From the NCBI GenBank assembly GCA_029783825.1, contig JAREIK010002672.1:124001-188000 (forward strand): a stretch of DNA of 64,000 nucleotides, read 5' to 3'. Below the pieces are notes generated by a model, which was given only the letters and a program-made list of their open reading frames with translations, had not been told where the DNA came from and did no database searches. The stretch's first letter is position 1; each line of letters starts with the position of its first letter. Shown piece by piece: positions 1-64,000 of this stretch. Origin of the DNA: Sapria himalayana. Taxonomy: Eukaryota > Streptophyta > Magnoliopsida > Malpighiales > Rafflesiaceae. A program made the translations under genes and the position numbers.

Positions 1-768
1 ATGTGTTTCTATACTTTAACACTTTCGCTCCTACTTTATAATCTTTTTTGTATTAACTTTTATGCCTCCTTTCTGCCCTTTATCCTTTAGACCTTATCTT
101 TCCTTGCTACCTTGGCATATTTGAAGATTTCCTATGCCTCCATTCGTTGAATACTCCTATTGTCACTATAATTTCCTGCAAAAAATACATACAATTTGTG
201 TAAAAAATAACTTTATCTATTTACTTACCTTTGATTGTTCCGGCTGAATATATTCTGGATAGCTGTATAGAACTTCTGCTGGATGTTCTTTCCATAGCTT
301 TTTAGCCCTCCCCTTCTCCTTCCTTTATCCTCAAACCTTTTGTATCTATTGCCTTTAATCCTTCCAAATTTGAATTGCACCTTACTTCGCTCCTAATTTA
401 ATCTATTCCAGATTCAATATTCTGGATTTTATTGACCTTTTAACCACATAAAATAACACATGACTCATCCTTTCCTTTAAACTCGGTTTCGGATCTCAAA
501 CAAAAAATTAAAAATGATGTTTTGCGAAACAAGATAAAGAGTGATCTTCCTCCAAACACATCCTCCTTTGCTGTCTTTCCTTAGCTTGAAGCCTGTTAAG
601 CTGCTAAGAAAACAAAAAAATGCAACAAATAATACTACAATTTCAATTCATTCTACATTCCCTTCTACCTCTTGCTGAATCACCTGATTATGTATATTTG
701 GCTTCTTCCCGCATAGCCATATCCTGCAAAGAAAACTACACACCGCACTACATCTTTAAACAATATTC
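1..768 (-). other. E1 3' UTR
   Basis: There is no open frame of note. The stretch lies downstream (minus strand) of the E1 RNase H stop, in the place where the other copies carry a roughly 1-kb 3' UTR. The 3' terminal box seen in six other copies is not reached, so the true 3' end of E1 is outside the window. Confidence 0.6.
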
Positions 769-2090
769 CTATCTATTTTTACTTATTCTTAGGTAAGGAA
801 ATGTAATTTTATCTAATCTTGCTAATCCTTTCAATTTTATCGGTAAAGATTCCTCATCATACTCCGTAGCCCCTTCTAACAATCCTATTTTATCAAGCTT
901 GTCTGCCAATGCATTTGCTTCCCTGTATACATGTAATATTGATGCATTTAATTCTTTAGCAAGACTCACTATTATTTCTATCTCCTCCTCATGCCGCCAC
1001 AGTACTAGTTTTTTATTAAATAACTCAACCAATAATGTTGAGTCTACCTGTATTTGCAAATTTCTATTCCCTAGCTTATTACAGAGATATAATCCTTCCT
1101 TTAGTGCCCTAATTTCTGAGTGCAGTGCAGAGTAGGATTTTCCTGCTAGTGTGAAAGCTTTCCTAATTCTACCTTCAGAGTCTCTTATTACTCCTCCACC
1201 TCCTGCAATTCCTAAATCTCTATTGAAACTACCATCAGTATTCAACGATAGTTTCCCTTTTGCGGACCTATTCCAGCTTATACTTTTAACCCAATGAATC
1301 CTTTTAATATTAGTGGAAAGATTCCATGTTTTCCTGGCTTCTTTATCCATTTCAGAATTATCTAATATGATAGGTTTTATACAGGATATATTACTAATTT
1401 CCAACTTAATGTCTTTTAGGATATCATCTACATTCATTTTTATGCCCTCGAATCTACTTTTAGTCCTTGCATTCCATATACACCATATTACTACGTGTGG
1501 TAAATTTTGGTTTAGCCATTTTTTGGTTGGTGTATTAGGGGGGTGCCTCCTCCACCTCTTAATCCTATCTATTAAAGTTTCCTCATTGATATTTATATTA
1601 TTAAATATTTCTAACTTTTTCCATATTTCAAATGCAATTTTACCTTCTGAAAATAGATGATCTGTAGATTCTGTTGCTTGATGGCAGCAATCGCATCTGG
1701 AAGCTATCTTTATACCCTTTTTTGAATATTTGTATCTACCGGTAATGCATTCACAAGAGCTTTCCATACAAGAGAGCACATTTTTTGTGGGCTGCCTACT
1801 TTCCATACCCATTTAATGATTGGGTTTATCATATTTTTCTTTCGAATCAAATTCTTGATCATTTTAAACGTGAAATTCCCTTGCGGAGTAAGGGTCCATT
1901 TCCATCCACTCTTCTCCTCTTTAGAATGAGATTCAACTATTTCTTTCTGTTTTTCTAGAGCTTTCCAGGAATTCGAAGCCTTTTTTCTATTCACCTTTTC
2001 GTGTTCTACATATTTTGCTCTCATAAAGCTCGCCCATAGGCTATCATTTTTTAGCCTCCACCAACCTTTACAGTCCCAAGCATCTGCCAT
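769..2090 (-). pseudogene. E1 ORF2 C-terminal part: zf-RVT and RNase H
   Basis: Two overlapping minus-strand frames (1710-2090 and 769-1812) make up the end of ORF2, split by a frameshift near 1720-1800. The first has the post-RT linker (WDCKGWWRLK, MRAKY). The second starts in the zinc-binding zf-RVT segment (ASRCDCC, then ESTDHLFS), passes the conserved WCIW-RxKSRFEG stretch and ends in an RNase H domain. RNase H acidic residues are visible in NTDGS, SEIRALKEGL and QVDS, and in the terminal ANALAD motif, so the domain looks catalytically complete. In plant LINEs this domain removes RNA from the RNA/DNA hybrid during reverse transcription. The frameshift makes the copy non-functional as a whole. 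Confidence 0.88.
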
Positions 2091-3230
2091 GTCCTGTAAA
2101 GATATTAATCCTAATCCGGCTTCCTCTTTTGGGTAGCAAATATCCTCCCATCTTTTCTAGTGAATTTTATTCTTTCCATCTTTTTTTCCCCCATAAAAAG
2201 TTAGCCATTGTTGATTCTAATTTATTTGTAAATTTTTTTGGAGGATGAATAATTGATAGAATATGCACTAATGTGCTTTGAAGGACATGAGTAATTAATG
2301 TGATCCTGCTCCCAAAGCCCAATAGCTATTCTTTCCAACCTGCTATTTTTGTATTCATTTTATCCTGTAGTGATATTAAATATTCTTCTTTCAGTCTACC
2401 TTCATATATAGGACATCCTAGATACATTAGCGCTCCTTTATTCTGGATAAATCATGTGATGTTCTTTACTTTATTACTCACCTTTTTTGTTACTTTCTTT
2501 GCCAGCATAAACAGACACTTTTTTTATATTTATTGCCTGCCCTGTCTTAGTTTCAAATGTATGTAAAAGATCTATAAGGTATATCAAAGATCTTTTACTC
2601 GCATTTGTAAAAATTATAAGATCATCGGCATATGCCAGGCAGCCTACTCTTGGAGTATTTTTTGGTTGTCTGAATGGAATGATCTTTCCTTCCGACATTC
2701 TTTTATTTAAATTTAGAATCAACAGTTCTAAATATATATCAAATAATAAAGGAGAAAATGGGTCTCCTTGCCGTAAGCTTCTTTTAGGCTTAAATTCTTC
2801 TCCTTTCGTCCCATTTACAATGACTTTAACCCATACACTAGACACACATCTATATATCATATCAATGCATAACTTTGAGAAGCCAAATTTTCTCATAGTA
2901 TAGCAGAGTATGTCCCATTCTACCATGTCAAATACTTTCGATAAGTCTAACTTTACTACTAAATTCTCCCCTCTTATTTTAACTCCTATGTCTTTCATAA
3001 TTACAGATGCTAATCTTATGTTTTCCGATATTAACCTATTTTTAACGAAGCCCGTTTGCTCTTGTGATATAATATATGACAAAATATCACTTAATCTATT
3101 TTGTAAAATTTTTGCTAAAATCTTGTATATCGCATTACATAAACTTATAGATCTGAAGTCCTCACATTTTTGTGGGGATTTGTTTTTTGATATCAAGACA
3201 ATGAAAGAATTCGCCCATGTTTTAGGAATA
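2091..3230 (-). pseudogene. E1 ORF2 reverse transcriptase fragment
   Basis: The clean stretch 2474-3196 (240 codons) carries the RT core: FRSISLCN, QTGFVKNR, the first catalytic Asp in KLDLSKVFD, LRQGDPFSPLLF, and the YADD box at 2621-2632. Downstream, 2091-2470 holds the thumb region in broken frames (TLITHVLQSTLVH, MANFLWGKK). The fingers and palm look intact, but the thumb has stops and the 5' end is missing, so no functional enzyme is encoded. Family assignment rests on the motif order, which is that of plant L1-type RVT_1 domains. Confidence 0.9.
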
Positions 3231-6200
3231 TCCTCTTCTTATTCTTCTTCTTATTCTTCTTATTCTTCTTATTCCTCTTCTTCTTCTTCTTCTATTTATT
3301 TTTCTTATTCTTCTTATCTTTCTTTTTCTTCCTATTCTAATTATTCTTCTTATTCTTTTTATTCTTGTTAATTTTTTTAATCTTCTTATTCTTCTTATTC
3401 CTCTTATTCTTCGTTTTTTGTTATTCTAGTTATTTTTCTTTTTCTTCTTATTTTTCTTTTTCTTCTTATTTTTCTTATTCTTCTTATTCTTCATATTCTT
3501 CTTATTCTTCGTATTCTCCTTTTTCATCTTATTTTAATTTTTAATATTATTCATCTTATTCTTCGTATTCTACTTATTCTGTTTATTTTTATTATGCTTC
3601 ATATTCTTCGTAATCTTGATTTATTCTTATTTATGTTTTTATTCTTTTTATTAATATTATTATTTTTATTCTTCTTATTTTTTTTATTCTTGTTATTCTT
3701 CAATTTCTTCTTATTCTTCTTATTCTATTTATTCTTCTTATTTTTAATTTTTTTCATATTCTTATTATTCTTTTTATTTTTTTTATTATTGTTATTTTTT
3801 TTAATTTTTTTATTCTTCTTATTCTTCTTATTCCTCTTATTCTTTTTTTTTTGTTATTCTAGTTATTATTATTATTTTTGTTATTTTTCTTATTATTCTT
3901 ATTCTTGTAATTATTCTTATCTTTCTTATTCTTCTTTTTCTTCTTATCCTTCTAATCCTTCTTATTTTTCTTAATATTTTTATTTTTTTTATTCTTATTA
4001 TTCTTCTTAATCTTCTTATTATTCTTATTCCTCATTCTTTATTATTATAGTTATTCTTCTTTTTCTTATAATTTATCTTATTCTTTTTATTATAATAATT
4101 CTTCTTATTCTTATTTTTATTTTATCCTTCTTTTTCTTCTTAATATTTTTATTCTTCTTATTCTTCATACTTCATATTCTCATTATTCATTTTATTCTAA
4201 TTATTCTTTTTATTCAACTTATTCTTCGTTTTCTACTTATTCTATTTATTTTTATTATGATTTTTATTCTTTTTAAATCTAGTTTTATTCTTATTTATTT
4301 TTTATTTTTCTTATTCTTCTTATTTTATTTATTTTTCTTTTTCTTCTTATTATTTTTATTTCTTATTCTTTTGATTCTATTTATTTTTATTTCTTTTTTT
4401 CTTAATCTTTTTATTCTTTTTATTCTTCCTATTCATTTTATTCTTCATTCTCTTCGTATTCTTTTTATTCTTCTTACTTATTTTTCTTATTCTTCTTATT
4501 TTTCTTATTCTTATTATTTTTCTTATTCTTCTTATTCTTTTTATTCTTCTTGTTCTTCTTGTTCTTCTTTTTCTTCTTGTTCTTCTTGTTCTTCTTGTTC
4601 TTCTTGTTCTTCTTTTCTTCTTATTCTTCTTATTCTTCCTATTCTTCCTATTCTTCTTATTCTTCTTATTCTTTTTATTCTTCTTATTCTTCCTATTCAT
4701 TTTATTCTTGTTATTCTTCTTAATCTTCATGTTCTTCTTATTCTTCATTTTTCATATTCTAGTTATTCTTCATATTCTTTTTATTCTTCTTATTCTTTTT
4801 ATCCTTCTTATTATTTTTATTCTTCAAATTGTTTTTATTTTTATTATTCTTCTTTTTCTTCTTATTCTTCTTTTTCTTTTTATTCTAATTATTCATCTTA
4901 TTCTTATTTTTCTTCTTTTTCTTCTTATTCATATTTTTTTTCTTTTTCTTCTAATTCTTCTTTTTCTTCTAATAATTCTTTTTCTTCTTTTTCTTCTTTT
5001 TTCTTCTTTTTCTTCTTTTTCTTCTTTTTCTTCTTTTTCTTTTTTTTTTCTTCTTTTTCTTCTTTTTCTTCCTTTTCTTCTTTTTCTTCTTTTTCTTCTT
5101 TTTCTTCTTTTTCTTCTTTTTCTTCTTTTTCTTTTTTTTCTTCTTTTTCTTCTTTTTCTTCTTTTTCTTCTTTTTCTTCTTTTTCTTCTTTTTCTTCTTT
5201 TTCTTCTTTTTCTTCTTTTTCTTCTTTTTCTTCTTTTTCTTCTTTTTCTTCTTTTTCTTCTTTTTCTTCTTTTTCTTCTTTTTCTTCTTTTTCTTCTTTT
5301 TCTTCTTTTTCTTCTTTTTCTTCTTTTTCTTCTTTTTCTTCCTTTTCTTCTTTTTCTTAATATTCTTCTTTTTCTTCTTTTTCTCCTTATTCTCATTATT
5401 CTTCTTATTCATCTTTTTCTTCTTTTTTTTCTTATTCTTCTTATTTTTATTATTATTTATATTCTTCTTATTCTAATTATTTTTATTATTCTTTTTATTC
5501 TTTTTATTCTTCTTAATCTTCTTATTATTCTTTTTCCTTATTTTTTTTATTCTTTTTATTCTTTTTATTCTTCTTCTTTATCTTATTCTTTTTATTCTTC
5601 TTATTCTTCTATTTCTATTTATTCTTCTTATTCTTTTTATTTTTCATATTGTTTGTATTCTTATTATTCTTCTTATTATTCATAATATTCTTATTCTTAT
5701 TATTCTTCATATTCTACATATTATTCTTATTCTTCTAATTCTACTTATTGATTTTATTATTCTTTTTCTTCTTAATCTTCGTATTCTTCCTATTCTTATT
5801 TTCTCTCTTATTATTCTTATTTTTCTCATTCTTCATATTCTTCTAATTATATTGGTTTTTCTTATTCTTCTTATTCTTCTTATTCTTCTTATTCTTTTTA
5901 TTCTTCTAATTTTTATTATTCTTATTATTCTAATTATTCTTTTTATTCTTCTTATTCTTATTAATCTTTTGAAAATTCTTATTCTTTCTTTTCTTCTTAT
6001 TCTTCTTATTCTTCTTATTCTTTTTATATAGTTATTCATATTATTCTTCTAATTCTTTATATTATTTTTATTTTTATTATTCTTCTTATTCTACATATTC
6101 TTCTTATTATTGTTATTTTTCTCATTCATCTTATTTTACTTATTATTTATATTCTTCTTATTCCTTTTAAACTTCTTATTCATATTATTCATATTATTCT

Positions 6201-6260
6201 TATTATTTTTATTATTTTTATTATTTTTATTATTCTTTTTTTACTTCTTATTCTTTTTTT
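3231..6260. repeat. Array A1, 9-bp pyrimidine-rich minisatellite
   Basis: About 3.0 kb of tandem 9-mers, plus-strand consensus TTATTCTTC, with many substitutions but little loss of 9-bp register. It lies between the truncated 5' end of E1 and the 3' terminal box of E2. Local variant blocks include TTGTTCTTC around 4545-4610 and a homogeneous TTTTTCTTC block at 4976-5358. Because the unit is a multiple of three and only one frame holds a stop, five of six frames stay open for long distances. These low-complexity ORFs are not genes. Confidence 0.93.
4976..5358. repeat. Homogeneous TTTTTCTTC block, 383 bp of pure pyrimidine
   Basis: A sub-block of array A1 with no purine on the plus strand over 383 bp, built from about 42 units of TTTTTCTTC with few variants. 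Its uniformity contrasts with the diverged units on both sides, which points to recent local amplification. Long polypurine/polypyrimidine tracts of this kind can form intramolecular triplexes (H-DNA); that is inferred here. Confidence 0.92.
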
Positions 6261-6325
6261 TTAATGTTTACTTTATAATTATAATAACCCTCTCTTTTGG
6301 CAGAGGAATACCATTTTTACAAACT
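6261..6325 (-). terminator. E2 conserved LINE 3' terminal box
   Basis: The minus strand reads GGTATTCCTCTGCC, then AAAGAGAGGG, then an AT-rich stretch and nine A residues before the GAATAAGAA array begins. It is homologous to boxes at the 3' ends of E3, E4, E5, E6 and E8. This copy lacks a clean AATAAA (ATTATAAAG instead). It marks the RNA 3' end used for priming. Confidence 0.8.
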
Positions 6326-7544
6326 ACAGACAACCTTTTACCCTCACACACCCCTTACTTGAAATTAAAATACAAAAAAATAATAATAAAGTAATTCTAG
6401 CATTTTCTTCATTATCAGCTCTTTAAGTTTGCCTTCTGAGCATCATTTTGTTTTTGTATATGAACTTTATGTTGGGTTGTATTCTGGTTATGCAGTCCTA
6501 CTTTTGATCATCTTTAAGCCCAGTTATTACTTTTCTACTCCAATTGTCTATTTGTTGTTGTCATCCTAGTTCCGTGTTGGTCATCTTCCTACTTTTCTTC
6601 CCCTTTATTTTTGCTGAGATGCTTTATTCCTTGGCTTATCTTGTCCCTCCTCAGATCTAACTCCCCTTCCTGACCCATAATAGCCCCATTTACAAACACT
6701 ACCCTTACCAACCTTACAGACAACATCAAATCAATACCTATTCTACCATAACAGACACTCACCTACAAAAAATAAATACAGTCTCTTGCAAATTACTTAA
6801 TCATCATAAATTCTAACTATTTTTCCATTATAGTAAACACAGTCAGCTTCACAGACTTGGCTAAATTCAGCCATAATAGACACCCAAACCAACAGCCCTC
6901 CATCTCCACTTTCACCACTTTATCCTCTATCTTAGTTGACCTATACCTTGACTTATTTAGCCTGATTTTCAGCAATTGCATCTGGTCCTACATTAGCCCA
7001 TTATATGTATGACAAGAACCTCCCTGAGCTTTTGTTTCTGCTTCATTGTACTCCTCCTCTGAAAAACCCTGCAAAATAAACAAGCCATACCCCTACTCAA
7101 TCGATACTGCTATATTCCTTATCCCTTTAGACCCCTTACAGACACATCATAGTTCCTCTCTCAATCAGAAACATGGTCATCGTACACACAAACACTCAAA
7201 ACCCATAATTTTCCCTCAAGTCTACTGTGTTCCATTCCTTAGTCTACTACCTTCTCTTCCCTTCTACCTTACAAACTAGTTAACAAACCAAGACTTGTTG
7301 TCGCCCCTCAGGACCAGGGTGACTCTTGGATCACCAAAACATTTTCCTTCCTTTTCAGTTATAAACACTGCTCTAGATTTATTTTCCTAAAAGTATGCTC
7401 TACTTCATGCCTTCATCTTGTGAACTGGTAGCTTAAATGGACTTGTACCTATAAGAAGAACTTAGAAATCCAAATAATATGTGACAGTCTATGTTTCTAG
7501 TCTTTTCTTACTATTTTACTACGAGTTGCCTTACTACTATAATT
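6326..7544 (-). other. E2 3' UTR
   Basis: No supported coding frame. A run of CAGACA- and ACAAAC-rich sequence lies between the RNase H remnant and the terminal box. The part near 7300-7325 (CTCAGGACCAGGGTGACT) resembles a segment of the E7 3' UTR near 40920. Confidence 0.65.
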
Positions 7545-8520
7545 TTATTTTCTTGATTTAAGGATACTCCTTATTGTCCAAATTACAATACTTGTGTATT
7601 TGTCTGGAATATTCTTTTCCTTATATTCTTTGTTTTCTCTTGTTCTTTCTTTTTTAGCTAGCTCATCTACTAGAGAATTAGCCTCTCTGAATATGTGTTT
7701 TATAGTGAAATCTAATGTGTTGTTTACTTGTAATATTTCTTCCTTTTCTTCCTCGTATTTCGATCTTACTATATTTTTATTAACTAAGTTTACCACTATG
7801 TCCAAGTCTATTTGGATGTCTAAGTAATTAATTTCTAATTTTTTTGCAAAAACTCACTCCTTCTTTTAGTGCTAAAATATATGCTTGTAATGCTGATGAT
7901 GCTTGAAAATTCCTTGTGAAATCTAAAATTAGATTTCGTTCAGAATTTCTTATAGCACCATCGCCTCCTACTGCTCCAATATCTTTATCTAAGCTACCGT
8001 CTGTGTTTAGCACAAACCTATCTTTCATAGGTTTTTCCCAGTTTATACTAATCAACTTAAACTGTTTTAGCTGATTCACTTTTAGTTTCCAAAAATTCAA
8101 GGTATCTTTTACTAAGTCAATTTTTGTATTTTAAAGGGTGTGTTTTATATATTTTCTTAGTTTCATATTTTATGTCCCTCTAGATATATTCAATTGAGAT
8201 GCTCTACCCCTTGAACCTACTTTTATTTCTAGCTTTCCAGATGCACTAGGTAGCTATTAGGGGTACATTATTTTTAATCCATTTCTGGAAATACTTGGCG
8301 TGTGAGCTTTGATCCATTTTTGAAGCCTCATTTTTAGCGAGAGATTTTCTTGTTTTAAGTGCAATTCTGATTCTAATCTTTTCTATATTTCAGATGCCAC
8401 ACTACCTAATGATAGGATATGGTCTAGGGTTTTACTCTCATTTAAACAGCAATCGCACCTGGAGGCCAACTGTTAACCCTTTTTCTTTATATTAGTATCT
8501 ATAGGTAGAATATTTAAAAG
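7545..8520 (-). pseudogene. E2 RNase H and zf-RVT remnant
   Basis: Two frames (7828-8100 and 7545-7805) cover an RNase H domain, with a decayed zf-RVT stretch upstream to about 8520. The first Asp is kept (VLNTDGS). The expected catalytic Glu in the AEILALREG motif is Tyr here (QAYILALKEG), so even a repaired frame would be inactive. The REANSLVDELAKK segment is the usual C-terminal histidine/Asp-loop region. The domain ends with a normal-looking LINE C terminus. Assignment is by clear similarity to the RNase H of E3 and E8. Confidence 0.82.
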
Positions 8521-9216
8521 AACCATGATGTAAACACCATGTATTGTGAAATTTGAAGGCTTTATTAGTATGTGTTATATTTTTTATTGTAATTAGAAGT
8601 GGGGAGTGGTTTGAGCAGGTTCTATTTAGGTGTTTCACCTAAGTCTAACCAAATCTCTCTAACCATTTAATATTATAAAGGACTCTATCTAATCTTACCC
8701 ATATTATGTCATTTTTAAATCGGTTATTACACTATGTAAATTGAGATCGTAAAAAATCAGCCTCTATCAAATTCATTTTAATTTATGATTTTGTTAAAGT
8801 GAAAGGTTGCCCATGAGTTAGGAGGTCTACCTCCTTTCTTTTCTTTGGAAAATCTTATCGCATTAAAGTATCCCCCTATAATCCAATGGACATCTTTAAT
8901 CGCTATATTATTAGAATATACTATTGTAATTATTTTTTTTACCTCTTGACTTAGGCTATAGTTTATTAGTTGTTCTATTTATTTTAATATGTGAATATCT
9001 AAATTACTCCTCCACATTACCCATAACTTCCCATTATTATTAGCAAATGTATGTTCAAATCATAAGGTCATTTTATATGTTTCTAAATGATTTCTATCCA
9101 CCATTGGTTCCATTAATATTATATGTGAAGTGTTATACATGTATATCATTTTTTTAATCTATTTCTCGAGGGAGATTTGCTACTCCTCTTATATTCAAGA
9201 TTATAAACTTATACAT
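8521..9216 (-). pseudogene. E2 ORF2 N-terminal endonuclease remnant
   Basis: Translation from the overlapping ATG at 9216 gives the ILNIRGVANLP start shared with other copies. It is followed by a broken apurinic/apyrimidinic-type endonuclease: EPMVD, WIIGGYFN, KKGGRPP and HLNRTCSNHSPLL. Two catalytic positions are changed compared with E7 and E8, GGDFN to GGYFN and SDH to SNH. Several stops are present. The sequence then joins zf-RVT directly with no RT. Confidence 0.75.
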
Positions 9217-9705
9217 TGCTAGTGGATTTTTATTGTGTTCTAATTGTGCATTTAGAATCATATGGTTTGTTTAATTTTTTTTTGTATTTCTTTAGTTTTT
9301 TATAGAGCTTGAGTTTACAATTTTCTCACATTTCCATCACCTTCCTAATTGTACTTCCATTATCTTGATTTCTTCTATTGCCCACTCTCAAATTCCCTTT
9401 CCATGTTTATATTTATATATATTAATATCATCATTAAAGGACCTCTTATTCTATCCTTTTTCATCCTCATTTCTATTTAGGATTATGGAGCTTTTCACCT
9501 CCATTTCTTCTTTTGAAATGTCTTCTATAGATACTGCCCATCTATTAAATATTTCCTCCTTGTTTATCATTTGAGCTTTAGTTTTTTTAGTAAGCTTTTC
9601 TATTTTCTTCATCATTTCATTACTTTTATTTTCCTCTGCAATTTCTATTTCCCTGACTTCCTCTTCATTACTAGTTTTTTCATTTTTGGGTATCTTGTCT
9701 CCTAT
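9209..9705 (-). pseudogene. E2 ORF1 C-terminal tail
   Basis: A short, decayed stretch equivalent to the linker between the ORF1 zinc knuckle and the ORF2 start in E7 and E8. It ends at the conserved overlap (ATGTATAA, 9209-9216), where the ORF1 stop overlaps the ORF2 ATG. The DUF4283 and CCHC parts are lost because the element is truncated at about 9705. Confidence 0.6.
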
Positions 9706-10698
9706 CTCATTATTCTAATTTTTTTCTTATTCTTCATATTCTTCTTATTCTTCTTATTCTTTTTATTCTTATTATTCATATTATTCATATTATTCTTATT
9801 ATTCTTATTATTCATATTATTCTTATTATTCTTTTTATTCTAATTATTCTTCTTATTCCTTTTATTTTTATTAATCTTCTTATTTTTTATATTCTTCTTA
9901 TACTATATGTTCTTTTTATTCTTCTTATTCTTCTTATTCATCTTATTCTTCTTATTCTTCTTATTCGAGTTATTCTTCTTATTTTTATTATTTTATTTAT
10001 TCTTGTTCCATTTTTATTATTCTTATTATTCTTATTATAGTATTATTCATATTCTTATAATTCTTGTTAATCTTCTTATTCTTCTTAATCATTTTATTCT
10101 TCTTTTTTATTTATTTTTATTATTCTTCTTATATTTCTTATTTTTCTTATTTTTCTTATTCTTATTATTCTTATTATTCTTTTATTGTTCTTATAATCTT
10201 ACTCTTCTTATTCTTATTCTTCATTTTATACTTTTTCTTCATATTCTTTTATTTCATTTTATTCTTTTTTTTATTCATCATATTCTTTATGTTCTTATTC
10301 ATCTTATTTTATTTATTTTTCTTATATTTGTTTTTATTCTTATTCTACTTATTATATTTTATCTTTTTGTTCATCTTATTCATCTTATTCATCTTATGAT
10401 CCATATTTTCTTATTCTTTTTATTTTTCTCATTCTTTTTATTCTTTTTATTCTTATAATTCTGCTTATTCTTTTTATCCTTCTTATTTTTCTTATTCTTT
10501 CTATTCTACTTATTATTATTTTCTACTTATTCTTCTTACTTTTATTATTCTAATTATTCTAATTAGAATACTTATTCTTCGTATTCTAGTTTTTCTTTTT
10601 CTTTTTCTTATGATTTTATTCTTCTTATTCTTATTTTATTCTTATTTATCTTCTTATTCTTTTTATTATTTTTATTCTTCTTATTTTTCTTTTCTTTT
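9706..10698. repeat. Array A2, 9-bp minisatellite
   Basis: About 1.0 kb of TTATTCTTC-type units between the truncated 5' end of E2 and the 3' box of E3. Units are quite diverged. It contains no homogeneous block and no gene. Confidence 0.92.
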
Positions 10699-10762
10699 TA
10701 TAAAGTTTGTTTTATTAAAATTAACCCTCTCTTTTGGCGGAGGAATACCTTTTTTACAACCT
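10699..10762 (-). terminator. E3 conserved LINE 3' terminal box
   Basis: Minus strand: GGTATTCCTCCGCC, AAAAGAGAGGG, TTTAATAAAACAAAC, then CTTTATAAAAAG and the array. The AATAAA hexamer lies about 20 nt before the array, the usual distance to a poly(A) site. Confidence 0.85.
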
Positions 10763-11803
10763 ACTTACTTGCTACCCAAAGCCCTTTACACCCATCTAAC
10801 CACTTATATGCCACTATCTAATAATCATATATTCCAATTTAGAAATTCACTTTATAGTCTGATTTCATTTATCTATAAGCTATATTTAAAAATTAAGAGT
10901 ATGAATTAGCTCTTTTTATGCTATGATTTCATGAATATCTCTTTGTGTTGCTCCCCTTTGCGTTTTTGATATCTTTCTGTAATCATTTGTGCTCATCTCT
11001 TCCCCTTTTGAAGTATCACGAGTTTTTATTTTTTGCCCATTTGATGAGTATTTGTGACTTCTTTTTGAATCTTTTTGCCCTATGATGAATATCCTCCCTT
11101 CCATGACATTTCTTCTTGAGCAACAGCTTCCTCCACAATATTTCTACATTTTCTTCTCTTTAACTTTCCCCCAATATCTTGTTTCTATTGCTCCACTTTG
11201 CTCTTTGTCTTGCCTTGTTGAACCTTTATATCTTGTTCAAGCTTTGATGTCCACCATTAGACATGTCCATCTAAAACTAGACACTATTTTACATCACTGC
11301 TGAACTTATATATAACACAGACTACCGAGTCCTACCTATACCAAACATACATAACATAAACTCTGCTAAAATAACACAGACTCCAGACCCTAATAAAAGA
11401 GAAAGAAAAATCCACAGCCATAAAGTTACATTTCTGTTTGTTTGAACCTTGCTAAACCTGCCTGCAAAAAACTTACAAAAACTACATTCATAAATATACT
11501 ATTCCTGCACAGTGCCCTTCCTTCTAGCTCACTTACTGTTTTAAGGCTGAGCTGATCACAATCTTATCTTAATAATACACCTGTTAGGAATGTTAGAGAT
11601 AAAGAGAAAAAACAGAAAAAACCAGAAAAAAACAGAAAAAACCAAAAAAAAAACAGAAAATACCTGAAAAAAAAAACAGGAGTCTTACCTAGAGTTCCTA
11701 CCTTATATATTCTGATCTGTCTTTTGAAACACCCCACAAGACCGAGGCGATACAGTTTATGCCATGTTATATGCATATGAATTATCAAAAAATTTCAGAG
11801 ATC
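10763..11803 (-). other. E3 3' UTR with A-rich tract
   Basis: Non-coding, and closely similar to 54453-55424 in E8. At 11611-11680 an ACAGAAAA/ACCAGAAAAA tract repeats several times close to the RNase H stop. The equivalent tract in E8 has a different copy number. Confidence 0.7.
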
Positions 11804-12900
11804 TTATTCTTTAATATTTTTGATATATGGAAATTCCTCACTATCAAATTTTATTAGTCCTCTATATATTTGTGGAATATTTTCTTCGTTATAATTTTGA
11901 TATCCTTTGTTTTTACCTTCTTTTGAAAGCTTATCCGCTAAAGCATTAGTTTCCCTGTAGATATGCCTAACAGTAAGATCTAATTTATTTATATCTTTTA
12001 ATATATCTTCTATTTCATCCTCGTATCTCCATATTATAGTTTTTTTGTTAATTAGGTTCACTACAATTATTAAGTCTAATTGAACATCTATCTTTTTTAT
12101 ACCTTTCTCTATACATATTCTTAATCCTTCTCTTAACGCTAGAATCTCTGCCTGCAATGCCGAAGATGCTTGGAATTTCCTTGTGAAAGCTAATATTAGT
12201 CCTCCTTTCGAGTTTCTTATAGCCCCGCCTCCTCATGCTATTCCCATATTTCTATTGAAGCTACCATCCGTATTTAAAACCAATCTTTCTTTAGAGGGTT
12301 TTTCCCATTTTGTTTTTATTATTTTAAACCATTTTTTATGTTGAGTTTTTAAATTCCGAAATTTATCGTGTCGTTATCTAAACTTTTATCTGTTATATTT
12401 ATCAAAGCTGTTTCAGAAATTCTACTGGTGTCCTCCTTAATATTTTTCCATATATTTTCTATTGACATATCTTGCCCCTCAAATCTACTTTTATTTCTTG
12501 CTTTCCAGATGCACCAGATAGCTATTAATGGAATATTGTGTTTAATCCATTTTTGTGCTGAATTAGTAACCTTCAATTTAATCCATTTTTTTAGTCTACA
12601 TTCTAGTAAAAGATTTTCATATTTTATAAATAATTCAGATCCTAGTCTATGCCAAATTTCTACTGCTACCTTGCCATATGAGAAGAGATGATCCAGAGTT
12701 TCCATCTCTTCTCCACAATAATCACATCTAGATGCTAACCGTATTCCTTTCTTTTTTAAGTTATTATCCGTTGGTATAATATTCGATAAGACTTTCCACA
12801 TAAATGTTTTAATTTTTTGTGGATTGTCATTATTCCATATCCATTTAAACAATATTTTTTCATCTTGTTTTTTCTTAATCACATTTTTGACCGACTTAAG
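11804..12900 (-). pseudogene. E3 ORF2 C-terminal part: zf-RVT and RNase H
   Basis: The frame 12349-12882 carries the zinc-binding segment (ASRCDYCGEE, then ETLDHLFS) and the WCIWKARNKSRFEG stretch. RNase H follows from about 12340 to the stop at 11804: LNTDGSFNRN, AEILALREGL, DVQLD and YRETNALADKL. A stop near 12238 breaks the glycine-rich GGG loop and a frame change occurs at about 12350, so the domain is not expressed as one piece. The catalytic Asp and Glu positions themselves are present. Confidence 0.87.
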
Positions 12901-13846
12901 AAAAAATTATCCTTCTGAGCTTAGTTTCCATCTCCATCCTTTTTTGGTATGCTTTGAATGTTTTTCAACTAAGTCACTTTGCCTAAGCATTTGTGTCCAG
13001 ACTTGTGTATTCTTCCTTATCTCTTTTACTTTATTGATATCATTATTTATGCAATATTTTGCCCGCATAAATTCCGACCACAAACTGTCATTTTCCTTCA
13101 ATTTCCACCATCTTTTACTTGCCCATGCTTTGGCTAAATCATTTAAATTTATAAAGCCTAAGCCCGCTTCTTGAACATGGGAACATAAATCCCTCCATTT
13201 TTTCCAGTGTAATTTATATTTTCCTTCTTTTTTTCCCCACAAAAAATTAGTCATTTCCTTTTCTATCTTCTTAATTAACTTAGCCGGTGGTTGAACAATC
13301 ATAATATTATGCATTAAAGAACTTTCTAACACATGCTTTATTAATGTTATTCCCCCCCCCCCCCCCCCAATTTAAATATTCTTCCTTCCAGCCAGATATT
13401 TTCTTTTTTAATTTGTTTATCAAAAATTCAAAATATTCAGTTTTTAGCCTACCTTCATAAATTGGGCAGCCCAAGTAAATAATTTCTCCTTTTTTGTGCG
13501 AGAAACCTGTTATATTTTTAATTTTTTGAGTCAACGTAATAGGAGCTTTGAAAGAAAGCATGTATTGACATTTATTTTTATTTAATTTCTGTCTTGTTTC
13601 TTTTTCCATTCATTTTAATAAATCCATTAGATTATTTAGAGATCTACTACCTCCATTGGTGAATATCATCACATCATCCGCATATGCTAAACAACACACC
13701 ATGGGAGTGTTATTTAGCTGTCTAAATGTTCCCATTTTACCCTTGAGCATTTTATCTTTGAGATTTACTAGAAATAATTCTAAATAAATGTTGAATAGAG
13801 AGGTAGAAAGTGGATCTCCTTGTCTAAATGTTCCTTTTACCATTTA
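12901..13846 (-). pseudogene. E3 reverse transcriptase fragment
   Basis: Three minus-strand frames: 13610-13843 with FRQGDPLS and YADD (13673-13684), 13307-13609 with LGCPIYEG, and 12907-13332 with the thumb (MTNFLWGKK, WASKRWWKLK). The break between the second and third is at a C17 run (13352-13368) where E8 has C7, so a homopolymer expansion caused the frameshift. The RT N-terminal half, including the first catalytic Asp, is lost by truncation. Confidence 0.87.
13352..13368. repeat. C17 homopolymer inside E3 RT
   Basis: Seventeen C on the plus strand. The homologous site in E8 (57424-57430) has seven. The glycine codons it replaces shift the RT reading frame. Confidence 0.9.
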
Positions 13847-16800
13847 TATTTTATTTCTTCTTATTTTTCTTATTCTTCTTATTCTTCTTATTCTTCTGAT
13901 TCTTCATATTCTTTTTATTCTTTTTATTCATATTATTCTTGCTAATTTTCATAATCTTAATATTCTTCTTATTTCTCTTATACCTCTTTTTTTATTATTC
14001 TTGTTATTCTTCTTATTCTTTTTTATTCTACTTTTTCTTCTTATTCTTCTTATTCTTCTTATTTTCTTATTCTTCTTATTCTTCTAATTTTTTTATTCTA
14101 TTTTTTCTTGTTATTCTTCTTTATCTTCTTAGTCTTCTTATTCCTCATTATTTTCTTATTCTTATTATTCTTCTTATTCTTCTAATTTTTCTTATTCTTC
14201 TTATTCTTCTTATTCTTCTTATTATAATATTTCATCATATTATTCATATTCTAATAATTCTTCTTATTCTTCTAATTCTTCTTTTTCTTCTTATTCTTCA
14301 TATTCATCTTATTTTTATTATTCTTATTATTCTTCGTAATTTTCTTATTCTTTTTATTCTACGTATTCTACTTATTATTCTTATTCTTCTTAATATTCTT
14401 ATTATTATTCTTCTTCTTATTCCATTTTATCTTTTTTTTTCTTCTTATTCATCTTATTCTTCAAATTCATCTTATTTTTCTTATATTTTTATTCTTTTTT
14501 TTCCTCATTCTTCTTAATCTACTTATTCTTTTAATTCTTCTTATTCTTTTTATCTGTCTTATTTTTATTATTCTTATTATTCATCTAATTATTATTTTCT
14601 TCTTATTCTACTTATTCTTTTTATTTTTCTTATTCTAATTATTATAATTAGAATACTTATTCTTCGTATTCTAGTTTTTCTTTTTCTTTTTCTTATGTTT
14701 TTATTCTTCTTATTCTTGTTTTATTCTTATTTATCTTCTTATTCTTTTTTTTCTTTTATTCTTCTTATTTTTCATATTCTTCTAATTCTTCCTATTCTTC
14801 TGATTCTTCCTATTTTTTTTATTCTTTTTATTCATATTATTCTTGCTAATTTTTATAATTTTCTTATTCTTCTTATTTCTCTTATACCTTTTTTTCTAAT
14901 TATTCTTGTTATTCTTCTTATTCTTCCATTCTTCTTATTCTTCCATTCTTCTTATTCTTTTTTATTCTACTTTTTGTTCTTATTATTCTTAATCTTTTAA
15001 TTTTTTTATTCTTTTTATTCTTGTTATTCTTCTTAATCTTTATAGTCTTCTTATTCCTCATTATTTTCTTATTCTTGCTATTCTTCTTATTCTTCTAATT
15101 TTTCTTATTCTTTTTATTCATCTTATTATAATAATTCTTCTTATTCTTCTAATTCTTATTTTTCTTTTTATTCTTCATATTCATCTTATTTTTATTATTC
15201 TTATTCTTCTTCTTATTCGTCTTATCCTTTTTATTCTTCTTATTCTTCTAATTCTTATTATTCTTCTTATTCTTCTTATTCTTATTATTCATTTTATTCT
15301 AGTTATTTTTCTTATTCTTCTAATTCTTCTTATTTTTCATATTATTTTTATCTTAGTAATTCTTTTTATTCTAATTATTCTTCTTTTTTCTTGTTATTAT
15401 TCATATTTTACTTATTCTACTTTTTATTCATATTCTTTTTATTCTTCTTAAACTTTTTTTCCTATTATTCTTATTTTATTTTTATTATTTTTTTTCTTCT
15501 TATACACTTATTCTTCTTATTCTTATTGTTCTTCTTATTCTTCTTATTCTTCTTATTCTTCTTATTCTTCTTATTCTTCTTATTCTTCTTATTCTTCTTA
15601 TTCTTCTTATTCTTCTTATTCTTATTATTCTTATTATTCTTCTTATTCTTCTTTTTATATATATTCTTCATATTCTTCTTAATTTTTTTATTTTTCTAAT
15701 AATTCTTTTTCTTCTTATTTTTATTATTTTTTTAATCTCATTCTATTTATTCTTATTATTCTATATATTCTTTATATTCTGCATTTTCTTATAATTTTAC
15801 TTTTCCTACCACTTCTTCTTAGTCTTATTATTTTTATTATACTTCATATTATTTATATTCTTCTTATTTTTCATTTCCTCCTTTTCTTTCTTCGTCTTAT
15901 TCTTCTTAATCTTATTATTCTACTTTGTCTTCTTATTCTTCTTATTCATCTTATTTATCTTATTTTTTTTCAACTTATTCTTCTTATTATACTTATTCTT
16001 TTTATTTTTTTTTCTTCTTGTTCTTGTTTTATTCTTAACTTTCTTCTTTGTCTTTTTATTCTTTTTATTATTCCTACACTTTTTATTCTTCTTATTCTTA
16101 TTATTATTCTTAGTCTTCTTTTTCTAGTTATTCTTTTATTTTTTCTTATTCTTTTTATTTTTCTTATTATTCTTATTCAAGCTATTCTTTTAATTCTTCT
16201 TATTCTTTTTATTCTTCTTATTCTTTGTATTCTTGTTACTCATCTTTTTCTTGTTATTCTTCTTATTCAACTTACACGTCCTATTCTACTTATTATTCTT
16301 ATTCTTGTCATTTTTCTTAATCTTTTTATTCTTCTTATTCTTCTTATTCTTCTTAATCTTTTTATTCTTCTTAATCTTCTTATTCTTCTTATTCTTCTTA
16401 TTCTTCTTATTCTTTTTATTCATTTTATTTTTTTTATTCTTCTTATTTTTCTAATCCTTCTTTTTCTTCGTATCCTTCTTTTTTTTCTCATTCTTCTTAT
16501 TCTTCTTATTAGTTTTATTCTTCTTATTCTTTTTATTCTTCTTCTTATTGTTAATATTATTTTTCTTCTTATTATTCTTATTCTTGTTATTCTTGTCTTT
16601 TATTCATTTTATTCTTATTCTTCTTATTCTTATTATTCTTTTTTTTCTTCTTTTTCATCTTTTGCTTCTTTTTTATTCTTTTTCTTCTTATTCTTATACT
16701 TGTTATTCTTGTTTTTCTGCTTATTCTTTTTATTCTTTTTAGTCTTCCTATTCTTCTTATTCTTTATTCTAGTTATTCTTTTAATTTTTTTATTCTTCTT

Positions 16801-17169
16801 ATTTTTCTTATTCTTCTAAACCTACTTATTTTTGTTATTGTTGTTATTATTCTTATTCTACTTATTATTTTTATTATTCTTATTATTCTTATTCTACTTA
16901 TTATTCATATTTTTCTTAATCTTCTTATTCTTATTATTCTTATTAGTCTTCTTCTTCTTCTTCTTCTTCTTATTCTTCTTATTATTCTTAATCTTCTAAT
17001 TTTTATTATTCTTCTTACTCTTCATGTTCTTATTATTCTTTTTTATTCTTTTTTTTCTATTTATTCTTCTTATTCTTCTTATTTTTCTTATTCTTCTTGT
17101 TTTTCTTATTCTTCTTGTTTTTTTTATTCTTCTTATTCTTTTTATTATCTTTTTCTTCTTAATTTTTTT
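13847..17169. repeat. Array A3, 9-bp minisatellite
   Basis: About 3.3 kb between truncated E3 and the 3' box of E4. Mostly diverged TTATTCTTC units, with a nearly perfect run of about 11 units around 15526-15622. An internal stretch near 14640-14770 closely repeats the one near 10560-10690 in array A2 (both carry AATTAGAATACTTATTC), which suggests exchange or duplication between arrays. Confidence 0.92.
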
Positions 17170-17237
17170 TATAAAGCTTGTTTTATTAATTATAATAGAT
17201 CTCTCTTTTGGCGGAGGAATACCATTGTTCCAAGCTA
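17170..17237 (-). terminator. E4 conserved LINE 3' terminal box
   Basis: Minus strand: GGTATTCCTCCGCC, AAAAGAGAG, then TTAATAAAACAAGC, CTTTATAAAAAAAATT and the array. AATAAA is present. Confidence 0.85.
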
Positions 17238-18489
17238 ATACCACCCTTTTCCTTTTAAAATCCTTAGCAAAATTAAAGAAATAAAACAAAGAATAATAAA
17301 ATCCTTGTTATTCTGAGATGCCTAAATTCTTAATTTATAAGAATGTCCTAGTTTTAGTTTCTATAGAATTTAACAATAATTTCTACTTAGACTTAATGCC
17401 TGCCTTTTCTTTAATGTTTATACTTGAAGTTTCATTGAGCTTTATGTATTACCCTCTTGCCTTCTTATGCAAACTTTAGTATCCTTTTTGCTGTTGTCCT
17501 AATATGTATGTTTAATTTCTTCTGTGCTTTGTGTAGCTTCTGCCTATACTTTCCAATTTCACCTTTATTTGCCTTTAAGTTCCAGCCTCATGTTGTTTCA
17601 GTCTCTCTTCAATTACTGCTCATTATTGTTGTTTTTTGTGCTTTCTCTATCTTCTACAATGCTCTCAATTACCCCCCCCCCCCCCCCCCCCCCCAGGGCT
17701 TCTTATTTTCTGTTACAGACACGCAAACTAAGAATAACAGACAAATAGAATAAGCTGCACTAGTCTTGCTTCTGTCTATGTATCTTCATCAATCATTGCA
17801 AAATGGGTGATATTGGACCAGCTTCCTTGCACTTTTAACTTCTCTCCCCATGTTGATTTAGTGGCAGCATTCATCAACACCCAATATAATTTTCCTTATC
17901 CTCATTAACAAAACTAGGATGCTAAACACATACCACCTGCCATTATCCTGCAAATTTCATAGATCACCACAAAACATTTGACTACATTTCCATTCTCTCC
18001 CTTGTAGTTTCAGACTGCCTATAGAAGTACTATTTAGTAGTTATTAGCATCTTTGTTACACAAAATAACAAAACAAATACAAAAATCTCTTTCACTACTT
18101 CTGTCTCAGTGACATAATCTTCATTTCATTAACTATGGCACATGCTCTTTCAAGAAAAAACTAAATACTTGCTATTGCATTCTAACAATAGCATGTTTCA
18201 CTCCCACCACCTTCATCATCCTCACAACCACTCATCCATAAATTAACATTAAAAAAACTAACAATAAATTCTCAGTAAGATCTCAAACAGAATCGGTTTA
18301 AGCATCCCACAGGACTGGGATACTAAACACATAACACCTACAGAAAATTTCATGAATCCCACAATAATGTAATACAGAATCTTATCATGTAATCCTCTAT
18401 TCTTTAAATTTAATCTAAAATGTCTACAGAGTTCTTCCACATAAGAACTTAAGGTTAATTAATATACTAGTACTTTTTTATTTATATAC
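17238..18489 (-). other. E4 3' UTR
   Basis: No coding signal. The segment contains a C23 run (17672-17694) and CA-rich stretches. It corresponds in position to the roughly 1-kb 3' UTRs of the other copies. Confidence 0.65.
17672..17694. repeat. C23 homopolymer in E4 3' UTR
   Basis: Twenty-three consecutive C on the plus strand (G23 in the sense of the LINE RNA), in an otherwise AT-rich setting. Confidence 0.93.
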
Positions 18490-19640
18490 TTCTTGAAGGA
18501 TTCTTAGTATTAAGTGTTAACTCTCTTGAATATAGGATATCTTATTTCATCAAGTTTGAGTAAACCTCTATATTTTGTGGGCATGTTTTGAGCATCAAAG
18601 ATCTGATTTCCTGATTTTTCTCCTTCTTTAGCTACTTTATCGGCTACTTGATTCACTTCTCTAAATATGTGCATAATAAAGTAGTTTAGCTTGTGAACCA
18701 GTTTTATGATATCTTCTATGTCATTTATGTATTATCAAAGCAATCTCTAACATTATATAATATCTATTAACATACTTGAATCAATATGTATTTGAATGTA
18801 CTTTATTTTTCTATCTTTGCATATCTTTAATCCAGACAAAAGTTCCTGGATTTCAGACTGCATATGATTATTAGCTTCCAACTTCCTTGTGAATGCCCAT
18901 ATCATCCTGCCATCTGAGTCCCTCAGAATTCTCCTGCCTCTTGCTACACCTATTTCTCTTTTAAAATTATCATCCGTGTTAAGTGCCAAATATCCCCCTG
19001 GGGATTTATTCCAATGTATACTCATAAAGCTTAATGACTTGGGCTTATGAAGCCTTAGATGCCACATATCTATAAATTTTTTATTTTCTAGGTAAGTTAT
19101 ATTTTTTAATGGGAATGCTTCTGAAGTGATTTTTAGCTCTTTTTTAATTTCGTATACTTTATCTTCTACCCTCATTTCAAAACCCTCATATCTACTTTTG
19201 TTTTTGGCTTTCCAAATATTTTATATCACCAATGGTAGAATGGTATTCTTGAGCCATATAGGAACCGAATTAATATCAGGCCTCCTCATCCATTTTTAAG
19301 CCTTTTTTGAGAGATTGAATTTTATACTCTACACTCATTTCTTTTTCAAACATTTCTCATATCTTTGAGGCTATTTTACCTTGTGAGAATAGGTAATCCG
19401 GGGTTTCTATTTTCATTTTATAGCAATCACATCTAGAGGCTCGATTTTACCTTTTTTTTTTGAATGTAGTTATCTAATGGGATAATACTAGATATAAATT
19501 TCCATAAAAATAAACATATTTTAAGTGAATTATTATTGTTCTAGCACCAATCATATAAATCTTGTGTAGGACTTGTATTCCTTATTATTTTCTTGGCTGA
19601 TTTTAAGGAAAATGAACCTTCTTCATTTAGCTTCCATTTC
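18490..19640 (-). pseudogene. E4 RNase H and zf-RVT remnant
   Basis: The frame 18753-19175 covers the RNase H start: ALNTDDNFKREIG, MQSEIQELLSGL and QIHIDSSML. The usual Gly-rich loop GGGG is replaced by ARGRR. The C-terminal REANQVADKVAKEG-like segment (about 18490-18700) follows in another frame. Upstream, 19180-19640 is a broken zf-RVT (CDCYKMK-type pattern, with the linker WLKKGW). There are several stops, so it is a non-functional remnant. Confidence 0.8.
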
Positions 19641-20930
19641 TAGCCATATTTAGTAAGCATAAAGTGGGTATCTACCATTTCTTTTTGCCTTAAACATTGT
19701 TTCCAAATCTGAGATCCATTACTAATGGTTTGTATTCTATTACTGTCAATGTTAATTAGATATTTTGCTCTCATATTTGATGCCCAAAGATTATTATTCT
19801 TTTTTATCCTTCACCATCTCTTGCATGCACATGCTTCAGCTATCTCCTCCAACCTAGTAAATCCTAACCCTGCTTCTTTTTTTGGAAAGAAAACATCTTT
19901 CCATTTAATCAAATAAAAATTCATTCTACCATTCTTCTTTCCCCAAAGAAAATTTGCTAGTTCTCCTTCTATTTTTATTATGAAGAATATAGGCGGTTGC
20001 ATCACCATTAGGTTGTGGATTAATGTACTTTGTAGCACATGTGTTGTGAGTGTAATTCTTTCGCTCATATTCAGCGATTTAGTTGTCCAGCCCACAATCT
20101 TATTCCTTAGCTTAACAATCAAGAAATCTAAGTGCTCTAATTTAAACCTGCCTTAATATAAAGAACACCCAAGATATAAAAGAGCTCCTTTTATGTAAGA
20201 GAAGCCTGTATTTTCTTTTATCCTATGTTTTAGGCTAAGAGGAGCTTTTTTTGATATTTTAAATTGGCATTAGTTTCTGTTGAGCACAAGACCCATTTCT
20301 TCTTCTATTATTTGAAAAATTTTCATTAGGTTCTTTATGGATCTATTATTACCATTGGTGAACAAAATGATATCGTCTGCATAAGCCCGAAAAATGATCT
20401 GAGGGGTATCTCTATAATGCCTAAAAGTGTATATTTTCCCTCTATTTATATTAGTTTTCAAGCTAACTAAAAATAATTCCAAGTATATGTTAAAAAGAGA
20501 AGGTGATAGGGGATCTCCTTGTCTTAATCCTCAGGTGGGTTTAAACTCTTTCCCCTTTTCCCCATTTATAATGATTCTAAACCAAGGACTCGAAATTTTC
20601 TAAATATTAAATCTATCCATGCTTCTGCTAAGCCCATTTTTCTCATGGAAAAACATAGAACTTGCCAGTCTACTCTATCTAATACTTTTGATAAGTCTAA
20701 TTAAAAGATTACATTATGCCCGCTATATTTGGAGGATAACTCTTTCAAGAGTTCTTTAGCCAGGAATATATTCTCCATGATCAATCTGTTTTTTATAAAT
20801 CCTGATTGATCATTTAAATTAATTTTAGGAAGAATACATCCTAGTCTATTTTGCAGCAGCTTTGCCAAAATTTTATATATAGAATTACATAGGCTAATGG
20901 GCAAGTCGTCTTCTCCCCCTTGGATATTTT
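19641..20930 (-). pseudogene. E4 reverse transcriptase remnant
   Basis: Pieces in different frames give the whole RT. The N-terminal part is at 20701-20904 (PISLCNSIYKILAKLLQNR, DQSGFIKNR). The palm with YADD is at 20372-20383, inside 20270-20482. The thumb is at 19811-20122 (TLTTHVLQSTLIHN, LANFLWGKK). The region with the first catalytic Asp (20640-20705) is broken by a stop after LIKLIKSI. The order and spacing match E7 and E8. Confidence 0.85.
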
Positions 20931-22376
20931 CTTTTTAGGAATAAGGATATGTAAGTTAGGGCCCACATTTTATTTATTTCTACACCATAGAAGAACCAAT
21001 GAATCACATTAATAATATCTTGTTTTATCATAACCGAGCAAGCTTGATAAAATTTATAATTCAAGCTATTTGGATTAGCTGTACTATCTTTATTCATGCT
21101 AAATATAATATTTTTGATTTCTTCCTCTTCTAAGAATCCCTTTAGTTTACTATTGTCTTCATCATTAATTCTATTGTTTATGTTTTGTATAAATTTATGT
21201 CCTTGCAGCCTATTATTATAGCATAATAATGATTTATATTTGTCTTCTAGAATCTCTTTAATATCTGATTTATTTTCTACTAATATTCCTTCGTTATTTA
21301 TTAAACCATTTATTTTGTATTTTTGGATCTTTATTTTCGAGGCCATATAAAAAAATTGTGTTTTGGTCTCCCTCATTTAACCATTTTATTTTTACTTTCT
21401 ATTTCCAGAATATTTCTTCAATGTGTAATTTTAGTTTATGTTCATCTTGTGCCTTGTTAAGCTCACATAAATTTATTGTGGTATTATTTCTTTCAAATTC
21501 TATTTCCAGACATTCAATTTTTTTTTCTATTTTTATAATGCTTTTGTTGATGATGCTAAACTTATTTTTATTCCAGTTAATTAAATGTGATAAAAGTCTA
21601 TCTAGTTTAATAGTGAGGATTTGATTCAGATTACCCTTAGCTGGAAGCACGCAAGACTCTTTAACCATGTCTTGGATGTCATCATGTAGACACCACATAT
21701 TCTGAAAATTCAATGTAGTGTTTTTCTTTTAAGAGTTTTGGTGGGATATAAGAGAGGGTTATGATCTGAATAGGTTATGTTCAGATGCCTAACCCCTATA
21801 TTATCAAAAGAATCTAGCCACTTAGAATTAAAAAGGACTCTATCTAGCCTAGACCAGATAGCTCTTTTCTTTTTATGATTATCAGTCCATGTGTAGTTTG
21901 AACCTAAAAAGATAGCCTCCAATAAGTTACATCGAAAGATTGTTTCATTGAAGTGATCACAAGCTTGTAAATTTATTGGCATGCCGCCTTTTTTTCCGAT
22001 GCTTTTCTAACAGTATTAAAGTCTCCTCCATGATTTTCCAAAGTTATTTCCTTTTTTCTTTGAAATTTCTAGTATAAACGATTGAAATAATTACTAGCTT
22101 TCTTTTATTTAGGCTGAGATTTATAATATGTTTAAATTCCTCAATCATTGTGATATTCATATAGTCTTTCCACATCACCCATATTTTACTAGCTTTATTA
22201 GAGCAAGCATTTGCAAAACCTAAGTTGTCTTTAAAATCTTCCAACTGCTTATTATCTACCATAGGGTTAGCTAACATTAATAGTGAAATTTTGTATATTT
22301 TTATCATTTTTCTTAGTCTATTTAAGGATAGAAAGTTGGCCATTCTCCGAATATTCTAGAATAAATATTTAAACAT
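20931..22376 (-). pseudogene. E4 ORF2 N-terminal part: endonuclease and linker
   Basis: Translation from the overlapping ATG at 22376 gives a short start, then a stop, then 22044-22343 with the RMANFLSLNRLRK stretch and IVYTRNFKEKRK. GGDFN (about 21990-22010) and SDHNPLL (in 21710-21982) preserve the endonuclease catalytic motifs in broken frames. The linker to RT is at 21399-21713 and 20894-21376, with TTANPNS replacing the SAAGPDG seen in other copies. The enzyme class nicks the target DNA strand; here it is inactive through frame breaks. Confidence 0.82.
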
Positions 22377-23638
22377 TAATTGCATATTTTAGTTGAGCTA
22401 TTGTTTTGCACTTTGTCTCATGTTTTATTTAGGTATTTTTTTTTGTATTTCTTGTATTTTTATTGAGATTAGGGCTCTGCATTAAATCAGATCCTCCCTC
22501 CTTCTCAATAATATGCAATTATAGGCTTATAATTTTCAATTCTTCTAAGGCTCATTCCTTGTTAATTATTTATGCCCTCCTTTTTTCTATGTTTATGTCA
22601 TCTTTAAACCATGAGGGGTTCTTTCATTTTGTCGGGGTTATTTCATTGTAGCTTTTAGTTTCTACATCAGAACCAACTTCAGAACCAGAGAACCACCCCT
22701 CTATTTTAATTTTATCCATCATTATTCTGATTTTTCTACTTTAGATTGCACAGAGTTGTTGTTAGCAGTTTCTGTTGATAGGGGAGGAGATTTTGTTAAT
22801 GTATCAGACCTATTCAAAGTTTCAGATTGATTGCCTTTACGTTCCACATTGAGTTGCACTTATTTATTTATGGGGCTGTACACCCATTTCTCTTGTTTCC
22901 TGCCCAGGTTTTTAGTGTTTAGTTTATCCCAAGACTTAGCCATACATTCCTCTATTGAATGGCCCCTTTTTTTACACTACAAACAGTAGCTAGGGAGCTG
23001 TTCAGAGATGAGAGGCTACCAGTAGCCTATTTCTTTGTTTTACTCAATCTATATCCTTTGCAGGATAGGAGCTTTTAAATTAACCTCAATGCAAACCCTT
23101 GCCACCGTTGGTCTAGTAAGATTGGTAGTGGCTCCATCCATTAATAGAGGATTTCAGATAATTTTAATGATAGAGAAGAGAGACAGTTTAATGAAGAAGT
23201 GAATAGGCAGTTGAGGTAGAAGAAACCATATTGGGGAGAGTGGGTTTTCTTCCTTCACATTAAATTGTGTCGCCCATCTAAATGTTCTAATAGAAAGCCC
23301 ATATATATTCCAGTTCTCCTTCAAACACAAGTGAAGGTGGTCCTCCTCTATAAAAAATTATAGTAGTATATGCTTATTGTCGATAGCACCCACATTAAAC
23401 AATCCCTTGGGCCTTAGCAGGGAAAAGAATTCATGTATTTAATTTATGCTCGGACGCCCATAAAATAATTTCAGAATAAGCATGAGTTTTTGAACATCTT
23501 AGAGGTTTGCAATTTCTTCGGGGGAGAAGAAAATAATGGGTTCACCATTTTTATCCAAGGCTTGTTTATTTGGTGGGGTAGATAAATGATATGTGTTGTG
23601 AAATGATTTTAATGTGAAAGATAATCTATTTCCTCCAT
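22369..23638 (-). pseudogene. E4 ORF1: DUF4283 and CCHC knuckle
   Basis: A decayed nucleic-acid-binding ORF1. The likely start is the ATG at 23638, which gives MEEIDYLSH like MEQFDLLSD in E7. DUF4283-type sequence lies at about 23000-23560. It is followed by a CX2CX4HX4C knuckle (CKKRGHSIEEC near 22940-22990) with a stop between the first two cysteines. ORF1 ends by overlapping the ORF2 ATG. ORF1 proteins of this type coat the LINE RNA. Many stops are visible, so this is a fossil. Confidence 0.75.
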
Positions 23639-23689
23639 TTTCAGCTCAAACCCATGACTTTCTTCCCCAAATTAAAGCTCACTTTCTAA

Positions 23690-23735
23690 AATTTCGAATT
23701 TCTCTCTCTAGTTATTAGAGCTACGAGATTTTAGT
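23690..23735 (-). promoter_or_regulatory. E4 LINE 5' terminal box
   Basis: The minus strand begins about CTCGTAGCTCTAATAACTAG followed by AGAGAGAAA. The AGAGAGAAA box with a nearby AGCTCT is shared with X, E7 and E8. It marks the element 5' end next to array A4 and is the place where an internal promoter would be expected. Confidence 0.65.
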
Positions 23736-25742
23736 CTTCTTAATTTTATTATTGTTATATATCTTTTTATTCTTCTTATTCTTCTAATTCTTCCTATACT
23801 ACCTATACTTCCTTTTATTTTTATTCTTCTTATTCTTCTAAGTTTTTTAATTCTTCTTATTTTTCTTATTGTTCTTATTCTTTTTAGTCATCTTAATCTT
23901 CTTATTCTTATTCTTCTTATTCTTCTTATTCTTCTTATTCTTCTTATTCTTATTCTTATTATTATTCTTATTATTATTCTTTTTCTTCTTATTCTTCTTA
24001 TTCTTCTTATTCAATTTATTTTTCTTCTTATTCTTCTTATATTTGTTATTCTTGTTATTCTTATTATTATTCTTATTCTTCTTATTCTTGTTATTCTTCT
24101 TATTTTTCTAATTCTTATATTCTCCTTACTATTATTCTTCTTATTCTTTTTATTCTTTATTTCATTTTATAATTCTTATTCTTCTTATTCTTCATATTTT
24201 TCTTATTCATCTTATTTTTTTTATTCTTTTTTTTTGTTCTTTTTTTGTTCTTATTCTTTTTGTTCTTCTTACTAATATTATTCTTCTAATTTTTTTTATT
24301 CTTCTTATTCTTTTTTTTCTTCTTATTATTGGTATAATTATTTTTTTTAATATTATTCTTATTTTTGTTATTTTGGTTATTTTTCTTTTATTTCATATTC
24401 TTGTTTTTTTCCTTCTTATTCTTCATTTTCCTCTTATTCTTATTATTATTCTTATTCTTCTTATTATACTTATTCTTCTTATTTTTATTTTTCTTCTAAT
24501 TATTATTATTATTATTGTTATTCATTTTTTTCTTCTCATTCAATTTATTCTTTTTATTTTTTTTATCTTGTTATTCTATGTATCTTCTTATTCTTTTTAT
24601 TCGATTTCTTCTTCTTATTCTTTTTATTCTTCTTATATTAGTTATTCTTCTTATTCATTTTATTCTACTTATTCTTATTCTTCATATGCTTATTATTCTT
24701 ATTATTCTTATTCTTCTTATTATTTTTATTCTACTTATTCTTCTTATTATTTTTATTCTACTTATTCTTCTTATTCTTTTTATTCAACTTATTCTTTTTT
24801 TTCTTGTTATTCTACTTATTCTTCTTTTTCTTGTTATTCTACTTATTCTTCTTATTTTTCTTATTCTTCTTATTCATCTAATTCTACTTATTTTAGTTTT
24901 TGTTGTAAATATTCTTAATCTTCTTATTCTAATTATTTTTCATATCCTTCTTTTTTATTATTAATATTCTTATTCTTATTAGTCTTATTATTCTTCTTAT
25001 TCTAGTTATTCTTCTTATTATTCTTATACTTCTTATTCTTGATAATCTTTTAATTCTTATTATTCTTCTTACTTTTCATGTTCTTATTATTCATCTTATT
25101 TTTATTCTTATTTTTTTTCTTATTCTATTTTTTCTTGTTAATCTTATTTTTCTTCAAATTCATCATATTTTTCGTATTCTTATCATTATTCTTATCCTTC
25201 TTATTTTTCTTATTCTTCTAATTCTCCTTATTCTTCTTATTTTTTTTATTCTTCCTATTCTTCTTATTTTTTTTATTCTTCATATTCTTCTTATTATTCT
25301 AATTCTCCCTATTCTTCTTATTTTTCATATTTTATTTTATTTTTCTTATTCTTCTAATTCAAATATTTCTTCCTATACTTTCTATTATTCCTTTCTTTTT
25401 TATTTTTCTAATTATTCTAGTTCTTCTTAATCTTCTTATTCTTTATATTCTTTTGATTATTTAATTCATTTCTATTCTTCTTATTATTCTTATTCTTCTT
25501 ATTCTTAACATTTTTCTTATTCTTCTTATTATTCTTATTTTTATTATTCTTTTTATTCTTCTTATTCATTTTATTCTTTTTATTCTTCTAATTATTCTTA
25601 TTCTTCGTATTGTTCTGATTCTACTTATTATTTTTATCATTCTTATTATTTTCATTCTTCTTATTTTTCTTTTTCGTCTTACTCTTCTTATTCTTATTAT
25701 TCTAGTTATTCTTATTATTCTTCTTATTCTTATTATCCTTTT
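23736..25742. repeat. Array A4, 9-bp minisatellite
   Basis: About 2.0 kb between the 5' end of E4 and the 3' box of E5. Diverged TTATTCTTC units in constant register; no gene. Confidence 0.92.
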
Positions 25743-25811
25743 TTATAAAGTTTGTTTTATTAATTATTAAAGCCCTTTTTTTCGGCGGAGGAATACCATT
25801 TTTACAAGCTA
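25743..25811 (-). terminator. E5 conserved LINE 3' terminal box
   Basis: Minus strand: GGTATTCCTCCGCC, GAAAAAAAGGGC, then TTAATAAAACAAAC, CTTTATAAAAAAGG and the array. AATAAA is present. Confidence 0.85.
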
Positions 25812-26789
25812 GAGAACTACCATCTTCCCCTTTTACACCCGTGATAAAATAAAACACTTAACTATAAAGCTTTCAATCAAATTCTAATTGAAATAAGACA
25901 ATTTAAGTTTGTCTTTAATCTAATTTTCTTGATGTAAAACCTGCTTATTTTGCCTTTTCTTTTCCCCCATTAATCCTGCATGCTTACTTACTTCTTTCTC
26001 CAGCTACAACCTCTCGCTTTCTGCCAGCATATCTTCTTCCTCCTTAGGAAAAAAATTTTGATAGCCTTTTTTCTATTTTATCCTATTCTAACTTAGCTTG
26101 GTTGTCCATAAGCTTTAACTGATGTTCTGCTTGTGTTTCTATATCTTCTAACTGCTGCAAACCCTACTTTTCTGAAAACATACAAAAACATAGCAATACA
26201 TATACAAATACAGTTAGCCTCTTGCCCAGTAGCACAGCCTCGGTGTAATAGACCTTCAACTTTTTGCTTTTTGCTATCTGCATTGCTCCTTGGCAGTACT
26301 CTAAATTGTTGTTTTTATTCTTCCGTCCTTCTGATCTGTCTGCCACTCTGCCCCTATTTAGAACCTCGATGCTCTTATCGAAAGTATAACCACTAGTACA
26401 GCCCCTAACAAGTGGCCTTCTGACTCAACTAACTTAGAAACCACCCAATACACAACCCCTTCAAATTACACATTAATTTTCAAACATACTATCACATTCA
26501 GTTACAACAGTTAACAAGAAATACACAGAGAAGGCTAATGTAGAACTTGACTCTGTAGTTTCTTTCTTCTCTTCTAATACAGCAGTTAACATACATTACC
26601 CAATCCTGTCCTTACAAAAAAACAAGAAACCTACTTGCCCCAATCCCTAACCCTTCCTATATTACAAAATAGCACATAGAGCAGGATTTCGCACCCTAAA
26701 CTCACAGTAAGGAAAGACATGCATAGAGAATCTACAAAATATTGAATAGAAATGACATTTAAAACATTCAGTAGCTCTCATATCCTACC
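25812..26789 (-). other. E5 3' UTR
   Basis: No coding signal beyond short chance frames. It fills the position of the roughly 1-kb 3' UTR seen in the other copies. Confidence 0.65.
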
Positions 26790-27880
26790 TTATTTTATCC
26801 TTACATATGGGAAAGCGATCCGATCTAGTTTAGTTAACCCTAATAGTTTTTCTGGTAGAGTTTCCTTATCATACTCATTATCTCTTTTAAGTAAATATAT
26901 TCTAGCTAAATTATCTCTCAATGCATTTGCCTCCCTATATATGTATGATATTGATGCCTTCAAATCTACCATGAGGTTTATGATTATCTCAATCTCTTCC
27001 TCATACCTCCATAAAGTTATTCTATTCTCTACCAAATCTACAAGTAACTTAGAGTCTACCTGAATTTGTAAATTTTTTAATCCTAAATTATTACAAATAT
27101 ATAGTCCTCTTTTTAGTGCACAGATTTTGGAGTGGAGAGCTGAGGAAGCATTACAGGGAAGAGTAAAAGCTTTAATGATATTCCCATGAGAATTCCTTAT
27201 TACTCCTCCCCCATCCTGCGCCCATGTCTTTGTTAAAACTACCATCCATGTTAAGAGAAAGTTTACCTATCGATGGCTTGTTACATCTTATGCTTCTAAT
27301 TCTATTTACCTTTATCTTTTTAGTAGCCAGCTCCCATGTGTTTTTAATTGTTATATCTTCCATCATATCTTCAATCATAATAGGCCTGGTACAAAATATA
27401 TTACTAATTTTCTTTCTAATATCTTTTAAGATTTCAGCTACATCCATCTTTATTCCCTTAAATCTACTTTTATTTCTGGCTTTCCATAAGCACCAGATGA
27501 CTAAATGAGAAAAATTTTTAATAAGCCATTTTCTAATTGGGCTTCTTGAGGATTCCCTGTCCCACTTATTAATTTTGTCTGCTAATCCTACCGTTTTTTC
27601 CACTAAATTGATTGTTGTTTTCTAGTTCCTTCCAGACTTCTGCTGCAATTTTTCCTTCTGAGAATAAATGATCTATAGTTTCTATTGCACCGAAGCATCA
27701 TTCACATATGGATACCATTTATGCCTTTTCATTGAACATTTGTATCGATCGATACAGCATTAGCAATAACTTTCCATGCAAATGAGTTCATTTTTTGTGG
27801 GATATCTGCTTTCCAAGTCCATTTAAAAAGTGGTTGTGCAGGTTTTTTCTTTCTTATCAATTCTTTAGCCGATTTTAATG
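26790..27880 (-). pseudogene. E5 RNase H and zf-RVT
   Basis: Two overlapping frames, 27172-27603 and 26790-27245. The first has WCLWKARNKSRFKG and the RNase H start LSLNMDGSFNKDMG; Thr is replaced by Met beside the first Asp. A frameshift in the glycine loop (27172-27245) moves to the second frame with GGGVIRNS, HSKICALKRGL (the catalytic Glu position is Lys), QIQVDS and REANALRDNLA. The zf-RVT cysteines (27600-27760) are decayed. It is inactive through both frameshift and residue loss. Confidence 0.85.
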
Positions 27881-29180
27881 TGAATGCTCCTTGCAGATTA
27901 AATTTCCATTTCCAGCCACTTTTTTTAGTGTCAAGTGCACCTCCACAATCTCTTTCTATTTTATCAGTGCTTTCTAATTATTTGAGGCCTTCCTTGTCCT
28001 TATCCCATCCATATTTAGCTCTCATGTACTTGACCCATAAACTATTATATTCTTTTAATCTCCACCATCCCTTACAATCCCATGTGGTGGCAATATCCTG
28101 TAAACTAATTTTTCCTAATCCTGCTTCATCTTTTGGATAAAAAATATCTTTCCAGCTCTTCCAAATGAGCTTCAGCCTTTTGTATTTTTTACCCCATAAA
28201 AAATTAGCTATTTCCATTTCTAATTTCTTAATGAAGCTCTTCGGAGGATGAATGACTGACAAGATATGAACCAGCGTGCTTTGAAGTACATGAGAAATTA
28301 AAGTGATTCTAGCCCCAAATCCCAATAATTCTTCTTTCCAGCCTATGATTTTCTTTCACATTTTGTCCTGTAAGAAAATTAAATGCTTCTCCCTAAGTCT
28401 ACTCTCATATATAGGATAGCCCAGTACATTAAGGCACCTTTGTTTTGTGTAAAACTTATGATGTTTTTAATCTTATTAGGTACTTTTTCTAAATTTATTT
28501 TCTGTTAACATGAATTGACACTTGTTTTTATTCATTTTTGGCCCTGTTTCTATTTCTAACGTGTGCAGAAGCTCCATTAAATTCATCAAAGATATGCTAC
28601 TCATTTTTGTAAAAATTATCACATCATCTACATAGGGAAAATAGCCTATTCTTGGTGTGCTCCTTGGTTGCCTAAAAGAAGGTATTTTTTCTTCCAACAT
28701 TTTTCTATTTGAGCTAAGAATAAGTAATTCTAAATATGTATCAAATAATTAAAAAGACAGAGGGTCTCCTTGTCTTAACCCTCTTCTCGGCTTAAACTCT
28801 TTCCCTTTCTTACCATTCACAATAACTTGTACTCATACACTCGAAATACATCTGTATATCAAATCAATGCATGGTTCCGAGAAACCAAATTTCCTTAGGA
28901 CAAAGTAGAGTATATCCCATTCTACCCTATCAAATGCCTTGGATAAATCTAATTTCACTACTAAGTTATTTCCTCTAGTTTTATTTGTTATATCTTTCAT
29001 CATTTCTGAAGTTAATCTTATATTTTCAATCATTAATCTATTTTTAATAAACTTTGTTTGTTCCTGTGATATTATATCTGGCAGAATACAGCTTAATCAG
29101 CCGTGTAGGATCTTTGCCAGAATCTTATAGACCGCATTGCACAAGCTAATTGTGCAATATGCCAATAAAGGAATTCCCCA
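27881..29180 (-). pseudogene. E5 reverse transcriptase remnant
   Basis: Pieces in order: 28833-29033 with KLDLSKAFDRVEWDIL (first catalytic Asp), 28740-28832 with LRQGDPLS-like sequence interrupted by a stop, 28476-28700 with the active-site box changed from YADD to YVDD (28623-28634), and the thumb at 27978-28325 (TLISHVLQSTLVH, IANFLWGKK). YVDD is tolerated in some RTs, so that change alone need not kill activity, but the frames are broken. The SFRSISLCN-equivalent motif is partly lost by the rearrangement at 29155-29257. Confidence 0.86.
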
Positions 29181-30522
29181 TGCCTTAGGAATCTCTAATC
29201 CTACTAAAAAACTTGAAAATACAGTAATAAGATCATTTTTAACAATATGCCAATAAATCTAGAAAAAATAATTATTCTAGCCATCTGGCCCTGCCGCACA
29301 ATTCTTGTCCAGGCTAAAAACTACAATTTTTACCTCTTCTTCATCCGGGATGAACTCCATCATCTGATTTTGTTCATTTGTAATAATAGCCTTAATTTCT
29401 CTCAAAAGAGAATCACCTTCATGTTGAACCTGCCCACATAAATGAGTTTTAAAAAAATTATCAAAGGAGGCTCCTATTTCCTTATCATCTTCCACCCAAG
29501 CCCCCTCATCATTCTTTATACCTTTAATCATATTTCTTTGAGCTTTAATTTTACTCATATTATGAAAAAATATAGTATTTCAATCACCATCTTTTAACCA
29601 TTTAATCTTTGTCGGGTGCTTCGAGTAGATTTCTTCCATATGCAATCTAAGCTTCAACTAACCTTTTGCTTGACTTGTGTCTTGTTTCCTCATTATGAAT
29701 GCTGTCATATTCTAATTCTAGCTTTTCCACTTCTTCCTCCTCCAGTTTAATCTTTTGGTTTAAATTCCGAAAAACTTTTTTATTCCATTTTTTCAAACAT
29801 TTTTTAAGTCAATATAACTTAATTATTAGTACCTACATAGGTTTTCCAGGAGCTGGCTCTATCCATGACTCACTAACTACCTTTTCGAACTCTGAATGCT
29901 TAACCCACATATTCGGAAATTTGAATCTTCCTGGTACTCACTGATTTTTGTGGATCGATATGAGCAGCGTGGGCTATGATCTGAATAAATTCTAATTAAA
30001 TGACTCAATCCTATAACCCCTTGAGAGGATACCCACTTGGCATTGCACATGAACTTGTCCAGTCTGCCCAAATTACTCCTCTTTTCTACCAATTATTACA
30101 CCAGGTAAAGCTCGAGCCTATAAAGTCTATATTCATCAAATTAGCACTAGCAATTGTGTAATTAATTTGTGACATAGCTAATGAATCTTGAGTTTTTCCT
30201 CTTCCTTTTTCTTGTGTGCTTCTTATCACATTAAAATCTTTCCCTATAATCCATGGAGTGTCTTTTATTGCTATTTCATTTATCTCTTTCCATATATCAA
30301 TTCTATCTTTTTTAGTATTTTTAGCATAAACTATTGAAATTATTTCTTCTGCATCTTTATGCATTTTAAAATATACTACCTGCTCTATCTTTTAAGATTA
30401 TAATATCCAGGTTATTCTGCCACATAATTAAGAGTTTACAATTTATGTTTTCATATGCATTATTAAATCATAATATTTTACTATATTTAGTTAATTGCTC
30501 TTTTTGTGTCATGGGTTCTACA
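29181..30522 (-). pseudogene. E5 endonuclease and linker remnant
   Basis: The frame 30086-30364 carries IVYAKNTKKDR and WIIGKDFNVIRS (GGDFN changed to GKDFN). The frame 29877-30092 carries RLDKF and YSDHSP. Linker sequence follows at 29277-29558 (NDEGAWVEDDKEIG, DKNCAAGPDG). The catalytic Asp and His of SDH are present. The N-terminal few dozen residues are cut off by the junction with array A5 at about 30522. Confidence 0.83.
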
Positions 30523-32225
30523 ATTTATTCCAGTTATCATTCATATTCTTCCTATTCGTCTTATTCTTCTTATTCTACCTATTCTTCTTCAACTTTTTAT
30601 TCTTCTTATTCTTCATAATATTCTTATTCTTCTTATTTTATTATTTTACTTATTCTTCTTATACTCTTTATTAATCATATTCTTTTTTTTCTTTTTTTTC
30701 TTTTTTTTCTTTTTATTCTTATTATTTATCTTATACAACTTATTCTTCTTATTTTTCTTATTCTTCTTATCATTGTTATTTTTCTTATTTTTCTAATTCT
30801 TCTAATTCTTCATATTGTTATTTTCCTTCTTATTCTTTTTATTTATTATATTTTTCTTATTTTTCTTATTCTTCTTATTTTTATTATTTTTATTATTTTT
30901 ATTATTTTTATTATTTTTATTATTTTTATTATTCTTCTAATTCTAATTATTCTTTTTATTCATCTTATTCTTCTTTTTCTTCTACTGTGTCTTTCCTTCT
31001 TTTTCTTCTAATTTTTTTATTATTCTTATTATTCTTATTCATTTTATTCTTCTTATTCTTCTTATTTGTCTTATTCTTATTATTCTTCTTATTTATCTTA
31101 TTTTTGTTATTTGTCTTATTCTTCTTAGTCATCTTATTCTTCTTAGTCATCTTGTTTTTTATAGTCATCTTATTCTTCTTCTTTTTGATATTCTTCTTGT
31201 TAGTCTTTATCTTATTATTCTTCTTATTATTCTTATTCTTTTTAAAATTCTAATTCTTCTTATTCTTCTTAAAATTCTAATTCTTCTTATTCTTCTTATT
31301 TTTCTTATACATCATATTCTTCTTATTCTTGTTTTCCTTGTTATTCTTATTATTCTTATTATTCTTCTTATTCTTCTTATTCTTCTTATTATTATTAATC
31401 TTTTATTCTTCTTATTATTCTTATTCTTTTTTTATATTAATTCTTTTTTTTTCATCTTATTCTTATTATTCTTCTTATTCTTCTTATTCTTCTTATTCTT
31501 TTTATTCTTCTTTATCTTTTTATTCTTTTAGTTCTTCTTATTCTTTTTATTCTTCTTATTCTTCATATTCTTCTTATTATTCTTATCCATCTTATTCTTT
31601 TTATTATTCTTATCCTTCTTATTCTTCTTATTCTTCTTAGTCTTCTTTTTCTTCTTATTCTTCTTATTCTTTTTATTTTTTTTATTCTTCTTATTCTTCT
31701 TCTTATTGTTATTATTATTATTTTTCTTATTATTCTTATTATTCTTATTCTTGTTATTTTTTTTCTTCTTATTCTTATTATTCTTCTTTTTCTTCTTTAT
31801 TTTCGGTTTCTTATTCTTATTATTACATTTTTTTATTCTTATTCTTCTTATTCTTTTTGTTAATCTAATTCTTCTTATTATTCTTTATCTTCTAATTTTT
31901 TATTTTTCTTCAAATTACTCTTATTCTTGTTATTTTTGTCTTTCTACTTATTCTATTTATTCTTTTTATTCTTTTTATTCTTTTTATTCTTTTTATTCTT
32001 TTTATTTTTTTTATTTTTTTTATTCTTACTATTCTTTATATTCTTCTTATTCTAGTTATTTTTCTAATTATTCTTATTCTTCTTATTTTTCTTATTCTTA
32101 TTATTCTTCTTTTTCTTCATATTATTATTATTATTATTATTATTCTTATTCTTTTTATTCTTCGAAACCTACTTATTTTTGTTATTGTTATTGTTATTAT
32201 TATTCTCATTCTACTTTTTAAAAAT
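30523..32225. repeat. Array A5, 9-bp minisatellite
   Basis: About 1.7 kb between truncated E5 and the 3' end of the U2AF65 retrocopy. It includes a short TTTTTTTTC block (about 30683-30715) that keeps the 9-bp period. Confidence 0.92.
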
Positions 32226-33765
32226 TTTTAAGAGTTTAATATATACACTTCATAGCTTCTACACTAAGTGGGAACTGGATTACTCATCATATTCACCCTG
32301 ATAAACCCTATTTTCACTATAGAATACTGCTACAACTTGATTTCCACCAAATCTCTTTTCATTCATGCTTGCTCTTACTTTGGTTAAACCATCCACATAA
32401 GCATAATCCAAGAACACCTTGCCTACACCAGGAAAATCTCTACCTTCTGGACCTAGGCCTGGGATAATGACATTTAACACAGTAGCAAATTTTTTTCCCT
32501 CATCCCTCATGTCTTCCACAATGTCTTCATAGTTTTCATCATTTCCCAACTCATCCACACTTAAAACTTGCATGAGACACACAACTCTCGTAGTCATTGG
32601 TTGATTCATAGGCCTTTGCAAAGCAACCTGTTACTGGGCCTGTAAGAGCACAATTTCTTGTTCAGGTTCAGGTTGGATGGCACCAAGGTTGGCTCGGTGG
32701 ACAGTAGCATTTTATTTCCCATTTTAATTATATTAAGAGCCACGCATGCAATTTTAGTCATTGAAAGATCTTGATAAACACAGAAGGCATATCCCTTGAG
32801 TTTCCTATTTCTCTATCTTTCACTAGATCAAACCAATTGAAGCACCGAATGACTCTAAGAGTTCATGTATCTATGCTTTGGTGAAGTAGTAGGGCAGCTC
32901 ATCGACAAATATATGGTCTGGTCCCTCAAGACCACTAGAAGAATCTGGAGTCAGGCCCACAATACCTAAGTTATGATTTGGATTGGGTTGGCTCGGACCA
33001 AAAAATGTAGACAGTTATGGGTTGTAGTTGCTTGGCCACATTACTTTCATAGGTGCCCCCTCAAATTTTATCACATCTAAGGCCATTGCATTACTAGCTT
33101 CTTCAACGCATCTCATCTCAACAAATGCAAATTTCTTTACATGGTTGATATGCAACATTCATAATAGCTTCACTATGAACATCTGCATTGCCACCTTTAG
33201 CTGCCATCACATGGATAAAAAAAGTTGCTAAGACTATTCGTTAGCCGTAGGTGGAAGCCCTCCAACATAAACTCACTGAGCATGCCTAGTTGCCTACTGA
33301 GACATTGCCTAGATGGGCATAATAGGAAGAGCATTTAAAGGTTGAGTAGCTCCTAATAAAAACATGCTAGGAAACATCCCATTAATAGCAAGATTTTGTG
33401 CCCCTAGAATTTGACCAAACTAGTGGATTCCTCATGCAAAAATGGTATAGAAGTTTGATCATGCTCACTGTTGGCAAAGTGTGGGACTAGCAACACAAAA
33501 TTTCCAAATAATATCATGTAATTTGATATGGACTTTTGCGGCTGAAACTACAGAGGCGGCAGCGGCGGCTGCAACACTAGCTACGATGGTAGAAGCAGGA
33601 GGAGCCATTTCAAAACCACTTATTCTTTTGCTCTTAGAACGGGAGCGAGAACGAGATCTTGATTTGTGTTCTAACATATCCTTTGATTGAGATCGTGAGT
33701 GAAGCCTGTGCCTAGCATTTCTGTGTCTATCATAGTCTCTCCTATCATGATCTTGATTGAAAGTT
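32226..33765 (-). pseudogene. U2AF65: Processed pseudogene of splicing factor U2AF large subunit (U2AF65)
   Basis: U2AF65 binds the polypyrimidine tract of introns and recruits the U2 snRNP. The minus strand shows its parts in order without introns. An RS-rich region (SRSRSRSKSKRISGF-MAPP) lies at about 33760-33590. RRM1 starts with VYVGGLPPTANE (about 33275) and ends with VEEASNAMALD and FEGAP. RRM2 starts with GPDHIFVDELPYYFTKA (about 32930-32880). The C-terminal UHM domain is at 32280-32621, with TTRVVCLMQV, PGVGKVFLDYA and the KRFGGNQV motif, and ends GEYDE then a stop. RRM1, RRM2 and the linker carry stops and frameshifts; the UHM is open for 113 codons. Plant U2AF65 genes have many introns, so this is an mRNA-derived copy. 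Recognition is strong for the UHM and RS/RRM1 starts. Confidence 0.9.
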
Positions 33766-34165
33766 GGGAAAATTAAACCATATCAGGGCTACAAGGGTCT
33801 CCTCCATTGGGATATAATCAGCCATCAATTTTAGCATTCTAATAGAATATCCCTTAATTATCCATTGTTGCCTCATCCAAAGCATTTAAAAATCTTCTTC
33901 CTCGAGGCAATGTAGAATAGTATGTATCGCATCATAATCCCCCATTTTTATATTACCTTTGAGCTTTAAAGTTCCAATAAACTCTTGTATTTCCTTCACG
34001 CGAGGCTTTCCATGTGAAACTTTTTCTATGATAGTGTTATTAAATGGCTTGACAAGTTTATAAAGCATTGCAGAAAAAAAGTAAATGCCCTTCTTATTGC
34101 ACTAATCGAAGCTTTCTATTTCTTAAAATCTAGCTTTCTCTCTCTAATTCTTAGAGTTGCAGTTT
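33750..34165 (-). pseudogene. LINE ORF1 fragment (DUF4283) at the 5' end of chimera X
   Basis: The minus strand reads a LINE 5' box, then a DUF4283 segment: KLVKPFNN, VSHGKPRVKEIQEF (compare FSHGRPRIEDIRAF in E7), LEEEDF then a stop, and LWMRQQWIIKGYSIRM. It ends around VALIWFNFP. The first ORF1 codons (MEQFDLL-type) seem deleted between 34134 and about 34110. At about 33755 the sequence switches to U2AF65 without a spacer. The rest of ORF1, with the CCHC knuckle, is absent. Confidence 0.8.
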
Positions 34166-35522
34166 TTTATAAAGATTTGTTTTTCTTCTTTTTTTTTTGT
34201 AATTCTTCTTAATATTTTTATATTTCTTATTCTTGTTTTTCTTGTTATTCTAGTTATTTTTTTATTAACTTATTATTTTTATTCTTCTAATTCATAATTT
34301 TCTTTTATTTCTTATTATTATTAATTTTCATCTTATTCTTCTTTTTATTTTTATACTTATTATACTACTTATTTTTGTTATTCTTCTTATTCTTGTTATT
34401 CTTATTTTTCTTATTGTTCTTATTGTTCTTATTCATTTTATTTTCTTATTATTATTATTATTTTTTATTTTTCTTATTCTTTTTATACTTTTTAATCATT
34501 TTATTTTTATTATTCTTTTTATTCTACTTATTTTTAATATTCTTCTTATTCTTCTATTTCTTCTTTAATCTTTTTATTATTTTTATTCTATTTATTCTTT
34601 AAATTCTTCATATTCTTCTTATTATTTTTATACTTTTTATTATTTTTATTCTTTTTATTCTTCTAATTCTTCTAATTCGTCTAATTCTTCTAATTCTTTT
34701 ATTCTTCATATTTGTCTTATTCTTTCAATTCTTCTTATTCTTAATATTCTTCATATTCCTGTAACTCTTCTAATTATTCTTATTCTATTATTTTTTATAA
34801 TCTTTTTATTCTTCTTGTTCTTCTTATTTTTCTTATTCTTCTTATTCTTATTTTTATTCGTATTCTTCTTATTCAACATATTATTCTAATTCTTCGTATT
34901 CAACTTATTCTTCTGATATTACGTATTATTCTAATTATTATTCTTCTTATTCTACTTATTTTTCTAATTCTTCTAATTCTTATTAGTAATCTTATTCTTT
35001 TTTTTCTTCTTTTTCTTCGTATTCTTTTAATTTTTCTTATCCTTCTTATTCTTCTTATTCTTCATATTCTTCTTATTCATCTCAGTATTATTATTATGCT
35101 TATTCTACTTATTCTTCTATTTCATTTTTTTCTTAATATTCTTTGTATTCGTCTTATTTTTCTTATTCTTATTATTCGCATTATTTTTATTATTTTTTTA
35201 TCCTTCTTATCCTTCTAATCATTCATATTCAACTTATGCTTCTTATACATCAAATACTTCATTTCTTTGTTATCCATCTTATGCTTTTTATCCTTCTAAT
35301 CCTTCTTATTATTTTTATTATTCTTATTCTACTTTTTCTTCTTCTTTTTTTTTCTTATTCTTTTTATTCATATTATTACACTTCTTTCTTTTATTCTTCT
35401 AATTCTTCTTATTCCTCTCATTCTTCTTATTCTTATTATTATTGTATTTATTCTTATTCTTCTTATTTTTTTTAATCTTCTTACTCTTGTTATTCTTCAT
35501 ATTATTTTTATTCTTATTATTC

Positions 35523-35555
<33 letters not shown>

Positions 35556-37829
35556 TTATTCATTTTATTCTTTTTATTCTTCTTATTCATTTTATTCTTC
35601 CTACTTTTTTATACTTCATATTTTTTTTATTCTATTACTTCTTCTTATTCTTTTTATGCTTCTTAATCTTCTTATTCGTTTATTATTCCTATTCTTTTTA
35701 TTCTTCTTATTCTTCTATTTCTTATTTTTCTTTTTATTCTTCTTATTTTTCATAGTCTTCTAATTATTCTCTTTCATCTTATTCTTTTTATATCTTTTAT
35801 TTTTTTAATTATCTTACCTTTTTATTTTTCTTATTCATCTTATTTTCCTTATTCTTCTTATTCTTTTTATTCTTCTAATTTTTTATATTCTTTTTTTTCT
35901 TTTTATTCATTTTAGATTTATTTTTTTACATATTTTCCTAATTCTTCTAATTATTTTTATTCTTATAATTTTTATTATTATTCTTTTTATCATTATTCTT
36001 TCTTGTACTACTTATTCTAATTATTCTTCATCTACTTAATATTCTTCATATACGTAATATTCTTCATATTCTTTTTATTCTTTTATTCATCTTATTCATC
36101 TTATTCTTTTTATTATTATTATTATTATTCATTTAATTCTTTTTATTCATCTTATTCATCGTATTCATCTTTTTCTTCTTATTCTTCTTATTCTTCTTAT
36201 TCTTCTTATTATTCTAATTCTTCTTACTCTGCTTATTCTTCTTATTCTTCTTATTCTTTTCATTCTTCTATTTTTTTATTCATCTTATTCTTCTTTTTCT
36301 TCTTAATCTTTGTATTCTTCTTATTCTTCTTATTCATCATATTTTTATTATTATTCTTCTTCTTTTTATTCTTATTTTTCTGTAAATTCTTCTTATTTTT
36401 CTTATTCATCTTATTCTTCTTATCTTCCTTATCTTGTTATTATTCTATTTCTTCTTATTCTAATTATTATTCTAATTCTTCTTATTCTTCTTACTTATCA
36501 TACTAATATTTTTCTTCTTATTCTTTTTATTTTCTTATTCTTTTATTATTCTTATTCTTCTTATTCTTCTTATACTTCTTATACTTTTAATTCTTCTTAT
36601 TCTTTTTTTCTTCTTATACTTCATATTCTTTTTTTTATAATTCTTCATATTCATGTTATTTTCCTTAATTTTTTTCTTCTTATTCTTCTTATTCTTTTTA
36701 TTCTTCTTATTCTTTATTATTATTATTCTTCTTATTCCTCTCATAATTTATAATCATAATTTTTTTATTATTCTTCTTATTCATCTTATTTTTATTATTC
36801 TTCATATACTTATTATTCTTCTTATTCTTCTTTTTTTTTCTTGTTCTACTTATTCTAATTATTGTTCATATACTTCTTATTCTTCATATCATTTTTATTC
36901 ATCTAATTCTTCTAATTCTTTTTATTCTTCTTGTTCTTCTTATTCTTCTTATTCTTCTTATTCTTTTTATTCTTTTTATTCTTTCTATTCTTTTTATTCT
37001 TCTTATTCTTCTTATTTTTATATTCTTGTTATTCGTTTCATTCTTTTTATTCTTATTTTTCTTATTTTTCTTCTTTTTCTTCTTTTTCTTCTTTTTCTTC
37101 TTCTTCTTCTTCTTCTTCTTCTTCTTCTTCTTCTTTTTCTTCTTTTTCTTCTTTTTCTTTTTTTTTCTTCTTTTTCTTCTTTTTCTTCCTTTTCTTCCAT
37201 ATCTTCCTTTTTTCCTTTTCTCTCTTTTCTTCCTTTTCTTCATTTTCTTCCTTTTATTCCCTTTCTTACTTTTCTTCCATTTCTTCTATTTCTTCCTGTT
37301 TCCTTTTTCTTTCTTTTCTTACTTTTCTTCCTTTTCTTCATTTTCTTCCTTTTCTTCTTATTCTTCTTTCTCTTCTTCTTCTTCTTCTTCTTCTTCTTTT
37401 TCTTCTTTTTCTTCTTTTTTGTATTCTTCTTATTCTTCATATTCTTCTTATTCTTCTTATTCTTCTTATTCTTCTTATTCTTCTTATTATTCTTATTCTT
37501 CTTATTCTTCTTATTCTTCATATTCTTCATATTCTTCATATTCTTCATATTTTTCATATTCTTCATATTCTTCTTATTATTCTTATTCTTCTTTTTCTTT
37601 TTATTCATATTATTCTTCTTATTCTTCTTTTTTCTTATTCTTCTTATTCTTTTTATTCTTCTTATTCTTTTTATTCTTTTTATTCTTCTTATTTTTCTTA
37701 TACATCTAATTCTTCTTATTCATTTTATTCTTTTTTATTCTTCTTATTCTTATTATTCTTATTATTCTTATTATTCTTCTTATTCTTCTAATTCTTCTTA
37801 TTTTTCTTTTCTTCTTATTCTTCTTTTTT
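34166..37829. repeat. Array A6, 9-bp minisatellite
   Basis: About 3.7 kb between the 5' end of chimera X and the 3' box of E6. It includes a 134-bp pure pyrimidine stretch at 37065-37198 with a (TTC)n core, and a run of near-perfect TTATTCTTC/CATATTCTT units at about 37430-37580. Low-complexity open frames run through it on both strands and are not genes. Confidence 0.92.
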
Positions 37830-37891
37830 TAAATGTTTGTTTATTAATTATAGCCCTCTCTTTTTCTGGAGGAATACCATTTTTACAAACT
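37830..37891 (-). terminator. E6 conserved LINE 3' terminal box
   Basis: Minus strand: GGTATTCCTCCAGAAAAAG, AGAGGGC, then TAATTAATAAACAAAC, ATTTAAAAAAAG and the array. AATAAA is present. Confidence 0.83.
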
Positions 37892-38995
37892 AAAATACTA
37901 CCCTTCACCCTTTTACATCCTCTTGGTCCCAAAATAAAAAGTGATTATAAAAAACTTTAAAAAATAATTTTCTAAAATGAGCCCAAATGTCAGCTTGTGC
38001 AGGTAACTTTAGATTCCTTTGTAGAAGTGTTCTCTAAGTAGTAATGTATATCTTTTCTGAATAGCACAGTTTTCATGTTTCTGGTCATATTACTTCTGTT
38101 TAAGGTTATACAAGTGCCCTATCTTCCTTGATTTCCACCTGACTCTCTATTTTCTACTCTTGACTTCTACTTTGCAGCCTCAAGAAGTGACAGCTTGTTC
38201 ATTGCTTTAGACTCCATACTTTCTTTCTTTTGAATAAGATTTTCTACAACCATCATTCTTATAATAACAGAAGGTGTGGCTCTCGTTCCTTTTAAATTAC
38301 TGTCATTCTCTTCTAGTATGTACCTATACAAACAAAAAATGGTGCCACGCAAACCAAACAGACACTTAAATGAAAAGGCCAGGGCATTCAACCCCCAATA
38401 TTTAGCTTAACTTCATCTTGTATGTTACCATAGCACACTACCCCATTCCCATTCTCTCCTGCTACTTTGTTCTTGGTTGCATTTAGGTTACATACTATCC
38501 TTGTCTGTAGCCACCTTCTTCTTTAAATACATCTTCCCAACTACACAAAAATATGTAGTTTTACAGCTTTCCTTTTGTGAGATAATTCGTTGGAGTTTTC
38601 TTCTAGGATGTTGTGCCTACTCCCTTAATTTTTCTGAAATTATTTTCTGAGCATTGTTGAGTGTAAATATTCTTGTTTCTTTACCTACAAAAAAAAGAAT
38701 ACAACCTTCTATATATTCTTGATGTTTTTCTACAGGTAGGCTTATATTTTCATGCCTTGGTATGCCCTTTTCTCTATCTCCCCGTAAACTTATAGTTATA
38801 TAGTCTACTTTTTTCTGAGCCGAGGGATTTCTTTGACGCTGAAGTAGTACTTTATAGGTCATATATATTAACACAAATAAATCATGATTATGCTTCTTGC
38901 CTAGAGCTTTTACATGTAAGCCTCATGGCTTTTATGTGTTTGTTTGTAAAACCTATGAAACTGAATTTCCATTTATACCAACCATTAACTGTTAA
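37892..38995 (-). other. E6 3' UTR
   Basis: No supported coding frame. It fills the 3' UTR position between the RNase H remnant and the terminal box. Confidence 0.6.
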
Positions 38996-40065
38996 ATTTA
39001 ACTTTCCTAAGTATAAGGTATACTATCTCATCTAGTTTAAGGATGCCTCTATATTTATCTAGCATATTTTGGGCTTCAAAGCCTTGGTTTCCTAATTTTT
39101 CTCCATCTTTAGCGAACTTATTTGCCTCTATATTCTCTAAAAATATGCTCTATACTATAGTTTAATTCATGTACTAGTTGATTAATTTCTTATATAGCAT
39201 TTATATATTTTCATAATGATCTATGCCCTTTAATTATTCCTAGAAATGTTAATGTGTCGATTTGAATTTTAAAATTTTTTATATTTTTGGTTTTACATAT
39301 TATTAGACCCTCTAAGGAGAGGAAGGATTTCTTATTGAAGAGGTGTATTAGCTATCAATTTCCTAGTGTATACCTATATCACCTAATCTTTGGAATCTTT
39401 CAGAATTCCTCCACCTCCAGCTATTCTCATTTCTTTTTTAAAACTACCATTTGTATTAAGATTCAAATAGCCTTTTGATGTTTTTTTCCAGTGTATGCTC
39501 ATAAACATTAGAGGTTTCATTTTTTTTTTAAATTTAAGCACCATCTATTAATATATTCTTTATTTTCTACATATATAAGGTTCTTTAGCTGGTAAGCTTC
39601 TAAAAAAATAATTATTTCTTTTTTAATATCCCTCTCTATATCTTATATTTTCATTTCTATATCCTCATAATGACTTTTGTTTCTGGCTTTCTATATGCAC
39701 CAAACTATCAATGGAGAGATGGTGTTTTGGAGTCATTTTAGGAAGATTTGGTTTTAGGCCCCTTTAGCCATCTCTGAATTCTATTTTAAAGGGTTTGATT
39801 TTTATTTTTCAAACTCATTTTTATTTCAAAAGTTTCTCATATCTTTGAGGCGAATTTTTCTTGTGAAGATAAATGATTTGAAGTTTGTATATTCACATCT
39901 AGAAGCTAGGTTTATGCCTTTTTTTTGTATGAGTGTATCTAATGGGATAATGTTAGATAGGGTTTTCCATAAAAATAAACAAGTTTTAAGTGAATAATTA
40001 TTATTCCAGCACCACTCCATTACTTCTCATGGAAGTTTTTTATTCCTAACTAAGTTTTTTATTCC
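38996..40065 (-). pseudogene. E6 RNase H and zf-RVT remnant
   Basis: The frame 39826-40020 has the start of zf-RVT (WNNNYSLKTCLFLWKTLSNIIP, LASRCEY); the second half of the zinc site is deleted or decayed. RNase H follows in broken frames: LNTNGSFKKEMRIAGGGG, about 39400-39480, with the catalytic Asp of NTDGS changed to Asn, and LVHELNYSIEHIFRE-type sequence further down. It ends near 38996. Stops and small deletions are frequent. Confidence 0.72.
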
Positions 40066-40074
40066 ATTACTTGT

Positions 40075-40222
40075 ATTACCTTAACATAATACAAGTGTCT
40101 CTTGTATTATAGTTCATAAGCTTGTTTGAACTTTGTTTTGATGTTATCATGTTAAACGGTTTAAGGTTAGGAGTGGTTGGTGTTATAAGTTACTACAGTT
40201 TGTGTTATTATGTTAAGGTAAT
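40075..40222. mobile_element. 148-bp unit with 17-bp terminal inverted repeats, possible MITE
   Basis: ATTACCTTAACATAATA at 40075-40091 is perfectly inverted at 40206-40222. The unit has no ORF. No clear target-site duplication is visible, so the MITE call is tentative. Confidence 0.45.
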
Positions 40223-40803
40223 TTAGAAGTCCACAAAAGTAGGCTAGGTTGGGTATAATATAGACAGCTGCTGTCCACAAGTGGGAGCAACAAAAAGCTA
40301 CTTTGGAGTTGCTGAAAATAGAAATTTGCTGGTTTGAGGAGCAGAACAGAGAGAAGGAAAACCAGCTGAATGCTGGAGGCTGGAAATTCTTTGTGTCTGT
40401 GGCATGTATGCAGGTGACAGGTACAAGGTTGCCCGCGGAGGATTCCAAGTGCTATCACCATGCTTAACATAGACTTGCTGCAAAATCAAAGTTTGCAACT
40501 CCCGTTTACATAAAGCTGTTGGACAAAGTTAAAAGCTAGGGAATGCAAATTTATCTGGTTTGAAGAAAGGCATCGAAGGATAAAGACTAATATTTCAATG
40601 AGCAACAAAGTGCAGTTTACTACAATGCTGAAAATTACTAAAGAAGCTCAAAAGCGTGCTCTATGTGGATCAGAATCTGCATATGGATTAGAATCAACAT
40701 AAAGACTCAAAATTGTTCTCTAAGGAAAACCAGCATATGTTTGTCTATGTTTTCTTTATTACATTTACAATAACTAATGCTTAGTGTAGGTGGGAAGGGT
40801 GTA

Positions 40804-40837
40804 AAGGGCTATGGGTAACAAGCAACCCATAGCCCTT
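40804..40837. repeat. Perfect 13-bp hairpin
   Basis: AAGGGCTATGGGT (40804-40816) is perfectly inverted at 40825-40837 with an 8-nt loop. Its left arm and the bases before it (GGTGTAAAGGGCTATGGGTA) resemble the minus strand of the E3 3' end near 10775-10796, but in opposite orientation. Confidence 0.85.
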
Positions 40838-41020
40838 CAGTGAAATTCCGAACAATAAGAATTTATAAATAAACAATGACTTGAGCAGGTAATTATTCAA
40901 TTATGCAAAGTCTTCCTTCAGGACCAGGAAGACTTGAGCGAATCTGAAACCTGCCCTGTGCTGCTATAAGAAAAAAGAACTTGAAAAATCACAGTGATGA
41001 CAAAATCTTATGATATCTTC

Positions 41021-42110
41021 TCAAACTTTTTTGGTTATTCGGATGTATGGGAATTCTTTTTTATCTAGTTTTATAATACCTTTAAATCTCTCTGGAAGAG
41101 AGACTTCGTCATATACATAGGGCTCTTTAAATTTTCTTTCTTTTGCTAATTTATCTGCTAAGGTATTTGCTTCCCTATATATGTGCATGAGTGATGCATT
41201 TAAGGATATTATTAATTTATTAATTTCCTCTAACTCTTCTTCCAATTTCCACAGGCTACTTTTGTTATTTACTAAATCTACCAATATTTTAGAGTCTATT
41301 TGTATATCTATATTTGTTAGCTCTTTAGAGTAACATATTCTAAGTCCATCCCTTAATGCTAATATTTCTGCGTGGAGGGCAGATGACGCATTATTGGGAC
41401 ATGACAAGGCAAATATTAAGTGACCACCAGTCCCTTAAGGAGCCTCCTCCACTAGCTAGTCCTATGTTCCTGTCAAAGCTACCATCAGTGTTTAGTGCTA
41501 ATCTATCTTTTTCTGGTTTTTTTTCATTTAACTAATATAATTTTTAGTGGTTTTGTATTGGACACCGTGAGATTCCAGAATTTTAGAGTGTGAGTGTCTA
41601 GGAGAGGGCTTTGAAGTGCAAGTGGGGAGGATTCCGAGGCAGATTTTATTTTAGTCTTTATTGCTTTCCATATATTTTCAGGGTCCATTTTGTGTCCTTC
41701 ATATCTACTATTATTCCTAGATTTCTATATACACCAGATAGCAATGTGAGGTATGTTATTTTTAAGCCATTTCTGTAAGCTATATTGAGAGCGCGCATTA
41801 CGCCATTTAATTAATCTATTTCTAAGAGGGATACGTGCATGTTTTAATCCCATTTTTGATTCTAGTCACCTCCATATTTCCATGGCCACCTTCCCTTGAG
41901 AAAATAGATGATCAAGCAATTCTAGTTTTTGCAAACAACATTCACATCTCGAGGCAATTTGTAGGCCTTTTGTTTTTATCTTTTCATCTATAGGAATAAT
42001 ATTTGAGAAAACTTTCCAAGTATTAGTTTTTATTTTTTGACTATTATCATTATCCCATATCCATTTAAATAAAGGTTGGATTTCCTTTCTACTTCTAACT
42101 TTTTCTTAAA
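41021..42110 (-). pseudogene. E7 RNase H and zf-RVT
   Basis: The frame 41021-41407 covers most of RNase H: HAEILALRDGLRIC (catalytic Glu), QIDSKILVDL (Asp), HIYREANTLADKLAKE. The start, LNTDGSFDRN, lies at about 41470-41500 in another frame, with a small frameshift in the glycine loop near 41430. Upstream, zf-RVT shows CECCLQKLE and LDHLFSQGK at about 41880-41960. It is a conventional LINE C terminus, ending FPYIRITKKV. Confidence 0.85.
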
Positions 42111-43465
42111 TGGTTTTAAGTGAAAATGCTCCATCTGCACTCAAAGTCCATTTCCAACCATTTTTAGTGAGTTTGGAGTGTTTTTCCACTAATTCCCGTT
42201 GTTTCAGCATTTGAATCCAAATTTGTGATGCCTTGTTCTTATTTCTGATCCTATATATATCATCCTTTATGCAATATTCAGCTCTCATAAATTCCGCCCA
42301 TATATTATTATTTTCTGTAATCCTCCACCATCTTTTGCACGCCCATGCTTTAGCTAGTTCATTTAAATCAGTAAATCCGAGGCCTGTTTCCCATAAGGGG
42401 TAACAAAAGTCTTTCCATTTTTTCCAATGTAACTTTCTTTTGCCACTTTTTGAACCCCATAAGAAATGGGCTAATTCCTTCTCTAATCTTTTTTTATCCG
42501 ACACTAGAAGGTGTGTAATCATCAAATTCTGCATGACTGCACTTTGTATTACATGAGTGATCAAAGAATTTCTACCACTCATTGAAAGTGTGTCCACTTT
42601 CCATCCAGCTATTTTATTTTTAATTTTCTCAAGTAGGAAGTCTAGGTATATTGATTTTAATTTTCCTTTGTATATTGAGCATCCAATATATTGAAGTGCA
42701 CCTTTTATCTGTGTGAAGCCTGTTATTTTATTAATTCTATGCCCTAGACTTTTTGTAGCTTTTTTGGCAATCTTAAATTGGCATTTTTTGTTGTTAATTT
42801 TCTAATCAGTTTCTTCTTCTAATGTTTTTAGCAATTCCATGCGATTATGTAGAGATCTAGAGTTTCCATTTGTGAAAATGATCACATCATCGGCATAAGC
42901 CAAGCATCCTAGTAAAGGTGTATTAATAGGTGGACTAAACCGACCTATACTTCCTGTGATCATTTTATTTTTTACATTCATAATGAGGAGCTCTAAGTAG
43001 ATATTAAAGAGAGATGGAGAAAGTGGGTCACCCTACCTTAATCCTCTCATCGGTTGATATCTTTCCCTAGTTCTTCATTGACAAGAATTTTCAACCAAGA
43101 ACTTGATATGCATCTATAAATCAAGTCAGTCCATGTTTCAGAAAAGCTCATTTTTCTCATGACAAAACATAGAATTTTCCATTCTATTATGTCAAAAGCT
43201 TTTGAGAGGTCTTGTTTATTAGTACGTTATGACCTCTAGATTTTGATCCTATTTCTCTGATCATTTCTTTAGCTAAACAAATATTTTCCATTAATAATCT
43301 ATTTTTCTTAAATCTTGATTGTTCTTTATAAATAATTTTTGGCAATACTACAGTTAATCTGTTTTGGAGTAACTTAGTCAAGATTTTATAAATGGAGTTA
43401 CACAGGCTAATAGGTCTAAAGTCTTCTGCTTTTTGTGGGTTTTCCATTTTAGGGATAAGAACCAA
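42106..43465 (-). pseudogene. E7 reverse transcriptase
   Basis: The fingers are at 43187-43465 (DFRPISLCNSIYKILTKLLQNR). The palm has LAYADDVIIFTN (YADD at 42886-42897). The thumb is at 42106-42597 (SLITHVIQSAVMQN, LAHFLWGSKSGKRKLHWKKW). Breaks occur near 43190 (around the first catalytic Asp), near 43035-43070 where RQGDPLS is interrupted, and at 42800. The domain order and length are normal. Confidence 0.87.
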
Positions 43466-43477
43466 GTATGAACCGCT

Positions 43478-44931
43478 CTATTTCTTGCCTATTTCTACAC
43501 CACAGAATATCCAATGTATAACCCATAGGATGTCATTTTTAGTGATTGGCCAACAATTTTGATAGAACTCATTATTCCACCCATCAGGTCCCGGGGCACT
43601 ATTTTTGCCCATGCTAAAAATAATAAACTTTAGTTCTTCTTCATCCGGGAATTTGATTAGTGCATCATTTTCTTCGTTGGTAATTTTATGATCTATTTTA
43701 TTTAGGAGATAGTCTCCATTCAAATTTCTAATTCCTGAAAATTTATTTTCAAAATATTCATCTAGGTGGTTTTTAATTTCTAAGTTCGTGTCCACCCATT
43801 TGTTTAGGATGTTTTTTATACCTTTTATTCTTTGTTTTTAGGTTTTGATTTTGACTATTTTCTAGAAACTTCGTATTTTTATCCCCTTCTTTTATCCATT
43901 TAATTTTAGTTTTTTGTTTCCAGAATACTTCATCCATTAGCAATTTTAATTTTAGCTCAGCCTATGCTTTATTTAGTTCCTTTCTACTTTCTGAATTTTG
44001 AAGTTTTTCGTATTCTAACTTTTTTTTCAACTATCTTTTCTGCTTCTATAATATTTTTGTTAATGTTACCGAAGGAATCTCTATTCCATATTATTAAGTA
44101 CTTTTTAGCCTTTCTAATTTTTTATTCCAGATTTGAGCAGGGTTACCTGTTATCTCTTGCATCCATGAATTTTTGACAGTATTGATAAAATCATGGTGTA
44201 AAGACCATGCATTCTAAAATTTAAATGACTTATTCTTGATTTTGTTTTTTTCTACTGAAATTAATAATGGATTGTGGTCAGAGCAGGTTCTATTTAAATG
44301 TCTAATGGCTGTGGAGCCATAAGCTTCTAGCCATTTGACATTGTGAAGAATTCTATCCAGTCTTGCCCATATGGTGCCTTTAACTTTACAGTTATTACAC
44401 CAAGTGTATTGGGGGCCTGAAAAGATAGCTTCCATCAAACTAGCCTCTGATATCGTATTATTAAAGTGAGTGATAGCTTTTTTATTGGGGGGGGGGGGGT
44501 TGCCCCCTTTTTTCTCGCTAGCCTTTCTTATAATATTGAAGTCTCCTCCTATTATCAATGGTTTATTATTTTAGCAGTTTTAAGAATATCATTTCAAAGC
44601 TCTTTTCTACCTTCTTTAGTATATTTTGCATAGACCACTGAAATGATCTCATCTTGGGTATTATCTAAAAAAAGTTAATAATTTGGTTCGTATCTTCTAA
44701 AATAATTATATTAAATATGCTTTTCCAAAAAATCCAGATTTTGTTATTTTTATTAGAGAATGAGTAATCAAACCCTAAAAGCTTTTTGTAGTTTTCTAGT
44801 TTATCCTTATTTAAGATGGGTTCGGCAAGTATAATAATTGGAGTTTTATATAATTGAATCAATTTTTTAACCCTTTTTATTGAGGAGGGATTTGCAATAC
44901 CCCTCACATTCCAGTAGATGAATCTAAACAT
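43478..44931 (-). pseudogene. E7 ORF2 N-terminal part: endonuclease and linker
   Basis: ORF2 starts at the ATG at 44931 (MFRFIYWNVRGIANPSS), which overlaps the ORF1 stop. The frame from there runs to a stop at 44665. The endonuclease core continues at 44214-44558 with IIGGDFNIIR, YTWCNN, WARLDRILHN and CSDHNPLL, all catalytic motifs intact. A G13 run on the plus strand (44487-44499) encodes four prolines where E8 has two, a net in-frame or near-in-frame expansion. The linker at 43478-43795 has KNSAPGPDGWNNEFYQ. Frame breaks lie between these blocks. Confidence 0.87.
44487..44499. repeat. G13 homopolymer in E7 endonuclease
   Basis: Thirteen G on the plus strand (C13 in the sense direction, coding Pro codons after KKGGN). 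The corresponding site in E8 reads KKGGRPPNK without a long run. Confidence 0.9.
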
Positions 44932-46323
44932 TAGAAGTGGATTTAGCCCGAGCTCTTGTAGTGCATTTTGATTCATATGTTTTATCTAAGTATTTTTTCC
45001 TGTTTCTAGATTTTTTAATTGAACTAAAACCTCATGATTTTTCATTTTTCCATTCCGTGCCTAGCTGTAATGCCATGAGTTTTATTTCCACCATGGCCCA
45101 ATCTTTATCTCCCGTTATATTTGTCAAATTATCAATTTCTAAATCATCTTTGGTGACTTTTATAAAATTAGAATCTTCCTCATTTATATTTAACATAAAA
45201 TCGCTTCTGACCTCTAAATTTTCATCTAAGTTATTGCCTAAGTCCTCTAGTCCTTTCCTTCTCCCCGCACACTTTTTTTTGGTTTCAAATCTACCTCTCC
45301 TAAATTTTTTATTTATATCAGCTATTTTAAGTATTAATTCATGATTTTTAGCTACTTTGTAATTTTATTCTAACATATTTTTAGTATTTTTCTCTAAGTT
45401 ATTTTTAGCATTTTCCTCAAAATCACTAATTTTTCTAGCCTCTTCATAAACTTCTTTCCTATTGAGAACATATTCCAGTATTTCCATTACTGTAACAACA
45501 CCCATACAGTTCTGTTTATTATGTTGAGGGGGTTTAATTCTATATTCTTCCCTCCTATTTCTTGTTTCTACTCTAGGGACATACCTTTGTTTGTCTACTA
45601 TATATTTTTTAACCAAACAATGCTCACCTGAATGTCCCAATTTATTACAGTAGGAGCAGTAGCTTGGGAGATTTTCTGGAATCACTTCTTGCCAGAATCC
45701 ATCCCCATTCTTACTGCCAATCCATATATGGTGAGGAATGTGTTGCAGTAAGTTGACTTCTATGCAAAGCCGGGCTACACTTGGTCGAGATAACATGGCA
45801 GTGGCACCATCAAGGAGAAGAGGGGTGCCAACTGCACTAGCTATATGGTAGAGGGAGAGCTTATCAAAGAAGTGAATAGGCAGCATAGGGAAGAGAAACC
45901 AAACCGGGTGTAATGGCGACTCTTGTTTGGTTATAAAGAAAGGCATCCATCTGAAGGTTCTCATAGGATAGCCCGAGATATACCAAACTACCTTCAGCCA
46001 TACTCTATGAAAATCCTCCTCGGTGGATAGTTGAATTAGAATATGTTTAGCATCCAGAACACTGGTATTTGACAAGCCTTTAAGATTCAGTGAAGCAAAG
46101 AATGCTCTGATATCTTCAATGCGAGGTCGCCCATGGGAGAATTTTCCCACTATCATGTATTTGTGAGCTTCAGCAAGCATGGCGATGTCGGGAGGGGAGA
46201 ACTCTACCGAGGGTTCTCCATTTTTTTCCCGTGGATTTCCGAAGATTCAAAATATTGATGCGCGGTCCTTTTAATTTGATGAGCAAATGACTTCTTATCA
46301 CTTAATAGATCAAATTGCTCCAT
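44924..46323 (-). pseudogene. E7 ORF1: DUF4283 and CCHC knuckle
   Basis: The likely start is the ATG at 46323 (MEQFDLLSDKKSF). A frame slip at an A-run near 46220 separates this from the long frame 45365-46180. That frame carries DUF4283 (KYMIVGKFSHGRPRIEDI, EDFHRVWLKVVWYISGYPMR, LPIHFFDK, ATAMLSRPSVARL, WIGSKNGDGFWQ) and then a CX2CX4HX4C knuckle, CSYCNKLGHSGEHC. A charged tail follows a stop at 45365 and ends ARAKSTSNV with the stop at 44924-44926, overlapping the ORF2 ATG. This RNA-binding protein would package LINE RNA. Only two or three lesions separate it from an open ORF. Confidence 0.87.
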
Positions 46324-46339
46324 TTTAGCTTGAAATCGG

Positions 46340-46425
46340 TTTCTTCCTCAATGCAAATTATTGTTTCTCTCTCTAAAAAATGTGTTTTCCTCTCTAGAAC
46401 TTGAGAGCTAAACTTGAGGATATTT
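46340..46425 (-). promoter_or_regulatory. E7 LINE 5' terminal box
   Basis: The minus strand begins about CCTCAAGTTTAGCTCTCAAG, then TTCTAGAGAGGAAAA and a second AGAGAGAAACAA copy. It is homologous to the 5' ends of E4, X and E8, and marks an essentially complete 5' end next to array A7. Confidence 0.68.
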
Positions 46426-49400
46426 TTTTTTTATTATTCTTATTCTTATTATTCTTCTTATTCTCCTAAGTCGTCTAAGTCTTCTAATTCTTTTTAATCT
46501 ACTGATTCTTATTATTCTTCTTATTCTTTTTATTATTAGCATTCTTCTTATTCTCATTATTATTATTATTCTTATTCTTATTCTTCTAATTCTTCATATT
46601 CTTATATTTATTATTATTCTTATTCTTTTTATTATTATTCTTATTATTCCTATTCTTCTTATTCTTCTTATTCTTCTTATTATATTTATTCTTCTAATTC
46701 ATAATATTCTTTTTATTCTTATTATTCTATTTATTCATAGTATTATTATTAATCTTCTTTTTATTATTTATATTATTCATATACTTTTTATTCTTTTAAT
46801 ATTTGTATTCTTTTTATTCTTCTGTCTTATAATTATTCATATTCTTCTTATTTTTCTTATTTTTTTTATTTTTCTTATTATTCTTATTCATATTATTCTT
46901 ATTCATATTATTCTTCTTATTCCTCTTATTCTTCTTATTCTTATTATTTTAATTATTCTTCGAATTCTTCTTATTCTTATTATTTTAATTATTCTTCATA
47001 TACTTGTTATTATAATTATTCTATTTATTCTTTATAATTTTATAATAATTATTATTCTTCTTCTTTTTTTTTCATATTATTCTTTTCTTCATAGTCTTCA
47101 TATTCTTCTTATTATTTACATTCTTCTTATTATTTACATTCTTCTTATTCTTCTATTTCTTCTAATTCTTCTTATTCTACTTATTCTTCTAACTCTTATT
47201 ATTCTTATTATTCTTCTTAATTTACATATTCTTCTTATTCTTCTTATTCTTCTTATTCTTCTTATTTTTAATATTTTTAATATTCTTAGTATTCTTATTA
47301 TTCTTATTATTCTTATTATTTTTGTTATTGTTCATATTCAACTTATTCTTCTTTTTCATAATATTATTCATATTCTTTTTATTTTTCTTATTCTTCTTAT
47401 TTTTCCTATTCTTCTTATTATTCTTATACTTCTTAATCTTCTTTATCTTAAAATTCTTTTTTTTCTTTTTCTCTTTTTTTTAGTAATCTTATTCTTCTTA
47501 TTTTTTTAATTCTTCTTATCCTACTAATTCTTCTTATTTATCATATTATTCTTATTATTATTTTTCTTCTTCTTTTTATTATTCTACTAATACTTCTTAT
47601 TTATCATATTGTTCTTTTTCTTAATATTTTTCTTATTCATCATATTCTTTTTATGCTTCTAATTATTCTTATTCTTCTATATCTTCTAATTATTATTATT
47701 ATGCTTATTCTTATAATCTTCTAATTTTTATTATTCTAGCTATTCTTTTAATTGTTCTTATTATTATTTTTCTTCTTATTATTCTTATTCTTTTTATTAT
47801 TCTTATTCTTCTTATTATCCTTATTATTATTAATCTTTTTATTCTTCTTATTTATTTTATTCTTTTTATTCATCTTATTCTTCTTTTCTTCTTATTCTTC
47901 TTTTTATACTTATTATACTTATTATTCTTATTTTTATTATTCTTCATATTAATTTTATTCTTCTTATTATTTTTATTCTCTTATTATTCTTATTATTGTT
48001 ATTCTTATTTTTTTCAAATTATTCTTATTATTCTTTGTTTCTTATTCTTTTTATTCTTCCTATTCATTATATTCTTATTATTCTACTTATTTTTATTATT
48101 CTTCTTATTCTTCTTATTTTTCTTATTCTTCTTATTCTTTTGATTTTTCCTATTTTTTTATTTTTTTCTTCCTCTTATTCTTTTTATTTTTCTTATTCAT
48201 CTTATTATTATTATTCTTCAAAATTTTTTTATTTTTCTTATTCAACTTATTATTCTTATTCTTCATATTCTTATTATTCTTCTTATTCTTCTTATTTTCT
48301 TAAGTCTTCTAAGTCTTCTTATTCTTATTATTCTATTGATTCTTTTAATTCTACTTATTCTTGTTATTATTCTTATTTTTCTTATTTTTATTAATTTTAT
48401 TATTATTATTATTTTTATTCATCTTATTCTTCACTTTTTTCATATTATTATCTTTATTATTCTTATTCTTATTTTTCTTATTTTTCTTATTCTTCTTATT
48501 CTTCTTATTCTTCTTATTCTTCTATTTATTATTATCATTATTTTTCTTCTTCTTATTCATCTTAATCTTATAATTCTTATAATTCTTATACATTTTATAA
48601 TTCTTATAATTCTTCTTATTTTTCTTATTCTTTTTATTCTTTTTATTCTTTTTATTCATTTTATTCTTTTTATTCTTCTCATTCTTCTAAATCTTCCAAG
48701 TCATCTAATTCTTCTTATTCAATTTATTCTTCTAATTCATATTATTCTTTCTATTATTCTTAATTTTATTATTCATATTAATCTTAGTATTATTATTTTT
48801 ATTCTTTTGATTATACATATTCTTCTAATTCTTCTTATTCTTTTTATTATTCTTATTCTTTTTAGTCTTCTATATCTTTTAATTATAATTATTTTTCTTA
48901 TTTTTTGTATTTTTGTATTTTTTTTATTTTTCTTATAATTATTATTCTTTTTTATTCTCCTTATTCTTTTTTTTCTTCTTATTATTCTTATTCTTTTTAT
49001 TCTTCTTATTATCCTCATTCTTATTATTCTTCTTATTCATCTTATTCTTGTCATTCTTTTTATTCTTCTTATTCATCTTATTCTTCTTATTCTTCTTATA
49101 CATATCATTCTTATTATTCTTCTTATTATTCAAATTCTTCTTATTCTTATTATTCTACATTTTCTTATTATTTTTTATATTCTTTTTATTCTTCATATAT
49201 TTATTATTCTTCTTATTCTTTTTATTATTATTCTTTTTAATTTTCTTCTTCTTTCTTTTCTTTTTACTTTTCTTATTCTTCATATTATTTACATTCTTCT
49301 TATTCTTCTGAGTCATCTAATTCTATTAATTTTAATTATTTTTATTAGTATTCTTATTATTTTTATTTTTCTTAGTCTTCTAATTTTTAATATTCTTTTT

Positions 49401-52400
49401 ATTTTACTAATGATTATTTTTATTATTCTTCTTTTTAATTTACATATTCTTTTTTATTCTTATTATTCTTAATATACTTAGTATTCTTATCATTCTTATT
49501 ATTCTTTTTATTGTTTATATTATTTTTATTCTTTTTATTCATATTATTATTCTTATTCTTTTTTTTATTATGGTTCTTTTTTTTAAGCTTATTCTTCTTA
49601 TTCTTCTTATGTTTCTTATTCTTCCTATTCTTCTTATTCTTTTTATTCTTCTTATATTTTTTTATTTTTTATTCTTCTTATATTTTTTTATTCTTTTTAT
49701 TCTTCTTATATTTTTATTCTTTTTATTCTTCTTATATTTTTATTCTTCTAATTCTTCTTATTCTTTTTATTCTTCTTATTCATCATATTATTCTTCTTAT
49801 TCATCATATTATTCTTCTTATTATTCTTATTCTCCTTATTCTTATTATTCTTCTTATTCTTCTTATTCTCCTACGTCTTCTAAGTTTTCTAATTCTTTTT
49901 ATTCTAGTGATTCTTCTTATTCTACTTATTCTATTTATTCTTCTTATATTACTTATTCTTCTCATTCTTCTAATTCGACTTATTATTCATATTCTTCTTA
50001 TTCTTTTTATTATTCTTATTCTAATTATTTTTATTATTCTTATTATTATTATTATTATTTTTATTATTCTTATTCTTTTATTTCCTCATATTCTTCATAT
50101 TCTTCTTATTCTTCGTATTCTTCATATTCTTTTTATTATACTTATTCTTCTTATTCTTCTTATTCTTATTATAATTATAATTATTATTATTATTCTTCTT
50201 CTTATTCATCTTAATCTTATAATTCTTATTATTCTTGTTATTCTTCTTATTCTTCTTTCTCTTCAAAATCTTTTTATTTTTTTAATACTTCTTATTCTTC
50301 TTCTTATTCATCTAAGTCTTCTTATTCTTCTTATTATATTTATTCTTCTAATCCTTATTATTCTTATTCTTCTGATTCTTATTATTCTTAGTATTATTGA
50401 TATTATTATTCAATTTATTTTTCATATTCTTCTTATTCTTATTATTCTTTTTATTATTCATATTCTTTTTATTGTTCTATGTCTTTGAATTATTCTTATA
50501 CTTTTTATATTTCAATTTTTTTTATTTTTATTTTCTTATTAATCTTATTCTTATTATTCTCCTTATTATTCTTATTATTCTTATTATTCTTATTATTCTT
50601 ATTCTTCTTATTTTTCTGATTCTTTTTATTCTTCTTATTCTTCTTATTCTTCATATTCATAATATTCTTATTATTCTTCTTATTCCTCTTATTCTTCAAA
50701 TTCTTTTTATTCTTATTTTTCTACTTATTATTATTATTCTTATTCTTATTTTTCTTCTTATTATTCTTTTTTTTCTTGTTTTTATTCTTCTTTTCTTATT
50801 CTTCTTATTATTTAGATTTTTCTTATTCTTCTAAGTCTTCTAATTCTTCTTATTCTATTTATTTTTCTAATTCTTATTTTTCTTATTATTGTAATTATTC
50901 TTATTCTTCTTCTTATTTTAATTCTTCTTCTTATTCTTCTTATTCTTCTTATTCTTATTATTTTTAATATTCTCAGTATTCTTATTATTTTTCTTATTCT
51001 TCTTATTCAAATTATTATTCTTATTTTTTTATTCGTCTTATTCTTCTTATTCTTCTTATTCTTCTTATTCTTTATATTATTTTTATTCTTATTAATCTTC
51101 CTTTTCTTCTTATTCTTCTTATTATTCTTTTTGTTCTTATTAATTTTTTTTTTCTTATTCTTCTTATTCTTAATTTTTTTTTATTTTTCTTATTCTTCTT
51201 ATTCATTTTATTATTCTTATCATTCTTTTTATTCTTCTTAATATTAATTTGCTAAAACTTCTTATTTAAAATATTATTCTAATTCAACTTAATCTTTTTA
51301 TTCATCTTATTATTTTTTATTCTTCTAATTCTTCTTATTCTTGAAGATCTTCTGATACTTCTTATTCTGATTATTCTTATAAGTCTTCTAATTTTTATTA
51401 TTCTACTTATTCATATAATTCTTTTTATTCTTCTTATTTTACTTATTATTATTATTATTATTATTATTCTTATTCTTATTATTCTTATTCTTTTTATTAT
51501 CTTTTTATTATTCTTTTTATTATTCTTTTATTTTTATTTTTCTTATTATTCTTAATTTTTTAATTCTTCTTATTCTTATTAATCCTCTTACTCTTTTCAT
51601 TCTTCTTATTCTTCTAATTCTTCTAATTTTACTTTTTCTTCTTATTTTTTTATTAAACTTATTTTTATTATTCTTCTTATTCTTTTTATTTATCTTATTC
51701 GTTTAAGTTTTCTAATTATTCTTATTCTTCATATTCTTCTTAATCTTTTTATCTTTTTTATTCTTCTAAGTCTTTTAATTTTGTTTATTCTTCTTATTCT
51801 TATATGTTTTCTAATTCTTCTTATTTTGCTTATTCTTTTTATTCTTGTTATTCTTATTATTTTTCTTATTCTTTAATTCTTCTAATTCTTCTAATTCTAG
51901 CTACTATTATTATTTTTATTATTATTCTTCTTCTAATTCTTATTATTGTACATATTCTTATATGATGTATTATTGTTATTATTCTTCTTATTTTTCTTAT
52001 TCTTCAAAGTCTTCTAATTCTTATTATCCTGCTTATTCTTCTATGTCATCAAAATCTTCTTATTCTACTTATTTTTTAAATTTTTTAATTCTTCTTATTC
52101 ATACTATTCTTCATATTCTTCATATTCTTCGTATTATTGTTATTCTTCATATTCTTCTTATTCTTCATATGCTTCTTATTCTTCCTATTCTTTTTTATTC
52201 TTCTGATTCTTCTTATTCTTCTTATTTTTATTATTCATATTATTCATTTTATTCTTATTATTATTCAAATTCTTGTTATTCTTGTTATTCTCCTTTTTCT
52301 AATTATTTTTTACATTCTTCTTATTCTTCATATTTTTATTATTCTTCTTATTCTTCTTATTATTATGCTTCTTCTTTTTCTTCTTAATATTCTTTTGTTA

Positions 52401-53516
52401 TTATTCTTCGTATTCGTCATATTATTTACATTCTTCTTATTTTTCTTATTCTTCTTATTCTTCTAATCTTCAAATTCTAATTATATTTATTATTCTTCAT
52501 ATTCTTTTTATTTTTCGAAGTCTTCTAATTCTTCATATTTTATTTATTCTTCTAATTCTTATTATTCTTATTAATTTACTTATTCTTCTTATTCTTATTA
52601 TTCTTAATATTCTTAATATTCTCAGTATTCTTTTTATTTTTATTATTCTTTTTATTGTTCATATCTTCTTATTCTTTTTATTCATATTATTATTTTTATT
52701 CTTTTTATTCTTTTTATTCTTCTTTTTATCTTATTAATCTTATTCTTCTTAATCTTCTTTCTCTTTTTATTTTTCTTATTTTTCTTATTCTTTTTATTCT
52801 TCTTATATTTTTTCTTCATTTTATTTTTCTTATTCTTTTTATTCTTATTATTTATAGTATTATTAGTATCCTTTTAAATTCTTTTTTACTTAGTTTAATT
52901 ATTATTCTTATTATTCTTATTATTCTTATTCTTCTTATTCTTCTTATTCTTCTTATTCTCCTAAGTCTTCTAAGTTTTCTATTTCTTTTTTTTCTTTTTT
53001 TTCTTTTGATTCTTCTTATTATACTTATTTTTCTTATTTTTCTTATATTTCTTATTCTTCTTATATTTCTTATTCTTCTTATTCTACGTATTCTACTTAA
53101 TTTTCATTTTCTTGTTAATCTTCTTATTCTTCTAATTCTTCTTATTCTTCTTATTCTTATTATTTTAATATTTTTCTTATTTTTATTATTGTTCTTATTC
53201 TTCTTAATATTCTATTTTTATTATTGTTCTTATTCTTATTATTGTTCTTATTCTTCTATTATTGTTGTTATTCTTCTTATACTTATAAAAAGAATAATTA
53301 TTCTCCCAATTATTCTTTTTATTATTATTTTTCTTCTTCTTCTTAATCTTCTTAATCATCTTATTCTTCTTATTCTTATTATTCTTCTTATTCTTCTTAT
53401 TCTTTTTTATTCTTCTTATTCTTCAAATTTTTCTTATTCTTCTTATTTTTTTATTCTTCTTATTCTTTTTATGCTTATTCTTTTTATTCTTCTTATTATT
53501 CTTAGTCTTCTTTTTC

Positions 53517-53558
<42 letters not shown>

Positions 53559-54390
53559 TTCTTCTTCTTCTTATTCATCTAATTCTACTTATTCTTCTTA
53601 TTATAATTATTATTCTAATTCGTATTATTATTATTATTCATAGTATTATTGTTATTTTTATTCTTTTTATTATTCATATTCTTCTTATTCTTATTAATCT
53701 TTTTATTATTCTTATTCTTTTTATTCTTTTGTGACTTATAATTATTCGTATTCTTCTTATTTTTCATATTATTTTATTTTTTTTATTTTTATTCTTATTC
53801 TTTTTCTTATTATTCTCTTTAATCTTTTTATTCTTTTTATTCTTCTTATTCTTCTTATTCTTCTTATTTTTCTTATTCTTCTTATTCATATTATACTTAT
53901 TATTCTTATTATTCTTCAAATTCTTCTTATTCTTATTATTTTACTTATTATTATTGTTCTTCTTGTTTTTGTTCTTATTATTCTTTCTTCTTATTCTTAT
54001 TTTTATTTACATTTTTCTTATTCTTCTTATTTTTCTAAGTCTTCTAATTCTTCTAATTTTACTCATTCTTCTAATTCTTAATTTTCTTATTATTCTTATG
54101 ATTCTTCTTATTTTACTTATTATTCATATATTTATTTTTTTAATATTTTTAGTATTCTTATTATTCTTCTTATTTTTCTTATTCATATTATTATTCTTCT
54201 TATTCTTCTTATTCATATTATTATTCTTATTCTTTTTATTCATCTTATTCTTCTAATTATTATTATTCTTCTTAATCTTCATTTTCTTCTTATTTTTCTT
54301 TTTCTTCTTATTCTTCTTATTCTACTTATTCTTCTTATTCTTCTAATTCTTAATATTCTTTTTATTTTTCTTATGCTTATTATTCTTTTT
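46426..54390. repeat. Array A7, 9-bp minisatellite, about 8 kb
   Basis: The longest array in the window, without any interruption by recognisable LINE or gene sequence. Units are diverged forms of TTATTCTTC; (ATT)n stretches occur at about 53518-53562. Repeated larger segments are visible, for example CTTCTTCTTATTCATCTTAATCTTATAATTCTT-like stretches at about 48545-48590 and 50195-50230 and again in part near 53560. This shows longer higher-order copying within the array. No gene. Confidence 0.93.
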
Positions 54391-54452
54391 TTTAAAGGTT
54401 GTTTTATTAAAATTAACCCTCTCTTTTGGCGAAGGAATACCTTTTTTACAAC
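54391..54452 (-). terminator. E8 conserved LINE 3' terminal box
   Basis: Minus strand: GGTATTCCTTCGCC, AAAAGAGAGGG, TTTTAATAAAACAACC, TTTAAAAAAAAG and the array. AATAAA is present. Confidence 0.85.
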
Positions 54453-55424
54453 CTACTTACTTGCTACCCAAAGCCCCTTACACCCTCTAACTGCCTATAT
54501 ATAATAAACATGTATTGCAATTTAGAAATTCACATTATTTTGTGAATTTATTTATATGTAAGCTGTATTTCTGATGAAGCTACGTTTTCATGTATATCTC
54601 TTTATGTTGTTCCTGTTAGCCTTTTTGTATCTTTCGGTAATCATTTATGTTCACCTCCCGCCTATTTAAGTATCGCGAATTTTATTTTCTGCCCTCTTGA
54701 TGAGTATTTGTGACTTCTTATGAAGCTTTATGCCTTATGATGAATGCCCTCCCTTCAATGATCTTGGAAAGACATCTTCCTCCACAATCTTTCTACATCG
54801 TCTTTTCTTTAACTTTCCCCCAATGCTCTTTCCTTTAATATGTGTTTCTATTGCTCCACTTTGCTCTGATCTTTGTACCTTGTTCCAGCTTTGATGTCCA
54901 CAATAGACATGACCATCTAATACTAGACACTTTGTTACATAATTACTGAAGAATATATAACACAGACTGCCACATTTAGAGACATCATTAACTATAACAC
55001 AGACTGCCTATTAACACAGACTCCAGACCCTGCAAATATAAAATCCACAGACACCATTTCTGCTTGCTTGAACCTTGTTTATCCTGCCTGCAAAAAAACT
55101 TATAAAAAAACTGCATTCATATATATTCTATTACTGTTCAGTGCCCTTTCTTCTTGCTCTTTTAATGCTGAGCTGATCACATTCTAATCATAATAGTATA
55201 CCTGTTATAACTGTTAGAGGAAAGGGGAGAAAAACAGAAAAAACAGAACCGAGGCGAAACCAGAAAAACAGAAAAACAGAGGGAACCAGAAAAAAAACCA
55301 AAAAAATAAAAAATACCAGAAACTACCTTGCTGAGAATTCATACCTTGTATATTCTGATCTGTTTTTTAAAACACCCCACAGGACCGAGGTGAAACAGAT
55401 TGTGCCATGAACATGCATATGATC
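54453..55424 (-). other. E8 3' UTR
   Basis: Non-coding and closely similar to the E3 3' UTR. At 55226-55322 there is an ACAGAAAA-type tract into which a short AACCGAGGCGAAAC segment has been copied; a near-identical GACCGAGGTGAAACAG lies 130 bp away at 55382-55398. Confidence 0.72.
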
Positions 55425-56350
55425 TTATTCTTTAATTCTCCTTATATATGGAAATTCCTCACTATCTAACTTTATTATTCCTCTATATGTTTGGGGTATA
55501 TTATCTTCATTAGAGTTTTGATGTCCTTTGTTTTTACCTTCTTTTGAAAGTTTATCTGCTAACACATTAGTTTCCTTGTAAATATGTCTAACAGTAACGT
55601 CCAATTTATTTATATCTTTCATTATATCTTCTATTTCATCCTCATATTTCCACATTATTGTTTTTTTATTAATTAGATTCACGACAATTGTTGAATCTAA
55701 TTGAACATCCATCTTTTTTATACCTTTCTCTATACATATTCTTAATCCTTCTCTTAGCGCAAGAATCTCTGCCTGCAAAGCCGAAGATGCTTGAAATTTT
55801 ATTGTGAAAGCTAATATTAGTCTTCCTTCCGAGTTTCTTATTGCCCCGCCCCCTCCTGCTATTCCCATATTTCTATTAAAGCTACCATCCGTATTTAAAA
55901 CCTGTCTTTCTTTAGAAGGTTTTTCCCATGTTATTTTTATTATTTTAAACCGTTTTTGATGAAGAGTTTTTAAATTCCAAATTTTATAGTGTCATTATCT
56001 AAACTTTTATCTATTATAATTATCGAAGCTAATTCAAAAATTCTACTGGTTTCCTCTTTAATATTTTTCCATATGTTTTCAATTGACATATCTTGCCCCT
56101 CAAATCTACTTTTGTTTCTGGCTTTCCAGATGCACCAGATAGCTATTAACGGAATATTATATTTAATCCATTTCTGTGCTGAATTTATAACCTTCAGTTT
56201 AACCATTTTTTAATCTGCATTCTAGAAAAAGATTTTCATATTTTATTAGGAATTAAGATCCTAGTCTATGCCAAATTTCTGCTGCTACCTTGCCATTTGA
56301 GAAGAGATGATCTAGAGTTTCCATTTCTTCTCCACAACAATCACATCTAG
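55425..56350 (-). pseudogene. E8 RNase H and second half of zf-RVT
   Basis: The frame 55425-55868 is an almost complete RNase H: GIAGGGGAIRNSEG, AEILALREGL (Glu), VQLDSTIVV (Asp), HIYKETNVLADKL, ending FPYIRRIKE. The start NTDGSFNRNM lies just upstream, near 55870-55900, and reads NTDGS in the same frame; the preceding stretch WEKPSKERQVL is also readable. The frame 55970-56206 has WCIWKARNKSRFEG. A frame change near 55965 separates them. All catalytic positions look normal. Confidence 0.88.
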
Positions 56351-56351
56351 A
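56344..56351. repeat. Left 8-bp target-site duplication of the MITE
   Basis: CATCTAGA at 56344-56351 is repeated at 56795-56802 on the other side of the MITE. The uninterrupted E3 sequence (near 12726) has it once. Eight-base duplications are typical of hAT transposons. Confidence 0.9.
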
Positions 56352-56794
56352 TAGAGGTGTCAACCATGCCGGGCCGGCCCGGCCCGGCACGAGGCACAGC
56401 ACGGTTCAGCCATGCCTGGGCCGGCCCGGCACGGAAAAAATCCGTGCCCGGGCCCGTGCCGTGCCCGGCATGAGCCGTGCCGTGCCGTGCCTGGCCAGGC
56501 ACGGTTCGGCCCCTGGCACGGCAAACCGGCACGGCAAACCGCATGCCTCCCCTCCCGCAAAAAAAGACCACGGGTCGGGTCAAATTCGACCCGACCCGCG
56601 GTCCCCGTTTCCCGAACCGCTCGGACAGGTTTGCCCGAGCGGGCCAGGCGAGGCACGGCACGGCCCATCGTGCCTGCGGGCCGTGTCTGGCCCGGTTTTT
56701 TTAAATCGTGCCGTGCCCGGCACGGCACGGTAGCACGGGCGTGCTCGTGAAAAACGGGCCGTGCCGTGCCGGGCCGGCCCGTTTGACACCTCTA
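56352..56794. mobile_element. Non-autonomous hAT-type MITE, GC-rich, 443 bp
   Basis: Terminal inverted repeats begin TAGAGGTGTCAA and end TTGACACCTCTA, followed inward by inverted GGGCCGGCCCG sequences. It has no coding capacity; overlapping chance frames of Gly/Ala/Pro/Arg-rich peptide come from GC-rich sequence. The TIR start is like the T(A)GGGGTG-type ends of plant hAT elements, and the 8-bp duplication agrees. Its GC content is far above that of the surrounding LINE. It splits the zf-RVT domain of E8, so it inserted after E8. Confidence 0.9.
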
Positions 56795-58130
56795 CATCTA
56801 GATGCTAATCGAATTCCTTTCTTTTTTAAATTATTGTCTATTGGTATACTATTCAACAAGACTTTCCACATAAATGTTTTAATTTTTTGTGGATTGTCAT
56901 TATTCCATATCCATTTAAACAATATTTTTTCATCTTGTTTTTTTCTAATCACATTTTTGACCGACTTAAGTGAAAATGTTCCTTCTGAGCTTAAATTTCA
57001 TCTCCATCCTTTTTTAGTTTGCTTTGAATGTTTTTCAACTAAGTCTCTTTGCTTAAGCATTTGTGTCCAGACTTGTGTATTCCTCCTTGTCTCTTTTACC
57101 TTATTAATATCATTATTTATACAATATTTTGCCCGCATAAATTCTGACCACAAGCTGTCATTCTCCTTCAGCTTCCACCATCTTTTACTTGCCCATGCTT
57201 TGGCTAAATCATTTAAATTGATAAAGCCTAATCCTGCTTCCTGAACCGGGGAACATAAGTCCCTCCATTTTTTCCAATGTAATTTATGTTTACCTTCTTT
57301 TTTTCCCCACAAAAAGTTAGCCAATTCCTTTTAAATCCTTTTAATAAACTTATCCGGTGGTTGAACTATCATAATATTATGCATTAAAGAACTTTCTAAA
57401 ACATGCTTTATTAAAGTTATTCTCCCCCCCATATTTAGATATTCTTCCTTCCAGCCAGATATTTTCTTTTTTAATTTGTTTATCAAAAATTCAAAGTATT
57501 CAGTTTTTAGTCTACCGTCGTATATTGGACAGCCCAAGTAAATAATTTCTCCTTTTTTATGCGAGAAACCTGTTATATTTTTAATTTTATGAATTAACAC
57601 AATGGAAGATTTGAAAGAAAGCATATATTGACATTTATTTTTATTTAATTTCTGTCCTGTTTCTTTTTCCATGCATTTTAATAAATCCATCAAATTATTT
57701 AGAGATCTACTACCTCCATTGGTGAATATTATTACATCATCCGCATATGCTAAACAACACACCATAGGAGTGTTGTTAGGATGTCTAAAAGTACCTATTT
57801 TACCCTTGAGCATTTTATCTTTAATATTTACTAATAATAATTCCAAATAAATGTTAAATAATGAGGAAGAGAGTGGATCTCCTTGTATAAGACCTCTAAC
57901 CGGTTTCATTTCTTCTCCTAGTTTACCATTAATAATGACTCTCACCCATGTGTTAGATAAACATCTGTATATTAAATCTATCCAGGTTTCAGAGAAACCC
58001 ATCTTGCGCATGGTAAAACAAAGGATATCTCATTCCACCCTGTCAAATGCCTTTGATAAATCTAATTTTATAATTACATTACTTCCTCTTGTTTTAGTGC
58101 CTATTTCTTTACTCAATTATTTTGCCAAAC
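56795..58130 (-). pseudogene. E8 reverse transcriptase, thumb and first half of zf-RVT
   Basis: The frame 57331-58011 (226 codons) is a continuous palm: IQGDPLSSSLFNIYLE and LAYADDVIIFTN (YADD at 57736-57747), ending at the thumb (TLIKHVLESSLMHN). Further thumb sequence lies at 56998-57324 (MANFLWGKKEGKHKLHWKKW). The zf-RVT first half (NDNPQKIKTFMWKVLLN, ASRC) follows in 56803-56952 and is cut by the MITE. The first catalytic Asp (KLDLSKAFDRVE) is at about 58025-58075, upstream of a stop at about 58028. There are only single lesions between blocks. Confidence 0.88.
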
Positions 58131-59784
58131 ATACATTTTCCATTATCGATCTATTTTGCATAAAGCCTGTTTGCTCTTTTGAGATAATTTTAGTAAGACA
58201 ATTAGCTAATCTACTTTGCAAAAATTTGGCTAGTATTTTATATATTGAGTTACAAAGACTAATTGGTCTAAAATCCTCCCCTTTTTGTGGGTTTTCCATT
58301 TTTGGAATGAGAACTATATGAAAGCTTCCCCATTTTTTCCCTATCTCAGCCCCGCAAAAGATACTGATCACAACTTTTATTAAATCTTCTTTTATTATAT
58401 GCCAGCATTTTTGATAAAAATAGTTATTCCATCCATCCGGGCCAGCTGCACTATCCTTATTCATGCTAAACACTGCTATTTTAATTTCTTCTTCTTCAGG
58501 AAATTTTATTAACATATTATTATCCTCTGAGTTAATTTTCTTATCTAAGTTTTGTATAAGTGTGTTTCCTATAAGGTTACTTTTACCACATAATTGATTT
58601 TCAAATAGCTTAGTAAAATAATGTTGTATCTCTATTTCTTTATCCACCCATACAGTTTCAACATTTTTTATACCCATAATTCTATGTTTCTGATTTTTAA
58701 CTTTAGCTATTCTCTGAAAAAATTTAGTATTTTTATCTCCTTCTTTAAGGCATTTTAATTTTGCTTTTTGTTTCCAAAAAACTTCTTCCATTAACAATTT
58801 TAGTTTTAATTCAGCTTGTGCCTTATTTAATTCACTTCTTTCATTTGCACTTTGATTATTTTCATACTCTAGTTCCTTTTCTAAAACTAAGTCCTCTGCC
58901 TGTTTTATGTTTTTATTTATATTTCCAATTTCTTCTTTATTCCATTTTTTTAACTCTTCTTTTAATCATTTTAGTTTATTATTTATAACTTGAACAGGAT
59001 TTCCAAAAAATCCTTTTTTCCATGATTCCTTTACAATATTTAAAAAATTATGATGCAATCACCAAACATTTTGAAATCTAAAGGAACCATTTGAGGAAAC
59101 AATATTTTTAATTGTGATCAATAGATGACTATGATCAGAACATGTCCTATTGAGATGTTTAACTTTAATCGAACCAAATTGTTCTAACCATTTAAAGTTA
59201 TATGGCACTCAGTCTAGTCTAGCCCATATAATACCCTTGTTTTTCCGATTATTACACCAAGTAAATTGAGAGCCTAAAAAGTTAGCCTCCATTAAATTAG
59301 CTTTATTTATAATTTCATTAAACTGAGAGACAGCACTCTTGTTTGGAGGTCTACCTCCCTTTTTTTCTTTAAAGCTTCTAATTATATTAAAATCTCCACC
59401 AATAATCCATGGTTTATTCTCTATTGCTATTCTCTCCATTTCTTCCCATAATTCTTTCCTCTCTTCTCTTTTATTTTTAGCATAGATTACTGTGATTATT
59501 TCATTCTCCTCTTGGTTTAGACAAAAATTTATATATTGCTCACTTTGCTTTAAGATTTTTATGTTTAATGAATATTTCCATAAAACCCAAATTTTACCAT
59601 TTTTATTGACAAAACCATTTTAAAATCCTAAGATTTTAATATATTCTTCTAGTTGATCTTCACCAATCATTGGTTCCGCTAACATAATGAGATTTATTTT
59701 ATGTGTGAGTATCAATTTTTTTATTCTATTTCTTGAGGGAAGATTTGCAACTCCCCTGATATTCCAGTAGATACAATTAAACAT
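58117..59784 (-). pseudogene. E8 ORF2 N-terminal part: endonuclease, linker and RT fingers
   Basis: ORF2 begins at the ATG at 59784 (MFNCIYWNIRGVANLPSRNR), overlapping the ORF1 stop. The endonuclease shows IIGGDFNIIR, KKGGRPPNKS, FTWCNN, WARLD and CSDHSHLL, with isolated stops at about 59620, 59205, 59065 and 58970. The frame 58117-58797 (226 codons) is open and holds the linker (KEGDKNTKFFQRIAK, KDSAAGPDGWNNYFYQ) and RT fingers (DFRPISLCNSIYKILAKFLQSR, EQTGFMQNR). Some of the stops could come from single C-to-T or G-to-A changes at CGA or TGG codons. Confidence 0.88.
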
Positions 59785-61060
59785 TGTTTGCCGATTTAGC
59801 TTGTGCCCTAGTTACACATTTTGTGTCGTATGTTTTGTTTAGATATTTTTTCATGTTTCTAGGTTTTTTTAATGAACTTAAATCTCTACCTTTCTCTCCT
59901 TTCCAATCCCTACTCAATTGAATTGACATTATTTTAATTTCTTCAATTGCTCATTCTTTGTTTCCCATATTTTGCCTAAATTTTTCAATGTTTATATCAT
60001 CCTTAGTGAATTTTAAATTCTGCTCATTCTCATCTTCATTCATATATAGAGAAGTTGAGCTTCTTACCTCCATTTCTTCCTCCGAGAAATCTTCTATACC
60101 TGTTGCCCAAGCCTTGTTTTTTGTTTGTTTTTAATTTGCATTCTTGTTCTCCTATTCAAAGCTGCCATTTTTTTAAACAATTCTGATCTATTAACTTCCA
60201 TTATATTCTGCTCTTCCTTGTTTTCCTTGTATTCAATCAGCTTATTTTCATTTTGTTCATTATTCTGTGTTATGGGGAGCACACTATTCTATACTTCTAG
60301 CATAGGTTTTTTTGTGATATCTTACTACCTCTTTTCCTTTCCCAGCCTCCTCCCTTCTTTTCTCAACCTTCTGATAATCTGCCCTTCTCTTATTCATAAT
60401 GCATCTCTCAATATCATGTCCCATTTTCCTACAGCATTTACAGTATGCTGGAAGGTTCTCTGGGACTACCTGCTGCCAGAAACCTTCTCCATCAGGGAGA
60501 CCTATCCATATTCGGCTAGGTAATGGTTTCTGGAGATCAATTGCTACAAAAATACGGGCAACACTGGGTCTTGAAAGTGTGGCAGTAGTGCCATCAAGAA
60601 GAAAAGGAGAGCCCAGTGTGCAAGCAATATGATATAGAGCAAATTTATCAATAAAATGAATCGGTAACATAGGTGGCAGAAGCCATACCAGAGCCATAAA
60701 GGATTCTTCCTTAGTAGAGAAGTTAGGCGACCACTTGAACATCCTCATGGGATGATAATCTTCCTCACATAATAGTTGAAGTAAGAAGTGTTTATCGTCG
60801 ATGAGACCAATTTTTATCATCGCTTTCAAGTTAAGAGAGTTGAAAAATGCGCCCACTTCATCAATTCGTGGTCGACCGTGTGAGAATTTGCCCACCAAGG
60901 TATATTTGTGAGGTTCCATGAGCTTTTGAAGGTCTTCTGCCGAGAACAGAATCAAGGGATTCTCATGATTTTTTTCGTCAAAACCCGAAAGAGATGACAC
61001 TGTAGGCGCGGTCTTCTTAGTAATATAGGAGAAGGATTTCTTATTTTCTAAGTAATCCAT
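59777..61060 (-). pseudogene. E8 ORF1: DUF4283 and CCHC knuckle
   Basis: The frame 60284-61060 (258 codons) starts MDYLENKKSFSYITKK and carries DUF4283 (KYTLVGKFSHGRPRIDEV, LLPPMLPIHFIDKFALYHIA, LDGTTATLSRPSVARI, WIGLPDGEGFWQQ). A CX2CX4HX4C knuckle follows, CKCCRKMGHDIERC. Compared with E7, about 13 residues are missing in frame between EEDYH and PMRMFKW. After a stop near 60284 the charged C-terminal tail continues (60094-60282 and onward) and ends ARAQAKSANNV with its stop overlapping the ORF2 ATG. Its role would be RNA binding. Confidence 0.88.
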
Positions 61061-61109
61061 TCCCTTGAAAATCAGCTTAAGAAAACTTTCTTCTTCCTCA
61101 TAATTTGTA

Positions 61110-61157
61110 CTTTCTCTCTCTAGAAAGGTTTGTTTCTCTCTCTAGAAGTTGAGAGCG
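61110..61157 (-). promoter_or_regulatory. E8 LINE 5' terminal box, tandem copy
   Basis: The minus strand reads CGCTCTCAACT, then TTCTAGAGAGAGAAA twice with a spacer of a few bases. This duplicated box is the 5' end of E8; array A8 starts immediately beyond, after a short A/G-rich stretch. Partial duplication of the box is also visible in E7. Confidence 0.72.
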
Positions 61158-62301
61158 TTTTTTGAAAAAAAGAAGAAACTATTTGTTTCTATGCTTATTA
61201 TTCTTCTTATTTTTTTTATTCATCTAACTCTTCTTATTTTTTTAATTATTCTTTTTATGCTTATTCTTCTTATTCATCTTATTATTCTTATTATACTTTT
61301 CCTTTTTACTATTATTCTACTAATATTTCTTATTTATCATATTTTTCTTATTTTTGTTATTTTTTCTTATTCTTTTTATTCATCTTATTCTTTTTATTCT
61401 TTTAATTCTTCTTATTTTCAAACTCTTCTTATTCTTCTTATTCTTCTTATTCTTCCTATTCTTATAAGTCTTCTAATTCTTATTATTCTACGTATTCTTA
61501 TAATTTTTATTATTCTTATTCTTTTTATTATTCTTCCTATTATTCTTTTTATTATTATTTTTATTCTTCTTCTTAATCTTCTTAATCCTCTTAATCTTCT
61601 TAATCTTCTTAATCCTCTTAATCTTCTTAATCTTCTTATTCTTCTTATTTTTTTTCTTCTCGGTCTTTTTATTCTTCTTATTTTTTTTTTTCATCTTATT
61701 TGTTTATATATTATAATTATTCTTATTCTTATTCTTATTTCATATTCTTCTTATTCATTTTATTTTTCTTATTCTTTTATGTTTTTTAATTATGGTTATT
61801 CTTCTTATTCTTATAAGTTTTCTAATTCTTCTTATTTTTCTTATTCTTTTTATTTTTTTTATTCTTATTATTTTTTTTTCTTGTTATTCTTCTAAGTCTT
61901 CTAATCCTAGTTATTATTATTATTTTTTTTATTATTATTCTTCTTATTCTTATTATTCTATATAATCTTTTAAGATGTATTATTGTTATTATTCTTCTTA
62001 TTTTTCTAATTTTTCTAACTCTTCTAATTCTTCTTATTCTACTTATTTTTCTAAGTCTTCAAAATATTCTTATTCTAATTATTCTTTTAATTCTTTTAAT
62101 TCTTTTAATTCTTTTTATTCATATTATTCTTCATATTCTTTTTATTCTTCTTATTCTTTGTATTATTGTTATTCTTCTTATTTTTCTTATTCTTGTTATT
62201 CTTCTTATTCATCTTATCATTCTTATTCATCTTATTCATCTTATTATTCTTATTCATCTTATTCTTCTTATTTTTCTTATTCTTATTCTTCTAATTTTTT
62301 T
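61158..62301. repeat. Array A8, 9-bp minisatellite
   Basis: About 1.1 kb between the 5' end of E8 and the 3' end of E9. It contains a short block of TTAATCTTC and TTAATCCTC units (about 61567-61640). Confidence 0.92.
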
Positions 62302-63282
62302 TTCAAAAAAAAAATAAAGCATCTAGACGGAGCATATCCTGTGATAATATCAAAAAATAAATATTCCATTGATGAGCTGGAGTTTAGATTAATCTACATG
62401 CAAACCCTCTGGAAGTTCCCCTGGCCATTCTTATGCAAATCTTTAAGATTTTTGCTCTCCTCCCACCTTCCTCATCTTGAACTATCCTGCCTTGGCAAAT
62501 TGATGACCCAAACTGAGCAGACACCAACCCTGCAAGTTGACCGATGTAGACCCATAGACTCATGGGGACATTACTTGGCTGACATTTATACAAACACCTT
62601 GCCGACTCCACACAGGACCTCCTTACCGACTTTATACAGAAGACCATCATACAGACAAAGATTCACATACATAAATCATGATTTTCAACACATTATAGAC
62701 AAACACGACTAGACCCTTAACAAATAATAATAAGCGACAAAATGCTTCTTAATTCCAACCATAATCTAAGCCCGACACAATACCTAAACCCTGAAAAACT
62801 ACAGAAAAATAGAAGCTGCAACTCTATACATTACTTTACCTGATGAGAAAATTATAACAATCCAAGATAAACTATAATAACCAATACCCGCCTTCTAATT
62901 CCTACAAAATAGGCGAGGCTTATATCTAGCATATACTTACCTGAACAATCTCCTGGGGTGTGACCTGCCAAATAATAATCTTATCCAAACACATATATTA
63001 ATATTTTATATAAGCCTATATTTCTAAGACTTCACAAGGGAGTAAAACCTCCTGGAGGATAAACCTACAGGACAAACTATCCATGCACGTATAGGGAAAG
63101 ATTATGCTGACAAAAAGAAGACAATCCAAAGCAAGAGGCTGTAAGGAAACAATAGACTTATTCCCAATCCAGTCTAGTAGCCGACTAAAAAAAGAAATAA
63201 GAGATATCAAGACAATTTTCCATATGTCCATTATAAAAATCATATTCTTTTCCAATCCTAATATACGGGAATCCGAGTTCAT
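62302..63282 (-). other. E9 3' UTR, distinct type
   Basis: Non-coding and not clearly alike to the 3' UTRs of E2-E8. It ends (minus strand) with TCTAGATGCTTTATTTTTTT, then TTTGAAAAAAAAA and the array. No AATAAA is present at the end. Confidence 0.65.
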
Positions 63283-64000
63283 CGAGTTTTGCTAGACCTT
63301 TAAATTTATCTGGGAAATCACTTGTTCCAAAGTTCACATCCCCTATAGATTCCCCTTCTTTGGCCAACCTATCCGCTAGAGAATTAGCCTCTCTTTAAAT
63401 ATGTTTAATGCTCGCATTCCTTTCTTCCATGAATTTTTTAATGAAATCTATGTCTTCTTCATATTGCCAGAGCTTAAAATCTTTGTAAACAAGATCGACT
63501 AACAACTTAGAATCTACCTGAATTTGGAAATCTATAAGATTAAGCTTGCTACAAATTTGTAAACCTTTATGGAGAGCTTTAATCTCAGAATATAATGCTG
63601 AGTTGACTTTAAACTTCATCGAAAATGCTTTAACTACCCTTCCAAGCGAATCCCTTATTATGCCTCCACCCCCTGCAACCCCCATATCTCTGTTAAAACT
63701 TCCGTCTGTATTAAGAGTCAGTTTACCTTTAGAAGGTTTCTCCCACTTATTGCATTTTATTCTCCGTTCTCTTTCTTTTTCGTGTGACAAGCCCCATTGA
63801 TTTATCAATTCCATTGCTGGCTTATCCATCCTGGTTTTTATAGGGCTCACCTCTGAAATGCAAATAAGCTCTCTTTTAATATCTTTTATAATATAAAGTG
63901 AATTCATTCTAAAATTATCAAATCTGCTCTTATTTATAGCCTTCCAGATACACCAAATAACTACCAACCGGATGTTATTCCTAAGCCAGATCTGAACTTT
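63283..64000 (-). pseudogene. E9 RNase H
   Basis: The frame 63395-63967 (190 codons) has WCIWKAINKSRFDN, then RNase H: LTLNTDGSFNRDMGVAGGGGIIRDS, YSEIKALHKGL (Glu) and QIQVDSKLLVDL (Asp). One stop codon at about 63395 separates it from the continuation at 63185-63367 (LADRLAKEG, LDELGFPYIRIG), which is in frame. Apart from this stop the domain is open and all catalytic residues are present. It is thus one of the best preserved RNase H domains in the window. It extends beyond 64000. Confidence 0.88.

Follow-up and report, generated by a model that had tools for sequence, protein, structure and literature searches.

Co-oriented L1-type LINEs and a LINE–U2AF65 chimera within a 9-bp pyrimidine minisatellite of Sapria himalayana: a candidate target-selective plant LINE system

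Described satellite-associated LINEs and the Sapria locus

The L1-CS LINEs of Cuscuta europaea, which target the satellite CUS-TR24, are the nearest described system; according to the available text of that report, 91% of 97,860 scored copies lie near CUS-TR24, and its authors favour recurrent insertion from several masters (PMC8091179). The first-pass annotation knew of no described precedent among plant L1-clade families, a view that L1-CS contradicts, since these too are plant L1-clade elements, heterogeneous copies of one lineage that sit in satellite arrays and are frequently oriented (PMC8091179). In the window, by which we mean the whole 64,000-nucleotide stretch of DNA analysed here, insertions likewise lie in one tandem repeat and in one orientation. 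The two targets differ, however, in that CUS-TR24 is a satellite of long monomers that offers two preferred sites and has (TAA)n interspersed, whereas the target in the window is a 9-bp pyrimidine minisatellite. The ends of L1-CS are shifted by 13–16 bp at L1-like T-rich sites, TTCTA and TTTCAA (PMC8091179, available text), but TTTCAA is rare in the array of the window. A 27-nt probe piece of CUS-TR24 found 0 matches in the window at up to three mismatches.

Other comparisons concern the niche, the 3' end and the chimera. The Celine LINE of Populus centromeres, with 84% of its copies in CENH3 domains, is likewise a plant LINE that keeps to repeat-rich surroundings, with a mean duplication of 15 bp; its authors consider a motif insufficient to explain its location, and the available text names no tandem-repeat target for it (PMC11288735). 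Celine prefers AAGA/AATA-like nick sites (PMC11288735, available text), and the purine strand of the window's array, GAAGAATAA, is rich in similar words. Plant L1 3' ends of the Stringent type likewise combine a short conserved 3' end with strong divergence among copies, but they belong to a monocot lineage and have a hairpin with compensatory changes and a CGAG flank (PMC3747384, available text); in the window the 3' end is conserved above the rest of the element in six elements, and by eye no CGAG flank is seen in the 3' tails. Chimeric retrogenes of Magnaporthe, attributed to LINE template switching, are fused transcript copies inserted by LINE machinery (PMC2104539, available text), as the chimera described below appears to be; the latter has LINE sequence 5' of a host mRNA copy and is embedded in a satellite array. 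In the literature searches, among them one for five whole-word forms of the 9-mer (rotations or complements) that gave a single unrelated paper, none of the papers listed named the 9-mer as a LINE target. The novel features are a short pyrimidine target, a LINE–U2AF65 chimera and diverged elements that have one tail in common. We think it probable that a pre-existing T-rich 9-bp array served as a landing site for L1-clade machinery, which would have left nine LINEs and one LINE–U2AF65 hybrid in one orientation.

Arrays, elements and their relatives

The minisatellite TTATTCTTC forms eight blocks of 1–8 kb in the window, about 23.6 kb summed, whose T-rich strand is always the plus strand; no block lies the other way round. 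Two units taken together as an 18-mer match 1062 times in the window at up to two mismatches, against 0.82 expected. Called by a repeat scan and also with TRF, the blocks lie at 3226..6273, 9704..10705, 13836..17179, 23741..25752, 30530..32218, 34180..37842, 46423..54397 (the longest of the eight) and 61189..62300. An Rfam search gave no match at gathering thresholds.

These blocks alternate with nine L1-type LINE copies (E1 to E9) and one chimera (X), all on the minus strand. When 20 peptides taken from these elements were searched in all six frames of the window, every match fell on that strand, and each inter-block segment had matches. E1 (1..3235), covering RT to RNase H, is 5'-truncated onto the array and has its 3' end beyond the window. 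E2 (6256..9704) has the conserved 3' tail and a 5' end in ORF1 that joins the array, and has lost its RT by internal deletion; a spliced LINE copy was considered and rejected here, because a short AAATATT-like match is shared at the break, where by eye no AG acceptor can be seen, and the loss thus looks like a plain deletion. E3 (10693..13837) is 5'-truncated in the RT, and E5 (25733..30530), which has the conserved 3' tail, in or near the EN. Both E4 (17167..23734) and E8 (54388..61189) contain 5' UTR, ORF1, a candidate EN, RT, RNase H and 3' tail; the frame of E8 is broken at several points and a foldback insert is present. E6 (37827..40062) is a 3' part with the RNase H region and 3' tail, while E7 (41024..46423), which runs from the 5' UTR through RNase H, adjoins the E6 region without array. 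E9 (62288..64000) comprises RNase H and 3' UTR, its 5' part being beyond the window. The LINE copies in the window are decayed, the longest open LINE frame being 347 aa.

Of the 18 element ends that fall within the window, 16 adjoin array, namely eight 3' ends (E2, E3, E4, E5, X, E6, E8 and E9) and eight 5' ends (E1–E5, X, E7 and E8); the two exceptions are E6 at its 5' end and E7 at its 3' end. At all eight visible 3' junctions a short A-run (about 5–9 A, a T-run on the plus strand) stands between 3' UTR and array, after which the sense strand reads (GAAGAATAA)n. The earlier claim that these ends join the array directly is thus borne out, apart from its addition that nothing lies between: there are the short A-runs and, at E3, about 17–32 nt of unassigned sequence that separate the element from the copy of the candidate duplication in its 5' array.

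Among solved structures, human L1 ORF2p comes closest to the E1 RT (8.9e-26), the best R2 reaching 7.2e-18; the same RT matches RVT_1 at 1.3e-33. DUF4283 is found in E7 and E8 and RVT_3 in E1 and E8; an ORF1 with DUF4283 together with a C-terminal RNase H in ORF2 is what we take to be a plant L1 trait. By RT, ORF1 and RNase H domains and 3' A-runs, the LINEs of the window are of the L1-clade plant type. For the endonuclease, the E8 piece scores 20.3 bits against Exo_endo_phos (cut-off 24.5) and the E7 piece has no match; both pieces match each other. A protein search with ORF1 gave one match, in Coffea arabica (50%); the RT palm matched six proteins, the best at 37%, with Coffea arabica and Nicotiana tabacum lower, and RNase H matched 52, the best by E-value being from Dendrobium thyrsiflorum (31%); none of these matches pointed to a near relative. 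Set against 50 outside proteins, eight RNase H pieces of the window group as a single clade (100/99); the outside proteins were gathered with E1 as query and cannot represent the host's other LINEs.

Divergence among the copies is deep, with about 63–70% identity over the alignable long stretches, except for E3 and E8, which are 90% identical over a 1.1-kb stretch and 80% identical in the 2.1 kb that follow. The final ~70 nt, on the other hand, are conserved in six of seven LINE 3' ends, E9 being without that tail: over the last 72 nt, the mean identity of six elements is 0.81, against 0.45 in the upstream 3' UTR and 0.60 in RNase H. In E7 the shared tail was not recognised. A hairpin in the tail was also considered and set aside as weak, with only four predicted pairs, none of which has both sides changed in compensation.

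The chimera, orientation and insertion mechanism

Element X (32214..34180, minus strand), identified by its LINE and U2AF65 matches, has array on both sides. Its 5' part (about 33766–34180) is a LINE 5' UTR and a stretch of ORF1 (ORF1 match 5e-17); the remainder is a U2AF65 copy with an RS-rich stretch, RRM1 (1.2e-7), UHM (1.1e-14), a stop, a short 3' UTR and a short A-run. The first-pass annotation had recorded nine LINEs and one retrocopy on the minus strand; strand and count stand, whereas a plain retrocopy has to give way to this fusion. X argues that the arrays predate the insertions and are not LINE tails, because a host mRNA should bring no array tail. The enzyme may have started on the U2AF65 mRNA, jumped to LINE RNA inside ORF1 and continued to the LINE 5' end, and X suggests that the LINE machinery also takes a plain mRNA end.

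All ten elements lie on one strand (two-sided sign test, p 0.002, with E6 and E7 counted apart). In the arrays, eight nick-like motifs of L1 type have a plus-strand density 5 to 220 times that of the minus strand (per kb, 21.6 against 0.25 for TTTTA and 66.0 against 0.30 for TYTTA). This excess predicts one-way orientation, and for each motif tested an L1-type liking for T-runs is enough to explain it. Whether ordinary nick chemistry alone would also prefer array over LINE DNA depends on the motif assumed. Counted over both strands, the array-over-LINE density is 5.8-fold for TTYTWA, 4.6 for TYTTA, 1.9 for TTTTA, 0.7 for TTTTAA and 0.2 for TTTCAA; the stricter L1 motifs, the last two, therefore do not predict such a preference. 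No LINE split by another LINE was seen in the window, despite the ~40 kb of LINE DNA that has accumulated. Assuming the present array length and approximate sizes for E6 and E7, the probability of zero nesting is 0.006 without preference, 0.049 at a 2-fold preference and 0.23 at 4.6-fold (the TYTTA density), and that of at most one nested element without preference is 0.049. The liking for T-runs thus explains the absence of nesting under some motifs only.

Exact candidate duplications of array sequence, 13–17 bp long, flank three of the six elements with both ends visible: 17 bp at E3 (TTCTTCTTATTTTTCTT, 10675-10691 and 13855-13871), 13 bp at E4 (TCTTCTTAATTTT, 17154-17166 and 23735-23747) and 16 bp at E8 (TATGCTTATTATTCTT, 54372-54387 and 61190-61205). 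Their statistical support is modest. A strict null, applied to duplications picked by eye beforehand, gives 0.0007–0.043 for E3, E4 and E8, while a wide null, with wide zones, mismatches allowed and 150 draws per element, gives 0.100 for E8, 0.113 for E4, 0.273 for E3, 0.873 for X, 0.953 for E5 and 0.973 for E2, so that none of the six passes 0.05.

Target-primed reverse transcription into the array from the T-rich strand, already put forward in the first-pass annotation, is supported by X, the eight 5' ends and the candidate duplications at E3, E4 and E8. In such a process an endonuclease, whose specificity we infer, would nick the pyrimidine strand at TT/A- or TT/C-like sites, and the freed T-rich 3' end would pair with the short A-tail. 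The cDNA would be built onto the plus strand, placing the gene sense on the minus strand, and the 5' ends, full or truncated, would close onto the array. A single orientation would result because nicking by the endonuclease and priming of the A-tailed RNA would both be almost confined to the T-rich strand.

Competing explanations and significance

The arrays might instead have grown from A-rich repeat tails at the 3' ends of the LINEs, an alternative carried over from the earlier annotation that we regard as very improbable. It fits the repeat that follows the short A-run at each visible 3' end, and repeat tails are known for the I element and UnaL2 (PMC3747384, available text). Units within 240 bp of the 3' ends are slightly nearer the consensus (mean mismatch 0.144, against 0.160 for the whole array), but those in the first 240 bp at the 5' ends are equally near (0.146). 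The annotation had named long arrays only 3' of elements as the observation that would count against insertion into the array; the array stands at eight 5' ends too. Furthermore, the blocks are as long as 1–8 kb, X has an mRNA-like 3' end yet array on either side, and the candidate duplications consist of array sequence. Tandem amplification of one LINE-plus-array unit would yield a common orientation without repeated insertion, and the parts do follow the same order in each unit; it has next to no credibility, being ruled out by the ~63–70% identity of most alignable pairs, E3–E8 (80–90%) excepted, and the truncation point, internal deletion and content vary among copies. Satellite blocks are usually heterochromatic, and LINEs could insert anywhere and persist in such gene-poor surroundings, their decay being that expected of old, tolerated insertions. 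Passive survival of this kind is nevertheless unlikely: it gives no account of ten elements in one orientation, nested insertions would be expected, and LTR elements should be admitted as well, but self-comparison of nine segments revealed no LTR-like direct repeat pair (solo LTRs could escape it).

Animal telomere- and rDNA-specific elements are specialised for their sites, and the window might similarly hold a dedicated lineage, with an endonuclease or RNP specialised for the minisatellite and most genome copies in it. We hold this to be rather doubtful. In its favour are the single RNase H clade, the tail common to six of seven LINE 3' ends despite deep divergence, the lack of LTR-like pairs in the nine segments, and the strict TTTTAA-type motifs, whose density in the array does not exceed that in LINE DNA, so that generic chemistry may fall short; L1-CS offers a precedent (PMC8091179, available text). 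Against it, looser T-run motifs already explain both orientation and lack of nesting, X suggests that a plain mRNA end is also accepted, and the outside set of the tree, drawn with E1, is blind to the host's other LINEs. A dedicated targeting device might act in addition to the general liking for T-runs. With insertion into a pre-existing T-rich array as the preferred reading, it is a tentative further possibility that we are looking at an old plant L1 lineage with a pyrimidine minisatellite niche, whose families, at about 65% DNA identity, would share a 3' tail, a 9-bp target and one-way landing and would deliver other RNAs such as the U2AF65 mRNA, the repeat being a one-way archive of LINE history.

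X is in effect a natural experiment that separates the target from the tail model, and it indicates which machinery probably made the U2AF65 retrocopy. With this locus, plant L1 LINEs would gain a satellite niche of a second type. Its target differs so strongly between the strands that the orientation of an insert would show directly which strand is nicked first. If the asymmetry of the T-rich strand alone steers insertion, one-way LINEs would be expected in any pyrimidine minisatellite of the genome; if it does not, they would be expected only in this one.

Array layout and insertion orientation

The 9-bp repeat (consensus TTATTCTTC) lies in eight blocks between the LINE copies, 23,563 bp in all with ends trimmed; the plus strand of these blocks is 65% T and 1.6% G, and none of the eight in the window is reverse-oriented. 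LINE protein matches fall on the minus strand in every inter-block segment, which upholds the first-pass annotation's placing of all elements on that strand, whereas the element X that it listed as a retrocopy proves to be a hybrid with a LINE part. In array block 1, at about 5081-5341, the variant TTTTTCTTC forms a mostly unbroken run, which suggests a recent local expansion within an old array.

All eight nick-like motifs tested are denser on the T-rich strand of the arrays, with an excess that ranges from 5-fold for TTTCAA and 13-fold for TTTTAA up to 86-fold for TTTTA and 220-fold for TYTTA. An enzyme nicking after a T-run and priming from T would, for any exact motif, place gene sense on the purine strand; given this motif density, insertions should thus lie that way. 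The one-way orientation follows as an outcome of L1-type chemistry acting on an asymmetric repeat, in keeping with the earlier proposal of T-rich-strand priming. When both strands are pooled, the array is richer than LINE DNA in TYTTA (4.6x) and TTTTA (1.9x) and poorer in TTTTAA (0.7) and TTTCAA (0.2), and the preference of such an enzyme for array over LINE DNA depends on its motif. For ten insertions made without preference, the probability that none is nested is 0.006, and that at most one is nested 0.049; for none nested it is 0.049 at 2-fold array preference and 0.23 at 4.6-fold. Avoidance of LINE DNA would require either an enzyme that tolerates loose T-rich sites or a further, more selective factor.

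The LINE-U2AF65 hybrid and the nature of the arrays

Read in the sense direction, X (32214-34180, minus strand, between E5 and E6) opens with a LINE-like 5' UTR and an ORF1 stretch, continues through an RS-rich stretch, an RRM1 piece and a UHM piece, and closes with a stop codon and a short 3' UTR followed by a few A. Its ORF1 stretch matches ORF1 of LINE copies E7 (37%, 5e-17) and E8 (35%, 3e-14), and the LINE part gives way at about 33.75-33.77 kb to the RS-rich stretch, which we take to belong to U2AF65 from its position and its likeness to that protein. The pieces that follow match U2AF65 RRM1 (1.2e-7) and UHM (1.1e-14). Because Pfam searches with seven short X pieces gave nothing above cut-offs, the identity of X is based on sequence comparison, with U2AF65 entries of solved structure and between the LINEs themselves. 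We infer a template switch as the simplest account: primed at a T-rich nick, reverse transcription would have started from U2AF65 mRNA before moving to LINE RNA. LINE-made fusions of a similar general kind are known in Magnaporthe and mammals (PMC2104539); no LINE-U2AF65 hybrid was found described in the literature searched. At 34140-34190, the 5' end of X (sense ACAAATCTTTATAAAAAAC) is similar to the LINE 3' end (ACAAACTTTATAAAAAA), which may be chance or a trace of tandem LINE RNA.

Both flanks of X are array, which bears on whether the arrays could instead be expanded A-rich 3' repeat tails of the LINEs, the alternative raised in the first-pass annotation. Array units within 240 bp of element 3' ends are indeed slightly closer to consensus than units array-wide (mean mismatch 0.144 vs 0.160), but near 5' ends, over the same distance, units are similarly close (0.146), the three values being compared as plain averages. 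The tail reading explains neither the array on both sides of X nor the eight element 5' ends that adjoin array. Candidate target-site duplications composed of array sequence bound E8, E4 and E3 (16, 13 and 17 bp). These three had been singled out visually, and in tight zones with exact matches their chance values are 0.0007, 0.037 and 0.043; once the zones are widened and mismatches tolerated, no element of the six testable falls below 0.05. The strongest is the E8 word: of its three occurrences in the window, one lies at each end of E8.

LINE copies and their shared 3' tail

The copies encode ORF1 with DUF4283, L1-like RT, zf-RVT and RNase H, a set that, judged from protein matches, is that of an L1-type plant LINE; the endonuclease match scores under the Pfam cut-off, and the named related proteins are all from flowering plants. 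In the RNase H tree (E6 excluded, E2 partial), eight of the nine copies, widely diverged among themselves, form one clade (100/99) separate from 50 database proteins. Since those proteins were gathered with E1, apparently without the host's own other LINEs, the clade is only suggestive of a single lineage. E4, E7, E8 and X reach a 5' UTR, in which they have in common a motif like CTAGAGAGAGAAA; E1, E3 and E5 are 5'-truncated, E2 has lost RT, E6 is a 3' part only and adjoins E7 without array between, and E1 and E9 extend past the window edges. With open LINE frames reaching 347 aa at most, no copy in the window looks active.

In E2, about 2.2 kb including RT is absent at about 8500-8550, with a short AAATATT-like match on both sides of the break. 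E8 carries, inside LINE DNA and outside the array, a foldback insert (56352-56793; 442 bp, 70% GC) with terminal inverted repeats of AGAGGTGTCAA type and a short flanking duplication of about TCTAGATG; the corresponding site in E3 is empty, and the insert resembles a hAT-type MITE. Inverted repeats like TTACCTTAACATAATA, seen by eye between E6 and E7 (40070-40225), are perhaps a small MITE.

E2, E3, E4, E5, E6 and E8 have their last 72 nt in common: mean identity there is 0.81, compared with 0.45 for the adjacent upstream part of the 3' UTR and 0.60 for RNase H. This tail is absent from E9 and was not recognised in E7, whose 3' region (40800-40840) has a perfect hairpin, GGGCTATGGGT...ACCCATAGCCC, seen by eye. 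The shared tail looks like a conserved 3' end kept for recognition, as known from one monocot L1 lineage (PMC3747384), although the hairpin predicted in this tail has 4 pairs only and no compensatory changes. X has no such tail, which suggests that the LINE machinery also accepts plain mRNA.

Precedents among plant LINEs

The first-pass annotation knew of no plant L1-clade family of this kind, a view overturned by L1-CS of Cuscuta europaea at the CUS-TR24 satellite. The literature searched contained no case of LINEs targeting a 9-bp pyrimidine minisatellite. A review (PMC12477314) notes that elements of plants and humans use microsatellites as landing pads, and Celine of poplar is another niche-bound plant LINE, whose nick sites, AAGA/AATA, are similar to the purine strand of the arrays here (PMC11288735). 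According to PMC8091179, 91% of 97,860 scored L1-CS copies lie within 10 kb of CUS-TR24, and insertions are often in one orientation, at TTCTA and TTTCAA, with ends shifted 13-16 bp; L1-CS is the closest precedent for the LINEs of the window.
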